DNA of 64,000 bases. Source: Levilactobacillus brevis (lineage in GTDB: Bacteria; Bacillota; Bacilli; Lactobacillales; Lactobacillaceae). Within the stretch, counting starts at the first letter, position 1, and the number at the start of each line of letters is the position of its first letter. Made by a program: the position numbers and the translations under genes. Below, piece by piece: positions 1-64,000 of the stretch. The notes below the pieces were generated by a model. That model ran no database searches. It worked only from the letters and a program-made list of their open reading frames with translations, and had not been told where the DNA came from. Location: the NCBI GenBank assembly GCA_003666485.1, contig CP032931.1:1426001-1490000 (forward strand), read 5' to 3'.

Positions 1-354
1 CCGACCTTGAAGGTCACGGCTGAAGGCGGTGCGGTATTGAAGGGTGAGACCCAGGTCTTCCGGAAAATGGCGCGGCAGGTCAAACGGCTGGCACCAGAAG
101 ACGACGAGCTCTTCGAACAGCTGCGCGCATTGCGGCGAAGTTTGGCCGAAGACATCGGCAAGCCGCCGTTCGTCATTTTCTCGGACAGAACCCTGCATGC
201 CATTTGCGAAGCGCTCCCCGTCGATGATCAAGACTTCCTCGATGTGAAGGGTGTTGGTCAGAGTAAGTTGGATAAGTATGGTGAAGACTTTATGGCCATT
301 ATTCGCGAGTATGTGGCGAACAAGGGTCAGGCATCAGAAGAGACGGCAAATTAA
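1..354 (+). CDS. recQ: RecQ-family DNA helicase, C-terminal fragment (HRDC domain)
   Basis: The frame is open from the first base of the window, so only the last 117 residues are visible. They form an HRDC domain (motifs PPFVIFSDRTLHAICEALP and FLDVKGVGQSKLDKYG), the nucleic-acid-binding module at the end of RecQ helicases, which unwind DNA during recombination repair. The short acidic tail ending in EETAN is normal. The helicase and zinc-binding domains lie outside the window, so another HRDC protein cannot be fully excluded. It converges with the GH51 gene across a shared terminator. Confidence 0.85.
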   Translation, partial: PTLKVTAEGGAVLKGETQVFRKMARQVKRLAPEDDELFEQLRALRRSLAEDIGKPPFVIFSDRTLHAICEALPVDDQDFLDVKGVGQSKLDKYGEDFMAIIREYVANKGQASEETAN

Positions 355-365
355 TGCAGACAAAC

Positions 366-418
366 AAAGGGCTTCAACGCCTTGCCGCTCAGTGCGGTGG
401 GACGTTGAAGCCCTTTTT
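366..418. terminator. Bidirectional terminator between recQ and the GH51 gene
   Basis: An 11-bp perfect stem (GGGCTTCAACG at 369-379 with CGTTGAAGCCC at 403-413) is followed by TTTTT on the plus strand and preceded by A-rich sequence, so it can serve both convergent genes. Confidence 0.9.
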
Positions 419-439
419 AATGCCTAGTAAAACTGTAAA

Positions 440-1930
440 TTAGTTTTGAACCTTGATCCGGAACATGTTCCAGGACAAGGGGTGTAACGTGGTCTTGAGG
501 ACGTTGTTATCCAGGGTGACCTGTTTATTTGGTTGAATGGCCATTTGCTGGTCCTCGTTGGTCTGCTTGATGTCATAGCCATAGAACTGAGTGGCTTCAA
601 TGACGCTTTCGGCGTTCAAGTCGCTCAGGTCAGTGGTGAAGTCCATGGCGTCTTCACCCTTGTTTTCGGCGAAGATCACGACTTCGGAGGCGTCTGGGTT
701 GTAAACGGCCAAGCTGTCGAGGTAAGGCACGTCCTTGAAGTCCTTGCTGTCGTAAGTGTCAGCGGTTTGCTTAGGTGTTAAGGCAATACCGCGGCCATAC
801 TTGGAGACTTGCATGAACGGGAAGAAGATGGATTGCAGCCAGATGCCTTGGTCATCGGTCATGATTGGGGCAATGACGTTGACCAGTTGTGCCAGGCAGG
901 CAATCTTAACGCGGTCAGCGTGCTTGAGCAGGGTGATCAGCATGGTCCCAACCATCAGGGCATCTTCAAAGTTGTAGTGGTCTTCCAGCAAGTGGGGGGC
1001 GTTTTGCCAAGGCGCGGTCTCATCGTCTTGTTTGTGGGAGTGGTACCACACGTTCCATTCGTCCAAGGCCAAGTTCAGCGTCTTGGTACTGTGCTTGCGG
1101 GCTTTGACCGCGTCACAGACCGCCACGATACCGCTGATGAATTCATCAAAATCACGGGACTTCGCCAAGAAGTTGTGGAGGTCGTTTTCCTCATTATCGT
1201 AGTAACGGTGCAAGGACAGGTAGTCCACGTCATCGTAGGTATGATCGAGCACGGTTTCTTCCCAGCTACCAAACGTTGCCATTTCACGGGTGGAGCTGCC
1301 GCTGACGACTAAGTCGATGTCGGGATCGACTAGGCGCATCACCTTGGCCGTTTCGTGGGCCAGGCGACCGTATTCTTCGGCGGTCTTGTGACCGATCTGC
1401 CAGTCACCGTCCATTTCGTTGCCCAGGCACCAGGTCTTGATGTTAAAGGGCTTCTCGGCACCATTTTGCTTCCGCAGGTCGCTCCAGTAAGTGCCACCAG
1501 GGAAGTTGCAGTATTCCACCAGGTTACGGGCGGCATCAATGCCACGGCTCCCCAGGTTGACCGCCATATCGGGACGCGTGCCCGTTTGCTGGGTCCATTT
1601 CATGAATTCATGGAGGCCAAATTGGTTGGTTTCAATGCTGCGCCAAGCCAGGTCGAGGCGCGTCGGGCGGTCTGCCTTGGGACCAATGCTGTCTTCCCAG
1701 TTGAAGCCAGAGACGAAGTTACCACCGGGGTAACGAATCAAGTCGATGTTCAGGTCCTTGACCGCCTTGACGACGTCTTGACGGAAGCCATTCTCATCGG
1801 ACTTGGGGTGACCGGGGTTGTATAAGCCGTCGTAAACGCCACTGCCGAGATGTTCGATTAAAGCACTGTAAACCCGATCATCAATTTTAGAAATTTGATT
1901 GGTGGGGTCAACTGTTAGTTTTCCTTGCAT
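440..1930 (-). CDS. abfA: Alpha-L-arabinofuranosidase, GH51
   Basis: A 496-residue intracellular GH51 enzyme with no signal peptide, a full-length TIM barrel and the C-terminal beta domain. It would release terminal alpha-L-arabinofuranosyl residues from arabino-oligosaccharides or arabinoxylo-oligosaccharides. The acid/base is Glu172 in the GNEM motif and the nucleophile is Glu291 in the LALDEWNVWYH motif; the RYPGGNF motif near residue 66 is also typical. The ATG at 1930 follows a strong AAGGAGG. It is the last gene of the leftward operon GH43 - symporter - GH51, which points to cytoplasmic hydrolysis of imported oligosaccharides. L. brevis is known to carry GH51 and GH43 arabinofuranosidases. 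Confidence 0.95.
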   Translation of the reverse strand: MQGKLTVDPTNQISKIDDRVYSALIEHLGSGVYDGLYNPGHPKSDENGFRQDVVKAVKDLNIDLIRYPGGNFVSGFNWEDSIGPKADRPTRLDLAWRSIETNQFGLHEFMKWTQQTGTRPDMAVNLGSRGIDAARNLVEYCNFPGGTYWSDLRKQNGAEKPFNIKTWCLGNEMDGDWQIGHKTAEEYGRLAHETAKVMRLVDPDIDLVVSGSSTREMATFGSWEETVLDHTYDDVDYLSLHRYYDNEENDLHNFLAKSRDFDEFISGIVAVCDAVKARKHSTKTLNLALDEWNVWYHSHKQDDETAPWQNAPHLLEDHYNFEDALMVGTMLITLLKHADRVKIACLAQLVNVIAPIMTDDQGIWLQSIFFPFMQVSKYGRGIALTPKQTADTYDSKDFKDVPYLDSLAVYNPDASEVVIFAENKGEDAMDFTTDLSDLNAESVIEATQFYGYDIKQTNEDQQMAIQPNKQVTLDNNVLKTTLHPLSWNMFRIKVQN

Positions 1931-2022
1931 GGATGTAATTCCTCCTTGAGTAGGGTGTGTATAAGAAAAGAGGAACGACCAGACTGGCCATCCCTCTCAG
2001 CTAAATCAGTAAATCTTTACGG

Positions 2023-3300
2023 TCATTCCTGACCATTCGTCGCAGTCTCAGTCTTGGCATCAGGCGCTTCGACTTCACCGGCTTGAACAGGGTCTTCTTT
2101 CTTCAGGAAGAAGGCAGCGAACAAGGTGATGGCGAAGACCACGATCCCCATGATGACGTAGGTGTGTTGGTAACCAATCACATCGTACATCTTCCCAGCA
2201 ACAGAGGAGAAGATGAAGACGGAGACTTGCTTAGCAAAGTTAGATGCGAGGGCGTAAACCGTAGCATACAGACGGATATCGAAGGCACCGGCGATGTACT
2301 TCATGATAGAAGTCAACAGCAGCGGCATTTCGAGACCAGCCAACAGACGGAAGCCGACGATCCAAATCCAGTTAGGGGATAAAGCAGACCCTAAGATCCG
2401 GACACAGGTTAAGAACCCGTAAATGATCAGCCCATTCCGTGAACCAATCTTGTTGATGATCCATGGCATTGGGAACATTAAGCAGAATTCAATGGCCGTT
2501 TGGGCAGAACTCATGTAAGAGTAAACTAAGGTCCCTTGAGCGGCAGTGTCAAAGAAAGTCTTGAAGAAAATGATGAATTGTTGGTCAAACACATCGAATA
2601 AGGCAGAAGCACCCATGTAGAAAATAGCTAAGACCCAAAGGTTCTTTAACTTGAACACGGACATAACCGTCTTCATATCCAAGGAGTTAGACGTATCACC
2701 AGCAGCAGAAGCGTTGTCCATATCAATCTTGTCACTGAAGAGTAACAGGAAGGTCAAGATAACAGCGGCAATGGTACATGCCCAGAAAATGGAGTTTGGC
2801 TTCCAGAGGAAGATCCGGCCGGCAACTAATGAAGCAACAACCCCGGCAACAGAACCACCAACCCGAGAGTGGGCGTATTCGAAGCCGTTGGCTAAACTGG
2901 CACGTTGAACGTACTGTTCAATAACAGAAACCCCACCGTTTAAGATGAAACTCAGGAAAGTCCCAGTCACGATGGCAACTAAGAAGGCGTTCACGTGCAA
3001 GATTGGCATGAAGACCCATTGGAAGTAAGGTCCAATGAAGATACCGACGATAGAAATCGTTAAGATCAAGGTCTTTTTGAAGAGTAACTTATCGGAAACA
3101 ACTCCGAAGATTGGTTGGAAGATCAATGAGATACCAGCCATCATGGAGAAGACGGCACCCGATTCAGTCCCGTTTAAATGCGCAACTTGTTCCATCCAAA
3201 GGGTTAAATATCCATTAACGACCGCCCAGATAAAGAAGTAACTAAAGTGGGTGATGGGGAAACCCCAGAAATGTTTTGATTCAGCTTTTGTATTATCCAT
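2023..3300 (-). CDS. Oligosaccharide:H+ symporter, MFS (LacY-like OHS family)
   Basis: A 425-residue, 12-segment MFS protein. The N-terminus (FWGFPITHFSYFFIWAVV) and the loop GVVSDKLLFKKT match the LacY-type oligosaccharide:proton symporters. It lies between two arabinofuranosidase genes (15 bp after GH43, 92 bp before GH51), so arabino-oligosaccharides are its likely substrate; this is inference from context. The charged C-terminal tail is alanine/glutamate-rich and the C-terminus is cytoplasmic. The ATG at 3300 has only a weak Shine-Dalgarno, suggesting coupling to GH43 translation. Substrate specificity cannot be read from the sequence. Confidence 0.88.
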   Translation of the reverse strand: MDNTKAESKHFWGFPITHFSYFFIWAVVNGYLTLWMEQVAHLNGTESGAVFSMMAGISLIFQPIFGVVSDKLLFKKTLILTISIVGIFIGPYFQWVFMPILHVNAFLVAIVTGTFLSFILNGGVSVIEQYVQRASLANGFEYAHSRVGGSVAGVVASLVAGRIFLWKPNSIFWACTIAAVILTFLLLFSDKIDMDNASAAGDTSNSLDMKTVMSVFKLKNLWVLAIFYMGASALFDVFDQQFIIFFKTFFDTAAQGTLVYSYMSSAQTAIEFCLMFPMPWIINKIGSRNGLIIYGFLTCVRILGSALSPNWIWIVGFRLLAGLEMPLLLTSIMKYIAGAFDIRLYATVYALASNFAKQVSVFIFSSVAGKMYDVIGYQHTYVIMGIVVFAITLFAAFFLKKEDPVQAGEVEAPDAKTETATNGQE

Positions 3301-3314
3301 TATTTATTTCGCCC

Positions 3315-4295
3315 CTATTTGTAATTATATGGAACTGGCTTGCCGAAGTTTGGCGTTCCGTCATCATTCCAGGTGAATGGTTGAACCATGGTGTGACGGT
3401 TTGGATCGTACAGTGGGTCACCCTTGATGTCGGTGTAGTTCCGGCAGTGGTAAACCAAGATGTCGGTCTTGTCGTCTTCAGCGACCGTAAATGAGTTGTG
3501 GCCTGGGCCATACTGTTGAATTGGCATGTTGCTTTGGAAGACAGGTGTCTTAGACTTGGACCAGTTAGAAGCATCCAAGAGGTCGGCGTCTTCTGGCACG
3601 GTCAACATTCCCATAGCGTAGTTTTCGTCGGTAGCGCTTGCAGAATAGGTCAAGAAGAAACGACCGTTGCGGTGCAGCACTGCGGGACCTTCGTTAACCC
3701 AGAAAATCTTGGTTTCCCAATCGTATTCTGGTTTCGTTAACATCACTGGCTTGGTCTTCAACGTCCAAGGATTTTCCATTTCAGCAATGTAGATGTTGGA
3801 GTTGCCTTTGATTGCGGGATCCTTTTGGGCCCAAACGTAGTACAACTTGTTTTGGGCTTCAAAGACCGTGGCATCCAAAGCGAAGGTATCCAGTGGCGTT
3901 TCGATTTGACCATGTTCGATCCAGTCGGATTCGTCACGCATTGGATCTGGGTTGTCACATTCGATGCAGTACATCCGGTGTTGGAACATCCCGTTGTGAT
4001 CGAATTCCTTGGTGTGAGAAGCGGCGAAGTAGATGAACCATTTGCCATCGATGTAGTGCAGTTCTGGTGCCCAAATCAATTGGCTCATGGCACCGCTACC
4101 ATCTGGATGTTTACGCCAGATAGTCCGGGGTGCGGCGTTTGCTAAACCGTTCAAAGTTTTCGCCCGGCGAATTTCAATTAAGTTGTAGGCAGGAACAGAA
4201 GCAGTGAAATAGTAGTAACCATCCGTGTGCTTGTAAATGTATGGGTCGGCCCGTTGAACGATCAGTGGGTTGACGTAATCCTGTGCTTGTACCAT
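3315..4295 (-). CDS. Glycoside hydrolase family 43 arabinofuranosidase (GH43_26-like)
   Basis: A 326-residue single-domain five-bladed propeller enzyme without signal peptide. The GH43 triad is visible: Asp17 in RADPYIY (base), Asp141 in ALDATVF (pKa modulator) and Glu202 in VNEGPAV (acid). The overall sequence resembles subfamily 26 exo-alpha-1,5-L-arabinofuranosidases and lacks the extra C-terminal domain of beta-xylosidases. It is the first gene of the leftward operon, behind a consensus promoter overlapped by a cre site. It probably trims alpha-1,5-arabino-oligosaccharides in the cytoplasm. Subfamily assignment is from memory of the motifs. Confidence 0.9.
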   Translation of the reverse strand: MVQAQDYVNPLIVQRADPYIYKHTDGYYYFTASVPAYNLIEIRRAKTLNGLANAAPRTIWRKHPDGSGAMSQLIWAPELHYIDGKWFIYFAASHTKEFDHNGMFQHRMYCIECDNPDPMRDESDWIEHGQIETPLDTFALDATVFEAQNKLYYVWAQKDPAIKGNSNIYIAEMENPWTLKTKPVMLTKPEYDWETKIFWVNEGPAVLHRNGRFFLTYSASATDENYAMGMLTVPEDADLLDASNWSKSKTPVFQSNMPIQQYGPGHNSFTVAEDDKTDILVYHCRNYTDIKGDPLYDPNRHTMVQPFTWNDDGTPNFGKPVPYNYK

Positions 4296-4376
4296 TAATT
4301 AATCTCTCCTTCGAATAATTTGTAAGGACTTTAAAATGGCTATTTCCAATAAATCCTAATAAATAAGTACATATGA

Positions 4377-4405
4377 AATATACAACCGGATGAAAACGCT
4401 GTCAA
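4377..4405 (-). promoter_or_regulatory. Promoter of the GH43-symporter-GH51 operon
   Basis: On the minus strand TTGACA (4405-4400) is separated by exactly 17 bp from TATATT (4382-4377). It is a near-consensus sigma-A promoter about 80 bp upstream of the GH43 start codon. Confidence 0.85.
4390..4404 (+). promoter_or_regulatory. cre site (CcpA operator) over the GH43 operon promoter
   Basis: ATGAAAACGCTGTCA fits the cre consensus WTGNAANCGNWNNCW at every fixed position. It covers the -35 box and part of the spacer of the leftward promoter, the usual place for carbon catabolite repression. Confidence 0.85.
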
Positions 4406-4435
4406 CCACTTTTGTTAATCTTTCCACAAAAAAGT

Positions 4436-4464
4436 TTGTTTTTTATGGAACCGTTAACTATAAT
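4436..4464 (+). promoter_or_regulatory. Promoter of the interrupted HTH regulator
   Basis: TTGTTT (4436-4441), 17-bp spacer, TATAAT (4459-4464), about 100 bp before the regulator start. It is divergent from the GH43 promoter in the same 268-bp intergenic region. Confidence 0.7.
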
Positions 4465-5024
4465 ATTAATTGTTAGCGGATACATTGCGGAATCATTGTC
4501 AATAAGTTAATGAAATAGTTAATCTTAAACGAATAAATCCATTGTGAATTAAGGAGCTTTAAAATGCAATTAGATCTTTCGGAAACATCATTACCGGTTT
4601 ATGAAGCGTTAGCCAGCCCAGTTCGGTTGAAAATTGTGCAATTGTTGTCCGGTCAACCAATGAGTGTGCAAGATTTGGCGGCGCATCTCCAGTTGAGCAG
4701 TGCCATCATCACCAAGCATTTACATAAATTGGAGACCGCGGGCTTGATCCATAGCCAGCGGGTGGGGCATCAAAAGATTTCTTCATTACACGTCGATACC
4801 ATCGAAGTCAAATTTCCTCAAGCCATTTATCCCGACTTCAAGGTCCACAAGACCACGATCCCCGTGGGCCACTACACCGAGTATTCTGTGCAGCCATCCT
4901 GTGGGTTAGCGGGACCAGACGGTTATATTGGGAAGGTCGACAATCCCAAGTATTTCATGTTTCCCGAGCGGATGAATGCCGGTATGATCTGGTTCAACGA
5001 TGGCTACGTCGAGTATCGAACACC

Positions 5025-5032
5025 GAATTTTC
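5025..5032. repeat. 8-bp target-site duplication, left copy
   Basis: GAATTTTC directly precedes the IS and is repeated directly after it at 6586-6593. The 8-bp size is typical of ISL3-family transposition. Confidence 0.9.
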
Positions 5033-6585
5033 GGGTCTAGAATTTTTGGTGTTGGAAAGTATTTCCATTCCAAAAGTACTAGGCCCTTTTTGATAACAAA
5101 AAAAGGCATCTAAGCCTCCCTAGTGCTATGCTTTAAGCGACGAAACTCAAGATAAGCGGGGTAGGAATAGATGTCTCAACTGGATAATACACTTAAATTA
5201 CTGGGAATTACAGACACAAACATTCAGGTGTTCGGTACTCGTGAGGAATTTCATGGTCGGGGCTCGGGTCGCAAAAAGTATTTGGTCATCCAGGCAGAGC
5301 TTACCTACACACTCAGGCGCTGTCCCAGCTGTGGATACAATACGTTGCACCCTAACGGACACAAGCTCACTCATGTCCACATTGCAGGACCCATGGACCG
5401 GCCCGTAATTCTAGAGCTAAACAAGCAACGCTGGCGTTGTAGTAACTGCCATAGCACTTGTACGGCCACCACTCCAGTGGTATCAACCAACCACGCCATC
5501 GGTCACGGACTAGCGACTCATGTGCTGAAGCTAGCCAGTAAATCACTCCCGGCTAAGACTATCGCCAGTCTCACCGGTATTTCGACAAACTCAGTTCAGC
5601 GTATTTTGACGGCTAATATTCATCCACACGCGAGCCGCCGGTTACCGATTAATCTATGCTTTGATGAATTCCGTTCCACGCACGGCTCCATGTCGTTTAT
5701 TTGCATTGACGCCGACACTCACAAATCAGTTAAAGTACTTAGCGACCGCCTTAATAGAACCATCAAACAGTTCTTTCTTAGTCAGTACAGCACCGCAGAA
5801 CGGACCGCGGTTCAACGCGTCATCATGGACATGAACGCCTCCTATCAGGCATTCGTGCACGAACTATTCCCTAACGCCGAACTCATTATTGATCGGTTCC
5901 ACATTATTCAATTAATGGGCCGGACGATGGATACCATTCGCACTCAATGTTTAAAGCAACTCGACAAGCATTCGCGGGAATATAAAGTACTGAAATCACT
6001 ATGGCGCCTATTCCACAAGGCCAACCCTGACGCACAAAAGAGCCGCTACCTCTTCGGCCTGAATGAGTACTTGACCGAACAGAACGCTATTGATATTGGA
6101 ACCGATGCGTTTCCGGCCTTCAAAACAGCTTATGAAACCTACATCGATCTCCACGATGCTTTGATGGGGCGTCACGCTGATGAACTCAAGAATATCATCA
6201 CTAACTATCAGCCTAACGGCACGCACCTAGATACGGCCATGCATACCCTACGAAAGAATCTTAATGGAGTAATTAACGCCGCCAAATCGTCCTACTCTAA
6301 CGGACCGATAGAGGGCATCAACCGTAAGATCAAGGAGCTCAAACGTGCTTGTTATGGCTTATCCAATCAGGCCAATATGTTCACACGCGTCTACCAGCTG
6401 ATTGCCTAGATTATCTACCACAATAACGTCACGATGGTAGGCTTATTTGTTATGCCTTCAAGTACGATATTCAGACAACACACCAGATTAAACGCCGCAA
6501 CTAATAAAACAACAAAAAAGATCTCCCACACGAGGAGATCTCCAAAGGATAGAAACTATCCTTCAACACCATTTGACAAACTTCC
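5033..6585 (+). mobile_element. Complete ISL3-family insertion sequence (1553 bp)
   Basis: Bounded by 8-bp direct repeats GAATTTTC. The ends are imperfect inverted repeats: left GGGTCTAGAATTTTTGGTGTTG, right (reversed) starting GG and sharing the GGTGTTG core at the same distance from the tip. It holds one transposase gene. The first 111 bp recur, apparently without mismatch, at 32139-32249, so the element has been active elsewhere in this genome. Confidence 0.92.
5171..6409 (+). CDS. tnp: ISL3-family transposase
   Basis: A 412-residue transposase. The N-terminus has a zinc-finger-like CPSCG ... CSNCHSTC pattern, then an HTH ([19 protein letters not shown]). The catalytic core shows the DDE arrangement: Asp in NLCFDEFRS, Asp in [11 protein letters not shown], and Glu in [17 protein letters not shown] near the C-terminus. 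Length is normal for ISL3 and no frameshift is seen, so the element is probably functional. The start ATG follows a weak GGGG-containing ribosome-binding site, as is common for transposases. Confidence 0.95.
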
Positions 6586-7049
6586 GAATTTTCTCCAGCC
6601 TGATGAGCATTTGGAGATGCTGGACCTGTCGATGGAGCTGGGATCAGAGTTTCCATTCTCCAATAACACCTGGCCATCCGATATTACTTTCTCCATTAAT
6701 GGGTGTGAAATTGGGACTTGGCGGAGTCCCGGGGACTTCTCCGATATTCGCGGCAAGTACACGCCCGATTGGGTGCCGGACAACGTCAATCAATATGGCA
6801 TCCTGAAGATCCTGCGGGTGACCGACCACGGAACCTACCTGGATGGGCAGCCATTTACGGACGTTTGTTTAAAAGATTTACCAACCGATCAGGAGACTTG
6901 GACGATTCGGTTTGAGGTCAAACCGGATGCCAAAAAGTCCGGGGGCTGTACGATATTTGGCCAAGGATTTGGGAACCACGACCAAAATATTGAACTATCT
7001 GCCTTCTATAGTTAGTTGTCTAATGAATTTTGATTTTCACAATATTTAT

Positions 7050-7078
7050 TTGAAACCCTTGTCAAAAACCGGTAGAAT
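7050..7078 (+). promoter_or_regulatory. araR promoter
   Basis: TTGAAA (7050-7055), 17-bp spacer, TAGAAT (7073-7078), 24 bp before the araR start codon. Transcription of araR is therefore independent of the broken upstream gene. Confidence 0.75.
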
Positions 7079-7101
7079 AGGTTCAACGATGAGGTGCTAA
7101 C

Positions 7102-8181
7102 ATGGAGAATAAATATCAGAAAGTCAAAGATGGCTTAAAAGAAGACATCATTTCAGGCAAGTATCAGGTGGACGAAAAGCTACCGACTGAGTCTGAACTT
7201 ATGAAACAATATTCCGTCAGCCGCTACACGGTTCGCCGCGCGGTGGGGGATTTGGAAAGTGATCATTTTATTTATCGGATTCAGGGTGGCGGGATGTTCG
7301 TCCAGGATTGGCACAAGGATTGGTCCACGCCGACTGATACTAAGCTGATTGGGGTCATTACGACCCACATCGCGGACTACATCTTTCCCAATATTATTTC
7401 CGGGATCGACCAAGTCTTGTCCAAGGCGGGGTATTCGATCTTGATCAGTAACACCCACAACATGCATGACAAGGAACGCAAGAGCCTGATCAACATGTTG
7501 GACAGTAAGGTGGCCGGGTTGATCATTGAACCGACCCAAAGTGCGCTACCCAACCCTAATGGGGATTTGTATCAAGAAATTAAAGACGATGAATTGCCGA
7601 CGTTGTTCATCAATGCCCACTATCCCCAGCTGGACTTCCCATACGTGGATACGGACGATCTGACTGCGGAACAGAACATGATGCGGTACTTATTTGAACT
7701 CGGCCACCAGAGCATTCTGGGAATCTTCCAAGTGGACGATATCCAGGGAGTCTACCGGATGAATGGGTTCGTGCGGGCTTACCAGGAACACCCCGAGTAT
7801 TCCTATATGAGTAACATTATCATGTACCAATCCGGCGAATCGGCCGATAAGATCTATGAACGGATCAATGGCTACCTGAAGCAAACGGAAGCACCAACCG
7901 CTATCGTGTGCTACAACGACCAGCTGGCTATTCACGTCATTGATTACCTGAAGTCCAATGATATTCGCGTGCCGGAAGACATCTCGGTCACCGGCTTCGA
8001 TAATTACCAAATCGGGGAATACTTCACGCCATCCCTGACCACCATGAACCACGAAAAGGAACGGATGGGAGCCGATGCGGCCAACGCCATCATCAAGCTG
8101 TTGAATCGGGATCCGGTTGAGAACATCACGTACCAGCCAGAAATCGTCAAACGGCACTCAGCGATTAAGCTAGAGAAATAA
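7102..8181 (+). CDS. araR: AraR, arabinose-responsive repressor (GntR HTH + LacI-like sensor)
   Basis: 359 residues with the chimeric AraR architecture. Residues 1-70 are a GntR-type winged helix (KLPTESELMKQYSVSRYTVRRAVGDLES); from about residue 80 a LacI/periplasmic-binding-like domain follows (LIGVITTHIADYIFPNIISG ... VTGFDNYQIGEYFTPSLTT). In Bacillus and lactobacilli AraR represses arabinose genes and is released by L-arabinose. AraR-type operators can be seen before araB and the sugar symporter. It is monocistronic, with its own promoter and terminator. Confidence 0.92.
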   Translation: MENKYQKVKDGLKEDIISGKYQVDEKLPTESELMKQYSVSRYTVRRAVGDLESDHFIYRIQGGGMFVQDWHKDWSTPTDTKLIGVITTHIADYIFPNIISGIDQVLSKAGYSILISNTHNMHDKERKSLINMLDSKVAGLIIEPTQSALPNPNGDLYQEIKDDELPTLFINAHYPQLDFPYVDTDDLTAEQNMMRYLFELGHQSILGIFQVDDIQGVYRMNGFVRAYQEHPEYSYMSNIIMYQSGESADKIYERINGYLKQTEAPTAIVCYNDQLAIHVIDYLKSNDIRVPEDISVTGFDNYQIGEYFTPSLTTMNHEKERMGADAANAIIKLLNRDPVENITYQPEIVKRHSAIKLEK

Positions 8182-8190
8182 ATCATCACG

Positions 8191-8216
8191 AGCCTGACAA
8201 CTGTCGGGCTTTTTTT
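8191..8216 (+). terminator. araR terminator
   Basis: Stem AGCCTGACA / TGTCGGGCT (one G-T pair) followed by a T-run immediately after araR. Confidence 0.85.
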
Positions 8217-8611
8217 GCGCCATCTGAAATTGTCTTGATACGATTACTAACGAAATTTGGTTGGGATTTGTGACCCCTTGTGGGCGGACTTAATCATTTC
8301 TTAAATCTTTGAGGGAGTTGTTTTGATTATTGGGATGCAGCTATCAAAATCAAGGTCGTTAAGTGACGACTTGTACGGACTAATTTATCAGCAACGACTG
8401 CATACTTTCATGATGACAAAAACTTCATGAAACTTTTCAAAAAGAAAACCAACATGACGGCAAGGCAGTACCGGAGCAGTTATGGCAACACCCACTTGAA
8501 CAATCCCGCCATTGACCCCAGCATTCCGATTCCGCAAGACATCAGTGCTTTACTAGATCGAACGGAAAATGAAAGCTCTGTGAAATAAATCGATAGTGTG
8601 AAATTTTATAA
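8217..8611. other. Intergenic stretch araR-GPH, holding an AraC remnant
   Basis: About 400 bp. Apart from the AraC C-terminal remnant (8367-8588), I see no open gene, repeat family member or clear promoter here. Confidence 0.5.
8367..8588 (+). pseudogene. Remnant of an AraC-family regulator (C-terminus only)
   Basis: In one frame ending at the TAA at 8586-8588 the translation shows YFHDDKNFMKLFKKKTNMTARQYR, the second helix-turn-helix signature of AraC proteins, followed by a 32-residue polar tail. Upstream the frame meets a stop at 8364-8366 and there is no room for the rest of the protein. It is a decayed or truncated gene, probably an earlier regulator of this sugar locus. The alternative, an active 53-residue peptide from the ATG at 8427, lacks a ribosome-binding site. 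Confidence 0.7.
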
Positions 8612-8652
8612 ACACGGTGTTGTCAATCAGATTGGCAACACCGTGTATTTGT
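8612..8652 (+). terminator. Terminator-like hairpin upstream of the GPH symporter
   Basis: 11-bp perfect stem ACACGGTGTTG / CAACACCGTGT followed by ATTTGTTTT. It probably insulates the GPH promoter from read-through and may be what remains of the lost AraC gene's terminator. Confidence 0.7.
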
Positions 8653-8696
8653 TTTAAATTAATAGTAAATAAAGGCGACCACAAAGGGATTTGTAC

Positions 8697-8725
8697 TTGC
8701 ATCCCTCATTATTTTAGGTTATCTT
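8697..8725 (+). promoter_or_regulatory. Promoter of the GPH symporter operon
   Basis: TTGCAT (8697-8702), 17-bp spacer, TATCTT (8720-8725). The -10 region is overlapped by a cre site. Confidence 0.6.
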
Positions 8726-8738
8726 GTAACCGATTACA
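8724..8738 (+). promoter_or_regulatory. cre site upstream of the GPH symporter
   Basis: TTGTAACCGATTACA fits WTGNAANCGNWNNCW at all fixed positions. It lies over the -10 box and transcription start, 65 bp before the gene, suggesting CcpA repression in glucose. A LacI-type local operator is the alternative reading. Confidence 0.75.
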
Positions 8739-8803
8739 TTTAGAGGAAGTTCAAGTAACTTTGATGACCGTTTTTATAAATTCGCTTCAAGGAGGAATTT
8801 ATT

Positions 8804-10180
8804 GTGAATAGCAAAGTAGCAAGTGCCATCAAGGCTGATGCCAAAGTTCCATTTCACAGAATGCTTGCGTTTGCCAGTACCGATGCCGCGGGGAACCTGC
8901 TGTACACCACGGTCACGACCTTCATCTTGTATTACTACACGGATGTCTTCGGCCTGTCTGTAGCGGCTGCCGGGACCGTGTTACTGGCCGCTCGGATTCT
9001 CGATGCCTTTGATGCACCGGTGTGGGGCTTCATTATTGATCATACGCATACCCGTTGGGGGCAGAGTCGACCGTACTTCTTATGGATGGCCTTTCCGTTT
9101 GCCATATTCTTCGTATTAATGTTCATGAGCCCTAATTTGAGTGCAAACGGTAAGTTCTGGTGGGCTATGATTACCTACCTACTCTTCGGGATTTCCTACA
9201 CCGGGGTCGGGACACCAATTAGTTCAATTCTGCCTAACCTGAGTAATGACTCGGACGAGCGGATCAAGTTGAACAGTGTTCGGATGATTGGTGGGAACAT
9301 TGGGTTCCTGATCACCGCAACCTTTACGCTGAGCTTCGTGGCCTTCTTCGGTGGCGGCAATGAAGTCGCTGGTTGGCGGAACACTGCTATTGTCTTGGCC
9401 GTTGCCGGTTTTGCACTGTTGATGTTTGCCTTCTTTGATACTCGTGAAGTGAACACGGCTACTCAGAAGTCGATTCCAATCATGGACAGTATCCGGGCGG
9501 CTAAGAGCAATTGGCCTTGGTTCATCTTGGTCATTGCCTTCATCTTCTACTGGTTAGGCAACTCATCACGGACTTCCGTTTTGGTTTACTACACCCAGTA
9601 CAACCTAGGGGTCAAAGGGTTTGCGTCAATTCTGAACGCTTTAGTGATGTTCCAAATGGTCGGAATGGTTTTGATTCCGTTCATGGTCAAGAAATTTAGC
9701 AAGACCCACGTTTTAATGTTTGGCCTGTGCTTAGCGGCCTTCGGTCAAATCTTGATCTTCTTCACTGGTAAGTCCCTGATTGGTTTAGGGGTTGCCTGGA
9801 GTATTGCGTCTGTCGGAACAGGGATTTCCGTTTCCATGCCATTTGCCATGTTATCAGACACGGTCGATTACGGGGAATGGAAGAATGGTATCCGGGCCAG
9901 CGGTTTCTTAACGGCTATCGGGAGTTCATTCGCCATCAAGATGGGCTCTGGCTTAGGCGGTTGGGCACCTTCAATGATCATGGCCAACGCTGGTTACAAG
10001 GCCGGTGCAGCGCAGACGGCGGCTTCATTGGGCGCTATCAAATTCTGTATCAGCTTCTTACCAGCTATCTTCTTCGTCATTGGCGCAGCCATCATGATTT
10101 TCTATGCGCGCTATGAAAAGAAGGAAACGGGCATCCGAGCTGACCTCGCTGAAAAACGTGGCGAATTAGCTGAGGAGTAG
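8804..10180 (+). CDS. GPH-family sugar:cation symporter
   Basis: 458 residues, 12 predicted membrane segments. N-terminal signatures of the glycoside-pentoside-hexuronide family are visible: AFASTDAAGNLLYTT, then AARILDAFDAPVWGFIIDHTHTRWGQSRPYFLWMA with the typical cytoplasmic Asp/Arg motif. The gene starts with GTG at 8804 behind AAGGAGGAA. It precedes an AraC regulator and a large glycosidase-like protein, so it probably imports the oligosaccharide or glycoside that the latter cleaves. Substrate is inferred only from the arabinose context. Confidence 0.88.
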   Translation: MNSKVASAIKADAKVPFHRMLAFASTDAAGNLLYTTVTTFILYYYTDVFGLSVAAAGTVLLAARILDAFDAPVWGFIIDHTHTRWGQSRPYFLWMAFPFAIFFVLMFMSPNLSANGKFWWAMITYLLFGISYTGVGTPISSILPNLSNDSDERIKLNSVRMIGGNIGFLITATFTLSFVAFFGGGNEVAGWRNTAIVLAVAGFALLMFAFFDTREVNTATQKSIPIMDSIRAAKSNWPWFILVIAFIFYWLGNSSRTSVLVYYTQYNLGVKGFASILNALVMFQMVGMVLIPFMVKKFSKTHVLMFGLCLAAFGQILIFFTGKSLIGLGVAWSIASVGTGISVSMPFAMLSDTVDYGEWKNGIRASGFLTAIGSSFAIKMGSGLGGWAPSMIMANAGYKAGAAQTAASLGAIKFCISFLPAIFFVIGAAIMIFYARYEKKETGIRADLAEKRGELAEE

Positions 10181-10208
10181 CCGTTCGCTTAATTAGATAA
10201 ATGACATC

Positions 10209-10238
10209 GGGAGGGCTGGCAGGTGTGTCAGTCCTTCC
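10209..10238 (+). terminator. Weak hairpin after the GPH gene
   Basis: Imperfect stem GGGAGGGCTG / CAGTCCTTCC without a T-run. It may attenuate or mark an mRNA processing point between the symporter and the AraC gene. Confidence 0.35.
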
Positions 10239-10313
10239 GTAGTCTGAAGTCAGTACTGCTGTTAAATCAGGATAACTAGTTGACTGGCAGTTAATATCGC
10301 AGGAGGTGATTGG

Positions 10314-11210
10314 ATGGCACAACCGGCTTACATTTCTATTTCATGTCTACCGTTACCCACGTTCATTGAAGGGGGCTACGCGACTTTTCGTGCCGGTGAT
10401 CATCACCCCAATCGGAATAATCTGCAATTTTTTATTCTGATGATCATGGTGAAAGGAAAACTGTTTATTTCAGAAGATGATCATGACTATACTGTTAAAC
10501 CGGGTGAAATGTTTGTTCTGCTACCCATGCATCACCACTACTCCTGGCATGCGATTACTGAAGATACGGGGTATTACTGGCTACACTTTTACGTATCAGG
10601 TCACTGGCAACAGCAACCCACCTTGGTGCCGATGCGTTCGGCCATTAAGGTTCCCACACTGCACCACTATACGCCGACGGAAACACTGTATTTGGCGAAA
10701 CACACGCAGCTACAACACCAGGACCGCTTGATTCAGATGACCAAGCAGATTTTCAAGAATAGCTCGGCCACCGAAGAGTATGGTTTCTGGCAGGCCCAAC
10801 AGTTGTTTATTGACGTCTTGCAGGAGGTACAAGTCCAGTCGCAGGAGGATTCTGCGATGGTTCGGCTTTCTGGTGCGATTCAGCGGTACTTACGGGACCA
10901 CTTTAACGAAAAAATTACCAACACCACGCTGAGTCAGGCTTTTCACTTTCATCCGAATTACTTGATTCGGACCTTGAAGGCCACCACGGGATTGACGCCG
11001 ACGGAATTTTTACGGCAGTATCGCATGGAAGAGGCCAGCAAACGCCTGCTTAACACCAATATGCTCGAAACAGAGATTGCTGAAGCGATTGGGTTTCAAA
11101 ATATTTATTACTTTTCGACAGTCTTCAAACAATACACGGGCTTGTCACCCAGCCAATATCGTCAGGCCAACACCCGACGAATCAAAACGGACAAGGAGGG
11201 GCAAAAATAA
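10314..11210 (+). CDS. AraC-family transcriptional activator
   Basis: 298 residues. The N-terminal about 100 residues form a cupin-like sugar-binding domain (PGEMFVLLPMHHHYSWHAI). The last about 95 residues carry two HTHs, with the signatures NTTLSQAFHFHPNYLIRTLK and EIAEAIGFQNIYYFSTVFKQ. It probably activates the GPH symporter and its own operon on binding a sugar. RBS AGGAGGTGA is 6 bp before the ATG. Its stop codon overlaps the start of the next gene by one base (TAATG), so the two are translationally coupled. Confidence 0.9.
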   Translation: MAQPAYISISCLPLPTFIEGGYATFRAGDHHPNRNNLQFFILMIMVKGKLFISEDDHDYTVKPGEMFVLLPMHHHYSWHAITEDTGYYWLHFYVSGHWQQQPTLVPMRSAIKVPTLHHYTPTETLYLAKHTQLQHQDRLIQMTKQIFKNSSATEEYGFWQAQQLFIDVLQEVQVQSQEDSAMVRLSGAIQRYLRDHFNEKITNTTLSQAFHFHPNYLIRTLKATTGLTPTEFLRQYRMEEASKRLLNTNMLETEIAEAIGFQNIYYFSTVFKQYTGLSPSQYRQANTRRIKTDKEGQK

Positions 11211-13585
11211 TGGAATCAACGCAATTTAAGCTCGCGGTCAACTCACGAGGGGCCGTTATCAGCCTGCAAAATCAGCAAGACGCCCATCACATGAACTGGG
11301 TCGTGGATCCCGCTTACCTCGAACAGGTCGGTTATCAGGACACGGATAAATTATTCGGTGAATTTAGCCTGACCGTGGGGGATCACAGTTACGTCAGCAG
11401 TGACGTTACCCCTCAGGTAACACAAACCGCTGACCAAATTACAGTCGCGTACCCGATTGCCGACTTAACGGTTACAGAAACATATCGTTTAACAGGCAAA
11501 CAGGTTCAATGGCAAATTAGGGTCCAAAACCCAACGACCACGACGGTCACGCTGAATCATTTTGGCGTATGGGCTTCCTTGGCTTACGTGATGTTCCGCG
11601 ACAAAAATGTTTATCGTAACATGTCAGATTCCGCGGCGGTTTTCCCTAGTATCTCCGCCAACTTTACCAAACTGGCAGGGGTCCGGCGCGACAACCAAGG
11701 TCCCAATCTAGGCCTTTTCCAAACCAACGGCGTGACGCAATCTGTTGGGACCTATAACGAGTGGACCAACCGGTTCTTTGAAAATGTTTCTCCGTCACTG
11801 GATGGCTTGTTATTCCATCAATTGGAACTGGCCGGTGGTTACCAGCCGGGGGCGGCCCCAGCGAATGACTGGATCTATCCGCACGACGCCGTCACGATTG
11901 GCGGCAATGATCAGGTGACTTGGGATTTTGTTTTAGAACCGTTCACCAACCAGGCTGACTTTCAACGCGTTGCCGCTGCCAATGGGCATCCGGTCGTCCA
12001 CTACGATCCGCTATTGACGATTGGTCAAGCTACTGCTATTAGCATCGATCTTCCAGCGGGCAGTCAACTCCAACGCTTGACGCTGGAATATCAATCAGCC
12101 GGGCAACACCACCGTGATGACGTGACGGCCGACTATCAAGATGGCGTGCTCCGGACCGCCGTCAAGGGTAGTGGGGAACACTGCTTGCGAATTACGTTGG
12201 CGGATGGACGCCAAGACTTGGTGGTCTTCAACGTCATGGCCGCCGTGCGTGACCTGATTGAAACACGGGTAGACTGGTTGACGACTCACGCATTTAACGG
12301 CAAAACCCAACAGCCTTACGATGCGTTCACGCCCATTTCCAATCAGGGGGAATCACTGGGGAAACTCAGCTTGATTTTGCAAACGAATCTCTTGCACCAA
12401 ACCGCCAAGACGGCCGACCAAGTGCAAAAAGTTGAGGCCAGTGCGGTCAATTACGTGAAGCAAAAATGGTTCACGGACGGTGACTTCCTCAAGCCTGTCA
12501 ACTTGTACGGCGACTTTTACCGGGACATGGATTTTGAATATATTGGCCACGTTTACTACCTGCTGGCGCAATTCGATCAGGCAACGCTACAGTTGCATTC
12601 ACCAGCGACCTACTTGAAGTGGGCGGCCCAAGTCTTTAATTTGCGGGTCAATGCTGACTTACACACCTCGCAACGGGGGAAGGAAGAAGCACACACGCTG
12701 GGGGTCTACTTCCTGTACATCAATGATTTATTGGCCGCTCTCAAGGCGCAGGGACTAACGGCAGAGTACGAACAGATCAAACAATGCTGGGAAGATGCCA
12801 CGGCTCGCGTGGCTGCCCACAGCAGTGAGTACCAAGCGGCCATCACCGAGCACTTCTATGACAATGCCGGCTTTGGTCCGGCCACAGGCGCCTTAGCCAA
12901 TGCCGGGTACGTTGATCAAGCTCGCTTGTACGCGGAGCTCCTGAAGGCCAACATTGGCTACAGCAATGATTTTCGTAGCCAAGCGCCGGATCGCTGGTGG
13001 GAAGCGCAATCCTACATGATCCATTCGCTATGGGGAGGAATCACCGCCGCATCTGCACTGGATGCCTATGAAGTCTTGGATGACAACGACCTCTTATTGG
13101 CAGCTTATCGGGCCTTTGTCGGCGTCCTCTACATGTATGACAGCCATGCCACGACACCAACCAATCAATTGGCGCCAGGTGAAGCGGCCTCAACTTACAG
13201 CATCGCGGGGCCTAACTTGAACCGGCCGGACCTGTCGCGCAACCGTTTTGGTCAATCGACCTTTGCCCAGGATGGCGGCATTTACACACGGCTATTCCCA
13301 GATGGGGATACCGGGCAAGCTGATTGGGATATGGGCGAAGAGCTAGCAGCGTACCTCACCGGCTTTGGCCAGAGTGCCTACCTGTACGAAACGCCGGCGG
13401 GTGACTTAGCCGTCGTTAACGGGCACTTGGAACAGCTCTCTGAGACGCAGTACCGGGTCACCAACAATGCCCCGTACCCGCACGCATTTAAGTTCATCCA
13501 TCGGCAAGAGGTACTGGTCACGTCAGCGACACAGGTGATTTATGACACAAGTAAAGGATTCTTACCACTATCGGTAGCCGAATAG
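11210..13585 (+). CDS. Large uncharacterised protein, probable six-hairpin glycosidase-like enzyme
   Basis: 791 residues, no signal peptide or membrane segment. The first about 260 residues look like a beta-sandwich of the kind preceding alpha/alpha-barrel glycosidases (repeated Thr/Val strands, LNHFGVWASLAYVMFRD). From about residue 350 to 690 helical hairpins rich in Trp and Tyr are seen (RWWEAQSYMIHSLWGGITAASAL, QDGGIYTRLFPDG), typical of a six-hairpin fold. I do not recognise the family with confidence; a DUF5695-like glycosidase is one possibility. Coupling to an AraC gene and proximity to a GPH symporter suggest it cleaves an arabinose-containing or similar oligosaccharide in the cytoplasm. 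Catalytic residues cannot be assigned. Confidence 0.6.
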   Translation: MESTQFKLAVNSRGAVISLQNQQDAHHMNWVVDPAYLEQVGYQDTDKLFGEFSLTVGDHSYVSSDVTPQVTQTADQITVAYPIADLTVTETYRLTGKQVQWQIRVQNPTTTTVTLNHFGVWASLAYVMFRDKNVYRNMSDSAAVFPSISANFTKLAGVRRDNQGPNLGLFQTNGVTQSVGTYNEWTNRFFENVSPSLDGLLFHQLELAGGYQPGAAPANDWIYPHDAVTIGGNDQVTWDFVLEPFTNQADFQRVAAANGHPVVHYDPLLTIGQATAISIDLPAGSQLQRLTLEYQSAGQHHRDDVTADYQDGVLRTAVKGSGEHCLRITLADGRQDLVVFNVMAAVRDLIETRVDWLTTHAFNGKTQQPYDAFTPISNQGESLGKLSLILQTNLLHQTAKTADQVQKVEASAVNYVKQKWFTDGDFLKPVNLYGDFYRDMDFEYIGHVYYLLAQFDQATLQLHSPATYLKWAAQVFNLRVNADLHTSQRGKEEAHTLGVYFLYINDLLAALKAQGLTAEYEQIKQCWEDATARVAAHSSEYQAAITEHFYDNAGFGPATGALANAGYVDQARLYAELLKANIGYSNDFRSQAPDRWWEAQSYMIHSLWGGITAASALDAYEVLDDNDLLLAAYRAFVGVLYMYDSHATTPTNQLAPGEAASTYSIAGPNLNRPDLSRNRFGQSTFAQDGGIYTRLFPDGDTGQADWDMGEELAAYLTGFGQSAYLYETPAGDLAVVNGHLEQLSETQYRVTNNAPYPHAFKFIHRQEVLVTSATQVIYDTSKGFLPLSVAE

Positions 13586-13595
13586 AATACACACC

Positions 13596-13629
13596 AACGG
13601 GGAAGGTCTGAAGAGACCCGCCCCGTTTT
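13596..13629 (+). terminator. Terminator of the GPH-AraC-glycosidase operon
   Basis: Stem AACGGGG / CCCCGTT, with an inner GGTCT / AGACC extension, followed by TTTT. Confidence 0.85.
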
Positions 13630-13668
13630 GTGCTAGCGTCAAGTGAGAACGGTTGCACAAAACAGAGA

Positions 13669-13685
13669 TTGATTTATCCGGATAA
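13669..13685. promoter_or_regulatory. Palindromic operator candidate shared with the sugar symporter
   Basis: TTGATTTATCCGGATAA occurs here, upstream of araB, and again at 19477-19493 upstream of the sugar symporter. Its core TTATCCGGATAA is a perfect palindrome. A shared regulator is likely, but which one is unknown. Confidence 0.55.
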
Positions 13686-13841
13686 CCAGGCAATAACCGC
13701 TTACTTGGGCAATTGGAGGTGGGGACGTTCAGACTGTTTCAGTGAACACCCTTCCTCTTAATAACCAACAAAACGGCTGCGCCCAAAGAGCCAACGCAAT
13801 GAAAACTGTGTGGGAAGCAGTCAGCAAGTCAAAAATCGAAT

Positions 13842-13857
13842 AATACGGACAAATATT
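13842..13857 (-). promoter_or_regulatory. AraR operator candidate 1
   Basis: Read on the minus strand, AATATTTGTCCGTATT resembles AraR operators (ATTTGTNCGTA core). It lies 10 bp upstream of the araB -35 box. Confidence 0.65.
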
Positions 13858-13866
13858 AAAAGCTAC

Positions 13867-13895
13867 TTGATTTGTACGAATAAAAATTGTACAAT
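13867..13895 (+). promoter_or_regulatory. araBDA promoter with overlapping AraR operator 2
   Basis: TTGATT (13867-13872), 17-bp spacer, TACAAT (13890-13895). A second AraR-like site, ATTTGTACGAATAAA at 13870-13884, sits on the spacer. Two operators 28 bp apart match the cooperative AraR repression known from Bacillus. Confidence 0.7.
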
Positions 13896-13957
13896 TCTAG
13901 TGTTGAGTCATAAGTTATAGAGATTAATTAGCCGACAGAGCTATGGAGGTTTATCGC

Positions 13958-15562
13958 ATGAGTGCGGATAAGATTATTCAGGATGTTGAAAGCGGTAACA
14001 TCTCGTTGGGAATCGAATTAGGTTCCACGCGGATCAAAGCCGTCTTAGTAACGCCCGACTTTAAAACGATTGCTTCCGGCAGTTACGTTTGGGAAAACGA
14101 ATTGAAGAAGGGCATTTGGACGTATAGTTTAGACAACGTCTGGGCCGGGATTCAAGCCAGTTACCAAGCCATGGCCGCGGAAGTTAAAGATAAATATGGC
14201 GTGGCCCTGACCAAGATCGGTTCGATCGGTGTCAGCGCCATGATGCACGGGTACATGGCTTTTGATGCCAACGACCACTTGCTGGTACCTTTCCGGACTT
14301 GGCGGAACAACATCACCGCCGAGGCGGCCGATACCTTGACGGATTTGTTTGATTTTAACATTCCGCAACGCTGGAGCATCGCCCACCTGTACCAAGCCAT
14401 CTTGAACCAAGAAGACCACGTCAAGGACGTCACGTTCTTCACGACGCTGGCCGGCTATGTTCACTGGCAATTGTCTGGCGAACGGGTCATCGGGATCGGC
14501 GACGCTTCCGGGATGTTCCCCATTGACAGTGCCACAAAAGATTACGATGAAAAGTTATTAGATCAGTTCCGCAACGTGAAATCGGTGCGGCAATACCACT
14601 GGGACATCAAGGACATCTTGCCTAAGGTGCTCTTAGCTGGGCAACCAGCCGGTAAGTTGACCACTGATGGGGCCAAATTGCTGGATCCCGCTGGCAACTT
14701 AACTGCTGGCAGTGTCATGGCGCCACCAGAAGGGGATGCCGGGACTGGGATGGTCGGCACCAACGCCGTCCGTGAACGGACCGGGAACATTTCCGCCGGG
14801 ACGTCCGCCTTCTCGATGGTGGTCTTGGACCAACCCATGAAGGCCGTTCACCGCGACATTGACTTGGTCACGACCCCAACTGGTTTACCAGTTGCCATGG
14901 TCCACACCAACAACTGTTCTTCAGACATCAACGCCTGGGTCAACCTATTTAAGGAATTTGCCCAAACGATTGGCGTTGACTTGAAGCCTGACGAACTGTA
15001 CGGTGCGCTCTTCAACAAGTCAACCGAAGGGGATGCCAACGCCGGGGGCCTGTTGAACTACAGCTACCTCTCTGGCGAAAACATCACCAAGATGACGGCT
15101 GGCCGGCCACTCTTTGTCCGGACGCCGAACAGCAACTTTACCTTGGCCAACTTCGTGAAGACGCAGTTGTACGCTGCGTTTGCCCCATTGAAGATTGGCA
15201 TGGACATCTTGGCTAACGAGGAACACATTCACTTGGATTCCTTGATTGCTCAAGGTGGGCTGTTCCGGACGCCTAAGGTCGGGCAACAGGTCTTGGCCGA
15301 TTCTCTGAACACACCGATCACCGTCACCAACAATGCCGGTGAGGGGGGTCCTTGGGGGATGGCGGTTCTGGGCTTTTACGTCACGGACGCAGATGCCAAC
15401 GAAACGCTCGAAGACTTCCTGGATCACAAGGTCTTCGCTGATCCTGAAAGCACCACGGTCGCACCTGACCCCGCTGGTGTGAAGGGGTCCAATGAATTTA
15501 TCGCCGGCTACAAGGCCGCCTTACCCGTTGAAGGCAAGGCTGTGGACTTACTGGCTGACTAA
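13958..15562 (+). CDS. araB: Ribulokinase
   Basis: 534 residues, FGGY carbohydrate kinase, phosphorylates L-ribulose to L-ribulose-5-phosphate. The N-terminal nucleotide-binding fold begins GIELGSTRIKAVLVTPD; the second domain contains GNISAGTSAFSMVV and NAGEGGPWGMAVL. I chose ATG 13958 because GGAGG lies 8 bp before it; the in-frame ATG 15 bp upstream overlaps that ribosome-binding site. It is first of the araB-araD-araA operon, the usual order in lactobacilli. The length suits the lactobacillar type, shorter than enterobacterial AraB. Confidence 0.93.
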   Translation: MSADKIIQDVESGNISLGIELGSTRIKAVLVTPDFKTIASGSYVWENELKKGIWTYSLDNVWAGIQASYQAMAAEVKDKYGVALTKIGSIGVSAMMHGYMAFDANDHLLVPFRTWRNNITAEAADTLTDLFDFNIPQRWSIAHLYQAILNQEDHVKDVTFFTTLAGYVHWQLSGERVIGIGDASGMFPIDSATKDYDEKLLDQFRNVKSVRQYHWDIKDILPKVLLAGQPAGKLTTDGAKLLDPAGNLTAGSVMAPPEGDAGTGMVGTNAVRERTGNISAGTSAFSMVVLDQPMKAVHRDIDLVTTPTGLPVAMVHTNNCSSDINAWVNLFKEFAQTIGVDLKPDELYGALFNKSTEGDANAGGLLNYSYLSGENITKMTAGRPLFVRTPNSNFTLANFVKTQLYAAFAPLKIGMDILANEEHIHLDSLIAQGGLFRTPKVGQQVLADSLNTPITVTNNAGEGGPWGMAVLGFYVTDADANETLEDFLDHKVFADPESTTVAPDPAGVKGSNEFIAGYKAALPVEGKAVDLLAD

Positions 15563-15580
15563 CGTTAAAGGAGAAATAGC

Positions 15581-16312
15581 ATGCTTGAAGATTTAAAACA
15601 AGAAGTTTACGAAGCTAACATGCGGTTACCGCAACTCGGCTTGGTCTCATTTACCTGGGGCAACGTCTCCGGTGTCGACCGGGAAAAAGGCTTGTACGTC
15701 ATCAAGCCTTCTGGTGTGCCTTACGATGAGCTGAAGGCTAGCGACATGGTTGTCGTCAACCTGGCTGACGGTAAGGTCGTTGAAGGGGACTTGAACCCAT
15801 CCAGCGATACGCCAACCCACACGTACCTGTACAATCATTTTCCAAATATCGGGGGCATCGTTCACACGCATTCCCCTTGGGCCGTTTCCTTTGCCGCAGC
15901 GAAGATGGATATCCCAGCCATGAACACCACCCACGCGGACACCTTCTACGGTGACGTGCCAGCGGCGGATGCCTTGACGAAGGAAGAAATCGAAGAAGAC
16001 TACGAAGGCAACACGGGTAAGACCATCGTCAAGACCTTCAACGAACGCGGTATCGACTACGAAGCCGTTCCCGCAGCGCTGGTCAGCCAACACGGTCCTT
16101 TCTCATGGGGCCCAACCCCGGACAAGGCCGTTTACAACGCCAAGGTGCTTGAAGTGGTTGCCGAAGAAGACTACCACACCCTGCAACTGACGCGGGCCAA
16201 CCGGGAATTACCACAATACCTGTTGGACAAGCACTACCTGCGTAAGCATGGCGCCAACGCTTACTATGGCCAAAACAACGCCAAGTCCAAGGAACACGCT
16301 GCTCGCGAGTAG
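15581..16312 (+). CDS. araD: L-ribulose-5-phosphate 4-epimerase
   Basis: 243 residues, class II aldolase/adducin fold. Converts L-ribulose-5-phosphate to D-xylulose-5-phosphate. Zinc-ligand histidines are in VHTHSPW (His95, His97), and the substrate-binding SFTWGNVSGVD motif is at the N-terminus. AAAGGAG precedes the ATG, 18 bp after araB. The product enters the phosphoketolase pathway of heterofermentative lactobacilli. Confidence 0.95.
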   Translation: MLEDLKQEVYEANMRLPQLGLVSFTWGNVSGVDREKGLYVIKPSGVPYDELKASDMVVVNLADGKVVEGDLNPSSDTPTHTYLYNHFPNIGGIVHTHSPWAVSFAAAKMDIPAMNTTHADTFYGDVPAADALTKEEIEEDYEGNTGKTIVKTFNERGIDYEAVPAALVSQHGPFSWGPTPDKAVYNAKVLEVVAEEDYHTLQLTRANRELPQYLLDKHYLRKHGANAYYGQNNAKSKEHAARE

Positions 16313-16366
16313 CTCATTTAACCCTGTTAAAAATTAAATTTAAAATCTCTCAAAGGAGTGTCACTT

Positions 16367-17791
16367 ATGTTATCAGTACCAGATTATGAATTTTGGTTCG
16401 TTACCGGTTCCCAACACCTTTATGGTGAAGAACAATTGAAGTCCGTTGCCAAGGATGCCCAAGACATCGCCGACAAGTTGAATGCCAGCGGCAAATTACC
16501 TTACAAGGTCGTCTTCAAGGACGTCATGACGACCGCTGAAAGCATCACCAACTTCATGAAGGAAGTTAACTACAACGATAAGGTTGCCGGGGTCATTACC
16601 TGGATGCACACCTTCTCCCCAGCCAAGAACTGGATCCGTGGGACGGAATTATTGCAAAAGCCACTGTTACACTTGGCTACCCAATACTTAAACAACATTC
16701 CTTACGCCGACATCGACTTTGATTACATGAACTTGAACCAAAGTGCTCATGGTGACCGCGAATATGCTTACATCAACGCCCGGTTACACAAAAACAACAA
16801 GATCGTTTACGGCTACTGGGGTGACGCTGACGTGCAAGAACAAATTGCCCGTTGGGAAGACGTGGCCGTTGCCTACAACGAAAGCTTCAAGGTGAAGGTT
16901 GCCCGCTTTGGCGATACCATGCGTAACGTGGCCGTCACTGAAGGCGACAAGGTTGAAGCTCAGATCAAGATGGGCTGGACCGTTGATTACTACGGTATTG
17001 GTGACCTGGTTCAAGAAATCAGCAAGGTCGCTGACGCCGATGTCGACAAGGAATACGCCGACCTCGAATCTCGTTACGAAATGGTTCAAGGCGACAACGA
17101 TGCTGACAAATACAAGCACTCCGTTCGCGTACAATTGAAGCAATACCTCGGGATCAAGAGTTTCTTGGAAAAGGGCGGTTACACGGCCTTTACCACCAAC
17201 TTTGAAGACCTTTGGGGGATGGAACAACTCCCTGGCTTAGCTGCCCAACTCTTAATTCGTGACGGCTACGGCTTCGGTGCTGAAGGTGACTGGAAGACCG
17301 CTGCCTTGGGTCGGGTCATGAAGATCATGTCCCACAACGACCGGACGGCCTTCATGGAAGACTACACGTTGGATCTGCGGAAGGGCCACGAAGCCATTCT
17401 CGGTTCTCACATGCTGGAAGTCGACCCATCCATCGCTTCCGACAAGCCACGGGTTGAAGTTCACCCATTGGATATCGGTGGCAAGGCTGACCCTGCTCGG
17501 TTGGTCTTCACTGGTTCTGAAGGCGACGCCATTGACGTCACTGTTGCGGACTTCCGTGACGGCTTCAAGATGATCAGCTACGCCGTTGACGCTAACAAGC
17601 CAGAAGCTGAAACGCCTAAGTTGCCAGTTGCTAAGCAACTCTGGACGCCAAAGGTTGGCTTGAAGACTGGTGCTTTGGAATGGATGAAGGCCGGTGGTGG
17701 TCACCACACCATGCTTTCCTTCTCCTTGACCGAAGAACAAATGGAAGACTACGCTACCATGGTTGGTATGACCAAGGCTTTCATCAAGTAA
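16367..17791 (+). CDS. araA: L-arabinose isomerase
   Basis: 474 residues, converts L-arabinose to L-ribulose. Starts [20 protein letters not shown], the standard AraA N-terminus. I chose ATG 16367 with AAAGGAG 8 bp upstream; a longer GTG start would overlap that site. The C-terminal part contains [15 protein letters not shown] and GGGHHTML, which carry metal-site residues of the family. Last gene of araBDA, followed by a very strong terminator. Confidence 0.96.
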
Positions 17792-17804
17792 GCTTATGAA
17801 AATG

Positions 17805-17843
17805 AAGTGGCCGCTCGCCGGTATTTGGCGGGCGGCCGCTTTT
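17805..17843 (+). terminator. araBDA terminator
   Basis: 15-bp GC-rich stem AAGTGGCCGCTCGCC / GGCGGGCGGCCGCTT with G-T pairs, loop of 7, followed by TTTT. Confidence 0.92.
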
Positions 17844-17872
17844 CGATTTAAGCGGCTAGGATTGGTGTTGCT

Positions 17873-18061
17873 GGCCGCCTTGCCGTTCGCCAAATATGGG
17901 TTGGAACGCTGAGGGCGCCGGGCCGAGCCAAAAGGCGGTCTCGACCCTCAACTTGGAGCCGATAAACCGCGTCTCCAAGTTGTCAGTTTTCTAAGCGGCA
18001 AGACCCGCGCCACTAAGAAAACTCCCACAGCTGAACCCATATTTGGCGAACTATCGGCTAC
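17873..18061 (+). repeat. R1 structured repeat, copy a
   Basis: Starts GGCCGCC, ends CGGCTAC. The outer helix is an 18-bp perfect inverted repeat (GTTCGCCAAATATGGGTT at 17885-17902 with its complement at 18034-18051). Two inner arms follow: CAACTTGGAG / CTCCAAGTTG and TTTTCTAAG / CTAAGAAAA. Lies directly after the araA terminator; no coding potential. Confidence 0.85.
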
Positions 18062-18095
18062 GTTGGTGCTTAGTGGAAACCAGAGTGTGTGTGCT

Positions 18096-18273
18096 GGCCG
18101 CCTTACCGTTCGCCAAATTTGGACCGTGACGCTGTGGGAAGGACCGGTCGAAGCCAAAGGGCGGTCTTCAACCTCGCTTCGAGCCGAAAATCACGTCTCG
18201 AAGACGCCAGTTTCCAAGCAGTTCACTTGAAAACTCCCACGGCTGAGTCCAAATTTAGCTCACTCACGGCTAC
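18096..18273 (+). repeat. R1 structured repeat, copy b
   Basis: Same layout as copy a, 34 bp further on. The outer helix here is CAAATTTGGAC / GTCCAAATTT, different in sequence from copy a but still paired. Inner arm CTTCGAG / CTCGAAG. Followed about 100 bp later by an R2 fragment in inverse orientation. Confidence 0.82.
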
Positions 18274-18369
18274 GTGGCAGGACTATGCCACTACAGCGAT
18301 ATTCCTGTTAACTTTGTAGGTAATTTCTAACGTAACCGGAGATAGTCAGAGATGTAAATTACTATGACA

Positions 18370-18425
18370 ACAGTGTTAGCTGAGTATTTTTCTCGCAGCG
18401 TGGGACGTGTTTGGAGATTGACGGG
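18370..18425 (-). repeat. R2 repeat, decayed fragment
   Basis: GTGTTAGCTGAGT ... CGCAGCGTGGGACG ... GGAGA matches the middle of the R2 copy at 24246-24427 in the same strand orientation. Only this piece is left. Its distance and orientation relative to R1-b fit the R1-R2 pair arrangement. Confidence 0.55.
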
Positions 18426-18477
18426 TAAGTTTATTCAGATAACCCATATTAGGTAATGCTGCCATTCCGCACCCATG

Positions 18478-18657
18478 TAGCCGAGAGTGGCGCGAAATCT
18501 AGGCTCAGCCGGGGAATTTGTCAGCGGGCTTTGCTGATAAATTGGTGACTTTGAGACGGTGATTTTTCAGCTCAAAGCAAGCCACGAGACCGCCCTTCGG
18601 CTCGGGGTGTCCTCCCCCAGCGTTCCAGCCTAGATTTTGCGTTACGGTAAGGCGGCC
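18478..18657 (-). repeat. R1 structured repeat, copy c
   Basis: Begins GTAGCCG and ends GGCGGCC on the plus strand. Outer helix AAATCTAGGCT / AGCCTAGATTT, again different but complementary. Inner arm TTTGAG / CTCAAA. The remaining stretch up to 18784 holds no gene. Confidence 0.82.
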
Positions 18658-18784
18658 AGCACGGACCACCTAGCGTTCAACGACCAATTTTGTCGCGATA
18701 GATCGTCGTGTCACAATGAAACTAATTACTTTTGAACTTGCAACCGATAGTAAATAACTGTGCATAGGAAAGAGGAGGAAACTC

Positions 18785-19348
18785 ATGCCAAAAACTGAAA
18801 AAGAAAAAATGATTACCGGTGAGTTGTTTAACGTCTACGACCCCGAATTGGTTGCCGAACGTGGCGTTGCCCGTGACCAGGTGGAAGCGTTGAACGCGCT
18901 AGGGGAAAGTGACCCTGAGGAGAGTACACGGCGGGTGAAGGCCTTATTTGGGACCACTGGAGATGCTGTCGAGGTTCACGCGACCTTTCGCTGTGACTAT
19001 GGCTACAACATCTCCGTGGGCGAAGACTTCTTTGCCAACTATGACTGCACGATTCTGGACGTGGCGCCGGTGACCATCGGCAAGCACTGTCTACTTGGGC
19101 CGAAAGTGCAGATCTACTCGGTCAATCACCCAGCAGACCCGAAGCTGCGGCGCAACGGGGCCATGGGGATTGGCAAACCCGTTACCTTAGGCGATGACGT
19201 TTGGGTCGGTGGTGGCGCCATCATTTGCCCCGGCGTTTCACTCGGCAATAATGTAATTGTCGCCGGTGGGGCGGTCGTGACCAAGTCCTTTGGCGACAAC
19301 GTTGTCTTGGGTGGCAATCCGGCGCGGGTGATTAAGACTTTGGCATAA
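18785..19348 (+). CDS. Sugar O-acetyltransferase (maltose/galactoside acetyltransferase family)
   Basis: 187 residues. N-terminal Mac domain (KEKMITGELFNVYDPEL) followed by left-handed beta-helix hexapeptide repeats (YNISVGEDFFANYDCTILD, VWVGGGAIICPGVSLGNNVIVAGG). The family moves acetyl from acetyl-CoA to sugar hydroxyls. The catalytic-type His is in YSVNHPAD. Lies between the arabinose operon and the sugar symporter with its own RBS (AGAGGAGG). It may detoxify non-metabolised sugars, as proposed for LacA; that is inference. Confidence 0.9.
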   Translation: MPKTEKEKMITGELFNVYDPELVAERGVARDQVEALNALGESDPEESTRRVKALFGTTGDAVEVHATFRCDYGYNISVGEDFFANYDCTILDVAPVTIGKHCLLGPKVQIYSVNHPADPKLRRNGAMGIGKPVTLGDDVWVGGGAIICPGVSLGNNVIVAGGAVVTKSFGDNVVLGGNPARVIKTLA

Positions 19349-19360
19349 TGCTAAATGAAG

Positions 19361-19392
19361 GTGGCTGACCGTGATGGTGGGCCACTTTTTTT
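19361..19392 (+). terminator. Acetyltransferase terminator
   Basis: Stem GTGGCTGACC / GGTGGGCCAC with a central mismatch, followed by seven T. Confidence 0.9.
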
Positions 19393-19452
19393 GCACTTTC
19401 ATGAATGCGCTTACATTAAAATGAGATGGTCTAAGAAAGCAAACCAGAAAAG

Positions 19453-19467
19453 TAATACGAACGTAAC
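19453..19467 (-). promoter_or_regulatory. AraR operator candidate upstream of the sugar symporter
   Basis: On the minus strand GTTACGTTCGTATTA resembles the araB-proximal AraR site (common core GTNCGTATT). It lies just upstream of the promoter. Confidence 0.5.
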
Positions 19468-19476
19468 AAAAAGTGG

Positions 19477-19505
19477 TTGATTTATCCGGATAAATGGCAT
19501 AAAAT
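19477..19505 (+). promoter_or_regulatory. Sugar symporter promoter with palindromic operator in the spacer
   Basis: TTGATT (19477-19482), 17-bp spacer, TAAAAT (19500-19505). The 16-bp perfect palindrome ATTTATCCGGATAAAT (19480-19495) fills most of the spacer, an efficient position for repression. A cre-like half site TGAAAACGTTTTAC follows at 19522-19535 but fits the consensus only partly. Confidence 0.65.
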
Positions 19506-19661
19506 AAATCTATTGCGTTTGTGAAAACGTTTTACTTATTTTCATCAAATTGTTGTCACCACAAACGTTAAGCGGATACATGTGAATTTATTGGACCATT
19601 TCTGGAGACAGGAGTGATTCGTCGTGCGAGAGAACGATGAGAGACATTGGGAGGTCTAACA

Positions 19662-21065
19662 ATGACTAGCAAAAAGAAAATATCAAGCGGTTTCATTTAT
19701 TTTTTCGGTTCCTTTGGCGGCATTCTGTTCGGGTATGACATTGGGGTCATGACCGGAGCCCTGCCGTTTCTGGAACACGACTGGAGCTTGACGAATGCCG
19801 GACTGATCGGCTGGATTACGTCTGCCGTGATGTTTGGGGCCATCTTTGGTGGTGCGATTTCCGGGCAATTGTCCGATAAGCTCGGCCGGCGGAAAATGAT
19901 TTTGATCTCAGCCCTGATTTTTGCGGTGGGGTCCTTACTATCTAGCTTTGCGCCCAACCAGGGGTCCTATTACCTGATTGGCGTCCGAATCTTCTTAGGA
20001 CTGGCCGTTGGGGCGGCGTCCGCGTTGGTCCCAGCGTACATGTCAGAAATGTCGCCAGCACGGTTACGGGGGCGGCTGACAGGGATCAACCAAACTATGA
20101 TCGTTTCCGGGATGCTGATTTCGTACATTGTCGACTTTCTTTTGAAAGGGCTACCAGAATCCTTCGCCTGGCGCTTGATGTTAGGGTCAGCGGCGGTCCC
20201 CGCGATTATCCTCTTTGCCGGAGTATTGCGGTTACCCGAATCACCACGGTTCTTGGTGAAAAACGGCGACTTGGCAGGGGCCAAGGAAGTCCTGAGCTTC
20301 ATCCGACCGGCCAACGAGATCGACCATGAATTGGCTGAGATTCAGGCTGCGGCCGTTGATGAAACCGCTGCCGCGAAGAACACGTCGTGGGGCACGCTAT
20401 TTTCCAGCAAGTACCGGTACCTGGTGATTGCCGGGGTCGGGGTCGCCGCCTTCCAGCAATTCCAAGGCGCCAACGCAATTTTCTACTACATTCCACTGAT
20501 CGTTCAACAGGCGACGGGGAGTGCGGCCAGTTCCGCGTTGATGTGGCCGATTATCCAAGGCATCATCTTGGTCATCGGGTCACTGGTCTTCTTAGTGATC
20601 GCAGATAAATTTAACCGGCGGACACTACTGACACTGGGTGGCGTTGTTATGGGCGCTTCCTTCATCCTGCCAGCTATCTTGAACCTGATCATTCCCGACA
20701 ACAACCCCATGCTGATCGTGGTCTTCTTGTCCGTATACGTGGCGTTTTACGCGTTTACTTGGGCCCCATTGACCTGGGTATTGATTGGGGAGGTCTTCCC
20801 GTTGGCCGTTCGGGGGCGCGCATCCGGGTTGGCATCGTCCTTTAACTGGATTGGCTCCTTTGCGGTGGGCTTGCTATTCCCCATCATGACGCAGTCCATG
20901 TCCCAAGATGCCGTTTTCAGTATCTTTGGGCTGATTTGCCTGCTGGGGGTCGCCTTTGTCCGGTTGTTCGTTCCAGAAACGAAGGGGCGGACGCTGGAAG
21001 AGATCGAAGCTCAGGGGACACAGAGCAAGAAGGTCTACGCGACCTCAGAATCACATAATCATTAG
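19662..21065 (+). CDS. Sugar:H+ symporter, MFS sugar porter family (AraE-like)
   Basis: 467 residues, 12 membrane segments. Sugar-porter signatures are clear: FGYDIGVMTGALPFLE in TM1, GQLSDKLGRRKMI after TM2, PESPRFLVKNG in the central loop, GRASGLASSFNWIGSF in TM10, and PETKGRTLEEIE at the C-terminus. Start ATG 19662 follows GGGAGG. Context (AraR-like and shared palindromic operators) suggests L-arabinose or another pentose as substrate. Monocistronic with its own terminator. Confidence 0.92.
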   Translation: MTSKKKISSGFIYFFGSFGGILFGYDIGVMTGALPFLEHDWSLTNAGLIGWITSAVMFGAIFGGAISGQLSDKLGRRKMILISALIFAVGSLLSSFAPNQGSYYLIGVRIFLGLAVGAASALVPAYMSEMSPARLRGRLTGINQTMIVSGMLISYIVDFLLKGLPESFAWRLMLGSAAVPAIILFAGVLRLPESPRFLVKNGDLAGAKEVLSFIRPANEIDHELAEIQAAAVDETAAAKNTSWGTLFSSKYRYLVIAGVGVAAFQQFQGANAIFYYIPLIVQQATGSAASSALMWPIIQGIILVIGSLVFLVIADKFNRRTLLTLGGVVMGASFILPAILNLIIPDNNPMLIVVFLSVYVAFYAFTWAPLTWVLIGEVFPLAVRGRASGLASSFNWIGSFAVGLLFPIMTQSMSQDAVFSIFGLICLLGVAFVRLFVPETKGRTLEEIEAQGTQSKKVYATSESHNH

Positions 21066-21074
21066 TGAACGAAA

Positions 21075-21108
21075 AAACGGACTCGGCCAAGTTGCGGCGA
21101 GTCCGTTT
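21075..21108. terminator. Bidirectional terminator between the sugar symporter and the small membrane protein
   Basis: AAACGGACTCG / CGAGTCCGTTT stem with A-run before and T-run after, serving the two convergent genes. Confidence 0.88.
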
Positions 21109-21137
21109 GACTATCCAACATTAACGTGCACAAGTGT

Positions 21138-21350
21138 TTACCAGCAACCCATGGCGCTACTCCAGCTCCCCATGCTGAGAAAGCCCCCGAGAACGATCAG
21201 TCCCAAGGCCACTACCGTAAAGACCCCCAGTAATGCGACAGTATCCTTGTCATGGTTTGTTCGTGGAATTAACCTTGCAACTAAGAAAATAATAAAAGCA
21301 ATACCGGTTACTAAGATTAAGCTACCGGTCAGCCAACTACCTGGCATCAT
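21138..21350 (-). CDS. Small two-segment membrane protein, function unknown
   Basis: 70 residues starting at the double ATG preceded by GGGGGAG. Two hydrophobic helices (about residues 8-27 and 40-60) are joined by a short basic loop ARLIPRTNHDKD; the C-terminus is SSAMGCW. I do not recognise a family. The frame is also open further upstream, but only this start has a ribosome-binding site. It stands alone and shares a terminator with the sugar symporter. Confidence 0.7.
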   Translation of the reverse strand: MMPGSWLTGSLILVTGIAFIIFLVARLIPRTNHDKDTVALLGVFTVVALGLIVLGGFLSMGSWSSAMGCW

Positions 21351-21511
21351 GTGTATCTCCCCCTTTTGACTTACATTATACAGAGTTTTGGCGGGAAAGG
21401 GGGAAATAGCTCCCGTGAATTCGCCGGCTATGGTAAAATGAGACTTAATTGCAGGTGGTGGCCGGACTAGGACATCACCATCAGAAAAAGACTTTGTAAG
21501 GGGTGACAACA

Positions 21512-21829
21512 ATGATTGATCGAATTGAAGCAAGTGCGAACGCTTTGTGGCTGACCCCCAATGCAGATGGGTTGATGCGCTTAGGGTTTGCGGATGATGG
21601 CCGTGAATTAGTCGGACCCGTAACGCACATTACCTGGCTGGTGACCAGCGGTAAGGTGAAGTTGGGGACGCCATTTATGATCGTTCACGGTGAGCAAGAA
21701 GACCTGACGTTGCGGTCGCCTTTTGCGGGGCGCATCCAAGCGGTCAATACGGCATTAGCGGCGCATCCGGAACGGCTGAATAACCGCAATGACGACCTGG
21801 ATTGGATGATCGATCTTGTGGACGAATAG
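21512..21829 (+). CDS. GcvH-like lipoyl-domain protein lacking the lipoylation lysine
   Basis: 105 residues. Aligns along its length with glycine-cleavage H protein: LGFADDGRELVGPVTHI for the first half, then RSPFAGRIQAVNTALAAHPERLN matching the H-protein segment after the lipoyl site. At the position of the lipoyl lysine (ESVKA in H protein) it has HGEQE, i.e. Gln, so it should not carry lipoate. No glycine-cleavage genes are nearby. Start ATG 21512 follows AAGGGGTGA. It is 12 bp before the pseudouridine synthase gene, so they are probably co-transcribed. Confidence 0.75.
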   Translation: MIDRIEASANALWLTPNADGLMRLGFADDGRELVGPVTHITWLVTSGKVKLGTPFMIVHGEQEDLTLRSPFAGRIQAVNTALAAHPERLNNRNDDLDWMIDLVDE

Positions 21830-21841
21830 AGGAGACAGCGT

Positions 21842-22729
21842 ATGGAGTTAAGTTGGCAGGTGACACGGTCAGTCACCAGTTTGAAACGGTTCTTGAACCA
21901 ACAAGGCGTCAGTCACCGCGTCTTCAGCGATTTGAAGCGTGACGGCAGCATCAAGGTCAATGGCCAAATGGTCACGCCGGCCGTTGACCTGCAGGTGGGC
22001 GATACCGTTACGGTCGTCTTGCCGGCAGAAAGCGCCGACCCAGCCGTGGCAACCAGTCAGACGCCAATCACGGTCTTATTTGAGAATCGTGATTGGTTGG
22101 TCGTGGATAAGCCGGCGGGACTAAACGTGGTGCCCGGGCCCGCCAATCGGACGGATACCCTGGTCAACCGCATCAAGGGGCACTGGCTAGCGGAAAATGC
22201 CGAGAATCAAGTGCCGCATATTTTGACCCGGTTGGACCGGTTCACCAGTGGCGTGGTGTGGGTCGCACGGTATCGCCTGGCCAACAGTCTGGCGAGTCAG
22301 CTACAGGCGGCCCATCAGGTGGATAAACGTTATCTCGCGGTGGTCAGTGGTCAATTAACCGATGACCATGGCCTCATTGACGCCCCGCTAGCCAGCGACC
22401 CGGCCGGCTACAACCAGATGGTCTCGCCGGCGGGTAAACCCGCCAAGACGGAATACTGGGTCGTCCAGCGTTGGGCGAATGCCACGTTGGTGCGGGTCAA
22501 ATTGCATACGGGGCGGACCCACCAGATTCGGGCGCATTTTGCCTCACTGGATCACCCGCTGATTGGTGACGAACTGTACGGGGGACCGCAACTACACGGC
22601 ATGACCCGGCAGGCCTTACACGCCCAGTCACTGGCCTTCACCGATCCTTTTACGGGGGATGCCCGGCAGTTTAGCAGTGAGCCGCCCGCTGACTGGCAGC
22701 GGTTATTGAGAAGTTTATCTGAGGAGTGA
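21842..22729 (+). CDS. RluA-family pseudouridine synthase
   Basis: 295 residues. Residues 14-60 are an S4-like RNA-binding region (LKRFLNQQGVSHRVFSDLKRDGSIKVNG). The synthase domain contains the catalytic Asp in ILTRLDRFTSG and the RluA motif HTGRTHQIRAHFA. The enzyme isomerises uridine in 23S rRNA or tRNA; the target position cannot be told from sequence. Start ATG 21842 follows GAGGAGACAG. It overlaps nothing but is tightly linked to its neighbours on both sides. Confidence 0.9.
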   Translation: MELSWQVTRSVTSLKRFLNQQGVSHRVFSDLKRDGSIKVNGQMVTPAVDLQVGDTVTVVLPAESADPAVATSQTPITVLFENRDWLVVDKPAGLNVVPGPANRTDTLVNRIKGHWLAENAENQVPHILTRLDRFTSGVVWVARYRLANSLASQLQAAHQVDKRYLAVVSGQLTDDHGLIDAPLASDPAGYNQMVSPAGKPAKTEYWVVQRWANATLVRVKLHTGRTHQIRAHFASLDHPLIGDELYGGPQLHGMTRQALHAQSLAFTDPFTGDARQFSSEPPADWQRLLRSLSEE

Positions 22730-22733
22730 GCAC

Positions 22734-23510
22734 ATGCCAGAAGAGTCACACATCACTTGCCTAGTCGACGGCGAAGTCATTTCGCTGGAAACGGGCCTTC
22801 AGCTAGCGGAATTGGAAGTGGGGTTGCGCAACCGCATCAAGCGCGATTATCCACAAAGCCAGCCCAGCGACTACATTTGCGGGCATCATCTTTTGAAATA
22901 CCGCTTGGATCACGTAGACGCCATGATCAACGCTGACTTAAAACAGACGAAAAAAATTAATCATAAGTTGACCAAGGCCCTGCAGAGCGATGACTATGAC
23001 ATTATCGACGTCAACGACACCTTGAAGGACAGCCTGACGTTTGGTCAGAAAGTCTCTGACGACGTGGCCCGGTTCGGCGGTTCTTGGGGCTTTATCTTCG
23101 TTTTCATGTTCGTCTTGATTGGCTGGATGATTGTCAACGGCCTGCACGTCTTTGGGGTCAACTTTGACAACTACCCCTTCATTCTGTTAAATTTAGTGCT
23201 GAGCTGTGTCGCAGCGATTCAGGCGCCCATCATCATGATGAGTCAGAACCGCTCCGCAGACCGGGACCGGATGATGGCCGAAAACGACTATCACGTTAAC
23301 CTCAAGTCCGAACACGAACTGCGGTTACTTCACGCTAAGGTCGACCACTTAGCGCAGAACCAGGTCCCCCATACCATGGAGGTCGAACGGTTTCAGTTAG
23401 AAATTTTAGGTGAAATTCGTCAAGAACTAGCCGAATTGCGGACCGCCAAGGCCGCTGCGGATTCGGCAGAACGAAGGGAGTCTCACCATGAGCAAGTGGA
23501 TCACCGCTAG
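22734..23510 (+). CDS. DUF1003 membrane protein
   Basis: 258 residues. N-terminal soluble part with a GHHLLKYRLDHVD motif. A DUF1003 core has two membrane segments (FGGSWGFIFVFMFVLIGW and NLVLSCVAAIQAPIIMMSQ) and the diagnostic QNRSADRDRMMAENDYHVNLKSE loop. The C-terminus is a coiled-coil-like helix. Function of the family is unknown. It follows the RluA gene by 4 bp with GAGGAGTGA as ribosome-binding site. A small second frame overlaps its 3' end. Confidence 0.88.
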   Translation: MPEESHITCLVDGEVISLETGLQLAELEVGLRNRIKRDYPQSQPSDYICGHHLLKYRLDHVDAMINADLKQTKKINHKLTKALQSDDYDIIDVNDTLKDSLTFGQKVSDDVARFGGSWGFIFVFMFVLIGWMIVNGLHVFGVNFDNYPFILLNLVLSCVAAIQAPIIMMSQNRSADRDRMMAENDYHVNLKSEHELRLLHAKVDHLAQNQVPHTMEVERFQLEILGEIRQELAELRTAKAAADSAERRESHHEQVDHR

Positions 23511-23571
23511 TCTCTTATTTGTCGTCGGGTTGGTCTTTGGCCAACGCGTCGCCGGGCGTACTGCCCACTAA
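23488..23571 (+). CDS. 27-residue small membrane peptide overlapping the DUF1003 gene
   Basis: ATG 23488 lies 7 bp after AAGGGAG. It encodes MSKWITASLLFVVGLVFGQR and seven more residues: one hydrophobic helix with basic ends. It starts inside the 3' end of the DUF1003 gene in another frame, and the operon terminator follows 35 bp after its stop. The good ribosome-binding site and the helix suggest it is real, but no homologue is known to me. Confidence 0.5.
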   Translation: MSKWITASLLFVVGLVFGQRVAGRTAH

Positions 23572-23605
23572 CGCAAAACAAGTCTCATCGGCCATCGTGG
23601 CCACC

Positions 23606-23650
23606 AACAGGTTCCATTGCCAGCACCTTGGCGATGGGCCTGTTTTGGTT
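23606..23650 (+). terminator. Terminator of the GcvH-like/RluA/DUF1003 operon
   Basis: Long stem AACAGGTTCCATTGCCA / TGGCGATGGGCCTGTT with G-T pairs, followed by TTTTGGTTTT. Confidence 0.85.
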
Positions 23651-23668
23651 TTGGGGATGGTGGCGGCT

Positions 23669-23853
23669 GGCCGCCTTACCGCGGCGCGCCAGATGCGTCG
23701 GAACGCTGTGGGCGGACGCACCGAGCCTGAAGAGCGGTCTTGGTACTCGCTTTGAGCCGAAGCCCACGTCTCAAAGACGCCAGTTCCCTAACCGACTGCG
23801 TCGCTAAGGGAAATCCCACGGCTGAACGCATCTGGCACGCCGCTCTCGGCTAC
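23669..23853 (+). repeat. R1 structured repeat, copy d
   Basis: Outer helix GGCGCGCCAGATGCGT with a complement that has one mismatch, a sequence shared with no other copy here. Inner arms CTTTGAG / CTCAAAG and TTCCCTAA / CTAAGGGAA. Confidence 0.85.
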
Positions 23854-23964
23854 TGTAGTGGTCAACACAATTGACTTACCCTTTCTTTATCGGCAACTGA
23901 ATACGGGGGATGACATCGGCCATGATGGGGACGTCAACCTTGCCTAGGGCTACCGGGGAACCCC
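23854..23964 (-). other. Spacer between two R1 copies, possible gene remnant
   Basis: The minus strand reads about 24 codons ending in VDVPIMADVIPRIQLPIKKG and a stop at 23876-23878, which looks like a protein C-terminus. The upstream part runs into R1-e. It may be the tail of a lost gene; low confidence. Confidence 0.2.
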
Positions 23965-24151
23965 GTCCGCCTACCGTTCGCCAAATATGGGCCGGAACGC
24001 GGTGGGCGGACGGGCCGAGCCACAGGGCGGTCTCGACCCTCAGCTTGAAGCCGACAAAACGCGTCTTCAAGCTGCCGGTTTCCTAACCGGCATGAATTGC
24101 CGCTAAGGAAACTCCCACGACTGAGCCCATATTTGGTGAACTCTCGGCTAC
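23965..24151 (+). repeat. R1 structured repeat, copy e
   Basis: Outer helix GTTCGCCAAATATGGGC / GCCCATATTTGGTGAAC with one G-T pair. Inner arms CAGCTTGAAG / CTTCAAGCTG and GTTTCCTAA / CTAAGGAAAC. It is followed after 94 bp by R2-a in inverse orientation. Confidence 0.85.
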
Positions 24152-24245
24152 TGTGGTGGTCAATAATATCTATAGCTGGGGCTATCAACGCCAAAAAAAT
24201 AAGTGGTTACAGTCTAACGTTTGGTTATCTGAACATCCCAACTTG

Positions 24246-24427
24246 CCGGAGGAGGCCAGGGGTGCAGCCAGCTGTGTCGACGGTGTTGGCTGAGGTCCTT
24301 TCTCAGCCTACAGCGTGGGGCGACTTGGGAGACTGGTGGGTTATGCCAGGCTTTCAAGCGAACCGGAAGCCCGCGCCTGGGCTGGAGGTGTCCCCCATAG
24401 CAGGCGGAACCCCTGGCAGCCGCAGGC
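24246..24427 (-). repeat. R2 structured repeat, copy a
   Basis: On the plus strand it starts GCCGGAG and ends GGCAGCC. Outer helix GCCAGGGGT / ACCCCTGGC. Conserved GTGTCGAC and CCCCATAGCAGGCGG segments (read GTCGACAC and CCGCCTGCTATGGGG on the minus strand) define the family. Inner arm GGCTGAGG / CCTTTCTCAGCC. Confidence 0.82.
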
Positions 24428-24454
24428 ACTGGTTTCCGCCATTTGCAGTTGAGG

Positions 24455-24500
24455 GGCTCTCAGCGTTCCAACTCATCTCTAGCGAACGGTAAGGCGGCCA
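24455..24500 (-). repeat. R1 end fragment
   Basis: CAGCGTTCCAACTCATCTC continuing to GGTAAGGCGGCC is one end of an R1 copy, without its partner half. It is nearly identical to the fragment at 28405-28449. Confidence 0.75.
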
Positions 24501-24585
24501 GTACGGCCGATGGACAGCAAATGCTTTGACAAAGTTGCGTGGCTCCGGTAGGCTTAGGATTAGAACTAGAAATGGAGGATTTTTT

Positions 24586-25173
24586 GTGATAATTCGTGAA
24601 GCTCGACCAGCGGATGCGCCTCAGATAGCACCGCTGATGAACTTGATCTACGACGAAATGGAATTGACCGACCTGGAAGACGTTCCAGGCCCCGACTTAC
24701 TGAAGGTCATCACGGCGGCGTACCGTACGCGGACATACTTGTCCGGGGCGGCAACCACGGTGGTGGCCGAGGCCAATGGCCAAGTAGTAGGGGTGGCATT
24801 CGGCTATCCTGGTGAAAATGAGGACGTTGTAGATGACGTGATGACTCGCCTAGCAGCTCAAAGTGCCGCTTTCGACGAACCATTTGATTTAGATTCAGAG
24901 ACCGCAGCCGGTGAATGGTATTTGGATTCATTGGCTGTCTCGCCGGACCATCAAGGGCAAGGTATCGGTCGCCAGTTATTACGGGCGTTACCGATTTATG
25001 CCCAACGGGACCGGCAAGCCGTTATCGGCCTCAACGTTGACTTCGAAAACCCTGACGCCATGCGTTTGTATGAGCGAATGGGCTATGAAGTTACCGGTAA
25101 GCAGATGATTGGGGACCACGAGTATTACCACATGCAACTCGAGATTGGCCGACCAATCCGAGTGACCAACTAA
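24586..25173 (+). CDS. GNAT-family N-acetyltransferase
   Basis: 195 residues beginning with GTG 24586 (VIIREARPADAPQIAPLM), chosen because GGAGG lies 8 bp upstream; the frame is open 20 codons further up without such a site. Acetyl-CoA-binding motif VSPDHQGQGIGRQLLRAL is followed by the fourth GNAT motif ENPDAMRLYERMGYEV. Substrate unknown. Monocistronic, with a strong terminator. Confidence 0.88.
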   Translation: MIIREARPADAPQIAPLMNLIYDEMELTDLEDVPGPDLLKVITAAYRTRTYLSGAATTVVAEANGQVVGVAFGYPGENEDVVDDVMTRLAAQSAAFDEPFDLDSETAAGEWYLDSLAVSPDHQGQGIGRQLLRALPIYAQRDRQAVIGLNVDFENPDAMRLYERMGYEVTGKQMIGDHEYYHMQLEIGRPIRVTN

Positions 25174-25190
25174 GCTTAACTCTGAAGTGG

Positions 25191-25226
25191 AGACCGCCTG
25201 GCAATTTGGCTGGGCGGTCTTTTTTT
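25191..25226 (+). terminator. GNAT gene terminator
   Basis: AGACCGCC / GGCGGTCT stem with an eight-T run. Confidence 0.92.
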
Positions 25227-25257
25227 ACAAAAATTTTATTGTAAATACAATAAAATT
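25224..25257 (+). promoter_or_regulatory. MarR-operon promoter with 26-bp palindromic operator
   Basis: TTTACA (25224-25229), 16-bp spacer, TACAAT (25246-25251). The palindrome TTTTATTGTA-AA-TACAATAAAA, extended by two more paired bases on each side (25232-25257), covers spacer and -10. This fits autorepression by the MarR protein encoded next. Confidence 0.75.
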
Positions 25258-25294
25258 ACGCTAAACTAGGGAACAACGTCAGGAGGCGAGGACA

Positions 25295-25747
25295 GTGACA
25301 GAGATTTTACGCCCTATCGGCAGTATCGCGCGGGCCCTGGAATCGATTGCCAACCGGGAATTTCAACAGGTTGCGCTGACCAAGGGCCAGTACCTGTATT
25401 TGGCGCGGGTCGCCGAGCAACCGGGTATCATTTTGGAACGGCTGATAGAATTACTGAAGGTTGACCGGGCCACGGCATCGCGGGCGGTCCAGAAGCTGGT
25501 GACGGCGGGGCTCTTGGAGAAACGGCCCGACGACACCAATCATAAAATCAAACGGCTTTTTGTGACGGCGCAGGGGGCAGCCATTTACCCCCTGGTTCAG
25601 CGCGAAAATGCCTATTCCAATGACGTGGCGCTGGACGGATTCACCCCGGCCGAGGCGCAACAACTAGCGGCGTACCTGAAGCGGGTCGATGCCAATATCG
25701 CGGCCAGCTGGCAGGCAGTCAAACGCGGACAAAAGCGAGATTATTAA
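25295..25747 (+). CDS. MarR-family transcriptional regulator
   Basis: 150 residues with the MarR winged helix (LTKGQYLYLARVAEQPGIILERLIELLKVDRATASRAVQKL) and wing (LLEKRPDDTNHKIKRLFVT). Helices at both ends would form the dimer interface. ATG or GTG choice: GTG 25295 follows AGGAGGCGAG. It is co-transcribed with the next GNAT gene 12 bp downstream, which it may control along with itself through the palindrome at its promoter. Confidence 0.88.
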   Translation: MTEILRPIGSIARALESIANREFQQVALTKGQYLYLARVAEQPGIILERLIELLKVDRATASRAVQKLVTAGLLEKRPDDTNHKIKRLFVTAQGAAIYPLVQRENAYSNDVALDGFTPAEAQQLAAYLKRVDANIAASWQAVKRGQKRDY

Positions 25748-25759
25748 GGAGTTAATTGA

Positions 25760-26278
25760 ATGACTGGAAAAATTAAAGCATGCACCCCAGCAGAAGTGGG
25801 GCAGTTACAAGCGGTGTGTCGCCAGACCTTCACGGCGACCTTTGGCGCGGACAATACGGCCGCTGACTTGGCGGCTTATTTAGACACGGCGTACAATCAG
25901 CCGCAACTCTTACAGGAGATGCGGCAGCCGACAACGACTTACGACCTGATGTGGGTCGACGGTCAGGTGGCTGGCTATCTCAAATTAAATTGGGGACCGA
26001 CGCAGTCTGAACAACGTGGCAACTCGGCATTGGAAATTGAACGCATTTATATTCTGCCAGCGTTCAAACGACAAGGACTGGGGCGACAATTTTACCAACA
26101 TGCCGTGGCTCAGGCCCAGTCGTTGGGATTGACCAGCATCTGGTTGGGAGTGTGGGAGCACAACCCAGCGGCTCAGCGGTTCTACCAGGCGATGGGTTTC
26201 CAGCAGGTGGGTGACCACGTCTTTCAGTTGGGGTCCGACCAGCAACGTGATTTAATTTTAGCCAAGACGCTGGTATAA
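25760..26278 (+). CDS. GNAT-family acetyltransferase (PaiA/RimI-like)
   Basis: 172 residues. N-terminal LQAVCRQTFTATFGADNTAADLAAYLD resembles PaiA-type polyamine/small-molecule acetyltransferases. Acetyl-CoA motif IERIYILPAFKRQGLGRQFYQHA, then WLGVWEHNPAAQRFYQAMGFQQVG. It lies 12 bp after the MarR gene. The actual substrate is unknown. Confidence 0.85.
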   Translation: MTGKIKACTPAEVGQLQAVCRQTFTATFGADNTAADLAAYLDTAYNQPQLLQEMRQPTTTYDLMWVDGQVAGYLKLNWGPTQSEQRGNSALEIERIYILPAFKRQGLGRQFYQHAVAQAQSLGLTSIWLGVWEHNPAAQRFYQAMGFQQVGDHVFQLGSDQQRDLILAKTLV

Positions 26279-26332
26279 TGGTGAATAACTTGCTGGCGAA
26301 CCATGCTGGCGCGTCTAGGAGGAAGTTTAACG

Positions 26333-26740
26333 ATGAAAGACAATATTCAACTGGGTGACACTGAATTTGCCAACATGATGTTGGTCTTAAAGCAACCGGT
26401 CACCCAAGCCAACCACAAGGAATTCAAGTTCCTCGATGGCACCGAGACGGGTGAGATGCAAGAGATTGCGCCCGACATCTGGGCAATGCCCGCCTACATG
26501 CAGGAAGATGACGACTTCACCATGTTCTTCTTGACCACGCAAATCGAATCGGGTGAGACCGTGATGGCCTTTGCCACGGGTGAAACGGCCGACGGTAATT
26601 TTCGGTTGAGCCAACCCATGGTCACGGGCGCCGGGCTGAACCTATTGCATCAGCAACAACCTGACCGGGCCAAACGGGTGCTGAAATTCTTGAATGACAT
26701 CTCCAAGGCGGATGAAGGCGACTGGCGGCTAGTTGATTAA
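26333..26740 (+). CDS. Conserved-looking hypothetical protein, 135 residues
   Basis: ATG 26333 follows AGGAGGAAG. The product is acidic and soluble, without signal peptide or membrane segment (MKDNIQLGDTEFANMMLVLK at the N-terminus). I do not recognise a domain. It lies 54 bp after the GNAT gene and could be the third gene of the MarR operon; no terminator is seen between. Confidence 0.65.
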   Translation: MKDNIQLGDTEFANMMLVLKQPVTQANHKEFKFLDGTETGEMQEIAPDIWAMPAYMQEDDDFTMFFLTTQIESGETVMAFATGETADGNFRLSQPMVTGAGLNLLHQQQPDRAKRVLKFLNDISKADEGDWRLVD

Positions 26741-26834
26741 CCATAATAATTGTCGATTGGATTAGGCGATTCATAGATGACTGATTCAATTGTAGAATGA
26801 CTTATTGGCTAAAAACGATTTTCAGAAAAGTCCA

Positions 26835-26863
26835 TTGACCTGGCTTGACGGACTGGGTATACT
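26835..26863 (+). promoter_or_regulatory. uraA promoter
   Basis: TTGACC (26835-26840), 17-bp spacer, TATACT (26858-26863). It is followed by a roughly 150-nt leader. Confidence 0.8.
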
Positions 26864-26890
26864 AATTAAAAATATGTTCCTTTAACGTTG

Positions 26891-26994
26891 TCCCGTGAGG
26901 CAATGAAGGGTGCACGCTCTGGCAGATGCTGGGTTAAGTCTAGGCTTAAAGTGGGCACGCGCGTTTCTTCACGGGAACGGCGTGTCCTTTTTTA
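26891..26994 (+). promoter_or_regulatory. PyrR-binding transcription attenuator
   Basis: TCCCGTGAGGCAATGAAGGG (26891-26910) matches the PyrR RNA-binding loop (TCCNGNGAGGNNNNNAAGG). Its TCCCGTGA can pair with TCACGGGA (26969-26976), which lies within the terminator loop. The terminator is GGGCACGC / GCGTGTCC followed by six T. With UMP-bound PyrR the terminator would form and shut off the permease. Confidence 0.82.
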
Positions 26995-27017
26995 ATTTGA
27001 GATCTGGAGGCTTGTTC

Positions 27018-28289
27018 ATGAAAACACCGTCGCGTTATCGCAACCCGGACGCTTTGATTGACATTTGGGAGCGGCCCAGTTGGGGACAATGGCTAGGTTT
27101 ATCGCTTCAGCACTTATTTTCCATGTTTGGCTCGACCGTCTTGGTGCCCATCTTGGTGGGGTTAAATCCCGGCATCGCACTCTTTAGTTCGGGCGTGGGG
27201 ACTTTGATGTACATTTTGATCACCCGGGGAAAGATTCCGGCGTACATGGGGTCGAGTTTCTCGTTCATCGTGCCAATGGTCGCGCTGATGAAGACCACTG
27301 GTTACCCGGGAATCGCTCAGGGAACATTGGCCGTGGGGGCCGTCTACTTGGTCGTGGCGTTGATCGTCGTGTTGATTGGATCTGACTGGATCAACAAGGC
27401 GCTACCGCCAATCGTGGTGGGGCCGATGGTGATGGTCATCGGCCTGTCGCTGGCGGGAAGTGCGGCGCAAAAGGCGACGGTCGACGGCGCGGGCACCTAT
27501 CACTGGCAATACTTTGCCGTGGCGATGGCGACGCTCCTGTTGACGATTGGATTCAACCTGTATTTACGCGGCTTCCTGTCGCTGATCCCGATTCTACTGG
27601 GCATCGTCGCTGGTTACCTGATTGCGGCAGCTAGCGGCCTGGTTAATTTTAAACCGGTGATGCAAGCAGCTTGGCTACAGTTGCCCAGTTTTGAGGTGCC
27701 CATCTTGAGTTACCCGTTGCATTTCTATTGGGGCGCCATTATCAGCCTCGCACCGATCGCCTTTGTGACCATGACGGAGCACATCGGGCACATCACGGTG
27801 CTCAATGAATTGACGCACCGCAACTTCTTCGAGGACCCCGGCTTACATCACACGTTGGCCGGCGATGGATTGGCTTCGATCATTGCCAGCTTCGTCGGTG
27901 GCCCACCGGTGACGTCTTATGGCGAAAACGTGGGTGTGCTGGCCATCACGCGGGTGCACAGCGTCTACGTCTTGATTGGGGCGGCAACCTTTGCCATCAT
28001 CTTTAGCTTCGTGGGTAAATTAAGTGCGCTGATCGAAAGTATTCCCAATCCGGTCATTGGGGGTATCAGTTTCTTGTTATTTGGGGTGATTGCCTCCAGC
28101 GGGATGCGAATCCTGATTGAAAAACACGTTAATTTTAACCGCAAACGCAACCTGATGATTGCCTCGGCCATTTTGGTCATCGGCATTGGCAACGCGTACT
28201 TAAAGGTTGGCCAGTACGAATTCTCTGGTCTAGCCGTGGCGGCGGTGCTGGGTATCGTGTTGAACTTGGTCTTGCCGGACAACGACTAA
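27018..28289 (+). CDS. uraA: Uracil permease (NCS2 family)
   Basis: 423 residues, NCS2 nucleobase:cation symporter with the family's QH motif in LSLQHLFSMFGSTVLVP and the uracil-permease signature GGPPVTSYGENVGVLAITRVHS near residue 300. ATG 27018 follows GGAGG; the in-frame region before it belongs to the attenuator leader. A PyrR leader upstream supports uracil rather than xanthine as substrate. Monocistronic. Confidence 0.93.
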   Translation: MKTPSRYRNPDALIDIWERPSWGQWLGLSLQHLFSMFGSTVLVPILVGLNPGIALFSSGVGTLMYILITRGKIPAYMGSSFSFIVPMVALMKTTGYPGIAQGTLAVGAVYLVVALIVVLIGSDWINKALPPIVVGPMVMVIGLSLAGSAAQKATVDGAGTYHWQYFAVAMATLLLTIGFNLYLRGFLSLIPILLGIVAGYLIAAASGLVNFKPVMQAAWLQLPSFEVPILSYPLHFYWGAIISLAPIAFVTMTEHIGHITVLNELTHRNFFEDPGLHHTLAGDGLASIIASFVGGPPVTSYGENVGVLAITRVHSVYVLIGAATFAIIFSFVGKLSALIESIPNPVIGGISFLLFGVIASSGMRILIEKHVNFNRKRNLMIASAILVIGIGNAYLKVGQYEFSGLAVAAVLGIVLNLVLPDND

Positions 28290-28330
28290 CCGTAGCCAGC
28301 CAGATTATAGTGTTAGAGAATCAATGAGAA

Positions 28331-28377
28331 ACACAATGCCAGTCACTCAGGAAAGTCTGAATGGCTGGCATTGTGGG
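28331..28377 (+). terminator. Hairpin after uraA
   Basis: 14-bp stem CACAATGCCAGTCA / TGGCTGGCATTGTG without a T-run. Either a weak terminator or an mRNA-stabilising end. Confidence 0.5.
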
Positions 28378-28404
28378 TTAGTGATTTGATTGTGAGAATA
28401 TGGG

Positions 28405-28449
28405 CGTCCTCAGCGTCCCAACTCATCTCTAGCGAACGGTAAGGCGGCC
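28405..28449 (-). repeat. R1 end fragment
   Basis: CAGCGTCCCAACTCATCTC continuing to GGTAAGGCGGCC is one R1 end, lying just after the azlD stop codon. It differs from the fragment at 24455-24500 by about one base over the shared stretch. Confidence 0.75.
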
Positions 28450-28470
28450 AGCAGGGAATGAGTCACCAGG

Positions 28471-28806
28471 TCAGCCGCCAATGGCAAAGTAGCGGAGGAC
28501 CGCCATGGCCATGATCCCCACGACCACCACCATCAACAGGCTCTTGGTCACGATGCCCGCTAGCGTTGCTGGAATCGCCGCAAGACAGTTGGCAACGTTG
28601 AGTGTGGCCAAGTGACCGGCGTGGGCGACAAAGAGGCTCTCGCAGCACAGTGCGGTCATAATCGTGATGGGCACGAAGGACAAAAAGCTGATCAGCCAGT
28701 CTGGCATGTTGAGGGATTTAACAAAAGCAAATGGTAACACCCGCGACAGCACCGTAATGGCGCCGCAACCGAGGATGACCCAGAGTTCGGTAAGACTTAT
28801 CGACAT
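28471..28806 (-). CDS. azlD: AzlD-like branched-chain amino acid exporter subunit
   Basis: 111 residues with four hydrophobic helices. LGCGAITVLSRVLPFAFVKSL and the FVPITIMTALCCESLF stretch are typical of AzlD. It works with AzlC in exporting branched-chain amino acids and analogues. Its start overlaps the end of azlC by 10 bp, so translation is coupled. Confidence 0.88.
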   Translation of the reverse strand: MSISLTELWVILGCGAITVLSRVLPFAFVKSLNMPDWLISFLSFVPITIMTALCCESLFVAHAGHLATLNVANCLAAIPATLAGIVTKSLLMVVVVGIMAMAVLRYFAIGG

Positions 28807-29501
28807 TTTTTCAACTCCATTCCGAATAGGCAGCCGGCGATGGTCGCCACTAGGAGCGCAAAATTTTGGCTCATGACGGCGATCAAGAAGTAGTAGGCCA
28901 GGGCGACAAACAACATGACCGTTAATTGCAGCGACATCCCCAGGTGTTTGTCACTGATCAGCTGGAGGTAGACCAACCCAATGAACATGGCGGTCAGGGC
29001 AAAGTCGAAGCCAAAGCGGCTGGGGTCGTCAATCAATCCGCCCAGTACGGCGCCAATCACCGTGGCCACGCCCCAAACCAGGTAGGCCACCAGGTTGGCG
29101 GCGGACTGCCAAGCAAAGCTCAACCGGCCGTGGGTCTTATTTTGTTTGTTCATGGCCAGCGCGAAGGTCTCGTCAGTCACCAGCGTGCCAATCAACAGGT
29201 TGCGGGTCAAAGACTCGTGTTTGAAATACTGCGCCAGACTGGTGCTCATCAGAATCATCCGAGAATTGACCAGAAAAGTTGAGAGAAAAATAGCGGAGAG
29301 AGGGTCGTGTAAGAGCAACATGCTGGTAATGATAAATTGGGCGGATCCAGCGTAAACGATAAACGATAAGCCGGCGACCACCAATAAACTGAGGTGACTG
29401 GTGTGGGCAACGATGCCAAAAGCTAGCCCCACACCGATGTAACCGAAGACGGTTGGCAAGACGTCGCGAACGCCGGTCCTAAAGGTCAGAGAAGGCCCCA
29501 T
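28797..29501 (-). CDS. azlC: AzlC-like branched-chain amino acid exporter subunit
   Basis: 234 residues, five to six membrane helices, starting RTGVRDVLPTVFGYIGVGLAFG with the AzlC signature FIVYAGSAQFI. ATG 29501 has AAAGGAAG nine bases upstream; an in-frame TTG two codons earlier is too close to it. The operon is azlC-azlD, divergent from a MerR-like gene that may regulate it. Confidence 0.9.
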   Translation of the reverse strand: MGPSLTFRTGVRDVLPTVFGYIGVGLAFGIVAHTSHLSLLVVAGLSFIVYAGSAQFIITSMLLLHDPLSAIFLSTFLVNSRMILMSTSLAQYFKHESLTRNLLIGTLVTDETFALAMNKQNKTHGRLSFAWQSAANLVAYLVWGVATVIGAVLGGLIDDPSRFGFDFALTAMFIGLVYLQLISDKHLGMSLQLTVMLFVALAYYFLIAVMSQNFALLVATIAGCLFGMELKKCR

Positions 29502-29622
29502 AGACAAACTTCCTTTCTGGTTTCTAATGTGATTTTAATCTCCAGTTTAGCGCTAACTTATGGTCACGTAAACCCGTAATTTATTCGTAAAATAGACATG
29601 TAAATTTTATGGTCGGAAAAGG

Positions 29623-29651
29623 TTGCATTTCGGTAAAGGTGGTTGTATGAT
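29623..29651 (+). promoter_or_regulatory. Promoter of the MerR-like gene
   Basis: TTGCAT (29623-29628), 17-bp spacer, TATGAT (29646-29651). Confidence 0.75.
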
Positions 29652-29689
29652 ACTCTCATTGATAACGAATGAAAGTGAGGGTACAGGCG

Positions 29690-29929
29690 ATGAAGATGAA
29701 CTTAACTGAACTGGCAGCATCAGCACACGTTGACGCAAGCCGCATTGAGGATTACGTGAAGAATGGGCTTCTAGGTAAGGAACACTCCACAACGGAATTC
29801 GATGATTCAGATTTGTACTGGATCGATATGATTCAATGTTTTCAGGATAACGGGACGTCTTTAGACGACTTGTCCGGGTTGTTACCACGCTGCCGTAAAG
29901 GCCAAACGCAACTAACCCAGGTGAACTAG
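29690..29929 (+). CDS. Short MerR-type HTH protein
   Basis: 79 residues: MNLTELAASAHVDASRIEDYVKNGLL is a MerR-like winged-helix start, followed by a second short helical region (DLYWIDMIQCFQDNGTSLDDLSGLL). It lacks the coiled coil and effector domain of full MerR proteins. ATG 29690 follows GAGGG; an ATG 21 bp upstream in frame has no site. It probably regulates itself or the divergent azlCD. Confidence 0.75.
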   Translation: MKMNLTELAASAHVDASRIEDYVKNGLLGKEHSTTEFDDSDLYWIDMIQCFQDNGTSLDDLSGLLPRCRKGQTQLTQVN

Positions 29930-29961
29930 TTAAGGTAATGAATCGGTAAAATGACCCACTC

Positions 29962-29999
29962 AGCAGCTCCACGGTTTTCGGCCGTGAGCTGCTTTTTTT
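29962..29999 (+). terminator. MerR-like gene terminator
   Basis: AGCAGCTC / GAGCTGCT outer stem with inner ACGG / CCGT, followed by seven T. Confidence 0.9.
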
Positions 30000-30027
30000 G
30001 ACCGCAAAATGGCATTGGCGAGGCAGG

Positions 30028-30190
30028 TCGCCTTACCGTTACGTGAAATTCTAGGCTGGAACGCTGGGGAAGGACGGTCGGCGCCAAAGAGCGGTTGCCA
30101 ACCTTGCTTTGAGCCGGGAAAACACCGTTCTGTGGCTCGGACCGGCGCCCACCGCGAACCGGCTCATATTTAGCGACCGGTAAGGCGGCC
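30028..30190. repeat. R1 chimera: two like ends facing each other
   Basis: Both termini are the GGCGGCC-side end of R1 (GTCGCCTTACCG at the left, CGGTAAGGCGGCC at the right). The left half has AAATTCTAGG, the right half CTCATATTT, so the outer strands no longer pair. It looks like recombination between two R1 copies. Confidence 0.65.
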
Positions 30191-30216
30191 AGCAACCACC
30201 AATATCGTCAGCAAGC

Positions 30217-30262
30217 AAAAAAGCCCTAGCCACCACCAAAACGGTAGTGACTAGGGCTTTTC
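30217..30262 (-). terminator. Terminator of the DUF4811-lmrB operon
   Basis: On the minus strand AAAAGCCCTAG ... CTAGGGCTTTTTT, 11-bp stem extended by CACTACC / GGTGGTG. Confidence 0.9.
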
Positions 30263-30277
30263 AGCGAGTCGGAACGG

Positions 30278-31000
30278 TTACTTCTTGACCTGGGCAATCA
30301 ATTGCTTCATTGCTTGAGCCTGGTAAGCCGCAGTGGCTTGCTTGGTGACTTGTTTTTGTTGCGCCGCAGACATGCTAGGATTCTTGGTCATCGCTGCCAT
30401 GACGGCTTTCTTCACGTAAGCCGTGGCGGCAGTCTTTTGCTTGGCCTGGAAAGACTTAGACTTGCTTAGGGCTTGCAACTTCTTCGCTTGGGCCGTGCTC
30501 AAGACGGTCCAGTTCTTGTTGATGTAAATGGTATTGGTTTCCTTCACGTACTTATGACCGTTACCGGAAAGACCAAACCAGAACTTGTAGGCGCCGTTCT
30601 TGTATTCACGGTAGACCTTCTTGGTGACGATACGGTTGGCACCTGTGGTCCGCTTGACGACGTTTTTAGTCGTGACCTTGGCCCGAGTGTGTTGCGTTTT
30701 CTTGGCGTTGACACTGGTCTTATAGACGTAGACCTGGTGCTTGTCGGCCGTCCCGATGGCTTGGTAGATCATCATCGGCAACTGCTTAGACGGTGAGGCC
30801 GAGTAGATCTTTTGCGTAGACGTTTCCGTAACTTCGTGCAGGCCGTAGTGGTCATGGTCATTTTTCACCATGAAGAAGATACTGGTCAGCAGGCCGATCA
30901 CGGAAATCGCGGTCAAGATGTTGCTGAGTGGTCGATTGGAAACGTACACGTTGAAGACGAAGGACAGAACAGCAAAGATAATCAGTGTAAAGATGATCAT
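30278..31000 (-). CDS. DUF4811 membrane-anchored protein
   Basis: 240 residues. Two N-terminal hydrophobic helices (residues 1-20 and 27-44), then a basic Ala/Lys/Thr-rich soluble domain (KKVYREYKNGAYKFWFGLSG) and a Gln/Lys/Ala-rich helical tail. DUF4811 proteins are commonly encoded next to DHA2 multidrug transporters in lactobacilli, as here; its start overlaps the transporter stop by one base. The role is unknown, perhaps an accessory factor of the exporter. Confidence 0.85.
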   Translation of the reverse strand: MIIFTLIIFAVLSFVFNVYVSNRPLSNILTAISVIGLLTSIFFMVKNDHDHYGLHEVTETSTQKIYSASPSKQLPMMIYQAIGTADKHQVYVYKTSVNAKKTQHTRAKVTTKNVVKRTTGANRIVTKKVYREYKNGAYKFWFGLSGNGHKYVKETNTIYINKNWTVLSTAQAKKLQALSKSKSFQAKQKTAATAYVKKAVMAAMTKNPSMSAAQQKQVTKQATAAYQAQAMKQLIAQVKK

Positions 31001-32138
31001 TATGCGGCACCTCCTTCAGTAGTGGCTTGGTTTTCTTCAGCCGCACTCTTGTCTGCTAAATGGACGGAGTGGTTGCTGCCCTTCAAGAAGAAGGAGATGA
31101 CTAAGGCAACCACACAGAAGCCAACGGCAATCCAGAAGGCCGCGTGGTAGCCAGACAACGTTGCGTTGATGGCGCCATTGGCGTAGCTTAATGGGTTAGT
31201 CGTCAAGACGTGCTTGGCTGGCATTTGGCCCTTCGTCACGTTGGTCAAGACACTGATCAAGATGGCAGTCCCCACGGAACTCGCCACTTGACGCTGGGTG
31301 TTGTTAACGGCCGTCCCATGAGAAATCATGTTCAGTGGTAAGGCGTTCATCCCAGCGGTCGTAGCTGGCATCATGACCATAGCAATCCCAAACATCCGCA
31401 GTGCGTAGAGTAAGACGATGTACAGCGTGGACGTATCCTTGGTGATCCAGACGAATGGTAAGGTACCAACCGTCAGTAAGAACATCCCCATTGTAGCCAA
31501 ACGCTTGGCACCGAAGCGGTCAAAGGCTCGACCGGTGATCGGACTCATGATCCCCATCATCAGGGCACCGGCTAACAGCGTTAAGCCAGAGTGGAAAGCG
31601 GACATGCCCTTGACCATTTGCAGGTACAGGGGGATGACCATTTCGACCCCGACCATGGCCATGTTGACCACGGAACTCAGGATAGCGGAAACGGTAAATT
31701 CTTTAGACTTGTAAACTCGGAAATTCAAGAATGGATCGTCCATCTTCAGTTGACGCCAAATGAACAGGCCAACGAAGATGAAGCCAATGGCTAAGGTCGA
31801 CAGAACGATCGTGCTGCCCCAGCCGTCGTCACCAACGGAGGAGAAGCCGTACAGCATGCTCCCGAACCCAATCGTGGATAAGACCACGGACAAAAGATCC
31901 AGCGGCTCCTTATGCGTTTCAAGGACGCTGTGCATGATCCAGAAGCTGGCGATGACAACAACGGCCACGATTGGAATAATCATGCCGAAGAGGTCCCGCC
32001 AGGTCCAGTTATCAATGACCCACCCAGACAGGGTCGGGCCAATCGCTGGTGCTAAGCCGATAACGATACCGGCCAGCCCCATGGCAGTTCCCCGTTTGTT
32101 AGCGGGGAAGATGGTCAGCATCAGGGTCTGTAGTAATG
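31000..32138 (-). pseudogene. DHA2-family multidrug transporter (LmrB-like), 5' end deleted
   Basis: The frame covers about 379 residues up to the IS remnant (PLLQTLMLTIFPANKRGTAMG at the new N-terminus). LmrB/EmrB proteins have about 480-500 residues and 14 helices, so roughly the first 110 residues with three to four helices are missing. The IS end starts at 32139, where the frame meets a TAG after a few codons. A start at ATG 32121 could give a 373-residue product but has no ribosome-binding site. Its native promoter is gone too. Confidence 0.85.
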
Positions 32139-32249
32139 GGGTCTAGAATTTTTGGTGTTGGAAAGTATTTCCATTCCAAAAGTACTAGGCCCTTTTTGAT
32201 AACAAAAAAAGGCATCTAAGCCTCCCTAGTGCTATGCTTTAAGCGACGA
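32139..32249 (+). mobile_element. 111-bp left-end remnant of the ISL3-family IS
   Basis: Apparently identical to 5033-5143 of the intact IS, ending before the transposase start. The right end and the target duplication are absent, so an adjacent deletion took the rest of the IS and neighbouring DNA. Confidence 0.93.
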
Positions 32250-32644
32250 GGCAGGTCAGCTGGGTCGACCCGGTCATTACGATCCTGGTCGCGGGCTATA
32301 TCAGTTATGAATCCTGGCCCATTATCAAGCAGACCTTTGGCATCTTGATGGAGGCCTCACCGAAGCTGGACTACGAGGCCATTGCGCATGACCTGTGCCA
32401 ACTGCCTAAGGTCGAGGGCGTCCATCACATTCACGCCTGGCTGATTGACGAGAACAACATTGCCTTTTCCGTCCATGTGAACATGGACAACCTGCCGTTG
32501 AGCGAGATTGAACCGATTTACCGGCAGATTGAAACGTTGCTGTGCCACAAGTACGGCATCAATCACGTGACGATTCAGGCGGAATGTCGCCGCGGCAAGG
32601 ACGAGGATTTATTTTTCAAGCAAAACGACTGGCGCCACGATTAG
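32250..32644 (+). pseudogene. Cation diffusion facilitator (CDF) transporter, 5' part deleted
   Basis: Open frame directly after the IS remnant: WVDPVITILVAGYISYES is the last membrane helix of a CDF protein, followed by the cytoplasmic domain with VEGVHHIHAWLID and HVTIQAE, the ferredoxin-like metal-sensing fold. About 170-200 N-terminal residues with five helices are missing. It cannot transport. The downstream MntR/DtxR-type regulator suggests the lost protein exported a divalent metal. Confidence 0.88.
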
Positions 32645-32646
32645 AC

Positions 32647-32675
32647 TTGCACTACGGCGCGATTCGCGGTATAAA
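32647..32675 (+). promoter_or_regulatory. Promoter of the DtxR/MntR-family gene
   Basis: TTGCAC (32647-32652), 17-bp spacer, TATAAA (32670-32675). Confidence 0.72.
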
Positions 32676-32705
32676 TGAGGCACTATCTAGATGAGGTGAA
32701 CAGTG

Positions 32706-33353
32706 ATGACTCCGATGAAGGAGGATTATTTAAAAATTATTTTTGAGCTGGGCGGGAAGCAGAAAAAGGTTTCCAATAAGCAGATCGCCATCAGCTTGAA
32801 CATTGCGGCGGGTTCCGTGACCGAAATGGTGAATAAAATGGCGGCGGAAGGATTGGCGGAACACACGCCTTACGCCGGTATTTCGTTGACCAATAAGGGT
32901 ATTCGCCTGGCCGAGGATCTGGTCCGCAAGCACCGGATCTGGGAAGATTTCTTGGTGGAGAAGCTCGACTATGATCTGCCAGACGTCCACGATGAAGCTG
33001 AGGTCTTGGAACACGTGACGAGTGCCAAATTGGTCAACGCCCTGGACGACATGCTGGGCAATCCCACGCACTGTCCTCATGGTGGGGTGATTCCAGACCG
33101 TTACGGCCATTATCATGAAGACTCACATACGGTGCTCAATGACGCGGCGGACGGTGAGATTGTTTCCGTGGACCGCTTCATTGACAACCACGATCTCCTG
33201 ACGTACCTGGGTGATTTAAAGCTTGATATCGGCGATCAGTTGAAGATCATCAAGCACGACCCGTTCGAAGGCCCCGTCACGGTGCAGAACTTAACGGATG
33301 ATGCTGAACTGATCGTGAGCTACAAGGCAGCACATTATATTTTTGTCAAATAA
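32706..33353 (+). CDS. DtxR/MntR-family metal-dependent regulator
   Basis: 215 residues. N-terminal winged helix (EDYLKIIFELGGKQKKVSNKQIAISLNIAAGSVTEMVNKM), then the dimerisation and metal-binding domain with HRIWEDFLVEKL, DEAEVLEHVTS and NPTHCPHGGVIP (His, Cys and Glu ligands), and a C-terminal SH3-like FeoA domain (IGDQLKIIKHDPFEGPVTV). The family represses manganese or iron uptake. ATG 32706 and GTG 32703 are both possible behind GAGGTGAAC. Confidence 0.9.
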   Translation: MTPMKEDYLKIIFELGGKQKKVSNKQIAISLNIAAGSVTEMVNKMAAEGLAEHTPYAGISLTNKGIRLAEDLVRKHRIWEDFLVEKLDYDLPDVHDEAEVLEHVTSAKLVNALDDMLGNPTHCPHGGVIPDRYGHYHEDSHTVLNDAADGEIVSVDRFIDNHDLLTYLGDLKLDIGDQLKIIKHDPFEGPVTVQNLTDDAELIVSYKAAHYIFVK

Positions 33354-33362
33354 GCAAGTGAC

Positions 33363-33392
33363 AGACCGTTGGCGAGGGCTAGCGGTCTTTTT
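33363..33392 (+). terminator. DtxR/MntR gene terminator
   Basis: AGACCG(T) / (G)CGGTCT stem followed by TTTTTGTTT. Confidence 0.85.
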
Positions 33393-33478
33393 GTTTAGTG
33401 GCTGGGTGATTTGGGAGGCAAAACAGCGCGACTTTGGCTGGTTTCGTGATACTATTAATTGTGAAGGGAGCGATTAAC

Positions 33479-33874
33479 ATGTTGAAACAACAGGTCATGA
33501 CCATTTTAGCGGTCGCCACGCTAGGTGTCGGGGCAACCACCATCTTACCAGCGCCAGAATCAGCTGCTGCCAAGCAGAATGTCTATCAGCGGATTCCCAA
33601 GGCTTATCGGGGAACCTGGCACCTCAAACACTCGACGGGAAAGCTGAAAAAGGGCCTCAAGCTCAAGATTGGCGCCCGGTCATTCAAGAGTGACTTCGGT
33701 AGCTACCAAAAGAAACAACTCGGTGTACATATCGGCAAGAAGACAGTTTCGGTCTTTCAAATTGCGAAGGGCCAACAGGTTGGCAAATACAACGTTTTGC
33801 GCAAGACCCATTACCGCAACCGGGTCGCATTGAAATGGACGTTTGATACGGTGTCCTCGTACTACGTGAAATAA
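33479..33874 (+). CDS. Secreted basic protein, function unknown
   Basis: 131 residues. Signal peptide of about 30 residues (LKQQVMTILAVATLGVGATT, cleavage likely after the SAAA near residue 30). The mature part is small, Lys-rich and contains YRGTWHLKHSTGKLKKGLKL; WxxRGTW-type beginnings occur in secreted lactobacillar hypothetical proteins. ATG 33479 follows AAGGGAG. Monocistronic. Confidence 0.75.
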   Translation: MLKQQVMTILAVATLGVGATTILPAPESAAAKQNVYQRIPKAYRGTWHLKHSTGKLKKGLKLKIGARSFKSDFGSYQKKQLGVHIGKKTVSVFQIAKGQQVGKYNVLRKTHYRNRVALKWTFDTVSSYYVK

Positions 33875-33880
33875 CGAAGT

Positions 33881-33913
33881 GGAGCTTGGGACTAAACTGC
33901 TCAGGCTCCTTTT
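33881..33913 (+). terminator. Terminator of the secreted protein gene
   Basis: GGAGCTTGGG / CTCAGGCTCC ten-pair stem with G-T pairs, followed by TTTT. Confidence 0.85.
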
Positions 33914-33975
33914 CTATGGCCTGGAGGATACCCACATTGGCTAGCGATTTCGCCTGGTGGGGAATACGGGTAGCC

Positions 33976-34079
33976 TGAGACGTGACCTTCAGCTCAAAGG
34001 CGAGGTGTCGAGACCGCACTGTGGCTCGACCCGTCCGTCCACAGCGAACCGGCTCATATTTGGCGGACGGACGGCGGCC
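33976..34079 (-). repeat. R1 partial copy h
   Basis: Contains the inner arm and the GGCGGCC-side half of R1 (GAGACGTGACCTTCAGCTC ... GGCTCATATTTGGCGGACGG). The partner strand of the outer helix is missing; the sequence at 33940-33975 is unrelated. Confidence 0.7.
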
Positions 34080-34214
34080 AGCCCAAACCAAGTAGCAGGC
34101 TACAACAAATTTCATTTTTCAAAAAGTTTTACGGAAAAAGCGGATTGCGTATTTCCCCAGCCGGTGCCATGCCGTATAATGAAAAAAACACGTGTGAGAA
34201 GAGAGGGAACCGGG

Positions 34215-34970
34215 ATGAGCAGTCAGAAGAAACGTGATCAGCTGATTCTCCATACCGCGCTAACGGCAGGGCGGATCATGATCGAGAACGGGTCAGAAAT
34301 TGAGCGGGTCGAGGATACGATGACCCGTATCGCCCACAACGCTGGGGCCCAGACCAGTCAGCTCTTCGTGATGATCACCGGTATCCTCATGGCCATTAAT
34401 GGCGAGGTGGGGGCCCAGATCGAACCCGTCAAGCGGCGGACCTTTGACCTGGAAAAGATTGCCGTGGTCAATGATCTGTCGCGGCAGTTTGCGGACCACA
34501 AAATTAATTTGCGGCAATTTGCGGACCGCCTGGACCATTTGGACAGCGTCAGCCGTTACTTCCCGTTTTGGCTCCAGCTGCTGGCGGCGGCCATGGTCAG
34601 TGGGCCACTGGAAGTGGTCTTTCGTCATAACCTGCCGGACTTTTGGATCACCTGCGTCGTGGGGATGCTGGGCTGGTGGGTGTACTACATTTTGAGCAAA
34701 TACATTCAAATTCGTTTCTTGTCCGAATTTACCTCGGCGGCCGCAATTGGCATTATGGCGGTCATCTTTGTCCATTGGGGCCTGGGAAACAGCGTCGATG
34801 ACATCATCATCGGGAGCGTGATGCCACTGGTGCCCGGGGTGCCCATCACCAACTCGGTGCGCGACATTCTGGCCGGCAACCTGGTCAGTGGGCCGGCACG
34901 GGGTGTTGAAGCACTGGTCAGTGCAGCGGCAATCGGGTTTGGCATCGCCATGGTATTACAATTCTTATGA
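34215..34970 (+). CDS. ThrE-family threonine/serine exporter, N-terminal-type subunit (DUF1212)
   Basis: 251 residues. The soluble N-terminal DUF1212 region has TAGRIMIENGSEIERVEDTMTRI; five membrane helices follow, including PLVPGVPITNSVRDILAGNLVSG, the family signature. ATG 34215 follows GAGAGGGA. A TATAAT at 34175-34180 gives a likely -10 box. It is paired with the next gene; the two halves together equal one ThrE protein. Export of threonine/serine or other small metabolites is inferred from the family. Confidence 0.88.
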   Translation: MSSQKKRDQLILHTALTAGRIMIENGSEIERVEDTMTRIAHNAGAQTSQLFVMITGILMAINGEVGAQIEPVKRRTFDLEKIAVVNDLSRQFADHKINLRQFADRLDHLDSVSRYFPFWLQLLAAAMVSGPLEVVFRHNLPDFWITCVVGMLGWWVYYILSKYIQIRFLSEFTSAAAIGIMAVIFVHWGLGNSVDDIIIGSVMPLVPGVPITNSVRDILAGNLVSGPARGVEALVSAAAIGFGIAMVLQFL

Positions 34971-34986
34971 GTAAGGAGGCAAACCG

Positions 34987-35442
34987 ATGTCGGTTTTAGA
35001 ATTTATCATCGAAGTTGGCGGGACCTACGTGGCTACGATTGCCTTTGGGATTCTGATCAACATCCCCCGGCGTGCGCTCAATGTGGGTGGCTGGATCGGC
35101 GTCTTGGGCTACGTGCTCTACCGCTTCACGGTCCTGTGGGGTGGCGGCTATGTGGTCGGCAATCTACTGGGGGCCGTGGCCATTGGGGTGGCCTCTCTAC
35201 AAGCAGCGAAAATTAAAAAAATGCCCATGATCCTCTTTAACATCCCGGCCATTGTGCCGCTGGTGCCCGGGGGACAGGCTTACCAAATGATCAAGAACTT
35301 TGCACTGGGCCAAAACTCCACGGCCTTCGTGTTCCTCTTACAGGTGGTCATGATTTCTGGAGCGATTGCCTTTGGCTTTCTGTTGTCAGAATTGGTCAAC
35401 CGGATTCAACGCCGGTTTTGGCGGCATCACAAGCGTTTATAA
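34987..35442 (+). CDS. ThrE-family exporter, C-terminal-type subunit (DUF3815)
   Basis: 151 residues, five hydrophobic helices, with IPAIVPLVPGGQAYQM matching the PLVPG motif of the partner. Starts 16 bp after the first subunit, with AAGGAGG ahead of the ATG. It forms the split exporter with the preceding gene. Confidence 0.88.
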   Translation: MSVLEFIIEVGGTYVATIAFGILINIPRRALNVGGWIGVLGYVLYRFTVLWGGGYVVGNLLGAVAIGVASLQAAKIKKMPMILFNIPAIVPLVPGGQAYQMIKNFALGQNSTAFVFLLQVVMISGAIAFGFLLSELVNRIQRRFWRHHKRL

Positions 35443-35545
35443 AAGTGTTAATACTGGCAGGAACGCTAGAAATTTGGCAACGGGGTGGTATACTCATTGC
35501 TAGGGGTTTTCCCAGAATCGGGTATGACGAAAGGAATAGTTAACT

Positions 35546-36214
35546 ATGATGTTATTTAATCGTGACCGTGACCGGCCGTGGAAATTTACCTTGGCAACGG
35601 CCTTGTTTTTGGTCGTGGCCATTTACATAAAAGCGCAGAACGCCTACGTGGAATTTCTGGACTCGTCCATCGTGGATGTGATTCAAAAGAATCAGCCGGA
35701 ATGGAAGACGTTGTTGTACCGGGGTGTGACTAGCCTGGCCGAGCCGAAGTTAGACATTATTTGGGTGTTGATCTTGGCCTTCCTACTGTGGGGATTCAAG
35801 TTCAAGATTCCCGCGCTCTGGTGTCTGGCGACCTTGGCTGGCGGGGATGTCATTGCCAGTCTGGTGAAGGAACTGGTCAAGCGGGCCCGGCCCTCGACCC
35901 ACTTAGCAATTGATGATGGCTATAGTTTTCCCAGTGGCCACGTCTTCGGGACGTTCTTGATCATTGCCATGATCTGGGTCATCTTGGTCCCGATGATTGT
36001 GACGGCTTGGCGGGCATGGTTGGTCCGTATCCTGTTGATCATCTGGCTGGGACTCGTCATGATCTCGCGGGTATACTTAAACGCCCACTTCCCAACGGAT
36101 ACCATCGGCGCAGCCTTATTAGCTTACCTTTGGTTACAGTTCGCAGAAGGACTCTACATTCGCTTAGCGCCGGTCATGCAGAAATGGCCGCTGCTGAAGC
36201 GCTCAGAAATTTAA
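35546..36214 (+). CDS. PAP2-family membrane phosphatase
   Basis: 222 residues with six membrane segments. The three acid-phosphatase motifs are in order: KELVKRARPSTH (KxxxxxxRP), YSFPSGHVFG (PSGH) and SRVYLNAHFPTD (SRxxxxxHxxxD). The family dephosphorylates lipid phosphates or undecaprenyl pyrophosphate at the outer face of the membrane. Double ATG at 35546 after AAAGGAA. Confidence 0.9.
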   Translation: MMLFNRDRDRPWKFTLATALFLVVAIYIKAQNAYVEFLDSSIVDVIQKNQPEWKTLLYRGVTSLAEPKLDIIWVLILAFLLWGFKFKIPALWCLATLAGGDVIASLVKELVKRARPSTHLAIDDGYSFPSGHVFGTFLIIAMIWVILVPMIVTAWRAWLVRILLIIWLGLVMISRVYLNAHFPTDTIGAALLAYLWLQFAEGLYIRLAPVMQKWPLLKRSEI

Positions 36215-36219
36215 GACGT

Positions 36220-36252
36220 GAGGCAATCATCTGGTTGGGTGGTTGTCTTTTT
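36220..36252 (+). terminator. PAP2 gene terminator
   Basis: AGGCAATCAT / GTGGTTGTCT ten-pair stem with G-T pairs and a T-run. Confidence 0.8.
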
Positions 36253-36284
36253 ATTTGCCCGCAGAACTGGCCAGGGCAAACAAA

Positions 36285-36320
36285 AATCCCCTCTCAAGGC
36301 GAGAAGGGATTGCGGTTTTA
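36285..36320 (+). terminator. Second hairpin after the PAP2 gene
   Basis: AATCCCCTCTC / GAGAAGGGATT stem followed by GCGGTTTT. Possibly a back-up terminator. Confidence 0.6.
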
Positions 36321-36423
36321 AAATTTACTGGTTGTCGATAAAAGATTGAAGGTAGAAGCACCGCGTTGTTTGGCAGACGACAGCGTTCTACCCGCTAGGC
36401 ATTGGTGAAACTGGGCTCCTACG

Positions 36424-36598
36424 TCAGCCAGGGCTCCGCTTGCTATGGGGAACACCTTCAGCCTGAGGAGCGGTCTTCCGGCTCGCTTGAAAGCCTGGCA
36501 AAGTTCACCAGTCTCTCAAGTCGTCCCGCCCAGTAACCTGGCAAGAAACGCCAGCTAACTGGGCCGACACAGCTAGCTCCACCCTAGCTGCCTCCGGC
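36424..36598 (+). repeat. R2 structured repeat, copy b
   Basis: Outer helix CAGCCAGGGCT / ACCCTAGCTG (imperfect), then TGCTATGGGG. Inner arms are CCCAGTAACCTGGC / GCCAGCTAACTGGG and CTTGAAAG / CTCTCAAG. Ends CTCCGGC. The R1-i copy follows after 96 bp. Confidence 0.82.
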
Positions 36599-36694
36599 AA
36601 GTTGACGTCTATCAGTAAAACTGCATTGGCTGGTGTTAGTTGACAAGTTAACTGTTACCGAGGGGTAAGCCGATGATTGTTGGCAAGTACTGCT

Positions 36695-36973
36695 GTAGCC
36701 GAGAGTTCGCCAAATATGGGTTCAGCCGTTGCAAAAGAGTGTGACAATAGGCGGTTAACTGGCGAGCATTAACGGTGCTAGGCGGATAATCCTGCTCCTG
36801 GATTATTTGCTTAGCAGTGTTAAGCGGAACCAGTTGCCTGTTGGCACACGTTTCGGCTATGAGGCCATTTTGAGACGCGGTCTTCGGCTCAAAGCGAGGC
36901 CGAGACCGCTCCTCAGGCTCGGTCCGGTCCGCCCACCGCGTTCCAGCCCATATTTGGCGGACGGTAGGCGGCC
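36695..36973 (-). repeat. R1 structured repeat, copy i, with R3 nested inside
   Basis: Outer helix CGCCAAATATGGG / CCCATATTTGGCG is intact. The inner arm that carries the GGGAGTTCCC motif in other copies is replaced by an R3 element (about 36733-36859), making the copy about 90 bp longer. Confidence 0.8.
36733..36859 (+). repeat. R3 structured repeat, copy a (nested)
   Basis: AAGAGTGTGACAATAGGCGG to CGTTTCGGC. Helices: AACTGG / CCAGTT; TGCTAGG / CTTAGCA; ATAATCC / GGATTAT. Each differs from copy b at 57062-57189 with pairing retained, while GAGCATTAA and TTAAGCGGA are conserved. Confidence 0.75.
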
Positions 36974-36985
36974 AGTCCTCACCAA

Positions 36986-37780
36986 CTAGTCCAGTTCATG
37001 TAACCATTCTTCGGCGAGGTCCATCCAGTGGGCCACGTGAGGCAGGTTAGCGCCCGGCTTCCAGGCGGTGACCTGGTTGGCTAGTGCTAAGCCGTGAGGG
37101 CCTTGGTGGAAGACGTGGAGCTCGGTATCCACGTGATTGGCAATCGAGGCCTGAGCGTACGCCAGCGCATTTTGCACGGGAACCAGGGGATCTTCGGCGG
37201 TGACCCAAATGAACGTGGCCACGTTGCGCGGCGTGACGCGCTTGTCGGCCGCAATTTGGTCGGGGTCATCCGTCCATTTAGCCAGTGTCTCGGCATCAGT
37301 GGGATAGCCGGCAGCGGGCGTGATGACCGGGTAACTGAGAATGACGGCGCGTGGCTTGATCTCGTACGGTGTTGTGCCGGCCAATTTATTGAAGGCGTCG
37401 TCATGCCACAGGTCATTGAACAACGCGGTGATGTGGCCGCCGACAGAGAAGCCTGCCACAAAGATATGGTCGGTGTCGATCAGCCAAGCGTTGGCGTTAC
37501 GCCGCAACAGCGCGACACTCTTGGCCAGTTCCACGACCGGCGTCGGTAACAGTGGGGATTTCTCACCGGCAAAGGTGTAGCGCAGGAAGAAGGCCTGATA
37601 GCCGCGAGCGGACCAGGCTAAGGCAAGGTCTTCCGCCTGTTGTTCGGGGATGTGGGTGTAGGCGCCGCCCGGGACGATGATGATGGCGGGGTAAGTTCCG
37701 GTATCTTCTTCAGGTTGGCGAAGATAGGCTTGTAAGTAAGCTGGCGAGTTTGGTGCCAGTGGCAAAGTGATTGTTTTCAA
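36986..37780 (-). CDS. Alpha/beta hydrolase (acetyl-esterase/BD-FAE-like)
   Basis: 264 residues from a TTG start at 37780, chosen because AGGAGG lies 8 bp upstream; the frame is open 26 codons further but without such a site. Nucleophile Ser112 in GFSVGG, oxyanion motif VPGGAY, Asp in TAEDPLVP and His in QGPHGLAL complete the triad. Intracellular. Such enzymes remove acetyl or acyl groups from sugars or small esters; the exact substrate is unknown. Confidence 0.85.
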   Translation of the reverse strand: MKTITLPLAPNSPAYLQAYLRQPEEDTGTYPAIIIVPGGAYTHIPEQQAEDLALAWSARGYQAFFLRYTFAGEKSPLLPTPVVELAKSVALLRRNANAWLIDTDHIFVAGFSVGGHITALFNDLWHDDAFNKLAGTTPYEIKPRAVILSYPVITPAAGYPTDAETLAKWTDDPDQIAADKRVTPRNVATFIWVTAEDPLVPVQNALAYAQASIANHVDTELHVFHQGPHGLALANQVTAWKPGANLPHVAHWMDLAEEWLHELD

Positions 37781-37863
37781 TTGCGAAACCTCCTGAAATA
37801 AGTCATGATAGGATTTAACGGGAAACGACTTGGCCAGATGGTCAGGGTTTCCAAACAAAGGGC

Positions 37864-37905
37864 GTCACCCCAGTGTGGCCGCGACGCATCAACGGTCGGG
37901 GTGAC
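37864..37905 (-). promoter_or_regulatory. Leader hairpin upstream of the hydrolase
   Basis: GTCACCCC / GGGGTGAC perfect 8-bp stem lies between a minus-strand TATACT (37929-37924) and the gene, in a leader of about 140 nt. No T-run follows, so its role is unclear. Confidence 0.45.
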
Positions 37906-37968
37906 CCACCACTTTATGATTAAAGTATAACGCATTTGGCATGCGAACGGGAAAAGAGGAAACGCAGA

Positions 37969-38514
37969 ATGAATCGGATTATTGAAACGTCACGGGTGCG
38001 GGTCCGTCCCTTGACAGAAAGTGACTTGCCAGGGTACCAGCGTTTGTTGACCTTGCCGGTAGTGGCTGCGGCTAACGGGTCTCCGGCGGACGTCTCCACT
38101 GAACAGGTCAAACGGTGGCTAGCGGCTGACCGCCAAAGCCCGTTTGCCTTTAGTATCGAGGATAAGAGCACCCAGCGCTTCATGGGGACCATCTTGTTTT
38201 ACCAACACCTCACGGCAGAGGGGATGCCGAGTGCCACGGAATACGACCTGGGTTATTTCCTCGATCCCCAGGACTGGGGGCAGGGCATCATGCCCGAGGC
38301 CATCGACGGCAGCTTACAGTTAGTTCAACAAGCAAAGCAACAATCGCAGACAATCTGGGCTACCTGCTTTGTGACCAACCACCAGTCCCAGCGGGTGCTC
38401 GAGAAGCTTGGATTTACCGCGGTCTTACAGCATTTTGTGGGCCCACAGATTGGCGATAAAGCACCTACGCCTGAACGATTATTTCGCTTAGATTTACCGG
38501 CTAGAAAAAATTAA
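37969..38514 (+). CDS. GNAT-family acetyltransferase (RimJ/RimL-like)
   Basis: 181 residues: IETSRVRVRPLTESDLPGYQRLL at the N-terminus, YDLGYFLDPQDWGQGIMPEAIDG in the acetyl-CoA region and TNHQSQRVLEKLGFTAV near the end, the pattern of ribosomal-protein or small-molecule acetyltransferases. ATG 37969 follows AAGAGGA. Divergent from the hydrolase, with which it shares a short intergenic region. Confidence 0.87.
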   Translation: MNRIIETSRVRVRPLTESDLPGYQRLLTLPVVAAANGSPADVSTEQVKRWLAADRQSPFAFSIEDKSTQRFMGTILFYQHLTAEGMPSATEYDLGYFLDPQDWGQGIMPEAIDGSLQLVQQAKQQSQTIWATCFVTNHQSQRVLEKLGFTAVLQHFVGPQIGDKAPTPERLFRLDLPARKN

Positions 38515-38537
38515 GGTGCATTTTTCAAAATTTGAGC

Positions 38538-38566
38538 TTGCAATGTAAGTTGGTGATGGGTATACT
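38538..38566 (+). promoter_or_regulatory. Lysine permease promoter
   Basis: TTGCAA (38538-38543), 17-bp spacer, TATACT (38561-38566), just ahead of the riboswitch. Confidence 0.82.
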
Positions 38567-38575
38567 ACGAAGTAT

Positions 38576-38823
38576 CGAATAGAAGAGGCGCGACCAACAA
38601 GAGTCGCTTTCCGGAGATGGGTCACATCGCTGAAGGAAAGTTAAAGGGGCGGTCGCCGAAATCAACACGTGAGGACATAGCGTGGTGGTTGGGTCCTGGT
38701 TCAACAGATCAGGGACTGTCGCAGCCAAATATGGGTTGCGGGGCGCTTTCAACGATATTGACTTGGAATAATGAAACTTCCAATCTCTTTCGCGGGCTTT
38801 TCTGGCGAAGGAGATTTTTTTAT
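38576..38823 (+). ncRNA. Lysine riboswitch (L box) with terminator
   Basis: Conserved L-box blocks in order: GAAGAGGCGCG, AAGAGT, GGAGA, CTGAAGGAAAG, AAAGGGGCGGTCGCCGAAAT and GGGACTGTCGCAGCC (aptamer 38576-38726). The expression platform ends in a terminator: AATCTCTTTCGC / GCGAAGGAGATT followed by TTTTTT (38780-38823). High lysine would terminate transcription before the permease gene. Confidence 0.93.
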
Positions 38824-38875
38824 TGGACTGGGTCGTTTCGAGGAAGTCCTTCTAATCAAGAAGGAGGAAACATTT

Positions 38876-40375
38876 ATGGAACAGAATATGACAAATGCAA
38901 CAACCAGCGCGGCCTCAGATCAGGTCAAGCGGGGACTCAAGACGCGTCACGTGTCAATGATCGCGTTGGGCGGCTGTATCGGGACTGGGTTATTCGTTGC
39001 CAGTGGGTCGGCTATCTCAACTGCCGGTCCTGGTGGGGCGTTAGCAGCCTACGTTGCCATGGGTTTGATGGTGTACTTCCTGATGACCAGTTTGGGTGAA
39101 ATGGCCACGAACATGCCGATTTCCGGTTCGTTCGCAGCGTATTCAGCTAAGTATGTTGACCCAGCCTTAGGGTTTGCGATGGGCTGGAACTACTGGTTCA
39201 ACTGGGCCATTACCGTGGCCGTCGACATTTCTACGGCTGCCTTAGTCATGAAGTTCTGGTTACCCGGGGTGCCAAGTTGGATCTGGAGTGCCGTTGCGTT
39301 GGGCATTGTCTTTCTGATCAACGCCTTGGCTGTCCAAGCATTCGGGGAAACCGAATTTTGGATGTCCTTGATCAAGGTTGTTACCATCTTCGTCTTCCTG
39401 GCTGTCGGCTTAATGACGATCGTTGGAATCATGGGTGGTCACGCCACTGGCTTAGAGAACTTCACCTACAAGAAGGCGCCATTCGTGGGTGGCTTCCCAG
39501 CTATCTTGAGTGTCTTCGTAGTTGCCGGGTTCTCGTTCCAAGGAACTGAACTGGTCGGGATTACCGCTGGTGAATCCGAAGATCCTGCACACAGTGTTCC
39601 CAAGGCAATCAATTCTGTTTTCTGGCGAATCATTTTATTCTACATTTTAGCTATCTTTGTTATCGCCGCTGTCTTGCCTTACACCAGCAAGGACCTGTTA
39701 GGGTCATCTGCTAGTGACATTGCCATCAGTCCCTTCACGTTGGTCTTCCAGCGTGCCGGCTTGGCCGCTGCCGCTAGTGTCATGAACGCCGTTATCTTAA
39801 CGTCAGTTATTTCCGCTGCTAACTCAGGGATGTACGCTTCCACGCGGATGCTGTACTCCTTATCCAAGGAAGGTTACGCACCAAGCTTGTTCGAACGGAC
39901 TGGGAAGAACGGGATTCCTTATCCTGCCTTGTTCGCGACGACGATTGTCGCTGCCTTGACCTTCATCAGTAGTATTGCCGGTCCAGAAATTTACATGTGG
40001 TTGGTTGCTGCTAGTGGGTTAACCGGCTTCATTGCTTGGTTCGGGATTGCCTTATCGCATTACCGGTTCCGTCGGGCATTTATCAAGCAAGGACACAAGT
40101 TATCTGAACTGAGTTATCATGCAAAGTGGTTCCCAGTTGGGCCAATCTTGGCACTGTTCCTGTGTGTGGCTGTGATTGTTGGGCAAGACCCACAATCCTT
40201 CTTCTCCGGTAACTGGGAACAAGTCTTGGTCACTTACATCAGTGTGCCATTAGTCTTGATTCTCTACATCGGGTACAAGATCAAGAAGCACACGAAGCTG
40301 ATTCCATTGAGCGAAGTCGATGTTTCCCCAGTTCACCGTGATGGGACGCTGAAGGAAACAACACCAAACGATTAA
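38876..40375 (+). CDS. lysP: Lysine-specific permease (APC family)
   Basis: 499 residues, 12 membrane segments, amino acid permease signature GGCIGTGLFVASGSAISTAGP in TM1 and SFQGTELVGITAGESEDP in the middle. LysP-like sequence plus a lysine riboswitch directly upstream make lysine the likely substrate. ATG 38876 follows AAGGAGG; the open frame upstream is riboswitch terminator sequence, not coding. Confidence 0.93.
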   Translation: MEQNMTNATTSAASDQVKRGLKTRHVSMIALGGCIGTGLFVASGSAISTAGPGGALAAYVAMGLMVYFLMTSLGEMATNMPISGSFAAYSAKYVDPALGFAMGWNYWFNWAITVAVDISTAALVMKFWLPGVPSWIWSAVALGIVFLINALAVQAFGETEFWMSLIKVVTIFVFLAVGLMTIVGIMGGHATGLENFTYKKAPFVGGFPAILSVFVVAGFSFQGTELVGITAGESEDPAHSVPKAINSVFWRIILFYILAIFVIAAVLPYTSKDLLGSSASDIAISPFTLVFQRAGLAAAASVMNAVILTSVISAANSGMYASTRMLYSLSKEGYAPSLFERTGKNGIPYPALFATTIVAALTFISSIAGPEIYMWLVAASGLTGFIAWFGIALSHYRFRRAFIKQGHKLSELSYHAKWFPVGPILALFLCVAVIVGQDPQSFFSGNWEQVLVTYISVPLVLILYIGYKIKKHTKLIPLSEVDVSPVHRDGTLKETTPND

Positions 40376-40420
40376 CAGAAATTAAGTGTGGGCACACGTA
40401 ATTTTTAAATAAAAATATCG

Positions 40421-40460
40421 CGGCGTCTAAGCTGGTGGTTGCCAGCTTAGGCGTCGTTTT
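40421..40460 (+). terminator. lysP terminator
   Basis: 15-pair stem CGGCGTCTAAGCTGG / CCAGCTTAGGCGTCG followed by TTTT. Confidence 0.92.
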
Positions 40461-40495
40461 GGTTCCAGTGAAATCGAGAAAATGGCCACGACATA

Positions 40496-40524
40496 TTGTC
40501 TTTTATCCGGGAGGTTGGTACAAT
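40496..40524 (+). promoter_or_regulatory. Deoxynucleoside kinase promoter
   Basis: TTGTCT (40496-40501), 17-bp spacer, TACAAT (40519-40524). The roughly 120-nt leader contains a GC-rich hairpin (GCAGG / CCTGC). Confidence 0.7.
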
Positions 40525-40649
40525 ATGTGGTGTTGAATTTTTGAGAGTGGGTCAGTGGGCAGGACGCCTGCTGTACCCGTTTTAGTTAGAGATAGGGAAA
40601 CGCTGTGGCTGTCGTCACGGCCCCGTCGTTATTTAAAGGAGAAGATCGC

Positions 40650-41282
40650 ATGCTTGTATTATCGGGAACTATTGGCGCCGGCAAAACGAGTTTGACCTCG
40701 TTATTAGCCGACCACTTGAACAAACCAGCATTTTACGAATCAGTGGATGACAACAAAATCTTGCCACTGTTCTACCAGAACCCGCAGAAGTATGCTTTCT
40801 TGTTACAAATTTACTTCTTGAACAAACGGCTCGACAGCATCAAAGCTGCCAACGCCGATGATGAAAGTGTCTTGGATCGTTCGATCTTTGAAGACTCCTT
40901 GCTCTTTCACCTAAACGCCGACCTGGGCCGCGCAACCAGCACGGAAGTCGACATTTACGATTCCTTACTGGCCAACATGATGCAAGAATTACCAGACGCC
41001 ACGCACAAGAAGAACCCTGACTTGTTGATCCACATCAACATTTCGTTTGAAACGATGTTGGAACGCATCAAGAAGCGGGGCCGGTCATACGAACAGATCG
41101 ACCATGATCCAAGCCTGTACAAGTACTACCAAGAACTGGACCAACGCTACGTGGATTGGTACAACGCTTACGACAAGTCACCAAAGATGCAAATCGACGG
41201 CGACAAGCTAGACTTCGTGGAAGACCCAGCTGCACGTCAACAAGTGCTACAACTCATCGACGAAAAAATCGCTTCATTGTAA
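40650..41282 (+). CDS. Deoxynucleoside kinase (deoxyadenosine/deoxyguanosine kinase family)
   Basis: 210 residues. P-loop GTIGAGKTS at the N-terminus, substrate-site segment FYESVDDNKILPLFYQNPQKYAF, DRSIFEDSLLF (ERS/DRS motif) and the lid RIKKRGRSYEQ. Phosphorylates purine deoxynucleosides with ATP for salvage, as established for the Lactobacillus family. ATG 40650 follows AAAGGAGA. No terminator is visible before the R2/R1 repeats that follow. Confidence 0.9.
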   Translation: MLVLSGTIGAGKTSLTSLLADHLNKPAFYESVDDNKILPLFYQNPQKYAFLLQIYFLNKRLDSIKAANADDESVLDRSIFEDSLLFHLNADLGRATSTEVDIYDSLLANMMQELPDATHKKNPDLLIHINISFETMLERIKKRGRSYEQIDHDPSLYKYYQELDQRYVDWYNAYDKSPKMQIDGDKLDFVEDPAARQQVLQLIDEKIASL

Positions 41283-41352
41283 GCACGCGTGTTGGGGCAC
41301 TATGGATTGATCTGGCTGCCTGCTGTTGCACTAGTGGTCGCCCATGCCTGCG

Positions 41353-41528
41353 GCTGCCAGGGATTCTGCCTACTATGGGGAACGCCTGCAGCCCAGAAGC
41401 GGGCTTCCGGCTCGCTTTGAAGCCTGGCTCAGAACCGCCAGTCTCCAAAGTCGTCCCACGCTGTAGGCTGAGAAAAGACCTCAGCCAACACCGTCGACAC
41501 AGCTGGCGCCATCCCTGACCTCCTCCGG
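41353..41528 (+). repeat. R2 structured repeat, copy c
   Basis: Outer helix GCCAGGGAT / ATCCCTGAC, family core CTATGGGGAAC, GTCGACACAGCTGGC and CTCCGGC. Inner arms CTTTGAAG / CTCCAAAG and AGGCTGAG / CTCAGCC. R1-j follows after 77 bp. Confidence 0.83.
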
Positions 41529-41605
41529 CAAGATAGTCCACCAATCGCCAGCTAGCAATGGACGGTTATGGTCCACGTTAGTCCGTGTTAGTGGCAATCA
41601 CCACC

Positions 41606-41792
41606 GTAGCCGAGAGTGAAGCGAAAGTTGTGCTCAGCCGTGGGAGTTCCCTTAGTGGCGGGTTGTGCCGGTTAGGGAACTGGCGTCTTTAAGACGTGAT
41701 TTACGGCTTAAAGCGAGGGGCGAGACCGCATTTTGGCTCGCCCCGTCCGCCCACAGCGTTCCGGCACAACTTTCGCGCAACGGCAGGCGGAT
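41606..41792 (-). repeat. R1 structured repeat, copy j
   Basis: Outer helix GCGAAAGTTGTGC / GCACAACTTTCGC, 13 bp perfect, unique to this copy. Inner arms GTTCCCTTA / TTAGGGAAC and TCTTTAAG / CTTAAAG. Confidence 0.87.
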
Positions 41793-41829
41793 GGGACCAT
41801 TGTCAGTTGTTAAAGAAAAAAGTTAGTAA

Positions 41830-41858
41830 TTGTTATCTGCCAAGAAATGCGGTATGAT
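41830..41858 (+). promoter_or_regulatory. serS promoter
   Basis: TTGTTA (41830-41835), 17-bp spacer, TATGAT (41853-41858), ahead of the T-box leader. Confidence 0.8.
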
Positions 41859-41874
41859 GAGACTAATCAAAAAC

Positions 41875-42077
41875 ACGTTGTGCCTATTTAGTAGACGGCC
41901 AGAGAAGCGGGGAAAGCTGCAAACCGCCACGTCGAATCTTCCAGCACGAGAAATAGTGGGCGGGTAATGCCGCACGGTGCAAACCGTTATCATGTTCAAG
42001 GGTGTAACTGGGCGACTGGTTACGAACTTGGGTGGTACCGCGAAGGTCTTCGTCCCATGTGACGGAGGCCTTTTTTG
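41875..42077 (+). ncRNA. T-box riboswitch (serine)
   Basis: Stem I features AGAGAAGCGGGG and GCTGCAAACCGC, specifier region GAATCTTCCAGCACG, then the antiterminator T-box sequence GAACTTGGGTGGTACCGCG (42024-42042). The terminator is AAGGTCTTCGTC / GACGGAGGCCTT with six T. The specifier region reads TCT-TCC-AGC, all serine codons; TCT after GAA is the most likely specifier. Uncharged tRNA-Ser would permit serS transcription. Confidence 0.93.
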
Positions 42078-42110
42078 TATCATCCGTGAAAAAAGAGAGG
42101 AGCAAACAAG

Positions 42111-43382
42111 ATGTTAGATTTAAAATTGATTCGCCAAGAACCAGACTTTATCAAGGAAAAATTAGCCACACGGGGTGTTGATCCCGCTGATATCGACAGT
42201 TTGTTGGCCTTAGATGCCAAGCGTCGGGAATTGATCGTGAAGAGTGAGACCATGAAGGCCCAACGTAACACGGTTTCTGATGAAATTTCTCAATTGAAGC
42301 GTAACAAGCAAGACGCCAATGACAAGATCACCGAGATGCGTCAAGTCAGTGGTGAGATCAAGGACATCGACGCCCAATTGGATACGTTAAAGGCACAGGT
42401 CCATGATGCGGCCGCTCATTTGCCAAACATTCCGAATGACAACGTACCAGTAGGGCTGACGGAAGACGGCAGTGTTGAGTTGCGCCAATGGGGTGAGAAG
42501 CCGAACATGGACTTCACGCCTAAGGCCCACTACGAACTGGGTGAAGACCTGGGAATCTTAGACTTCGAAGCCGGTGCCAAGGTATCTGGGAGCCGTTACC
42601 TGTACTACTTGGGTCTCGGTGCGCGTTTGGAACGGGCCGTTTACAACTTCTTCTTGGATGAGAACACCAAGGCGGGCTTCAAGGAAGTCTTGCCACCTTA
42701 CATCGTGAACGACGATTCCATGTACGGAACTGGCCAATTCCCTAAGTTCAAGGAAGACGTTTACCAACTCCGTGACGAGGAAATGACCTTGATTCCAACG
42801 GCCGAAGTCCCCTTGGTCAACTACTACCGTGACGAAGTGATCCCTGAAGAGGACCTGCCAGTGTGGTTCACCGCTTTGACACCTGCCTTCCGTTCCGAAG
42901 CCGGGAGTGCCGGTCGTGACACCCGTGGCCTGATCCGCCTGCACCAATTCAACAAGGTCGAAATGGTTAAGTTCTGCAAGCCAGAAAACTCTTGGGATGA
43001 ACTGGAAGCCTTGACCAAGCACGCTGAGAGCCTCTTACAGAAGCTGGGACTGGCTTATCACGTCATTACCCTGACGACCAGTGACATGAGCTTTACGGCG
43101 GCTATGACACATGATTTGGAAGTTTGGTTCCCAGAACAAAACACGTACCGGGAAATTTCTAGTTGCTCAAACACCACGGACTTCCAAGCACGGCGGGCAC
43201 ATATCCAATACCGTGACGACAATGGCAAGTTGCAATACGTTCACGCGCTGAACGGGTCTGGCTTAGCCGTTGGCCGGACGGTCGCAGCCATTTTGGAAAA
43301 CTACCAAAACGCCGATGGCACCGTAACGATTCCAGACGTGCTGGTTCCTTACATGGGCGGCGTCACGAAGATTACGAAATAG
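42111..43382 (+). CDS. serS: Seryl-tRNA synthetase
   Basis: 423 residues, class II. The N-terminal tRNA-binding coiled coil spans about residues 30-100; motif 2 is [24 protein letters not shown], and motif 3 is [19 protein letters not shown]. Catalytic-domain motif [16 protein letters not shown] is normal. It charges tRNA-Ser. ATG 42111 follows GAGAGGAG; the T-box leader upstream confirms identity. Confidence 0.97.
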
Positions 43383-43394
43383 GTTCCTCTCTCC

Positions 43395-43579
43395 GTCAGC
43401 GCCACAAGCACTCCGCCTGCTATGGGGAACGGTTCCAGCCAAAGAACGGGCTTCCACCTCGCGCCAAAGCCTCGCTAAGACCGCGAGTCTCTGAAGGCGT
43501 CCCACCCAGTAACCTGGCCTAAAACGCCAGCTAACTGGGTCGACACAGCTGGCTCCACACTTGTGGCGCTGACTCCGGC
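43395..43579 (+). repeat. R2 structured repeat, copy d
   Basis: Outer helix CAGCGCCACAAG / CTTGTGGCGCTG, 12 bp perfect and unique to this copy. Core TGCTATGGGGAAC, GTCGACACAGCTGGC and CTCCGGC conserved. Inner arm CCCAGTAACCTGGC / GCCAGCTAACTGGG. No R1 partner follows within the next 500 bp. Confidence 0.85.
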
Positions 43580-43739
43580 TGAACTGTTTTTGCACCACGT
43601 CACTTTGACTCTTGGTAGTCGGTGGCAGGGTTCGGCTCGGTTTCTGTGTAACAGGAAGCGACTGGGTCGACGCAAGTAAATAAACATCAAAAGTGGTCTC
43701 ACGCAGTTACTGGCAGCAGTGGCCGAGATAGCGACCAGG
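43580..43739. other. Unassigned stretch after R2-d
   Basis: About 160 bp with no open gene or recognisable repeat. It may be a decayed R1 partner, but I see no convincing R1 core. Confidence 0.3.
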
Positions 43740-43766
43740 GGTCAGGGCAAATGTCCTGGCCTTTTT
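43740..43766 (+). terminator. Probable serS terminator
   Basis: GGTCAGG / CCTGGCC stem, loop of 8, five T. It lies beyond the R2 repeat, so R2-d would be part of the serS transcript's 3' end. Confidence 0.75.
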
Positions 43767-43876
43767 ATTTGGTCTTGATCAGGGGGCGCTGAGGGATTGG
43801 GAGAGGGAATCAGGCATAGCGGCAGAAAGATTTTTAGGTAAACACTCATTTTTTTGAATATTTTTGTAATTTCTTA

Positions 43877-43905
43877 TTGACGCGTCTAGGTCCTTCGTAT
43901 AAAAT
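43877..43905 (+). promoter_or_regulatory. Possible distal promoter of the tRNA operon
   Basis: TTGACG (43877-43882), 17-bp spacer, TAAAAT (43900-43905). A hairpin GACAGCC / GGCTGTC follows at about 43928-43948. Confidence 0.55.
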
Positions 43906-44099
43906 AGTTTTTGTTGGTTAATTCCGACAGCCAAGAGAGGCTGTCAGTGGAGTGGCCGCGCATCGTCGTGATTGATAAATTCAAATTATTTTGAAAAAAA
44001 GCTGGCTTTTTCTTCGCTAGTAGGTTAGAATATTATTTGTTGCTTACCGGGTAGTTATTCAGCTAACGAATATTTATTCAAAATATTTCAAAAAAGTTG

Positions 44100-44128
44100 T
44101 TGACATCATTTGCTCGGCATGGTAAATT
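44100..44128 (+). promoter_or_regulatory. tRNA operon promoter
   Basis: TTGACA (44100-44105), 17-bp spacer, TAAATT (44123-44128), 49 bp before the first tRNA. Confidence 0.75.
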
Positions 44129-44176
44129 ATAATAGTTGTTTCAAACGAGAACATTGTTTCTCATTTGAAAGTCCAT

Positions 44177-44249
44177 GGAGGATTAGCTCAGTTGGGAGAG
44201 CGTCTGCCTTACAAGCAGAGGGTCACAGGTTCGAGCCCTGTATCCTCCA
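44177..44249 (+). tRNA. tRNA-Val (TAC)
   Basis: Full cloverleaf; acceptor GGAGGAT / ATCCTCC, anticodon loop CTTACAA, T-loop TTCGAGC. No encoded CCA. Confidence 0.95.
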
Positions 44250-44287
44250 TCGGGACCACGGTCCCTGGCGGTTAGTTCGCCAACGTT

Positions 44288-44369
44288 GCAGGTGTGGCGG
44301 AACTGGCAGACGCGCTAGATTTAGGTTCTAGTGTCTTATGACGTGGGGGTTCGAGTCCCTTCACCTGCA
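44288..44369 (+). tRNA. tRNA-Leu (TAG)
   Basis: Acceptor GCAGGTG / CACCTGC, anticodon stem CTAGA / TCTAG with loop TTTAGGT, long variable arm as in class II tRNAs. Confidence 0.95.
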
Positions 44370-44404
44370 TAACTAAATATTGCAAAATATTTTAAAAATA
44401 TTTT

Positions 44405-44477
44405 GCCGACTTAGCTCAGTTGGCAGAGCATCTCACTAGTAATGAGGAGGTCGGAGGTTCGAATCCTCTAGTCGGCA
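44405..44477 (+). tRNA. tRNA-Thr (AGT)
   Basis: Acceptor GCCGACT / AGTCGGC, anticodon loop CTAGTAA giving AGT, T-loop TTCGAAT. Confidence 0.92.
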
Positions 44478-44504
44478 TGGCACCTTTAATTTAATAGCCA
44501 ATTT

Positions 44505-44576
44505 GCGGAAGTAGTTCAGTGGTAGAACATCACCTTGCCATGGTGGGGGTCGCGGGTTCGAATCCCGTCTTCCGCT
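44505..44576 (+). tRNA. tRNA-Gly (GCC)
   Basis: Acceptor GCGGAAG / CTTCCGC, anticodon loop TTGCCAT, T-loop TTCGAAT. Confidence 0.95.
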
Positions 44577-44587
44577 TTTGCCCTTTT

Positions 44588-44673
44588 GCCGGGGTGGCGG
44601 AATTGGCAGACGCACAGGACTTAAAATCCTGCGGTCAGTGATGACCGTACCGGTTCGATCCCGGTCCTCGGCA
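44588..44673 (+). tRNA. tRNA-Leu (TAA)
   Basis: Acceptor GCCGGGG with CCTCGGC (one G-T pair), anticodon loop CTTAAAA, long variable arm. Confidence 0.95.
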
Positions 44674-44693
44674 TTTAACTTAATAATAATTAT

Positions 44694-44767
44694 GCACCCA
44701 TAGCGCAACTGGATAGAGTGTCTGACTACGAATCAGAAGGTTGTAGGTTCGACTCCTACTGGGTGCA
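44694..44767 (+). tRNA. tRNA-Arg (ACG)
   Basis: Acceptor GCACCCA with TGGGTGC, anticodon loop CTACGAA, T-loop TTCGACT. Confidence 0.95.
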
Positions 44768-44803
44768 TTTTTGTCGCTTATGTTTTAGCGCATAAGCACT
44801 TTT

Positions 44804-44877
44804 CGGGAAGTAGCTCAGCTTGGTAGAGCACCTGGTTTGGGACCAGGGGGTCGCAGGTTCGAATCCTGTCTTCCCGA
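44804..44877 (+). tRNA. tRNA-Pro (TGG), copy 1
   Basis: Acceptor CGGGAAG / CTTCCCG, anticodon stem CCTGG / CCAGG with loop TTTGGGA. First of a tandem 104-bp duplication. Confidence 0.95.
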
Positions 44878-44907
44878 TTAACTGACAACTAAGTCAGCGG
44901 GCTATTT

Positions 44908-44981
44908 CGGGAAGTAGCTCAGCTTGGTAGAGCACCTGGTTTGGGACCAGGGGGTCGCAGGTTCGAATCCTGTCTTCCCGA
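44908..44981 (+). tRNA. tRNA-Pro (TGG), copy 2
   Basis: Identical to copy 1 and preceded by the same 30-bp spacer that follows copy 1, showing a recent tandem duplication. Confidence 0.95.
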
Positions 44982-45011
44982 TTAACTGACAACTAAGTCA
45001 GCGGGCTATTT

Positions 45012-45085
45012 CGGGAAGTAGCTCAGCTTGGTAGACCCCCACGTTCGGGACGTGGGGGTCGCAAGTTCAAATCTTGTCTTCCCGA
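45012..45085 (+). tRNA. tRNA-Pro (CGG), divergent third copy, possibly impaired
   Basis: Ends and spacing as in copies 1-2, but the anticodon arm is CCACG-TTCGGGA-CGTGG, giving anticodon CGG. The D-stem pairing GCTC/GAGC is broken (GACC), and GACCCCCACGT / ACGTGGGGGTC forms an 11-bp hairpin that would absorb the 3' half of the D-stem. T-loop is TTCAAAT with compensated stem. It may be a functional Pro-CGG tRNA or a pseudogene. Confidence 0.7.
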
Positions 45086-45120
45086 TTTTTTTATCCCGAA
45101 TTTACATAAAAATTGTTTGT

Positions 45121-45163
45121 CGGTCGACTCCTTACTAATCGTTTGGAAGTCGGCCGTTTTTTT
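45121..45163 (+). terminator. tRNA operon terminator
   Basis: CGGTCGACTCC / GGAAGTCGGCCG stem with G-T pairs and seven T. Confidence 0.88.
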
Positions 45164-45210
45164 GTTATGCTTATCTTCCAGAACTTCTGTAGGGTTTGCG
45201 GTCTAATCCG

Positions 45211-45238
45211 TTGCATTTTTATGGAAAGTTCGTATAAT
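45211..45238 (+). promoter_or_regulatory. ctsR-clpC promoter
   Basis: TTGCAT (45211-45216), 16-bp spacer, TATAAT (45233-45238). Confidence 0.8.
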
Positions 45239-45240
45239 AT

Positions 45241-45259
45241 TAGTCAACATTAGTCAGAA
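45241..45259 (+). promoter_or_regulatory. CtsR operator candidate
   Basis: Two heptads TAGTCAA and TAGTCAG separated by three bases, resembling the CtsR direct repeat GGTCAAA-N3-GGTCAAA. It lies directly after the -10 box, suitable for autorepression of the ctsR-clpC operon. Confidence 0.6.
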
Positions 45260-45284
45260 GAACTGCACCGAAGGGGGGACGATA

Positions 45285-45752
45285 ATGGAGAATCAAAATA
45301 TTTCAGATATTATTGAGTCTTACCTCAAGCAGATTTTGGCTGAGTCTCAGCAGGTGGAGATCCGGCGCGCGGAAATCGCTGATCAATTCAACGTAGTACC
45401 TTCCCAGATCAATTACGTGATCAAGACCCGTTTTACGATTCAAGATGGTTACGTCGTGGAGAGTAAACGTGGTGGCGGCGGGTACATTCGAATCGAAAAG
45501 GTCAAGTTGCTGGATAACTTGGATTTCATCGATTCCTTGGTTAGCGCGGTGGGTGATCAGGTTACTCGCCACGATGGCTTGGCCGTTGTGCGGAGCCTAT
45601 TTGAGGCTGGTACCATTAATCGGCGTGAGGCCAATATCATTTTGGCTGCGATCGAAAAGGATGCTGTTCACACTGGCGACCGCCAGACCAGTGAACGGGT
45701 CCGCGCCCAGATTTTGGTATCGATTTTAAACCACTTACGTTACGAGAGTTAA
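45285..45752 (+). CDS. ctsR: CtsR, repressor of class III heat-shock genes
   Basis: 155 residues: DNA-binding winged helix in the first 70 (RRAEIADQFNVVPSQINYVIKTRFT, then the glycine-rich wing SKRGGGGYIRI), C-terminal four-helix domain to the end. It represses clp genes at normal temperature; the glycine-rich loop is the heat sensor. GGGGGG-containing ribosome-binding site before the ATG. It is 17 bp ahead of clpC. Confidence 0.95.
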   Translation: MENQNISDIIESYLKQILAESQQVEIRRAEIADQFNVVPSQINYVIKTRFTIQDGYVVESKRGGGGYIRIEKVKLLDNLDFIDSLVSAVGDQVTRHDGLAVVRSLFEAGTINRREANIILAAIEKDAVHTGDRQTSERVRAQILVSILNHLRYES

Positions 45753-45769
45753 GAAAGTGAGGAGTTGCA

Positions 45770-48268
45770 ATGGATAACCTATTTACACCGAGTGCTAAGA
45801 GCGTCCTTGTTTTGGCACAGGAACAAGCAAAATATTTCAAGCACCAAGCAGTCGGTACGGAACACTTGCTGTTAGCCCTCACCATTGAAAAGAACGGGAT
45901 TGCCAACAAGGTTTTACAACAATTCTCCGTTAGCGACGATGATGTCCGCGAAGAGATCGAACGGTTCACGGGTTACGGGACCTTAGCCAACATGGATAAG
46001 GACAGCTACCTGCCGTACTCACCGAAAGCCAAGTCGATGCTGGCCTTAGCCGGTGACGAAGCCAAGCGCTTGGGTGCCACTAAGATTGGTACGGAACACT
46101 TACTGTTGGCTTTACTCAGTGATGACACGATCTTATCGTCACGGATCTTGAAAAACTTAAACGTTGAACTGGCCGACGCTCGCAAGGTTGTTTTGCGTAA
46201 GCTCGGTATTGCGGACACACCGAAGCGGCGGAACGCGGACCGGACACGGCGCAACACGCCTCAAGGTGGTACGCCAACGCTGGATTCTTTGGCCCGTAAC
46301 TTAACGGATGCAGCCAAGGAAGGACGGATGGATCCAACTGTCGGCCGTGATAAGGAAGTTAAGCGGGTCATTCAAATCCTGAGTCGGCGGACCAAGAACA
46401 ACCCAGTATTGATCGGTGAACCCGGGGTCGGGAAGACGGCGATTGCGGAAGGCTTAGCCCAACGCATCGTGGCCGGCAACGTCCCTGATGATATGAAGAA
46501 CAAGCGCTTGATGATGCTCGACATGGGCTCGTTGGTCGCTGGCACCAAGTACCGGGGCGAATTTGAAGACCGGTTGAAGAAAGTCATCGAAGAAATCTAT
46601 AACGATGGTCAAGTTATTCTCTTCATTGATGAATTACACACGCTGATCGGTGCCGGTGGTGCTGAAGGGGCCATTGATGCGTCAAACATTTTGAAGCCGG
46701 CCTTGGCTCGTGGCGAACTCCAAACCATTGGGGCAACGACGCTGGACGAATACCAAAAGTACATTGAATCCGATGCCGCTTTGGAACGGCGATTTGCCAC
46801 TGTCCAAGTCAATGAACCAACGCCGGACGAAGCCAAGGAAATCTTGGATGGCTTGCGGCCGCGGTATGAGGACCACCATCACGTCAACATTACTGATGAC
46901 GCCATTGACCAAGCTGTTAAGCTGTCAACGCGTTACATCAGTGACCGGTTCTTGCCTGACAAGGCCATCGATCTGATGGATGAAGCGTCAGCCAAGGTTC
47001 GAATCGACCAAATGGACAAGCCGACCGCCGCATCCAAGCAAGCGCAAGAACTTAAGGACTTGGCGGATGAAAAGGAAAAGGCCATTGAAGACCAAGACTT
47101 CGAACGCGCCGCTAAGCTCCGGACTGAAGAAATGGCCTTGCGTGAAAAGGTCGATGCACGGGCAGCCAAGGATGCCGCTAAGGCGGACACGGATGACCGT
47201 CATTACAGTCTCAATGTGACTGGCGAAGATGTGGCCGATGTGGTCGCTGAATGGACCGGTGTTCCGGTAACACAATTGAAGCAAACGGATGCGGATCGCC
47301 TGGTTAATTTGGAAAAGATCTTGCACGAACGGGTCATTGGTCAAGAAGAAGCAGTCTCGGCCGTTTCGCGGGCCATCCGACGGGCACGGTCTGGCTTAAA
47401 GGATCCGAACCGGCCAATTGGCTCATTCATGTTCCTGGGACCAACCGGTGTCGGGAAGACGGAATTGGCCAAGGCCTTGGCCGAAGCCATGTTCGGGTCA
47501 GAAGACAACATGATTCGTGTCGACATGAGCGAATACATGGAAAAGTACTCGACTAGTCGGTTGATCGGGTCAGCGCCTGGTTACGTGGGCTACGACGAAG
47601 GTGGCCAATTGACCGAAAAAGTTCGGCAAAAGCCTTACTCCGTTGTCCTCTTCGATGAAGTGGAAAAGGCCCACCCAGATGTCTTTAACATCCTGTTGCA
47701 AGTCTTAGATGACGGTTACTTGACTGATTCCAAGGGACGTAAGGTCGACTTCCGAAACACCATCCTGATCATGACCTCTAACTTAGGAGCCACGAAGCTG
47801 CGGGATGAAAAGACAGTCGGCTTTGGTGCCGAAGACATGGCGGACAACTACAAGGCCATGGCGGCAACGATTCGTGAGACCTTGAAGCAATCGTTCCGGC
47901 CAGAATTCCTGAACCGAATCGATGAAACGGTCATCTTCCACTCCTTGAAGAAGCCAGAACTCCACGAAATCGTGAAGTTGATGGCCAAGAACATCGTCAA
48001 CCGGGTGGCAGAACAAAACATCAAGCTCAAGATTACGCCAGCCGCAATCGACGCCGTAGCTAAGGCGGGCTTTGATCCTGAATACGGGGCACGGCCAATT
48101 CGCCGGGCACTGCAAACACAGGTCGAAGATAAGCTGAGCGAATCCCTGTTGAACGGGGAAATCAAGACGGGCGACCAAGTGACGATTGGTGCTACGAAGG
48201 GTGAGGTCACGGTCAACGTGAAAGCCCCTGACGCCAAGGGGACACCCAAGACAGTAGCTAGTCACTAG
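45770..48268 (+). CDS. clpC: ClpC, ATP-dependent Clp protease ATP-binding subunit
   Basis: 832 residues. Two Clp_N repeats (residues 1-150), AAA module 1 with GEPGVGKT, a UVR motif helix ([21 protein letters not shown]) in the middle domain, AAA module 2 with GPTGVGKT, then the C-terminal D2-small domain. It unfolds substrates for ClpP. The McsA/McsB genes of Bacillus are absent between ctsR and clpC, as usual in lactobacilli. Confidence 0.97.
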
Positions 48269-48275
48269 CCAGTAA

Positions 48276-48355
48276 TGGCCTCCGTCCAGTAGTCTGGTAC
48301 AAAATACCAGCTAATTGGGCTGACACAACCAGCCCTGTCCTTGGCCGACTCCGGC
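48276..48355 (+). repeat. R2 repeat, 3' part (copy e)
   Basis: GTCCAGTAGTCTGGTACAAA ... CTAATTGGGCTGACACAACC ... GACTCCGGC matches the 3' half of R2. The 5' half is missing. R1-k follows after 81 bp in the usual orientation. Confidence 0.72.
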
Positions 48356-48436
48356 AGTTGTCATCACTCTCTCTCGATATGACTGTAAATCAACTAATGC
48401 TGAGAATTAAGCCAGTGGTTAGTGGGCAACACGCTT

Positions 48437-48622
48437 GTAGCCGAGAGTGGAGCGACTAGGTACTCAGCCGTGGGAGTTCCCTTAGCGGTGGGCTTTACCG
48501 GTTAGGGAACTGGCAACTTGGAGACGTGGGCTTTCGGCTCCGAGTTGAGGGTCGAGACCGCTTTATGGCTCGGCCCGGCGCCCACCGCGTTCCAGTACCT
48601 AGTCGCGCAACGGCAGGCGGCC
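48437..48622 (-). repeat. R1 structured repeat, copy k
   Basis: Outer helix GCGACTAGGTACT / AGTACCTAGTCGC, 13 bp perfect and unique. Inner arms GTTCCCTTA / TTAGGGAAC and CAACTTGGAG / CTCCGAGTTG. Confidence 0.87.
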
Positions 48623-48647
48623 AGAACCAACTAATTTAAATGTAACG

Positions 48648-48695
48648 AAGCGTCCAGAATCACTGCTAACTAGCGGTGGTCCTGGACGCTTTTTT
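48648..48695 (+). terminator. Terminator downstream of the clpC 3' repeats
   Basis: AAGCGTCCAG / CTGGACGCTT stem with an inner CACTGCT / AGCGGTG pairing and a six-T run. It is the first good terminator after clpC, so R2-e and R1-k would be transcribed with the operon. Confidence 0.9.
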
Positions 48696-48880
48696 GCGAA
48701 AAGGTTACGTTTGCCAGGGAACCGCGACTTGGTCTAACAAGTGATAAGTGAGATGTGGTAAACTAAAGTTACCAGACGAACTACTGTGCGCGATGGCAAG
48801 GGATTTGCCAAGTGGTTATTTCGAAAAGTTACCTAACTAGCTAACCGGCAATCACAGTAGGTCAGGAAAGGACGAGAGCC

Positions 48881-49486
48881 ATGAAGAGAGAAGAACAGTT
48901 AAGCCACACGCACGCAGCGATTTTACAGGCTGCCAGAGAACAGTTCTTGGCCCAGGGGTACCAGGCGACTTCAACACGCGAGATTGCAAAGGAAGTCGGC
49001 ATTACCCAGCCAGCGCTGTATCACCACTTTAGCGACAAGGAGGTTATCTTCCTTGAAGTGATCAAGAGTGTCGGTCAGGAGGTCCAAGAGGGCATCTTAG
49101 CCGTCAACGACCGCCTAGCGGCAACTGACCAACCCGACCCAGTCGAGGCCTTAGCGGCGGTGACAGAGGTGCTGACGGGGGTCCATCCCCGCGACGTCTT
49201 CACGGTGATCCACAGCAGCTTTCGGTTCTTAAAGCCGGGAAACAAGCGGCAACTGGGGATGGTCTTCATGCAAGATTACTTGGGACCACTACAGAAGTTC
49301 TTCGAGCTGGATGTCGTGACGCTACAGCCCGGCTTATCGGCCCAAGATGCCGCATCATTTTATCTGACCAGCCTGAGCCCGCTCTTTAACACCTTCCACC
49401 ACGTTGGTCCGGCAGACGCGTCCCAGCATGATCAAACGCTGGCGCTGATCCGCTTGATCTTATTTGGGGTCGCGGTTAAAAAGTGA
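48881..49486 (+). CDS. TetR-family transcriptional regulator
   Basis: 201 residues. HTH in the first 55 residues (EQFLAQGYQATSTREIAKEVGITQPALYHHFSDKEVIF), the remainder a variable ligand-binding helical domain. Monocistronic; target unknown. ATG 48881 follows AGGAAAGGACGAG. The neighbours give no hint on its ligand. Confidence 0.9.
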   Translation: MKREEQLSHTHAAILQAAREQFLAQGYQATSTREIAKEVGITQPALYHHFSDKEVIFLEVIKSVGQEVQEGILAVNDRLAATDQPDPVEALAAVTEVLTGVHPRDVFTVIHSSFRFLKPGNKRQLGMVFMQDYLGPLQKFFELDVVTLQPGLSAQDAASFYLTSLSPLFNTFHHVGPADASQHDQTLALIRLILFGVAVKK

Positions 49487-49497
49487 GTGCTCCTTAT

Positions 49498-49526
49498 TGA
49501 CATTTGCCAATAGATTTAGTACTATA
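49498..49526 (+). promoter_or_regulatory. rpoB-rpoC promoter
   Basis: TTGACA (49498-49503), 17-bp spacer, TACTAT (49521-49526), with a 5' leader of about 190 nt. Confidence 0.8.
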
Positions 49527-49549
49527 TCATTTGTATGCAACTGTGAACT

Positions 49550-49712
49550 GAAATTGAACGCGCCGATCTATTGTCCGGTGGCGTTCGTTATAAGAAGCCA
49601 AAAGCAAGCTCCAAGTTTGTTTTTGGATTTTTTTTGCCAAAAAACCGAGCGAAACTGCATTTGTAACCAAAATGTAATATTCGGTTTGGCCAGTCACAGA
49701 ATAAATAGGAGA
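49550..49712 (+). ncRNA. Structured rpoB leader, candidate Lacto-rpoB RNA motif
   Basis: The leader contains GAACGC / GCGTTC with an inner hairpin (about 49557-49588), a T-rich stretch flanked by TTGG / CCAA, and CCAAA / TTTGG further down. The position fits the Lacto-rpoB motif described upstream of rpoB in Lactobacillales. I could not check the consensus. Confidence 0.5.
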
Positions 49713-49722
49713 GGTGAACAAC

Positions 49723-52700
49723 TTGGCAGGACACTTAGTTAAATACGGGAAACACCGTACACGCCGTAGCTATTCGCGAATCAAGGAAGTTCTTGATTTA
49801 CCTAACTTGATTGAAATTCAAACCAATTCCTACAACTGGTTCCTCGACGAAGGTTTACGCGATATGTTCGACGACATCATGCCAATCGAAGATTTTCAAG
49901 GAAACCTTTCGTTAGAGTTTGTTGATTATCAGTTACTGGAACCCAAATATACCGTGGATGAAGCACGGGAGCACGATGCCAACTTCTCGGCACCCCTGCA
50001 CGTGACTTTACGTTTAACCAACCACGAAACGGGCGAAATCAAATCGCAAGATGTCTTCTTCGGTGACTTCCCATTAATGACGGCCCAAGGGACCTTCATT
50101 ATTAATGGGGCAGAACGGGTAATTGTTTCTCAATTAGTCCGCTCACCAGGGGTTTACTTCAATGAAGATACCGATAAGAATGGCCGGACCGTCTTTGGCG
50201 CGACCGTCATTCCTAACCGGGGTGCTTGGTTGGAATTTGAAACCGACGCCAAGAACATTTCCTACGTCCGGATCGACCGGACCCGGAAGATCCCAATGAC
50301 CGAATTAGTTCGGGCCTTAGGATTTGGTTCTGACGATGAAATCTTAGATATCTTAGGTGACAACGAAAGTCTTTCACGGACGTTGGAAAAGGATATCCAC
50401 AAGAACACCGATGACTCCCGTGTCGAAGAGTCCTTAAAGGACATCTACGAACGCTTGCGGCCAGGTGAACCTAAGACGGCAGACTCTTCACGGAGCTTAC
50501 TGACGGCACGGTTCTTTGATCCTAAGCGTTACGACATGGCGCCCGTTGGCCGTTACAAGACTAACAAGAAGCTGAGCTTGAAGACCCGTTTGTTGGGCCT
50601 GACCTTAGCCGAAACGTTGGCTGACCCTGATACCGGTGAAATCATCGCGCAAAAGGGCACGGTCGTTGACAAGGACGTCATGAAGACGTTGGCGCCATAC
50701 TTGGATCAAGACGATTTCAAGATGGTTACCTTCCAACCTTCAGACGAAGCCGTTGTCACGGAACCACTGAAATTACAAATCATTAAAGTTGAATCTCCTG
50801 ACGATCCAGAACAAGAAGTTCCTGTTATCGGGAATGGCAACATTGATATCAAGCTGAAGCACATTCGCCCAGCCGACATCATTGCTTCCATGAACTACTT
50901 CTTCGACCTGCAAATTGGGATCGGCAATACCGATGATATTGACCACTTGGGTAACCGGCGGATTCGTTCCGTGGGTGAACTCCTGCAAAACCAATTCCGG
51001 ATCGGGTTATCCCGGATGGAACGGGTTGTGCGTGAACGGATGTCCATTCAAGATGCTGCGACGGTAACGCCACAACAATTGATCAACATTCGCCCAGTTG
51101 TGGCTTCTATCAAGGAATTCTTTGGGTCATCTCAATTGTCTCAATTCATGGATCAGACCAACCCGCTGGGTGAATTAACTCATAAGCGTCGGTTGTCTGC
51201 CCTTGGGCCTGGTGGGTTGACGCGTGACCGTGCCGGTTATGAAGTCCGGGACGTGCACTACACCCACTACGGTCGGATGTGCCCAATCGAAACGCCTGAA
51301 GGTCCTAACATCGGGTTGATCAACAGTCCGTCCAGTTATGCACGGGTCAACAAGTATGGTTTTATCGAAACGCCATACCGTCGTGTTTCCTGGGATACGC
51401 ACAAGGTTACCGACAAGATCGATTACCTGACTGCTGACGAAGAAGATAACTACGTTGTGGCTCAAGCCAACACGCCGTTGAACGATGACGGTTCCTTCGC
51501 AACGGATACCATCATGGCCCGTGACGAAGATAACAACATCGAAACTTCTGCTGACCGGATCGACTACATGGACGTTTCGCCTAAGCAAGTTGTTGCTGTG
51601 GCCACGGCATGTATTCCTTTCTTGGAAAACGATGACTCCAACCGGGCCTTGATGGGTGCCAACATGCAACGGCAAGCTGTGCCATTGCTGGACCCTCATG
51701 CGCCATTAGTTGGGACTGGTATCGAATACAAAGCTGCCCATGACTCCGGTGTTGCCTTAATCAGTCAACACGACGGAACCGTTGAATACGTTGATGCACG
51801 GGAAATCCGTGTTCGGCGCGACGATGGTGCTTTGGACACTTACAAGCTGATGAAGTTCCGCCGGTCAAACGGTGGGAAGAACTACAACCAACGGCCAATC
51901 GTTAAGGTCGGCGACCATGTCGACAACGATGAAATCTTGGCTGATGGCCCTTCCATGGAAAATGGGGAATTAGCCTTAGGGCAAAACCCATTGGTTGCCT
52001 TCATGACTTGGCAAGGGTACAACTTTGAAGATGCCATCGGGATCAACGAACGGTTGGTTCGCGATGACGTTTACACGTCGATTCATATTGAAGAATACGA
52101 ATCAGAAGCACGTGATACGAAGCTGGGACCTGAAGAAATGACGCGTGAAATCCCTAACGTTGGGGAAGACGCCTTGAAGAACTTGGACGAAGACGGGATT
52201 ATCCGGATTGGTGCCGAAGTTCAAGACGGCGACATTTTGGTTGGTAAGGTCACGCCTAAGGGTGTTACTGAATTATCTGCCGAAGAACGTCTGCTGCATG
52301 CCATCTTTGGTGAAAAGGCCCGTGAAGTACGGGATACTTCCCTGAAGGTGCCACATGGTGGTGGCGGGATCATCCAGGATGTTAAGATCTTCACCCGTGA
52401 AAACGGGGATGAGTTATCACCTGGTGTCAATATGATGGTTCGGGTCTACATCGCCCAAAAGCGGAAGATCCAAGTTGGGGACAAGATGTCTGGTCGTCAC
52501 GGTAACAAGGGGACTGTTTCAGTCGTTATCCCTGAAGAAGATATGCCGTACATGCCAGATGGGACCCCAATCGACATTATGTTGAGTCCTATGGGTGTGC
52601 CTTCCCGGATGAACATCGGGCAAGTGCTCGAATTGCATTTAGGGATGGCTGCTCGTAAATTAGGAATCCACGTTGCAACGCCTGTCTTTGATGGTGCCCG

Positions 52701-53334
52701 TGATACGGATATTGCGGATGCTATCAAGGAAGCCGGCATGGCCTCCGATGCCAAGACCGTCTTATACGATGGTCGGACCGGTGAACCATTCGACAAGCGG
52801 GTTGCCGTGGGTGTCATGAACTACCTGAAGTTGGCCCACATGGTCGACGACAAGATGCACGCCCGTTCCATTGGACCTTACTCACTGGTTACGCAACAAC
52901 CCCTTGGTGGGAAAGCGCAATTTGGTGGTCAGCGTTTCGGTGAAATGGAAGTTTGGGCCTTGGAAGCTTACGGTGCCGCTTATACGTTGCAAGAAATCTT
53001 GACGTACAAGTCTGATGACGTGGTTGGTCGGGTGAAGACCTACGAAGCCATCGTCAAGGGCGATCCAATTCCAAAGCCTGGTGTGCCTGAATCATTCCGT
53101 GTGCTGGTTAAAGAATTACAATCCTTAGGGCTGGATATGAAGGTCTTAAACGGGAACAACGAAGAAATCGAACTCCGTGATATGGACGACGATGACGATG
53201 ATGTTGTGAACGTGGATGCGTTGAGCAAGTACGCCCAACAGCAAGAGGAACGTAAGGCTGCCGCACAAAGCGATGACAGCAAGGCGGCATCAACGTCTAC
53301 GAAAAATGAAAGTCAACCAAACACGCAAGACTAA
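49723..53334 (+). CDS. rpoB: RNA polymerase beta subunit
   Basis: 1203 residues. I chose TTG 49723 ([20 protein letters not shown]), the usual lactobacillar RpoB start, with AGGAGAGGTGA upstream; a GTG three codons earlier lies inside that site. The rifampicin region [17 protein letters not shown] and [13 protein letters not shown] is wild type. Conserved C-terminal [20 protein letters not shown] is present. The acidic tail [11 protein letters not shown] and the Gln/Ser-rich end are normal for Firmicutes. Confidence 0.97.
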
Positions 53335-53355
53335 TTAATAAGGGAGGTCGCTTCT

Positions 53356-56300
53356 TTGGTCGATGTCAATAAGTTCGAAAGCATGCAGATCGGGCTGGCT
53401 TCACCTGATAAGATCCGTAGCTGGTCTTATGGGGAAGTCAAGAAGCCTGAAACCATCAACTACCGGACATTAAAGCCTGAAAAAGACGGGCTGTTCGACG
53501 AGCGAATTTTCGGTCCTACCAAGGACTGGGAATGTGCTTGTGGAAAATACAAGCGGATCCGTTACAAGGGTGTCGTTTGTGACCGTTGTGGGGTCGAAGT
53601 TACCCGTTCTAAGGTTCGTCGTGAACGGATGGGCCACATTGAACTGGCTGCTCCTGTTACCCACATCTGGTACTTCAAGGGGATCCCTAGCCGGATGGGC
53701 TTGGTCCTCGACATGAGCCCACGGGCTTTGGAAGAAATCATCTACTTTGCATCCTACGTCGTCTTGGATCCAGGTAACACGCCACTCGAAAAGAAGCAAT
53801 TACTTTCCGAACGTGATTACCGTGACAAGCTCGTGGAATACGGTAGTGACGCCTTCAAGGCTGAAATGGGTGCCGAAGCCATCAAGAAGTTATTGATGGC
53901 CGTAGACCTGGATAAAGAAGTTGCAGAATTAAAGGAAGAACTGAAGGAAGCCACTGGCCAAAAGCGGACGCGTGCCGTTCGTCGTTTGGACATCTTGGAA
54001 GCCTTCGTGACTTCTGGTAACCGTCCGGAGTGGATGGTAATGGACGCAATTCCGGTCATTCCACCTGACTTACGGCCAATGGTACAACTCGAAGGTGGGC
54101 GTTTCGCAACGTCTGACCTGAACGACTTGTACCGGCGGGTTATCAACCGGAACAGCCGGTTGAAGCGGTTGTTAGACCTGAACGCACCTGGTATCATCGT
54201 TCAAAACGAAAAGCGGATGCTCCAAGAAGCCGTTGACGCCTTGATCGATAACGGTCGCCGTGGCCGTCCAGTTGCTGGCCCAGGTAACCGGCCACTGAAG
54301 TCTCTTTCACACATGTTGAAAGGGAAGCAAGGTCGGTTCCGGCAAAACTTGTTAGGGAAGCGGGTTGACTACTCTGGTCGTTCCGTTATTGACGTTGGTC
54401 CTTCCCTCAAGTTCAACCAAATGGGTCTGCCAGTCCCAATGGCTTTGGAATTATTCCGGCCATTTATCATGAAGGAACTGGTTGCCCGGGGCTTAGCCTC
54501 CAACATTAAGAACGCCAAGCGCCAAATCGACCGTGAAGATGACGATGTCTTTAACGTTTTGGAAGACGTCATCAAGGAACACCCTGTTCTGTTGAACCGG
54601 GCCCCTACGCTTCACCGTTTGGGGATTCAAGCGTTCGAACCAGTCTTGGTTAGTGGTAAAGCGATGCGGTTACACCCATTGGCTTGTGAAGCCTACAACG
54701 CCGATTTCGATGGGGACCAAATGGCCATTCACGTGCCATTATCTGACGAAGCACAAGCTGAAGCACGTTTGCTGATGTTAGCGGCTCACCATATCCTGGC
54801 ACCTGCCAGTGGGAAGCCTGTTGTTGCGCCTTCTCAAGATATGGTTATCGGGAACTACTACCTGACCATGGAAGAAGATAACCGTGAAGGGGAAGGCATG
54901 ATCTTTACCGACCTCAACGAAGCCGTTATCGCTTACCGGAACGGTCTGGTTCACTGGCACAGTCGTGTGGGTGTTCAGGTTTCCTCCATGCCAGACAAGC
55001 CATTTACTGACGAACAACGCAGTAAGGTTATGGTAACGACCGTTGGGAAGTTGATCTTCAACAACATCCTGCCAAAGTCATTCCCATACCTGAACGAACC
55101 AACGAGCACGAACCTGAATGGCGCCGTTCCGGACAAGTACTTCTTGGAACCGGGCGAAGACATTCATGATTACCTGCAAAACGCCGAACTGATCGGGCCA
55201 TTCAAGAAGGGCTTCTTGTCTGACATCATCGCGGCGGTTTACCAACAATACAAAGTGACCGCAACTTCCAAGCTGCTTGACCGGATCAAGGACTTAGGTT
55301 ACGACGAATCAACTAAGTCTGGGTTGACGGTGGGGATGGTCGATGTTACCGACTTGAAAGAAAAGCCAGAAATCATCGACGCTGCCCACAAGCAGGTTGC
55401 GACGGTTACCAAGCAATTCCGGCGTGGTCTGATTACCGATCATGAACGTTACGAACGGGTCATTGGTATCTGGAACGATGCCAAGGATGACATTCAAAAC
55501 GCCTTGATTCACAGTTTCGACCAACAGAACCCTATCTTTATGATGAGTGATTCTGGTGCCCGGGGGAACATTTCTAACTTTACGCAGCTGGCTGGGATGC
55601 GTGGTCTGATGGCCGCTCCTAGTGGTGACATCATGGAGCTGCCAATCACGTCTAACTTCCGTGAAGGCCTGTCTGTGATGGAAATGTTCATTTCGACCCA
55701 CGGTGCTCGTAAAGGGATGACCGATACGGCGCTGAAGACTGCCAACTCAGGTTACCTGACTCGGCGGCTGGTCGATGTTGCCCAAGACGTTATCATTCGG
55801 GAAAAGGATTGTGGGACTGACCGTGGCTTGAAGATTCGCGCCATCACTGATGGTAACGAAATGATCGAACCATTGTACGACCGGATCTTAGGGCGTTACA
55901 CCCAAAAGACCGTCTACGATCCAAAGACTGGGGACGTGATCGTTCCTAAGAACCAAATGATCGTTGAAGACACGGCCCAACAAATCGTTGACGCTGGTGT
56001 CGAAGAAGTAACCATTCGTTCCGCCTTTACTTGCAACACTGAACATGGTGTCTGCGAACATTGTTACGGCCGGAACATGGCTACTGGTGACGAAGTTGAA
56101 GTTGGTGAAGCTGTCGGGACTGTTGCCGCACAATCAATCGGTGAACCTGGGACCCAGCTGACCATGCGTAACTTCCATACCGGTGGTGTTGCCGGGAACG
56201 AAGATATTACCCAAGGGTTGCCTCGTGTTCAAGAATTATTTGAATCTCGGAACCCTAAAGGTAAAGCTGAGATCACTGAAGTTACTGGGACGGTTGAATC

Positions 56301-57003
56301 AATCGAAGAAAACCCAGCTGAACGGACCAAGGAAATCACCATTAAGGGTGAAGCCGATACGCGGAGTTACACGTTACCAATCACGGCTCGTATGCGGGTC
56401 AGTGAAGGCGACTTTATCCACCGTGGTGGCGCCTTGAACTATGGGTCTGTTGATCCTAAGGAATTGCTGCGGGTTCGCGATGTCTTGTCTACTGAAACTT
56501 ACATCTTGGGTGAAGTGCAACGAGTTTACCGGATGCAAGGTGTGGCTATCAGTGATAAGCACGTGGAAATCATGGTTCGACAAATGCTGCGGAAGGTCCG
56601 CATCATGGATCCAGGTGACACGGATGTGCTGCCAGGGACTTTGATGGATATTCAAGACTTCCGTCGGGCTAACTACCAGACGTTGATCGATGGGGGCATT
56701 GCTGCCACCGCACGTCCAGTTATCTTGGGGATCACGAAGGCTGCTTTGGAAACCAACAGTTTCTTATCAGCCGCATCCTTCCAGGAAACGACACGTGTCT
56801 TGACCGATGCTGCTATTCGGGGCAAGAACGATCCACTGGTTGGTTTGAAGGAAAATGTCATCATTGGGAAGATCATTCCTGCCGGTACTGGGATGCCAGA
56901 TTACCGTCAGATCAAGCCCAAAGAAGTTGGCGGCACGTCAACCGAAGGCGTTTATTCTATCAGCGACTTAGAAAAACAAATGCAAGAAGACTCACAGGCC
57001 TAG
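53356..57003 (+). CDS. rpoC: RNA polymerase beta' subunit
   Basis: 1215 residues from a TTG start 22 bp after rpoB, with GGGAGG ahead. N-terminal zinc site [20 protein letters not shown], catalytic [10 protein letters not shown] with NADFDGD at residues 448-454, second zinc cluster around CEHCYGRN. Full length, no disruption. Both rpoB and rpoC use TTG starts. Confidence 0.97.
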
Positions 57004-57025
57004 TGACAACTAGCTTGCTGGTCGG

Positions 57026-57055
57026 GGGCTCGTCAGTGATGGCGGGTCCCTTTTT
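57026..57055 (+). terminator. rpoBC terminator
   Basis: GGGCTCGTCA / TGGCGGGTCCC stem with one bulged T and G-T pairs, followed by TTTTT. Confidence 0.75.
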
Positions 57056-57061
57056 GTATAC

Positions 57062-57189
57062 AAGAGTGGGGCAAATGGCGGTTAGCCGGTGAGCATTAAG
57101 GCTGGTAGTCGAATAATTCCGGGCCTGAATTGTTTGACTACCAGTTTTAAGCGGAGCCGGCTGCCTTTTGGCGCACGTTTCGGCACCGT
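57062..57189 (+). repeat. R3 structured repeat, copy b
   Basis: AAGAGTGGGGCAAATGGCGG to CGTTTCGGC. Helices: AGCCGG / CCGGCT; GGTAGTC / GACTACC (plus one further pair); AATTC / GAATT. GAGCATTAA and TTAAGCGGA are shared with copy a. Stands alone after the rpoBC terminator. Confidence 0.75.
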
Positions 57190-57228
57190 AGCGGGAAATG
57201 GCTACCTGCCGTGTTCTTTGGTAGTAGC

Positions 57229-57268
57229 GGCAAAAAAAGAGGTCCCGGCTAGTGAGCCGAGACCTCTG
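57229..57268 (-). terminator. Terminator of the comC operon
   Basis: On the minus strand AGAGGTCTCGGC / GCCGGGACCTCT followed by seven T. Confidence 0.92.
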
Positions 57269-57280
57269 AATGACTGCTAT

Positions 57281-57466
57281 TTATTTTTGGGATGAAGTGT
57301 ACTCTGGAAATCGCCGAGCAAATTCCTTTTCAGCTTCGGCGGTTGCTTGTTGATACTCTGGTGAGTGGACCCGTTTATTCAGCTCAGCTTGTTCTGTTGG
57401 CGTGAGCTTGCGGTCGAGTGTGTCGTCAATGATTAGTGAATCAGGTTCAGGGATGGTGTTCTTCAA
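57281..57466 (-). CDS. Small hypothetical protein, third gene of the comC operon
   Basis: 61 residues from a TTG start at 57466 with GGAGG 9 bp upstream. Highly charged, helical (KLTPTEQAELNKRVHSPEY, AEAEKEFARRFPEY). No family recognised. It overlaps the end of the JAMM gene by 20 bp in another frame, so it is translated from the same mRNA. Confidence 0.65.
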   Translation of the reverse strand: MKNTIPEPDSLIIDDTLDRKLTPTEQAELNKRVHSPEYQQATAEAEKEFARRFPEYTSSQK

Positions 57467-58064
57467 AATAAACAGCCTCCTTAAGATATAAGTTGTCGGT
57501 GGCCAGCAATATTGCCTCTTGCTTTGGGAACCCAATTTTCTTGTAGTTAGTATACCAGATATTAAACATTGCCTCTAGCTGTGACTTCTGAAAACGTATG
57601 CGGATTATTTGAAGGGTGGCATCATGACCGACTATTACGCTAGCTGCTAGAAAGGGATAATTAGCCAATGTCATGATATCGGTGATAGAAGGACGCGTAC
57701 TATTAGGATGGTTATGAATTAAAATAACGGGATTAGGTTGTTTGCGTAAGGTTGTGAAATCTTCCCGGTTAAAAAACGTACGGAGGGGAGTCGTACTGGA
57801 TGAGTTTTGGGCGAGTAATTTACCTAGTCGTGCATCAATTGCGTAGAGATCTTCAAAGTTAGTGCCGTTGCGGTGTGACAGAATTGCCATTGCACATTGG
57901 TAAATCGATTCGGAGACTGGTGGAGAGAACTTCAGTTGCAAAAATAAATCATGATAATTTTTAGAATTGATCAATTGGCGATCTACGGAGAATGTGTTGT
58001 GAACAGTTGTTGCGCGAACCTTTGTTGTTTCTGCTGCTTTGAATGGTAAGATATTATCCTTCAT
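57447..58064 (-). CDS. JAMM/RadC-like (JAB domain) protein
   Basis: 205 residues. The C-terminal half has the JAMM metal motif ILIHNHPNSTRPSITDI (His117, His119, Ser126, Asp129) as in RadC-type JAB domains. The N-terminal 100 residues are helical and lack the RadC helix-hairpin-helix. Start ATG overlaps the comC stop by 4 bp (ATGA). A role in competence or DNA processing is suggested only by position; peptidase or isopeptidase activity is possible. Confidence 0.75.
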   Translation of the reverse strand: MKDNILPFKAAETTKVRATTVHNTFSVDRQLINSKNYHDLFLQLKFSPPVSESIYQCAMAILSHRNGTNFEDLYAIDARLGKLLAQNSSSTTPLRTFFNREDFTTLRKQPNPVILIHNHPNSTRPSITDIMTLANYPFLAASVIVGHDATLQIIRIRFQKSQLEAMFNIWYTNYKKIGFPKQEAILLATDNLYLKEAVYFEEHHP

Positions 58065-58705
58065 CGAATCAGCCACCACCCCACCGCACTGCCCACTAAG
58101 TAGGGTAAAAAGGCCATCCGCCCGCGGTCGCGCGCCCGCCACAATGCCAGGGCACTGGCGATCAGGAGCCAGTGTGCCGTAGCGGTGACGCCCCAATAAA
58201 TAATGTAAGCAAGAATCAATTCGAGGTCGCCGTCGCCAATGAGTGGGGTGGGCCAACGCTGCCAGAGAAATTGAATGCCCAGCAGGAGGAGGGTAGTGAG
58301 TATAACCGCCGACCAGGAAAGCTGCCAGACCGTTAGTGGCCAGGCTAACCAGACAATCCAGCCGGGAAAGGTTTGGGTGCGCGCGTCACATAGCGCGGCG
58401 AATCCCCATAGCCCTAACCAAAGTAACGGCCGCACGGTGGCTGGCGTGAGCGTCGTCAATAAGAGACCGACCCCGACTTCAAGCACCAGTGTTGTGGGTG
58501 GGATCCGTTGCTGGCAGTAGTGGCAGCGTCCCCGTAACAATAGGTAACTGAGCACCGGCACCAGTTGCCAGTAGGCCAGGGGCGTTTGACAGGTGTCGCA
58601 GTGGGATGCCGGATAAAAGGGTGAGGCGCCGGTCGCATAACGGTCGGCCATGGCGGTCAGCCACGACCCCAGGCAAGCCCCATAAATAAACAGAATAATT
58701 GTCAT
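58061..58705 (-). CDS. comC: Prepilin peptidase (type IV leader peptidase, ComC)
   Basis: 214 residues, seven to eight helices. N-terminal peptidase domain with the zinc cysteines C36-x2-C39 ... C61-x2-C64, the first catalytic Asp at 107 (LCDARTQTFP) and the second in GDGD (Asp160). It cleaves and methylates ComG-type pseudopilins for DNA uptake. ATG 58705 follows GAGGTGA; an upstream in-frame ATG lacks a site. Shorter than the about 250-residue average but complete. Confidence 0.9.
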   Translation of the reverse strand: MTIILFIYGACLGSWLTAMADRYATGASPFYPASHCDTCQTPLAYWQLVPVLSYLLLRGRCHYCQQRIPPTTLVLEVGVGLLLTTLTPATVRPLLWLGLWGFAALCDARTQTFPGWIVWLAWPLTVWQLSWSAVILTTLLLLGIQFLWQRWPTPLIGDGDLELILAYIIYWGVTATAHWLLIASALALWRARDRGRMAFLPYLVGSAVGWWLIR

Positions 58706-58777
58706 GAAAGTTTCACCTCTACCCATCAACTCCGTAAAAAATCGTGAAATATTTCTGGAAAATTGCGAAGTGGCCGG

Positions 58778-58806
58778 TTGACAGGGACTTTTTGGCATGG
58801 TATTCT
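58778..58806 (+). promoter_or_regulatory. rpsL-rpsG promoter
   Basis: TTGACA (58778-58783), 17-bp spacer, TATTCT (58801-58806). A 170-nt leader follows, with a possible weak hairpin GAC-rich / GGTCGTC followed by TTTTTT at about 58900, a potential attenuator. Confidence 0.8.
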
Positions 58807-58987
58807 ATTCAAGGTGCTTTTCGCAGACAGGTCTCGGGTATTCACTACCAGACATGCTGACTGACGGCGGGGAGGACACTTCAATTAAATCTCAATCTGG
58901 GTCGTCTTTTTTCTTTACAGGAAAATGAACCACCTGGATGTGTGGACTTATAACTCTAGAAAGTATACGGAAAGGAGGACTATTTAG

Positions 58988-59401
58988 ATGCCTACTATCA
59001 ACCAATTGGTGCGTAAAGGTCGTAAATCTAAAAGTTCTAAATCAGATGCCCCAGCTTTAAACTACGGGTATAACAGTTTCAAAAAAGCTCAAGTTAAGAA
59101 TCCAGCTCCACAAAAGCGTGGGGTTGCCACTCGTGTCGGTACCATGACACCAAAGAAGCCTAACTCTGCTTTACGTAAATATGCACGTGTGCGGTTGTCA
59201 AACTTAATTGAAGTGACTGCTTACATTCCTGGTATTGGCCACAACTTGCAAGAACATAGTGTTGTGCTCATCCGGGGCGGCCGGGTTAAGGATTTACCTG
59301 GGGTTCGTTACCACATCATCCGTGGTGCCCTCGATACTGCCGGTGTTACTGACCGTCGTCAAGGTCGTTCCAAGTACGGGACTAAGAAGCCTAAGGGCTA
59401 G
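58988..59401 (+). CDS. rpsL: 30S ribosomal protein S12
   Basis: 137 residues, [19 protein letters not shown] start, decoding-site loop [18 protein letters not shown] with Lys56-Lys57 wild type (streptomycin-sensitive form), then [32 protein letters not shown] before the ATG. First gene of the str-type operon. Confidence 0.97.
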
Positions 59402-59479
59402 ACCGAGACTCAAAATTAAGGTCGGGTGCACGGTTGCCGTCAACCGACCTGTAACAGCATTTCAAGGAGGATATTAACA

Positions 59480-59950
59480 ATGCCTAGAAAAGGAAACGTA
59501 CAAAAGCGTGAAGTCCTTCCTGATCCAATTTACAATTCAAAGTTGGTCACTCGTCTGATCAACCACACGATGATGGATGGGAAACGTGGAACTTCAACTA
59601 AGATCATTTATGGTGCCTTCGACATCATTAAGAACGAAACTGGTAACGATCCAGTGGAAGTCTTCGAAGAAGCAATGAAGAATGTTATGCCAGTCTTGGA
59701 AGTTAAGGCTCGGCGTGTTGGTGGGTCAAACTACCAAGTTCCTATCGAAGTTCGGCCAGATCGTCGGACCACTTTAGGCCTTCGTTGGATGGTTCAGTAC
59801 TCACGTTTACGTGGCGAACACACCATGGTTGAACGACTTGCTCGTGAAATCATGGACGCTGCTAACAACACCGGTGCTGCCGTTAAGAAGCGTGAAGATA
59901 CGCACCGGATGGCAGATGCCAACCGTGCCTTCGCTCACTACCGCTGGTAA
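59480..59950 (+). CDS. rpsG: 30S ribosomal protein S7
   Basis: 156 residues, [20 protein letters not shown] start (ATG 59480 after AAGGAGG), conserved [20 protein letters not shown] and C-terminal [21 protein letters not shown]. The frame extends 18 codons upstream but without a site. Cotranscribed with rpsL. Confidence 0.97.
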
Positions 59951-60054
59951 GAGCAGCTATCGCACTGCCATGCCTACAGTGTGATAAAATGTTAGAGCAG
60001 AGTGTTATTTAACATTTTTGACTCTAGCTTAGAGGAGCAATCCTTTAATCGAGA

Positions 60055-60095
60055 GTGGCTACTAAAATCAATTGCGATGTTAGTAGTCACTTTTT
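60055..60095 (+). terminator. Terminator between rpsG and fusA
   Basis: GTGGCTACTAA / TTAGTAGTCAC (one G-T pair) followed by TTTTT, 43 bp before the fusA start codon. It may end the rpsLG transcript or attenuate fusA; the 100-nt segment before it could hold an antiterminator. Confidence 0.8.
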
Positions 60096-60137
60096 GGCAC
60101 AATCTACGATCAAATTGAGAGGAGTTACACATTAATC

Positions 60138-62237
60138 ATGGCTAATACTCGTGAATTTCCGCTTGAGAAGACTCGTAACATCGGTATCATGGCCCACATC
60201 GATGCCGGGAAGACGACGACTACTGAGCGTATCCTGTATTATACTGGTAAAATCCATAAGATTGGTGAAACCCATGATGGGGCTTCACAAATGGACTGGA
60301 TGGAACAAGAACAAGAACGGGGAATTACGATCACTTCTGCCGCTACTACTGCGGAATGGAAGGGTCACCGGATTAACATCATCGATACCCCAGGACACGT
60401 TGACTTCACTGTTGAAGTTGAACGTTCCCTGCGTGTGTTGGATGGTGCCGTAGCCGTCTTAGACGGTCAAGCCGGTGTTGAACCTCAAACCGAAACTGTT
60501 TGGCGTCAAGCCTCAGATTTCGATGTTCCTCGTATCGTGTTCGTTAACAAGATGGATAAGCTGGGTGCCGATTTCGACTTCTCAGTTAACTCCATCCACG
60601 AACGTTTACAAGCCAACGCTTTAGCCTTACAAATGGCTATCGGTGCCGAAGACAACTTCCAAGGTGTCGTTGACTTGATCGAAATGAAGGCCTACGTTTA
60701 CGATAAAGACGAATTAGGTTCTTCATGGGACACGGTTGATATTCCTGCAGATATGAAGGAAGAAGCCGAAAAGCGGCACGAAGCTATGATCGAAAGCGTT
60801 GCTGACGTTGACGATGAAATCATGGAAAAGTACCTCGAAGGTGAAGAAATCACCAAGGACGAATTAAAGGCCGCTATCCGTCGGGCAACCTTGAAGCTGG
60901 AATTATTCCCAGTCTTCGCTGGTTCTGCCTTCAAGGATAAGGGTGTTCAGATGTTGATGGACGCCGTTGTGGACTACTTACCATCCCCATTGGATGTTAA
61001 GCCTTACAACGCTACTGTTCCTGATACTGACGAAGCCGTTGAATTACGTGCCGATGACGATGCGCCATTTGCTGCCTTAGCATTTAAGGTTGCCACTGAC
61101 CCATTCGTTGGTCGTCTGACTTACATCCGGGTTTACTCCGGTACTCTGGAAGCTGGTTCTTACGTGCTGAACTCCACGAAGGACAAGCGTGAACGTGTTG
61201 GTCGTTTGCTGCAAATGCACTCTAACCACCGTCAAGAAATTCCAGAAGTCTTCTCCGGTGATATCGCTGGGGCCATTGGTTTGAAGAACACCACTACTGG
61301 TGACTCTTTGACTGACCCAGATCACCCATTACATTTGGAATCTATGGACTTCCCAGATCCAGTTATCCAGGTTGCCGTAGAACCAAAGACGAAGGCTGAC
61401 CAAGATAAGATGAACACCGCCCTACAAAAGCTTTCTGAAGAAGACCCAACTTTCAAGGCTGAAACTAACCCTGAAACTGGTGAAACGCTGATCGCTGGGA
61501 TGGGTGAACTTCACTTGGATATCATCATCGACCGGATGAAGCGTGAATTCAAGGTTGAAGCTAACATTGGTGCCCCTCAAGTTGCCTACCGTGAAGCCTT
61601 CACGAAGTCAACTAAGGTCCAAGGTAAGTTCGTTCGTCAATCTGGTGGTAAAGGTCAATATGGTGACGTTTGGATTGAATTCACCCCTAACGAACGTGGT
61701 AAGGGTTACGAATTCGAAGACGCTATCGTTGGTGGGGTTGTTCCTCGTGAATTTATCCCTTCAGTTGACCAAGGTCTGCAAGAAGCCATGGCAAACGGTG
61801 TCTTAGCCGGTTACCCATTGGTTGATGTTAAGGCCAAGTTATACGATGGTAGTTACCATGAAGTCGATTCTAGTGAAGCAGCCTTCAAGGTTGCCGCATC
61901 ATTGGCTTTACGGAACGCTGTTAAGTCTGCTGGCCCTGTTATTCTTGAACCAATCATGAAGGTTGATATCTTGGTTCCTGAAGAATACATGGGTGATATC
62001 ATGGGCCAAGTTACCGCTCGTCGTGGTAAGGTTGATGGTATGGAAGCACGTGGTAACGCACAAATGATCCACTCTTACGTTCCGTTATCCGAAATGTTCG
62101 GTTACGCTACGACGTTACGTTCAGCATCACAAGGTCGTGGGACATTTACCATGACGTTTGATCACTACGAACCAACGCCTAAGAGTGTTCAAGCTGACAT
62201 TATCAAGAAGAACGGCGGCACTCCGGTCGAAGACTAG
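60138..62237 (+). CDS. fusA: Elongation factor G
   Basis: 699 residues. P-loop [12 protein letters not shown] (residues 19-30), DTPGHVDF (G3) and [10 protein letters not shown] (G4) in the G domain. Domain IV has [14 protein letters not shown], and domain V is [23 protein letters not shown]. Catalyses ribosomal translocation. ATG after GAGAGGAG. Codons are those of a highly expressed gene. Confidence 0.98.
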
Positions 62238-62258
62238 TCTGTCTGTTGTTTAAAAGGA

Positions 62259-62288
62259 AACGTCTAACTTTTGGGTTAGGCGTTTTTT
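62259..62288 (+). terminator. fusA terminator
   Basis: AACGTCTAAC / GTTAGGCGTT stem (one G-T pair) and a six-T run. Confidence 0.92.
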
Positions 62289-62509
62289 GTTTTGTCTTGG
62301 GAAAGGCGGCGGTTGTCGGTGTCGGCAGAGGGTGTTGTGGGGAATGTGGTTGACCTGAAAAGGTGTGTTGCGCGTGTCTGTAGGGGGAGATGGCGTAGCA
62401 GTACGAAATCCGGTTTTGGATGTGAGAGACGTAATGCCATGTGCGCTTGAGTTTGATATGTCACTGGTAATCGACGAGATTAGGCTAGTGATTACTGGAT
62501 ACCACCACC
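62289..62509. other. Unassigned stretch after fusA
   Basis: About 220 bp of G-rich sequence without an open gene. No R2 partner for R1-l could be recognised here. Confidence 0.3.
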
Positions 62510-62699
62510 GTAGCCGGGAGGTCGCTGGAGATGAGTTCAGCTGTGGGAGTTCCCTTAGTGGCGTGGTTTTACGACGCTTAGGGAACTGGCACCTTGGAGA
62601 CGCGAATTTTCGGCTTCAAGGTGAGGCTCGAGACCGTTCTTTGGCTTGAGCCGGCGCCCTCAGCGTTCCGACTCATCTCCAGCGACCGGTAAGGCGGCC
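62510..62699 (-). repeat. R1 structured repeat, copy l
   Basis: Outer helix GTCGCTGGAGATGAGT / ACTCATCTCCAGCGAC, 16 bp perfect. Inner arms GTTCCCTTA / TTAGGGAAC and CACCTTGGAG / CTTCAAGGTG. It ends about 75 bp before the MATE start codon. Confidence 0.87.
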
Positions 62700-62775
62700 A
62701 AGACCACCTAGCATTGCCGTTGAAAATTGCGGTATAATAATCACGCATGTGTCAAAAGGAATTGGAGAGTGAGTT

Positions 62776-64000
62776 ATGGAAGAGTTATTCGAGCACGCCC
62801 CGATTCCGCGGGCGTATTTTAAGTTGGCCTTGCCGGTGGTCCTAGCCATGGTGGCCAGCATGATCTACAATTTAGCGGATACGTTCTTCGTGTCCCAGAC
62901 CCAAAACACCAACTTGGTGGCAGGGGTGGCGTTGTGCACGCCCTTGTTCTCGTTGCTGATTGCAATTGGCGATATCTTTGGGTTGGGTGGCAGCTCGCTG
63001 ATTTCACGATTGCTGGGAGAAAAGGCCTACACCACGGGGAGTCGTGTGAGCAGTTTTTGCCTGTACGGCGCCGTGATTATCGGTCTGCTGACCACTGTCA
63101 TTTTGCTGGTGTTCATGAAGCCATTCCTGTACCTGTTGGGGGCCACTCCGGCGACGTACCCGTATGCGCGGGCCTTTTACCGCATCATGGCGCTTGGGGC
63201 GATGCCCATTATCGTATCCATCGTCCCGGGGAACCTCATTCGGACGGAAGGGTTCGCGGCCCAATCCATGGCCGGAACTATGGTGGGGACCGTGATCACC
63301 ATTATCTTGGACCCCATCCTGATCTTTCCTGCAGGACTCGGCGCAGCTGGGGCAGCGCTGGCAACCGTGATTGGCTACACCATTTCGGCGGTAACACTGG
63401 TTTACCTGACCAAACGCTATTGCCAAGTCATTTCGGTTGATGCGCGGCTGAGCAAGATTAGCTGGGCATGGATCCTGCAGGTGTTGGCCATTGGGATTCC
63501 TGGGTCGATCACCAATCTGATGCAGGCGTTCGGGACCACCGTTTTGAACCGGTACTTAATTGCCTTTGGGCCAACGAAGGTAGCGGCGATGGGGATCGTG
63601 TTGAAAGTCTATATGATCATCATGCTGGTCATGGTTGGGTTCGCTTTTGGCGCCCAGCCGCTGATTGGGTACACCTATGGGGCGAAGAACATGGCACGCT
63701 TCAAAAAGATCCTGCACTTTGATCTCCTAGTCGAAGTGGGCTACGCACTGATTCTAGCAGTGGTTCTGATGGTCTTGGCACCACAGATTATTGGTTTATT
63801 CCTCCATAGTAAGGCGGTTATTACGGCAGGGACTTATATGCTGCGGGTCTTCCTAGTGACGACGCCGTTTGTGGGAGCCGTCCTGGTGTACACGACCGTC
63901 TTCCAGAGCACAGGGAAGGCCATTGGTGCCTTTATCATGTCAATTGCGCGGCAGGGCGTTGTCTTCTACCTCGCCATCGTGATTGGGGCCCGGTTAATTG
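62776..64000 (+). CDS. MATE-family efflux transporter (truncated by window end)
   Basis: The frame is open to the last base (408 residues visible). PRAYFKLALPVVLAMVASMIYNLADTFFVSQ is the typical MatE N-terminus; the second half begins near IGIPGSITNLMQAFG. About 50 C-terminal residues are outside the window. It exports drugs or metabolites with Na+ or H+; substrate unknown. ATG 62776 follows GGAGAGTGA. Confidence 0.92.
   Translation, partial: MEELFEHAPIPRAYFKLALPVVLAMVASMIYNLADTFFVSQTQNTNLVAGVALCTPLFSLLIAIGDIFGLGGSSLISRLLGEKAYTTGSRVSSFCLYGAVIIGLLTTVILLVFMKPFLYLLGATPATYPYARAFYRIMALGAMPIIVSIVPGNLIRTEGFAAQSMAGTMVGTVITIILDPILIFPAGLGAAGAALATVIGYTISAVTLVYLTKRYCQVISVDARLSKISWAWILQVLAIGIPGSITNLMQAFGTTVLNRYLIAFGPTKVAAMGIVLKVYMIIMLVMVGFAFGAQPLIGYTYGAKNMARFKKILHFDLLVEVGYALILAVVLMVLAPQIIGLFLHSKAVITAGTYMLRVFLVTTPFVGAVLVYTTVFQSTGKAIGAFIMSIARQGVVFYLAIVIGARLI

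Follow-up and report, generated by a model that had tools for sequence, protein, structure and literature searches.

How intergenic repeats can change the sequence of their outer helix from copy to copy and still keep it paired is the question raised by a stretch of 64,000 nucleotides from Levilactobacillus brevis (contig CP032931.1, positions 1,426,001 to 1,490,000), referred to here as the window. A preliminary description had listed nine start points and several fragments of such a repeat. It took the compensatory changes to point to selection on an RNA or cruciform fold, or to a process that rewrites both strands together.

Units A and B in the window

The repeat, here called unit A, was found at all nine start points. 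Eight of these copies are full, whereas the one at 36695, also listed as a copy, is broken by about 75 nt; the reported fragments were located as well (Table 1). In the first copy the two outer arms are perfect complements. The window additionally contains four copies of a homologous second type, unit B. A model built from 40 units of relatives recovered the eight full copies of unit A (E 8e-25 to 1e-36) and the four units B (E 1.5e-16 to 1e-18), with A and B on opposite strands in each window twin; its sole antisense artefact scored E 0.0018. Homology inferred from an own-genome model alone was dropped because antisense unit A scored equally well in it. The searches with the relatives' model show units A and B to be homologous predicted RNA folds of about 160-190 nt, usually placed back to back. 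When partial and antisense matches are left aside, unit pairs of the own genome are divergent in 23 cases, tandem in 4 and convergent in none, and 12 of 13 pairs in relatives are divergent. Promoter signals are not in excess in the linker between the units (19/102, compared with 20/102 on the outer side and about 12 expected for each). Short open frames are present in some linkers of genome G005.

Table 1. Repeat units, fragments and terminal repeat located in the window (positions are those of the window)
Feature	Position	Strand	Remarks
Unit A, full	17872-18061	-	outer arms 17885-17902 / 18034-18051
Unit A, full	18095-18273	-	
Unit A, full	18477-18658	+	divergent to 18095-18273
Terminal inverted repeat CTATCGGTTGCAAGT	18736-18750	-	2 mismatches to CTAAAGGTTGCAAGT
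Unit A, full	23668-23853	-	
Unit A	23964-24151	-	left half of divergent twin
Unit B	24242-24432	+	right half of twin with 23964-24151; E 7e-18, relatives-built model
Unit A, fragment	24457-24500	+	
Unit A, fragment	28405-28450	+	full copy at the same site in relative G030
Two opposed unit A fragments, fused	30027-30191	30027-30124 -, 30112-30191 +	
Unit A, truncated	33944-34080	+	
Unit B	36412-36601	-	left half of divergent twin
Unit A	36695-36974	+	right half of twin with unit B at 36412; interruption of about 75 nt
Unit B	41341-41532	-	left half of divergent twin
Unit A	41606-41793	+	right half of twin with unit B at 41341
Unit B type	43383-43582	-	partnerless in the relatives-built model search
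Unit A	48437-48623	+	ClpC-type gene on one side, tetR-family gene on the other
Unit A	62510-62700	+	downstream of EF-G gene

Fold, covariation and probable sense strand

Across 102 full copies, collected from 860 kb of genome (the window and 40 further stretches; 28 partial matches excluded), unit A folds into a paired outer helix and four paired inner helices. In an alignment of 50 of these copies, hand-chosen for spread and mostly intact ends, 96.3% of helix cells are paired and 97.7% in the outer helix, so that the outer arms of full copies are complementary as first described and by no means unpaired as often as paired. Sliding the partner by one to three columns reduced pairing to 33.6-43.3%. 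Both sides have changed at 40 of the 66 pairs. Covariation above a phylogenetic null is likewise present: judged against a tree-based null computed with our own script rather than R-scape, whose single tree is violated by exchange between copies, 17 of the 70 proposed pairs covary at E<=0.05 when the structure set is considered (102 copies), among them 7 of the 19 pairs of the outer helix; a stricter test over all pairs leaves only 4, each belonging to the structure. Relatives contributed 40 further units, of which 37 belong to seven other genera; aligned by fitting to the model, these show two-sided change at 62 of 65 pairs, compared with 33-39 pairs in slid controls.

The wobble pairs suggest which strand is likely to be the RNA. 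Counted between independent closest pairs at well-paired positions, G-U exceeds A-C by 89 to 28 in unit A, on the strand opposite to the one first read, and by 40 to 8 in unit B; the direction is the same whether the wobble arose from G-C or from A-U pairs. These counts leave out helix pairs with less than 75% Watson-Crick pairing, and the result depends on this filter: over all 70 column pairs the strand first read shows more G-T (354) than A-C (206), and four column pairs with rare or incomplete pairing account for 288 of the 354. Predicted stability gives the same orientation, as the reverse of the strand first read is more stable in 96 of the 102 copies of unit A and the sense strand of unit B in 34 of 35. 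For units outside the set used to choose the strand, the chosen strand was more stable in 37/40 and 45/46 cases. The RNA-like strand of unit A is thus likely the opposite of the one first read, and by the wobble asymmetry the preliminary description had followed the antisense of the likely RNA. Its proposal of selection on an RNA fold, on the other hand, is supported by covariation above the null together with a one-strand wobble asymmetry in both units. For the same reasons each unit appears to be kept as an RNA of its outward strand.

Carrier element and distribution

In this genus, elements with both units measure about 570-750 nt and consist of an inverted repeat (CTAAAGGTTGMAAG), a spacer, unit B, a linker mostly of 40-120 nt, unit A, a second spacer and the closing inverted repeat. 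They are flanked by an A+T-rich target duplication of 8 bp, and shorter copies of 384-490 nt lack a part. Terminal inverted repeats with CTAAAGGTTGCAAGT ends, as in MITEs, are present, and in all 20 own-genome places fetched around the inverted repeat, element sequence extends over about 100 nt or more. An 8-bp duplication with at most one mismatch accompanies 5 of 23 inverted-repeat pairs compared with 0.5 in shuffles, most pairs being without it; further exact duplications lie at loci L145 and L310. The position of the element varies between related species, and the window presents the unoccupied site of one insertion in G030. Among 12 twins of relatives that were tested none had clear inverted repeats, which are shown in this genus only. 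Inverted repeats, 8-bp duplications and differing positions in related species argue that the repeat is transposable, contrary to the earlier contention that compensatory change speaks against simple copying of a transposable repeat, and the evidence supports a transposable repeat whose fold is also under selection.

The element is presumably too short for any known transposase gene. The analysis found no transposase, an autonomous partner was not identified in the inverted-repeat loci read in G014 and G002, and blastn with one full-length element gave no match in plasmid and phage records. One inverted repeat adjoins a broken remnant of an IS21-type istB and an open frame encoding HTH_38 and rve domains, which we take to be IS30-type; neither was accepted as the autonomous partner, their position being treated as incidental.

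Of 20 close pairs of unit A, 19 have at least one flank whose similarity stays within chance expectation. Therefore, we infer that units are also exchanged between elements as cassettes. Mean flank identity of close copies is 0.48-0.60 against a background mean of 0.36-0.42, and some pairs share their flanks. A process that carries the two arms along together thus seems to act as well, in the form of an exchange of whole units between elements.

Of 201 genomes of the family, 59 contained the fold, representing 12 of 40 genera; it was found in none of 298 genomes sampled from the class outside the family. A pattern scan of named genomes gave at least 80 loci, mostly from unrelated phyla among the matches listed, and the latter were taken as chance. 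Ten of the loci were re-scored: six from Lacticaseibacillus kribbianus match the fold and the other four do not. The comparison with Rfam proposed earlier was run, and the repeat reaches no family's gathering score. Only a lysine riboswitch and tRNAs do so in the window, and weak matches to the repeat have high, chance-like E values.

Competing readings and possible role

The repeats are probably one half of a non-autonomous MITE-like element with back-to-back structured RNA units that are kept as RNA and swapped. Each unit would read outward from the linker and be maintained as the predicted RNA of the outward strand. In the outer helix the sequence would be free and only pairing required, so that it may drift by compensatory change. 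The simplest route for swapping between elements would be ectopic gene conversion with the unit ends as its limits. With both halves pointing outward, a transcript running in from one side or the other would include exactly one unit in sense; thus, the units may act on read-through RNA and not via promoters of their own.

Alternatively, the units could be host regulatory RNAs in cis (leaders, terminators or mRNA stabilisers), spread by transposition and kept for their effect on neighbouring genes. In counts excluding 21 of the 102 copies (overlap with an open frame or end of a stretch), divergent gaps hold 6 of 81 clean copies compared with 41 of 230 gaps of at least 250 nt, as this reading would suggest, and PMC3446304 describes frequent transcription of bcr-type repeats within UTRs in Bacillus cereus. 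However, the sense strand has no uniform relation to the neighbours (30 co-directional, 24 antisense, 21 convergent), and all 11 sites listed differ from G030 in whether unit A is present, complete or turned the same way, which makes the host-regulatory reading improbable.

A fold acting only as DNA appears slightly less probable still. Here, hairpins would extrude at replication and template switching would rewrite the arms (quasipalindrome correction) in the absence of selection on RNA. The fused opposed fragments at 30027-30191 and the G033 remnant at the 62510 site can be read as fold-back scars, and both changes of a pair map to a single branch in 167 cases, compared with 17-36 in slid controls. 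Nevertheless, such a process should yield G-T and A-C intermediates equally, whereas in both units one strand shows an excess of G-U. Moreover, relatives conserve motifs within the hairpins and next to them, and differences in the 13 closest comparisons are about four times as frequent at unpaired sites (7%) as at helix sites (1.6%).

The latter difference also counts against ordinary MITE copying, in which helix variants would be subfamily markers inherited as blocks and unrelated to structural selection. Subfamilies do exist, some copies match over 400-600 nt and only 4 pairs pass the all-pairs covariation test. Yet the 60 column pairs with the highest scores include 21 structure pairs where 0.25 are expected, many pairs beat the tree-based null and the fold is maintained in other genera, so that this explanation, already disfavoured, is quite unlikely. 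Mobilisation of a REPIN/BIME-like system by a tyrosine transposase (RAYT) is hardly credible: unit A begins with GTAG at the hairpin foot and units occur in inverted pairs and high copy number, but the Y1 transposase PF01797 is absent from 11 of 34 genus genomes, all 11 of which (G030 included) contain the repeat, G021 and G031 have PF01797 and no unit was found in them, so that its distribution over the 34 genomes lends the association no support, and inverted repeats with 8-bp duplications would not fit the mechanism.

Among known systems, the bcr1-bcr18 repeats of the Bacillus cereus group are likewise interspersed intergenic repeats of Firmicutes, which include MITE-like types and types with conserved RNA structure, and about half of the copies are transcribed (PMC3446304). 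In contrast, the lactobacillus repeat comprises back-to-back homologous units, occurs in several genera and has 8-bp duplications. QMITE2 of Coxiella is a similar non-autonomous element with inverted repeats, duplications of 7-9 bp and stably folded transcripts (PMC10969869); the lactobacillus fold, known from sequence, differs in covarying across genera and in forming two separate RNA units instead of one whole-element fold. REPs, BIMEs and REPINs are high-copy palindromic units with inverted pairs, a GTAG end and G-T pairs in the stem (PMC3733652; see also PMC3116915). They share copy number, pairing and GTAG at one end with the lactobacillus units, which in contrast are 160-190 nt long, have several helices, inverted repeats and 8-bp duplications, and show no link to a Y1 transposase; lactobacilli are not mentioned in the passages of PMC3733652 consulted. 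GOLLD, known from Lactobacillales, and ROOL are also large structured bacterial RNAs (PMC12286853), but neither is among the gathering-score matches in the window.

As to function, we tentatively propose that the unit might be a protein-bound scaffold, recognised via the twice-repeated GAGAC...GGCUC hairpin motif, which would serve propagation or tolerance of the element and not regulation of host genes. More speculatively, the elements might form a class that carries back-to-back homologous RNAs as cargo and possible mobilisation signal, a trans-acting protein recognising the units, cassette copying spreading them and the outer helix remaining unread.

In summary, bacteria of industrial importance would carry very many copies of a new structured RNA fold, which about a dozen genera have retained although its carrier element moves fast. 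The reason for a mobile repeat to retain an RNA fold becomes testable, and individual genomes supply naturally occurring compensatory variants of a single RNA. The finding also bears on the strong intergenic differences among related lactobacilli.

Conservation of the fold

All nine repeat copies named in the preliminary description are present in the window, together with further fragments. A profile search of the window and 40 genome stretches (859,570 bases) returned 130 matches to this repeat, unit A, 102 of them full length. The full copies share a mean pairwise identity of 77%, and the plan of the unit comprises an outer helix P1, an inner stem and three hairpins. Scaling up the sampled stretches suggests about 370 copies per genome, an estimate that leans high because some stretches were sited on known matches. 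In a whole-genome model search, which scored up to 150 of 1490 candidates, every scored candidate was a match. Two sampled plasmid stretches of the same genome (40 kb) yielded no unit A in the profile search. Its plasmid contigs are similar to plasmids of Levilactobacillus and Lactiplantibacillus, which would be consistent with the genus of the preliminary description.

In a 50-sequence alignment of unit A, two-sided change is seen at 40 of 66 pairs and 96.3% of cells pair, a result equalled by none of 500 shuffles; with slid partners the paired share is 33.6-43.3%. Both sides of a pair changed on one branch 167 times, versus 17-36 times for slid partners. Covariation was assessed against a tree-based null written for this analysis, in which parsimony substitutions on a FastTree tree were redistributed among columns and column pairs were scored by a G statistic with APC correction. 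When only the structure set is considered, 17 of 70 pairs covary in unit A and 10 of 68 in unit B, its homologous partner, at E<=0.05. The proposal that the outer helix changes in sequence while preserving its pairing was borne out, as 7 of the 19 P1 pairs exceeded this null in our own script under the same threshold and set. A stricter all-pairs test was passed by four pairs, all of them in the structure.

Strand and twin arrangement

On the strand read in the preliminary description, A-C mismatches outnumber G-T (139 versus 60, in 60 pairs at least 75% Watson-Crick), which points to the reverse strand as the likely RNA of unit A. This reverse strand is the more stable one in 96 of 102 copies. 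Without the 75% filter the count flips (G-T 354, A-C 206); 288 of these G-T come from four rarely or partly paired column pairs, which we take not to be real RNA pairs. Among independent closest pairs, the reverse strand of unit A shows 89 G-U versus 28 A-C, with 62 versus 17 originating from G-C pairs and 27 versus 11 from A-U pairs; a one-way deamination bias would touch G-C pairs only. For unit B, 40 G-U versus 8 A-C were counted on the strand opposite to that of unit A. In units not used in the strand choice, the strand named by the model was more stable in 37 of 40 units of relatives and 45 of 46 units of the genome G005.

In 40 of the 102 unit A copies, a unit B match lies 38-391 nt past the end that faces the linker and runs in the orientation of the preliminary description. 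In the window, a model built from relatives detects unit A as well as unit B, and the two halves of each twin lie on opposite strands. Neighbouring units in the window and 11 stretches of its genome were divergent in 23 cases, tandem in four and convergent in none, and 12 of 13 pairs in relatives were divergent; thus, each unit reads outward from the linker. No promoter signal was found in the linker. The twins of G005 (stretches L271-L290) have longer linkers of about 50-650 nt, mostly unique in sequence to each copy and some holding short open frames.

Insertion and probable exchange

The elements end in CTAAAGGTTGCAAGT in their own genome and, among the matches listed, mostly in CTAAAGGTTGAAAG in relatives. 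Such inverted-repeat ends match in 28 of 34 genus genomes; many genomes lie well over the reversed-pattern control and several do not. An 8-bp duplication (at most one mismatch) flanks 5 of 23 inverted-repeat pairs versus 0.5 expected, and exact examples beyond these are TTAAACAA around a 615-nt element and TTATTAGC around a 384-nt element of the genome G014. In a relative, G030, a 636-nt element carries TGAAATAA on each side, and the window counterpart is a single TCAAATAA at a gene end. Across aligned anchors 87-90% identical, unit A differs in presence, completeness or orientation at all 11 listed G030 sites and at nearly all of 10 sites in G033. We interpret sequence left at two sites in G030 and at one in G033 as remnants of a deleted unit. 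In our reading, the G033 remnant at the 62510 site has one helix arm inverted beside the unit's other end, resembling the product of a template switch within the hairpin.

Positions of individual features in the window and in relatives
Feature	Location	Strand	Observation
Counterpart of window site 62510	G033, joined contig 124930-125330		unit remnant
Element's inverted repeat	G014, L294 345-2847		adjoins a broken istB remnant (IS21-type), after which comes a 376-codon frame encoding HTH_38 and rve domains
Unit B-type RNA	window 43383-43582	-	no neighbouring unit A
Lysine riboswitch	window 38575-38756	+	114 bits, well over gathering score
tRNA cluster	window 44177-45085	+	nine genes

Unit A copies less than 6% apart were compared in their 80-nt flanks. 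Both flanks fell in the background range in 10 of 20 comparisons, one in nine and neither in one; the mean flank identity exceeds the background mean, so that for some pairs common ancestry extends past the unit. Beyond the unit, ungapped identity drops to about 0.55 over the nearest six bases and to about 0.4 farther out. In 13 independent comparisons of such close copies, divergence was 1.6% at helix sites versus 7% at unpaired sites. Selection alone would also have to keep the unpaired sites of the unit constant. The simplest reading would be that ectopic gene conversion acts within the homologous unit only.

Context and distribution

Relative to both neighbouring genes, unit A is co-directional in 30, antisense in 24, convergent in 21 and divergent in 6 of 81 clean cases. 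The parts best conserved in relatives are the hairpins GAAGACG...CGGCUU and AAGACCG...GGCUU and the stem CAGC.GUG / CACAGC, and this conservation suggests a candidate repeated protein-binding motif. By title and start of abstract, no paper listed in searches of the open-access literature, which mostly excludes subscription papers, was recognised as describing the element. Comparison with known repeats drew on PMC3733652, PMC10969869 and PMC3446304; the genomes of PMC2267715, which reports repeat clusters, include Lactobacillus johnsonii.

The own-genome model (R1, built from 50 of the 102 copies) matches 33 of 35 genus genomes and none of 23 genomes from other families. The model from relatives (R2) was built from 40 matches, 37 from seven other genera and three from two distant members of the genus. 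Within the family it matches 59 of 201 genomes, belonging to 12 of 40 genera, and it matches none of 298 further genomes sampled across the class; the family and class searches were limited to 13 and 8 candidates per genome under strict filters, which makes their counts lower bounds. Among named genomes, at least six loci of Lacticaseibacillus kribbianus match. Of the 35 genus genomes, only G021 and G031 gave no match, and scoring 150 candidates in each still yielded none. A comparison of gene content with these two genomes might reveal a trans-acting partner.
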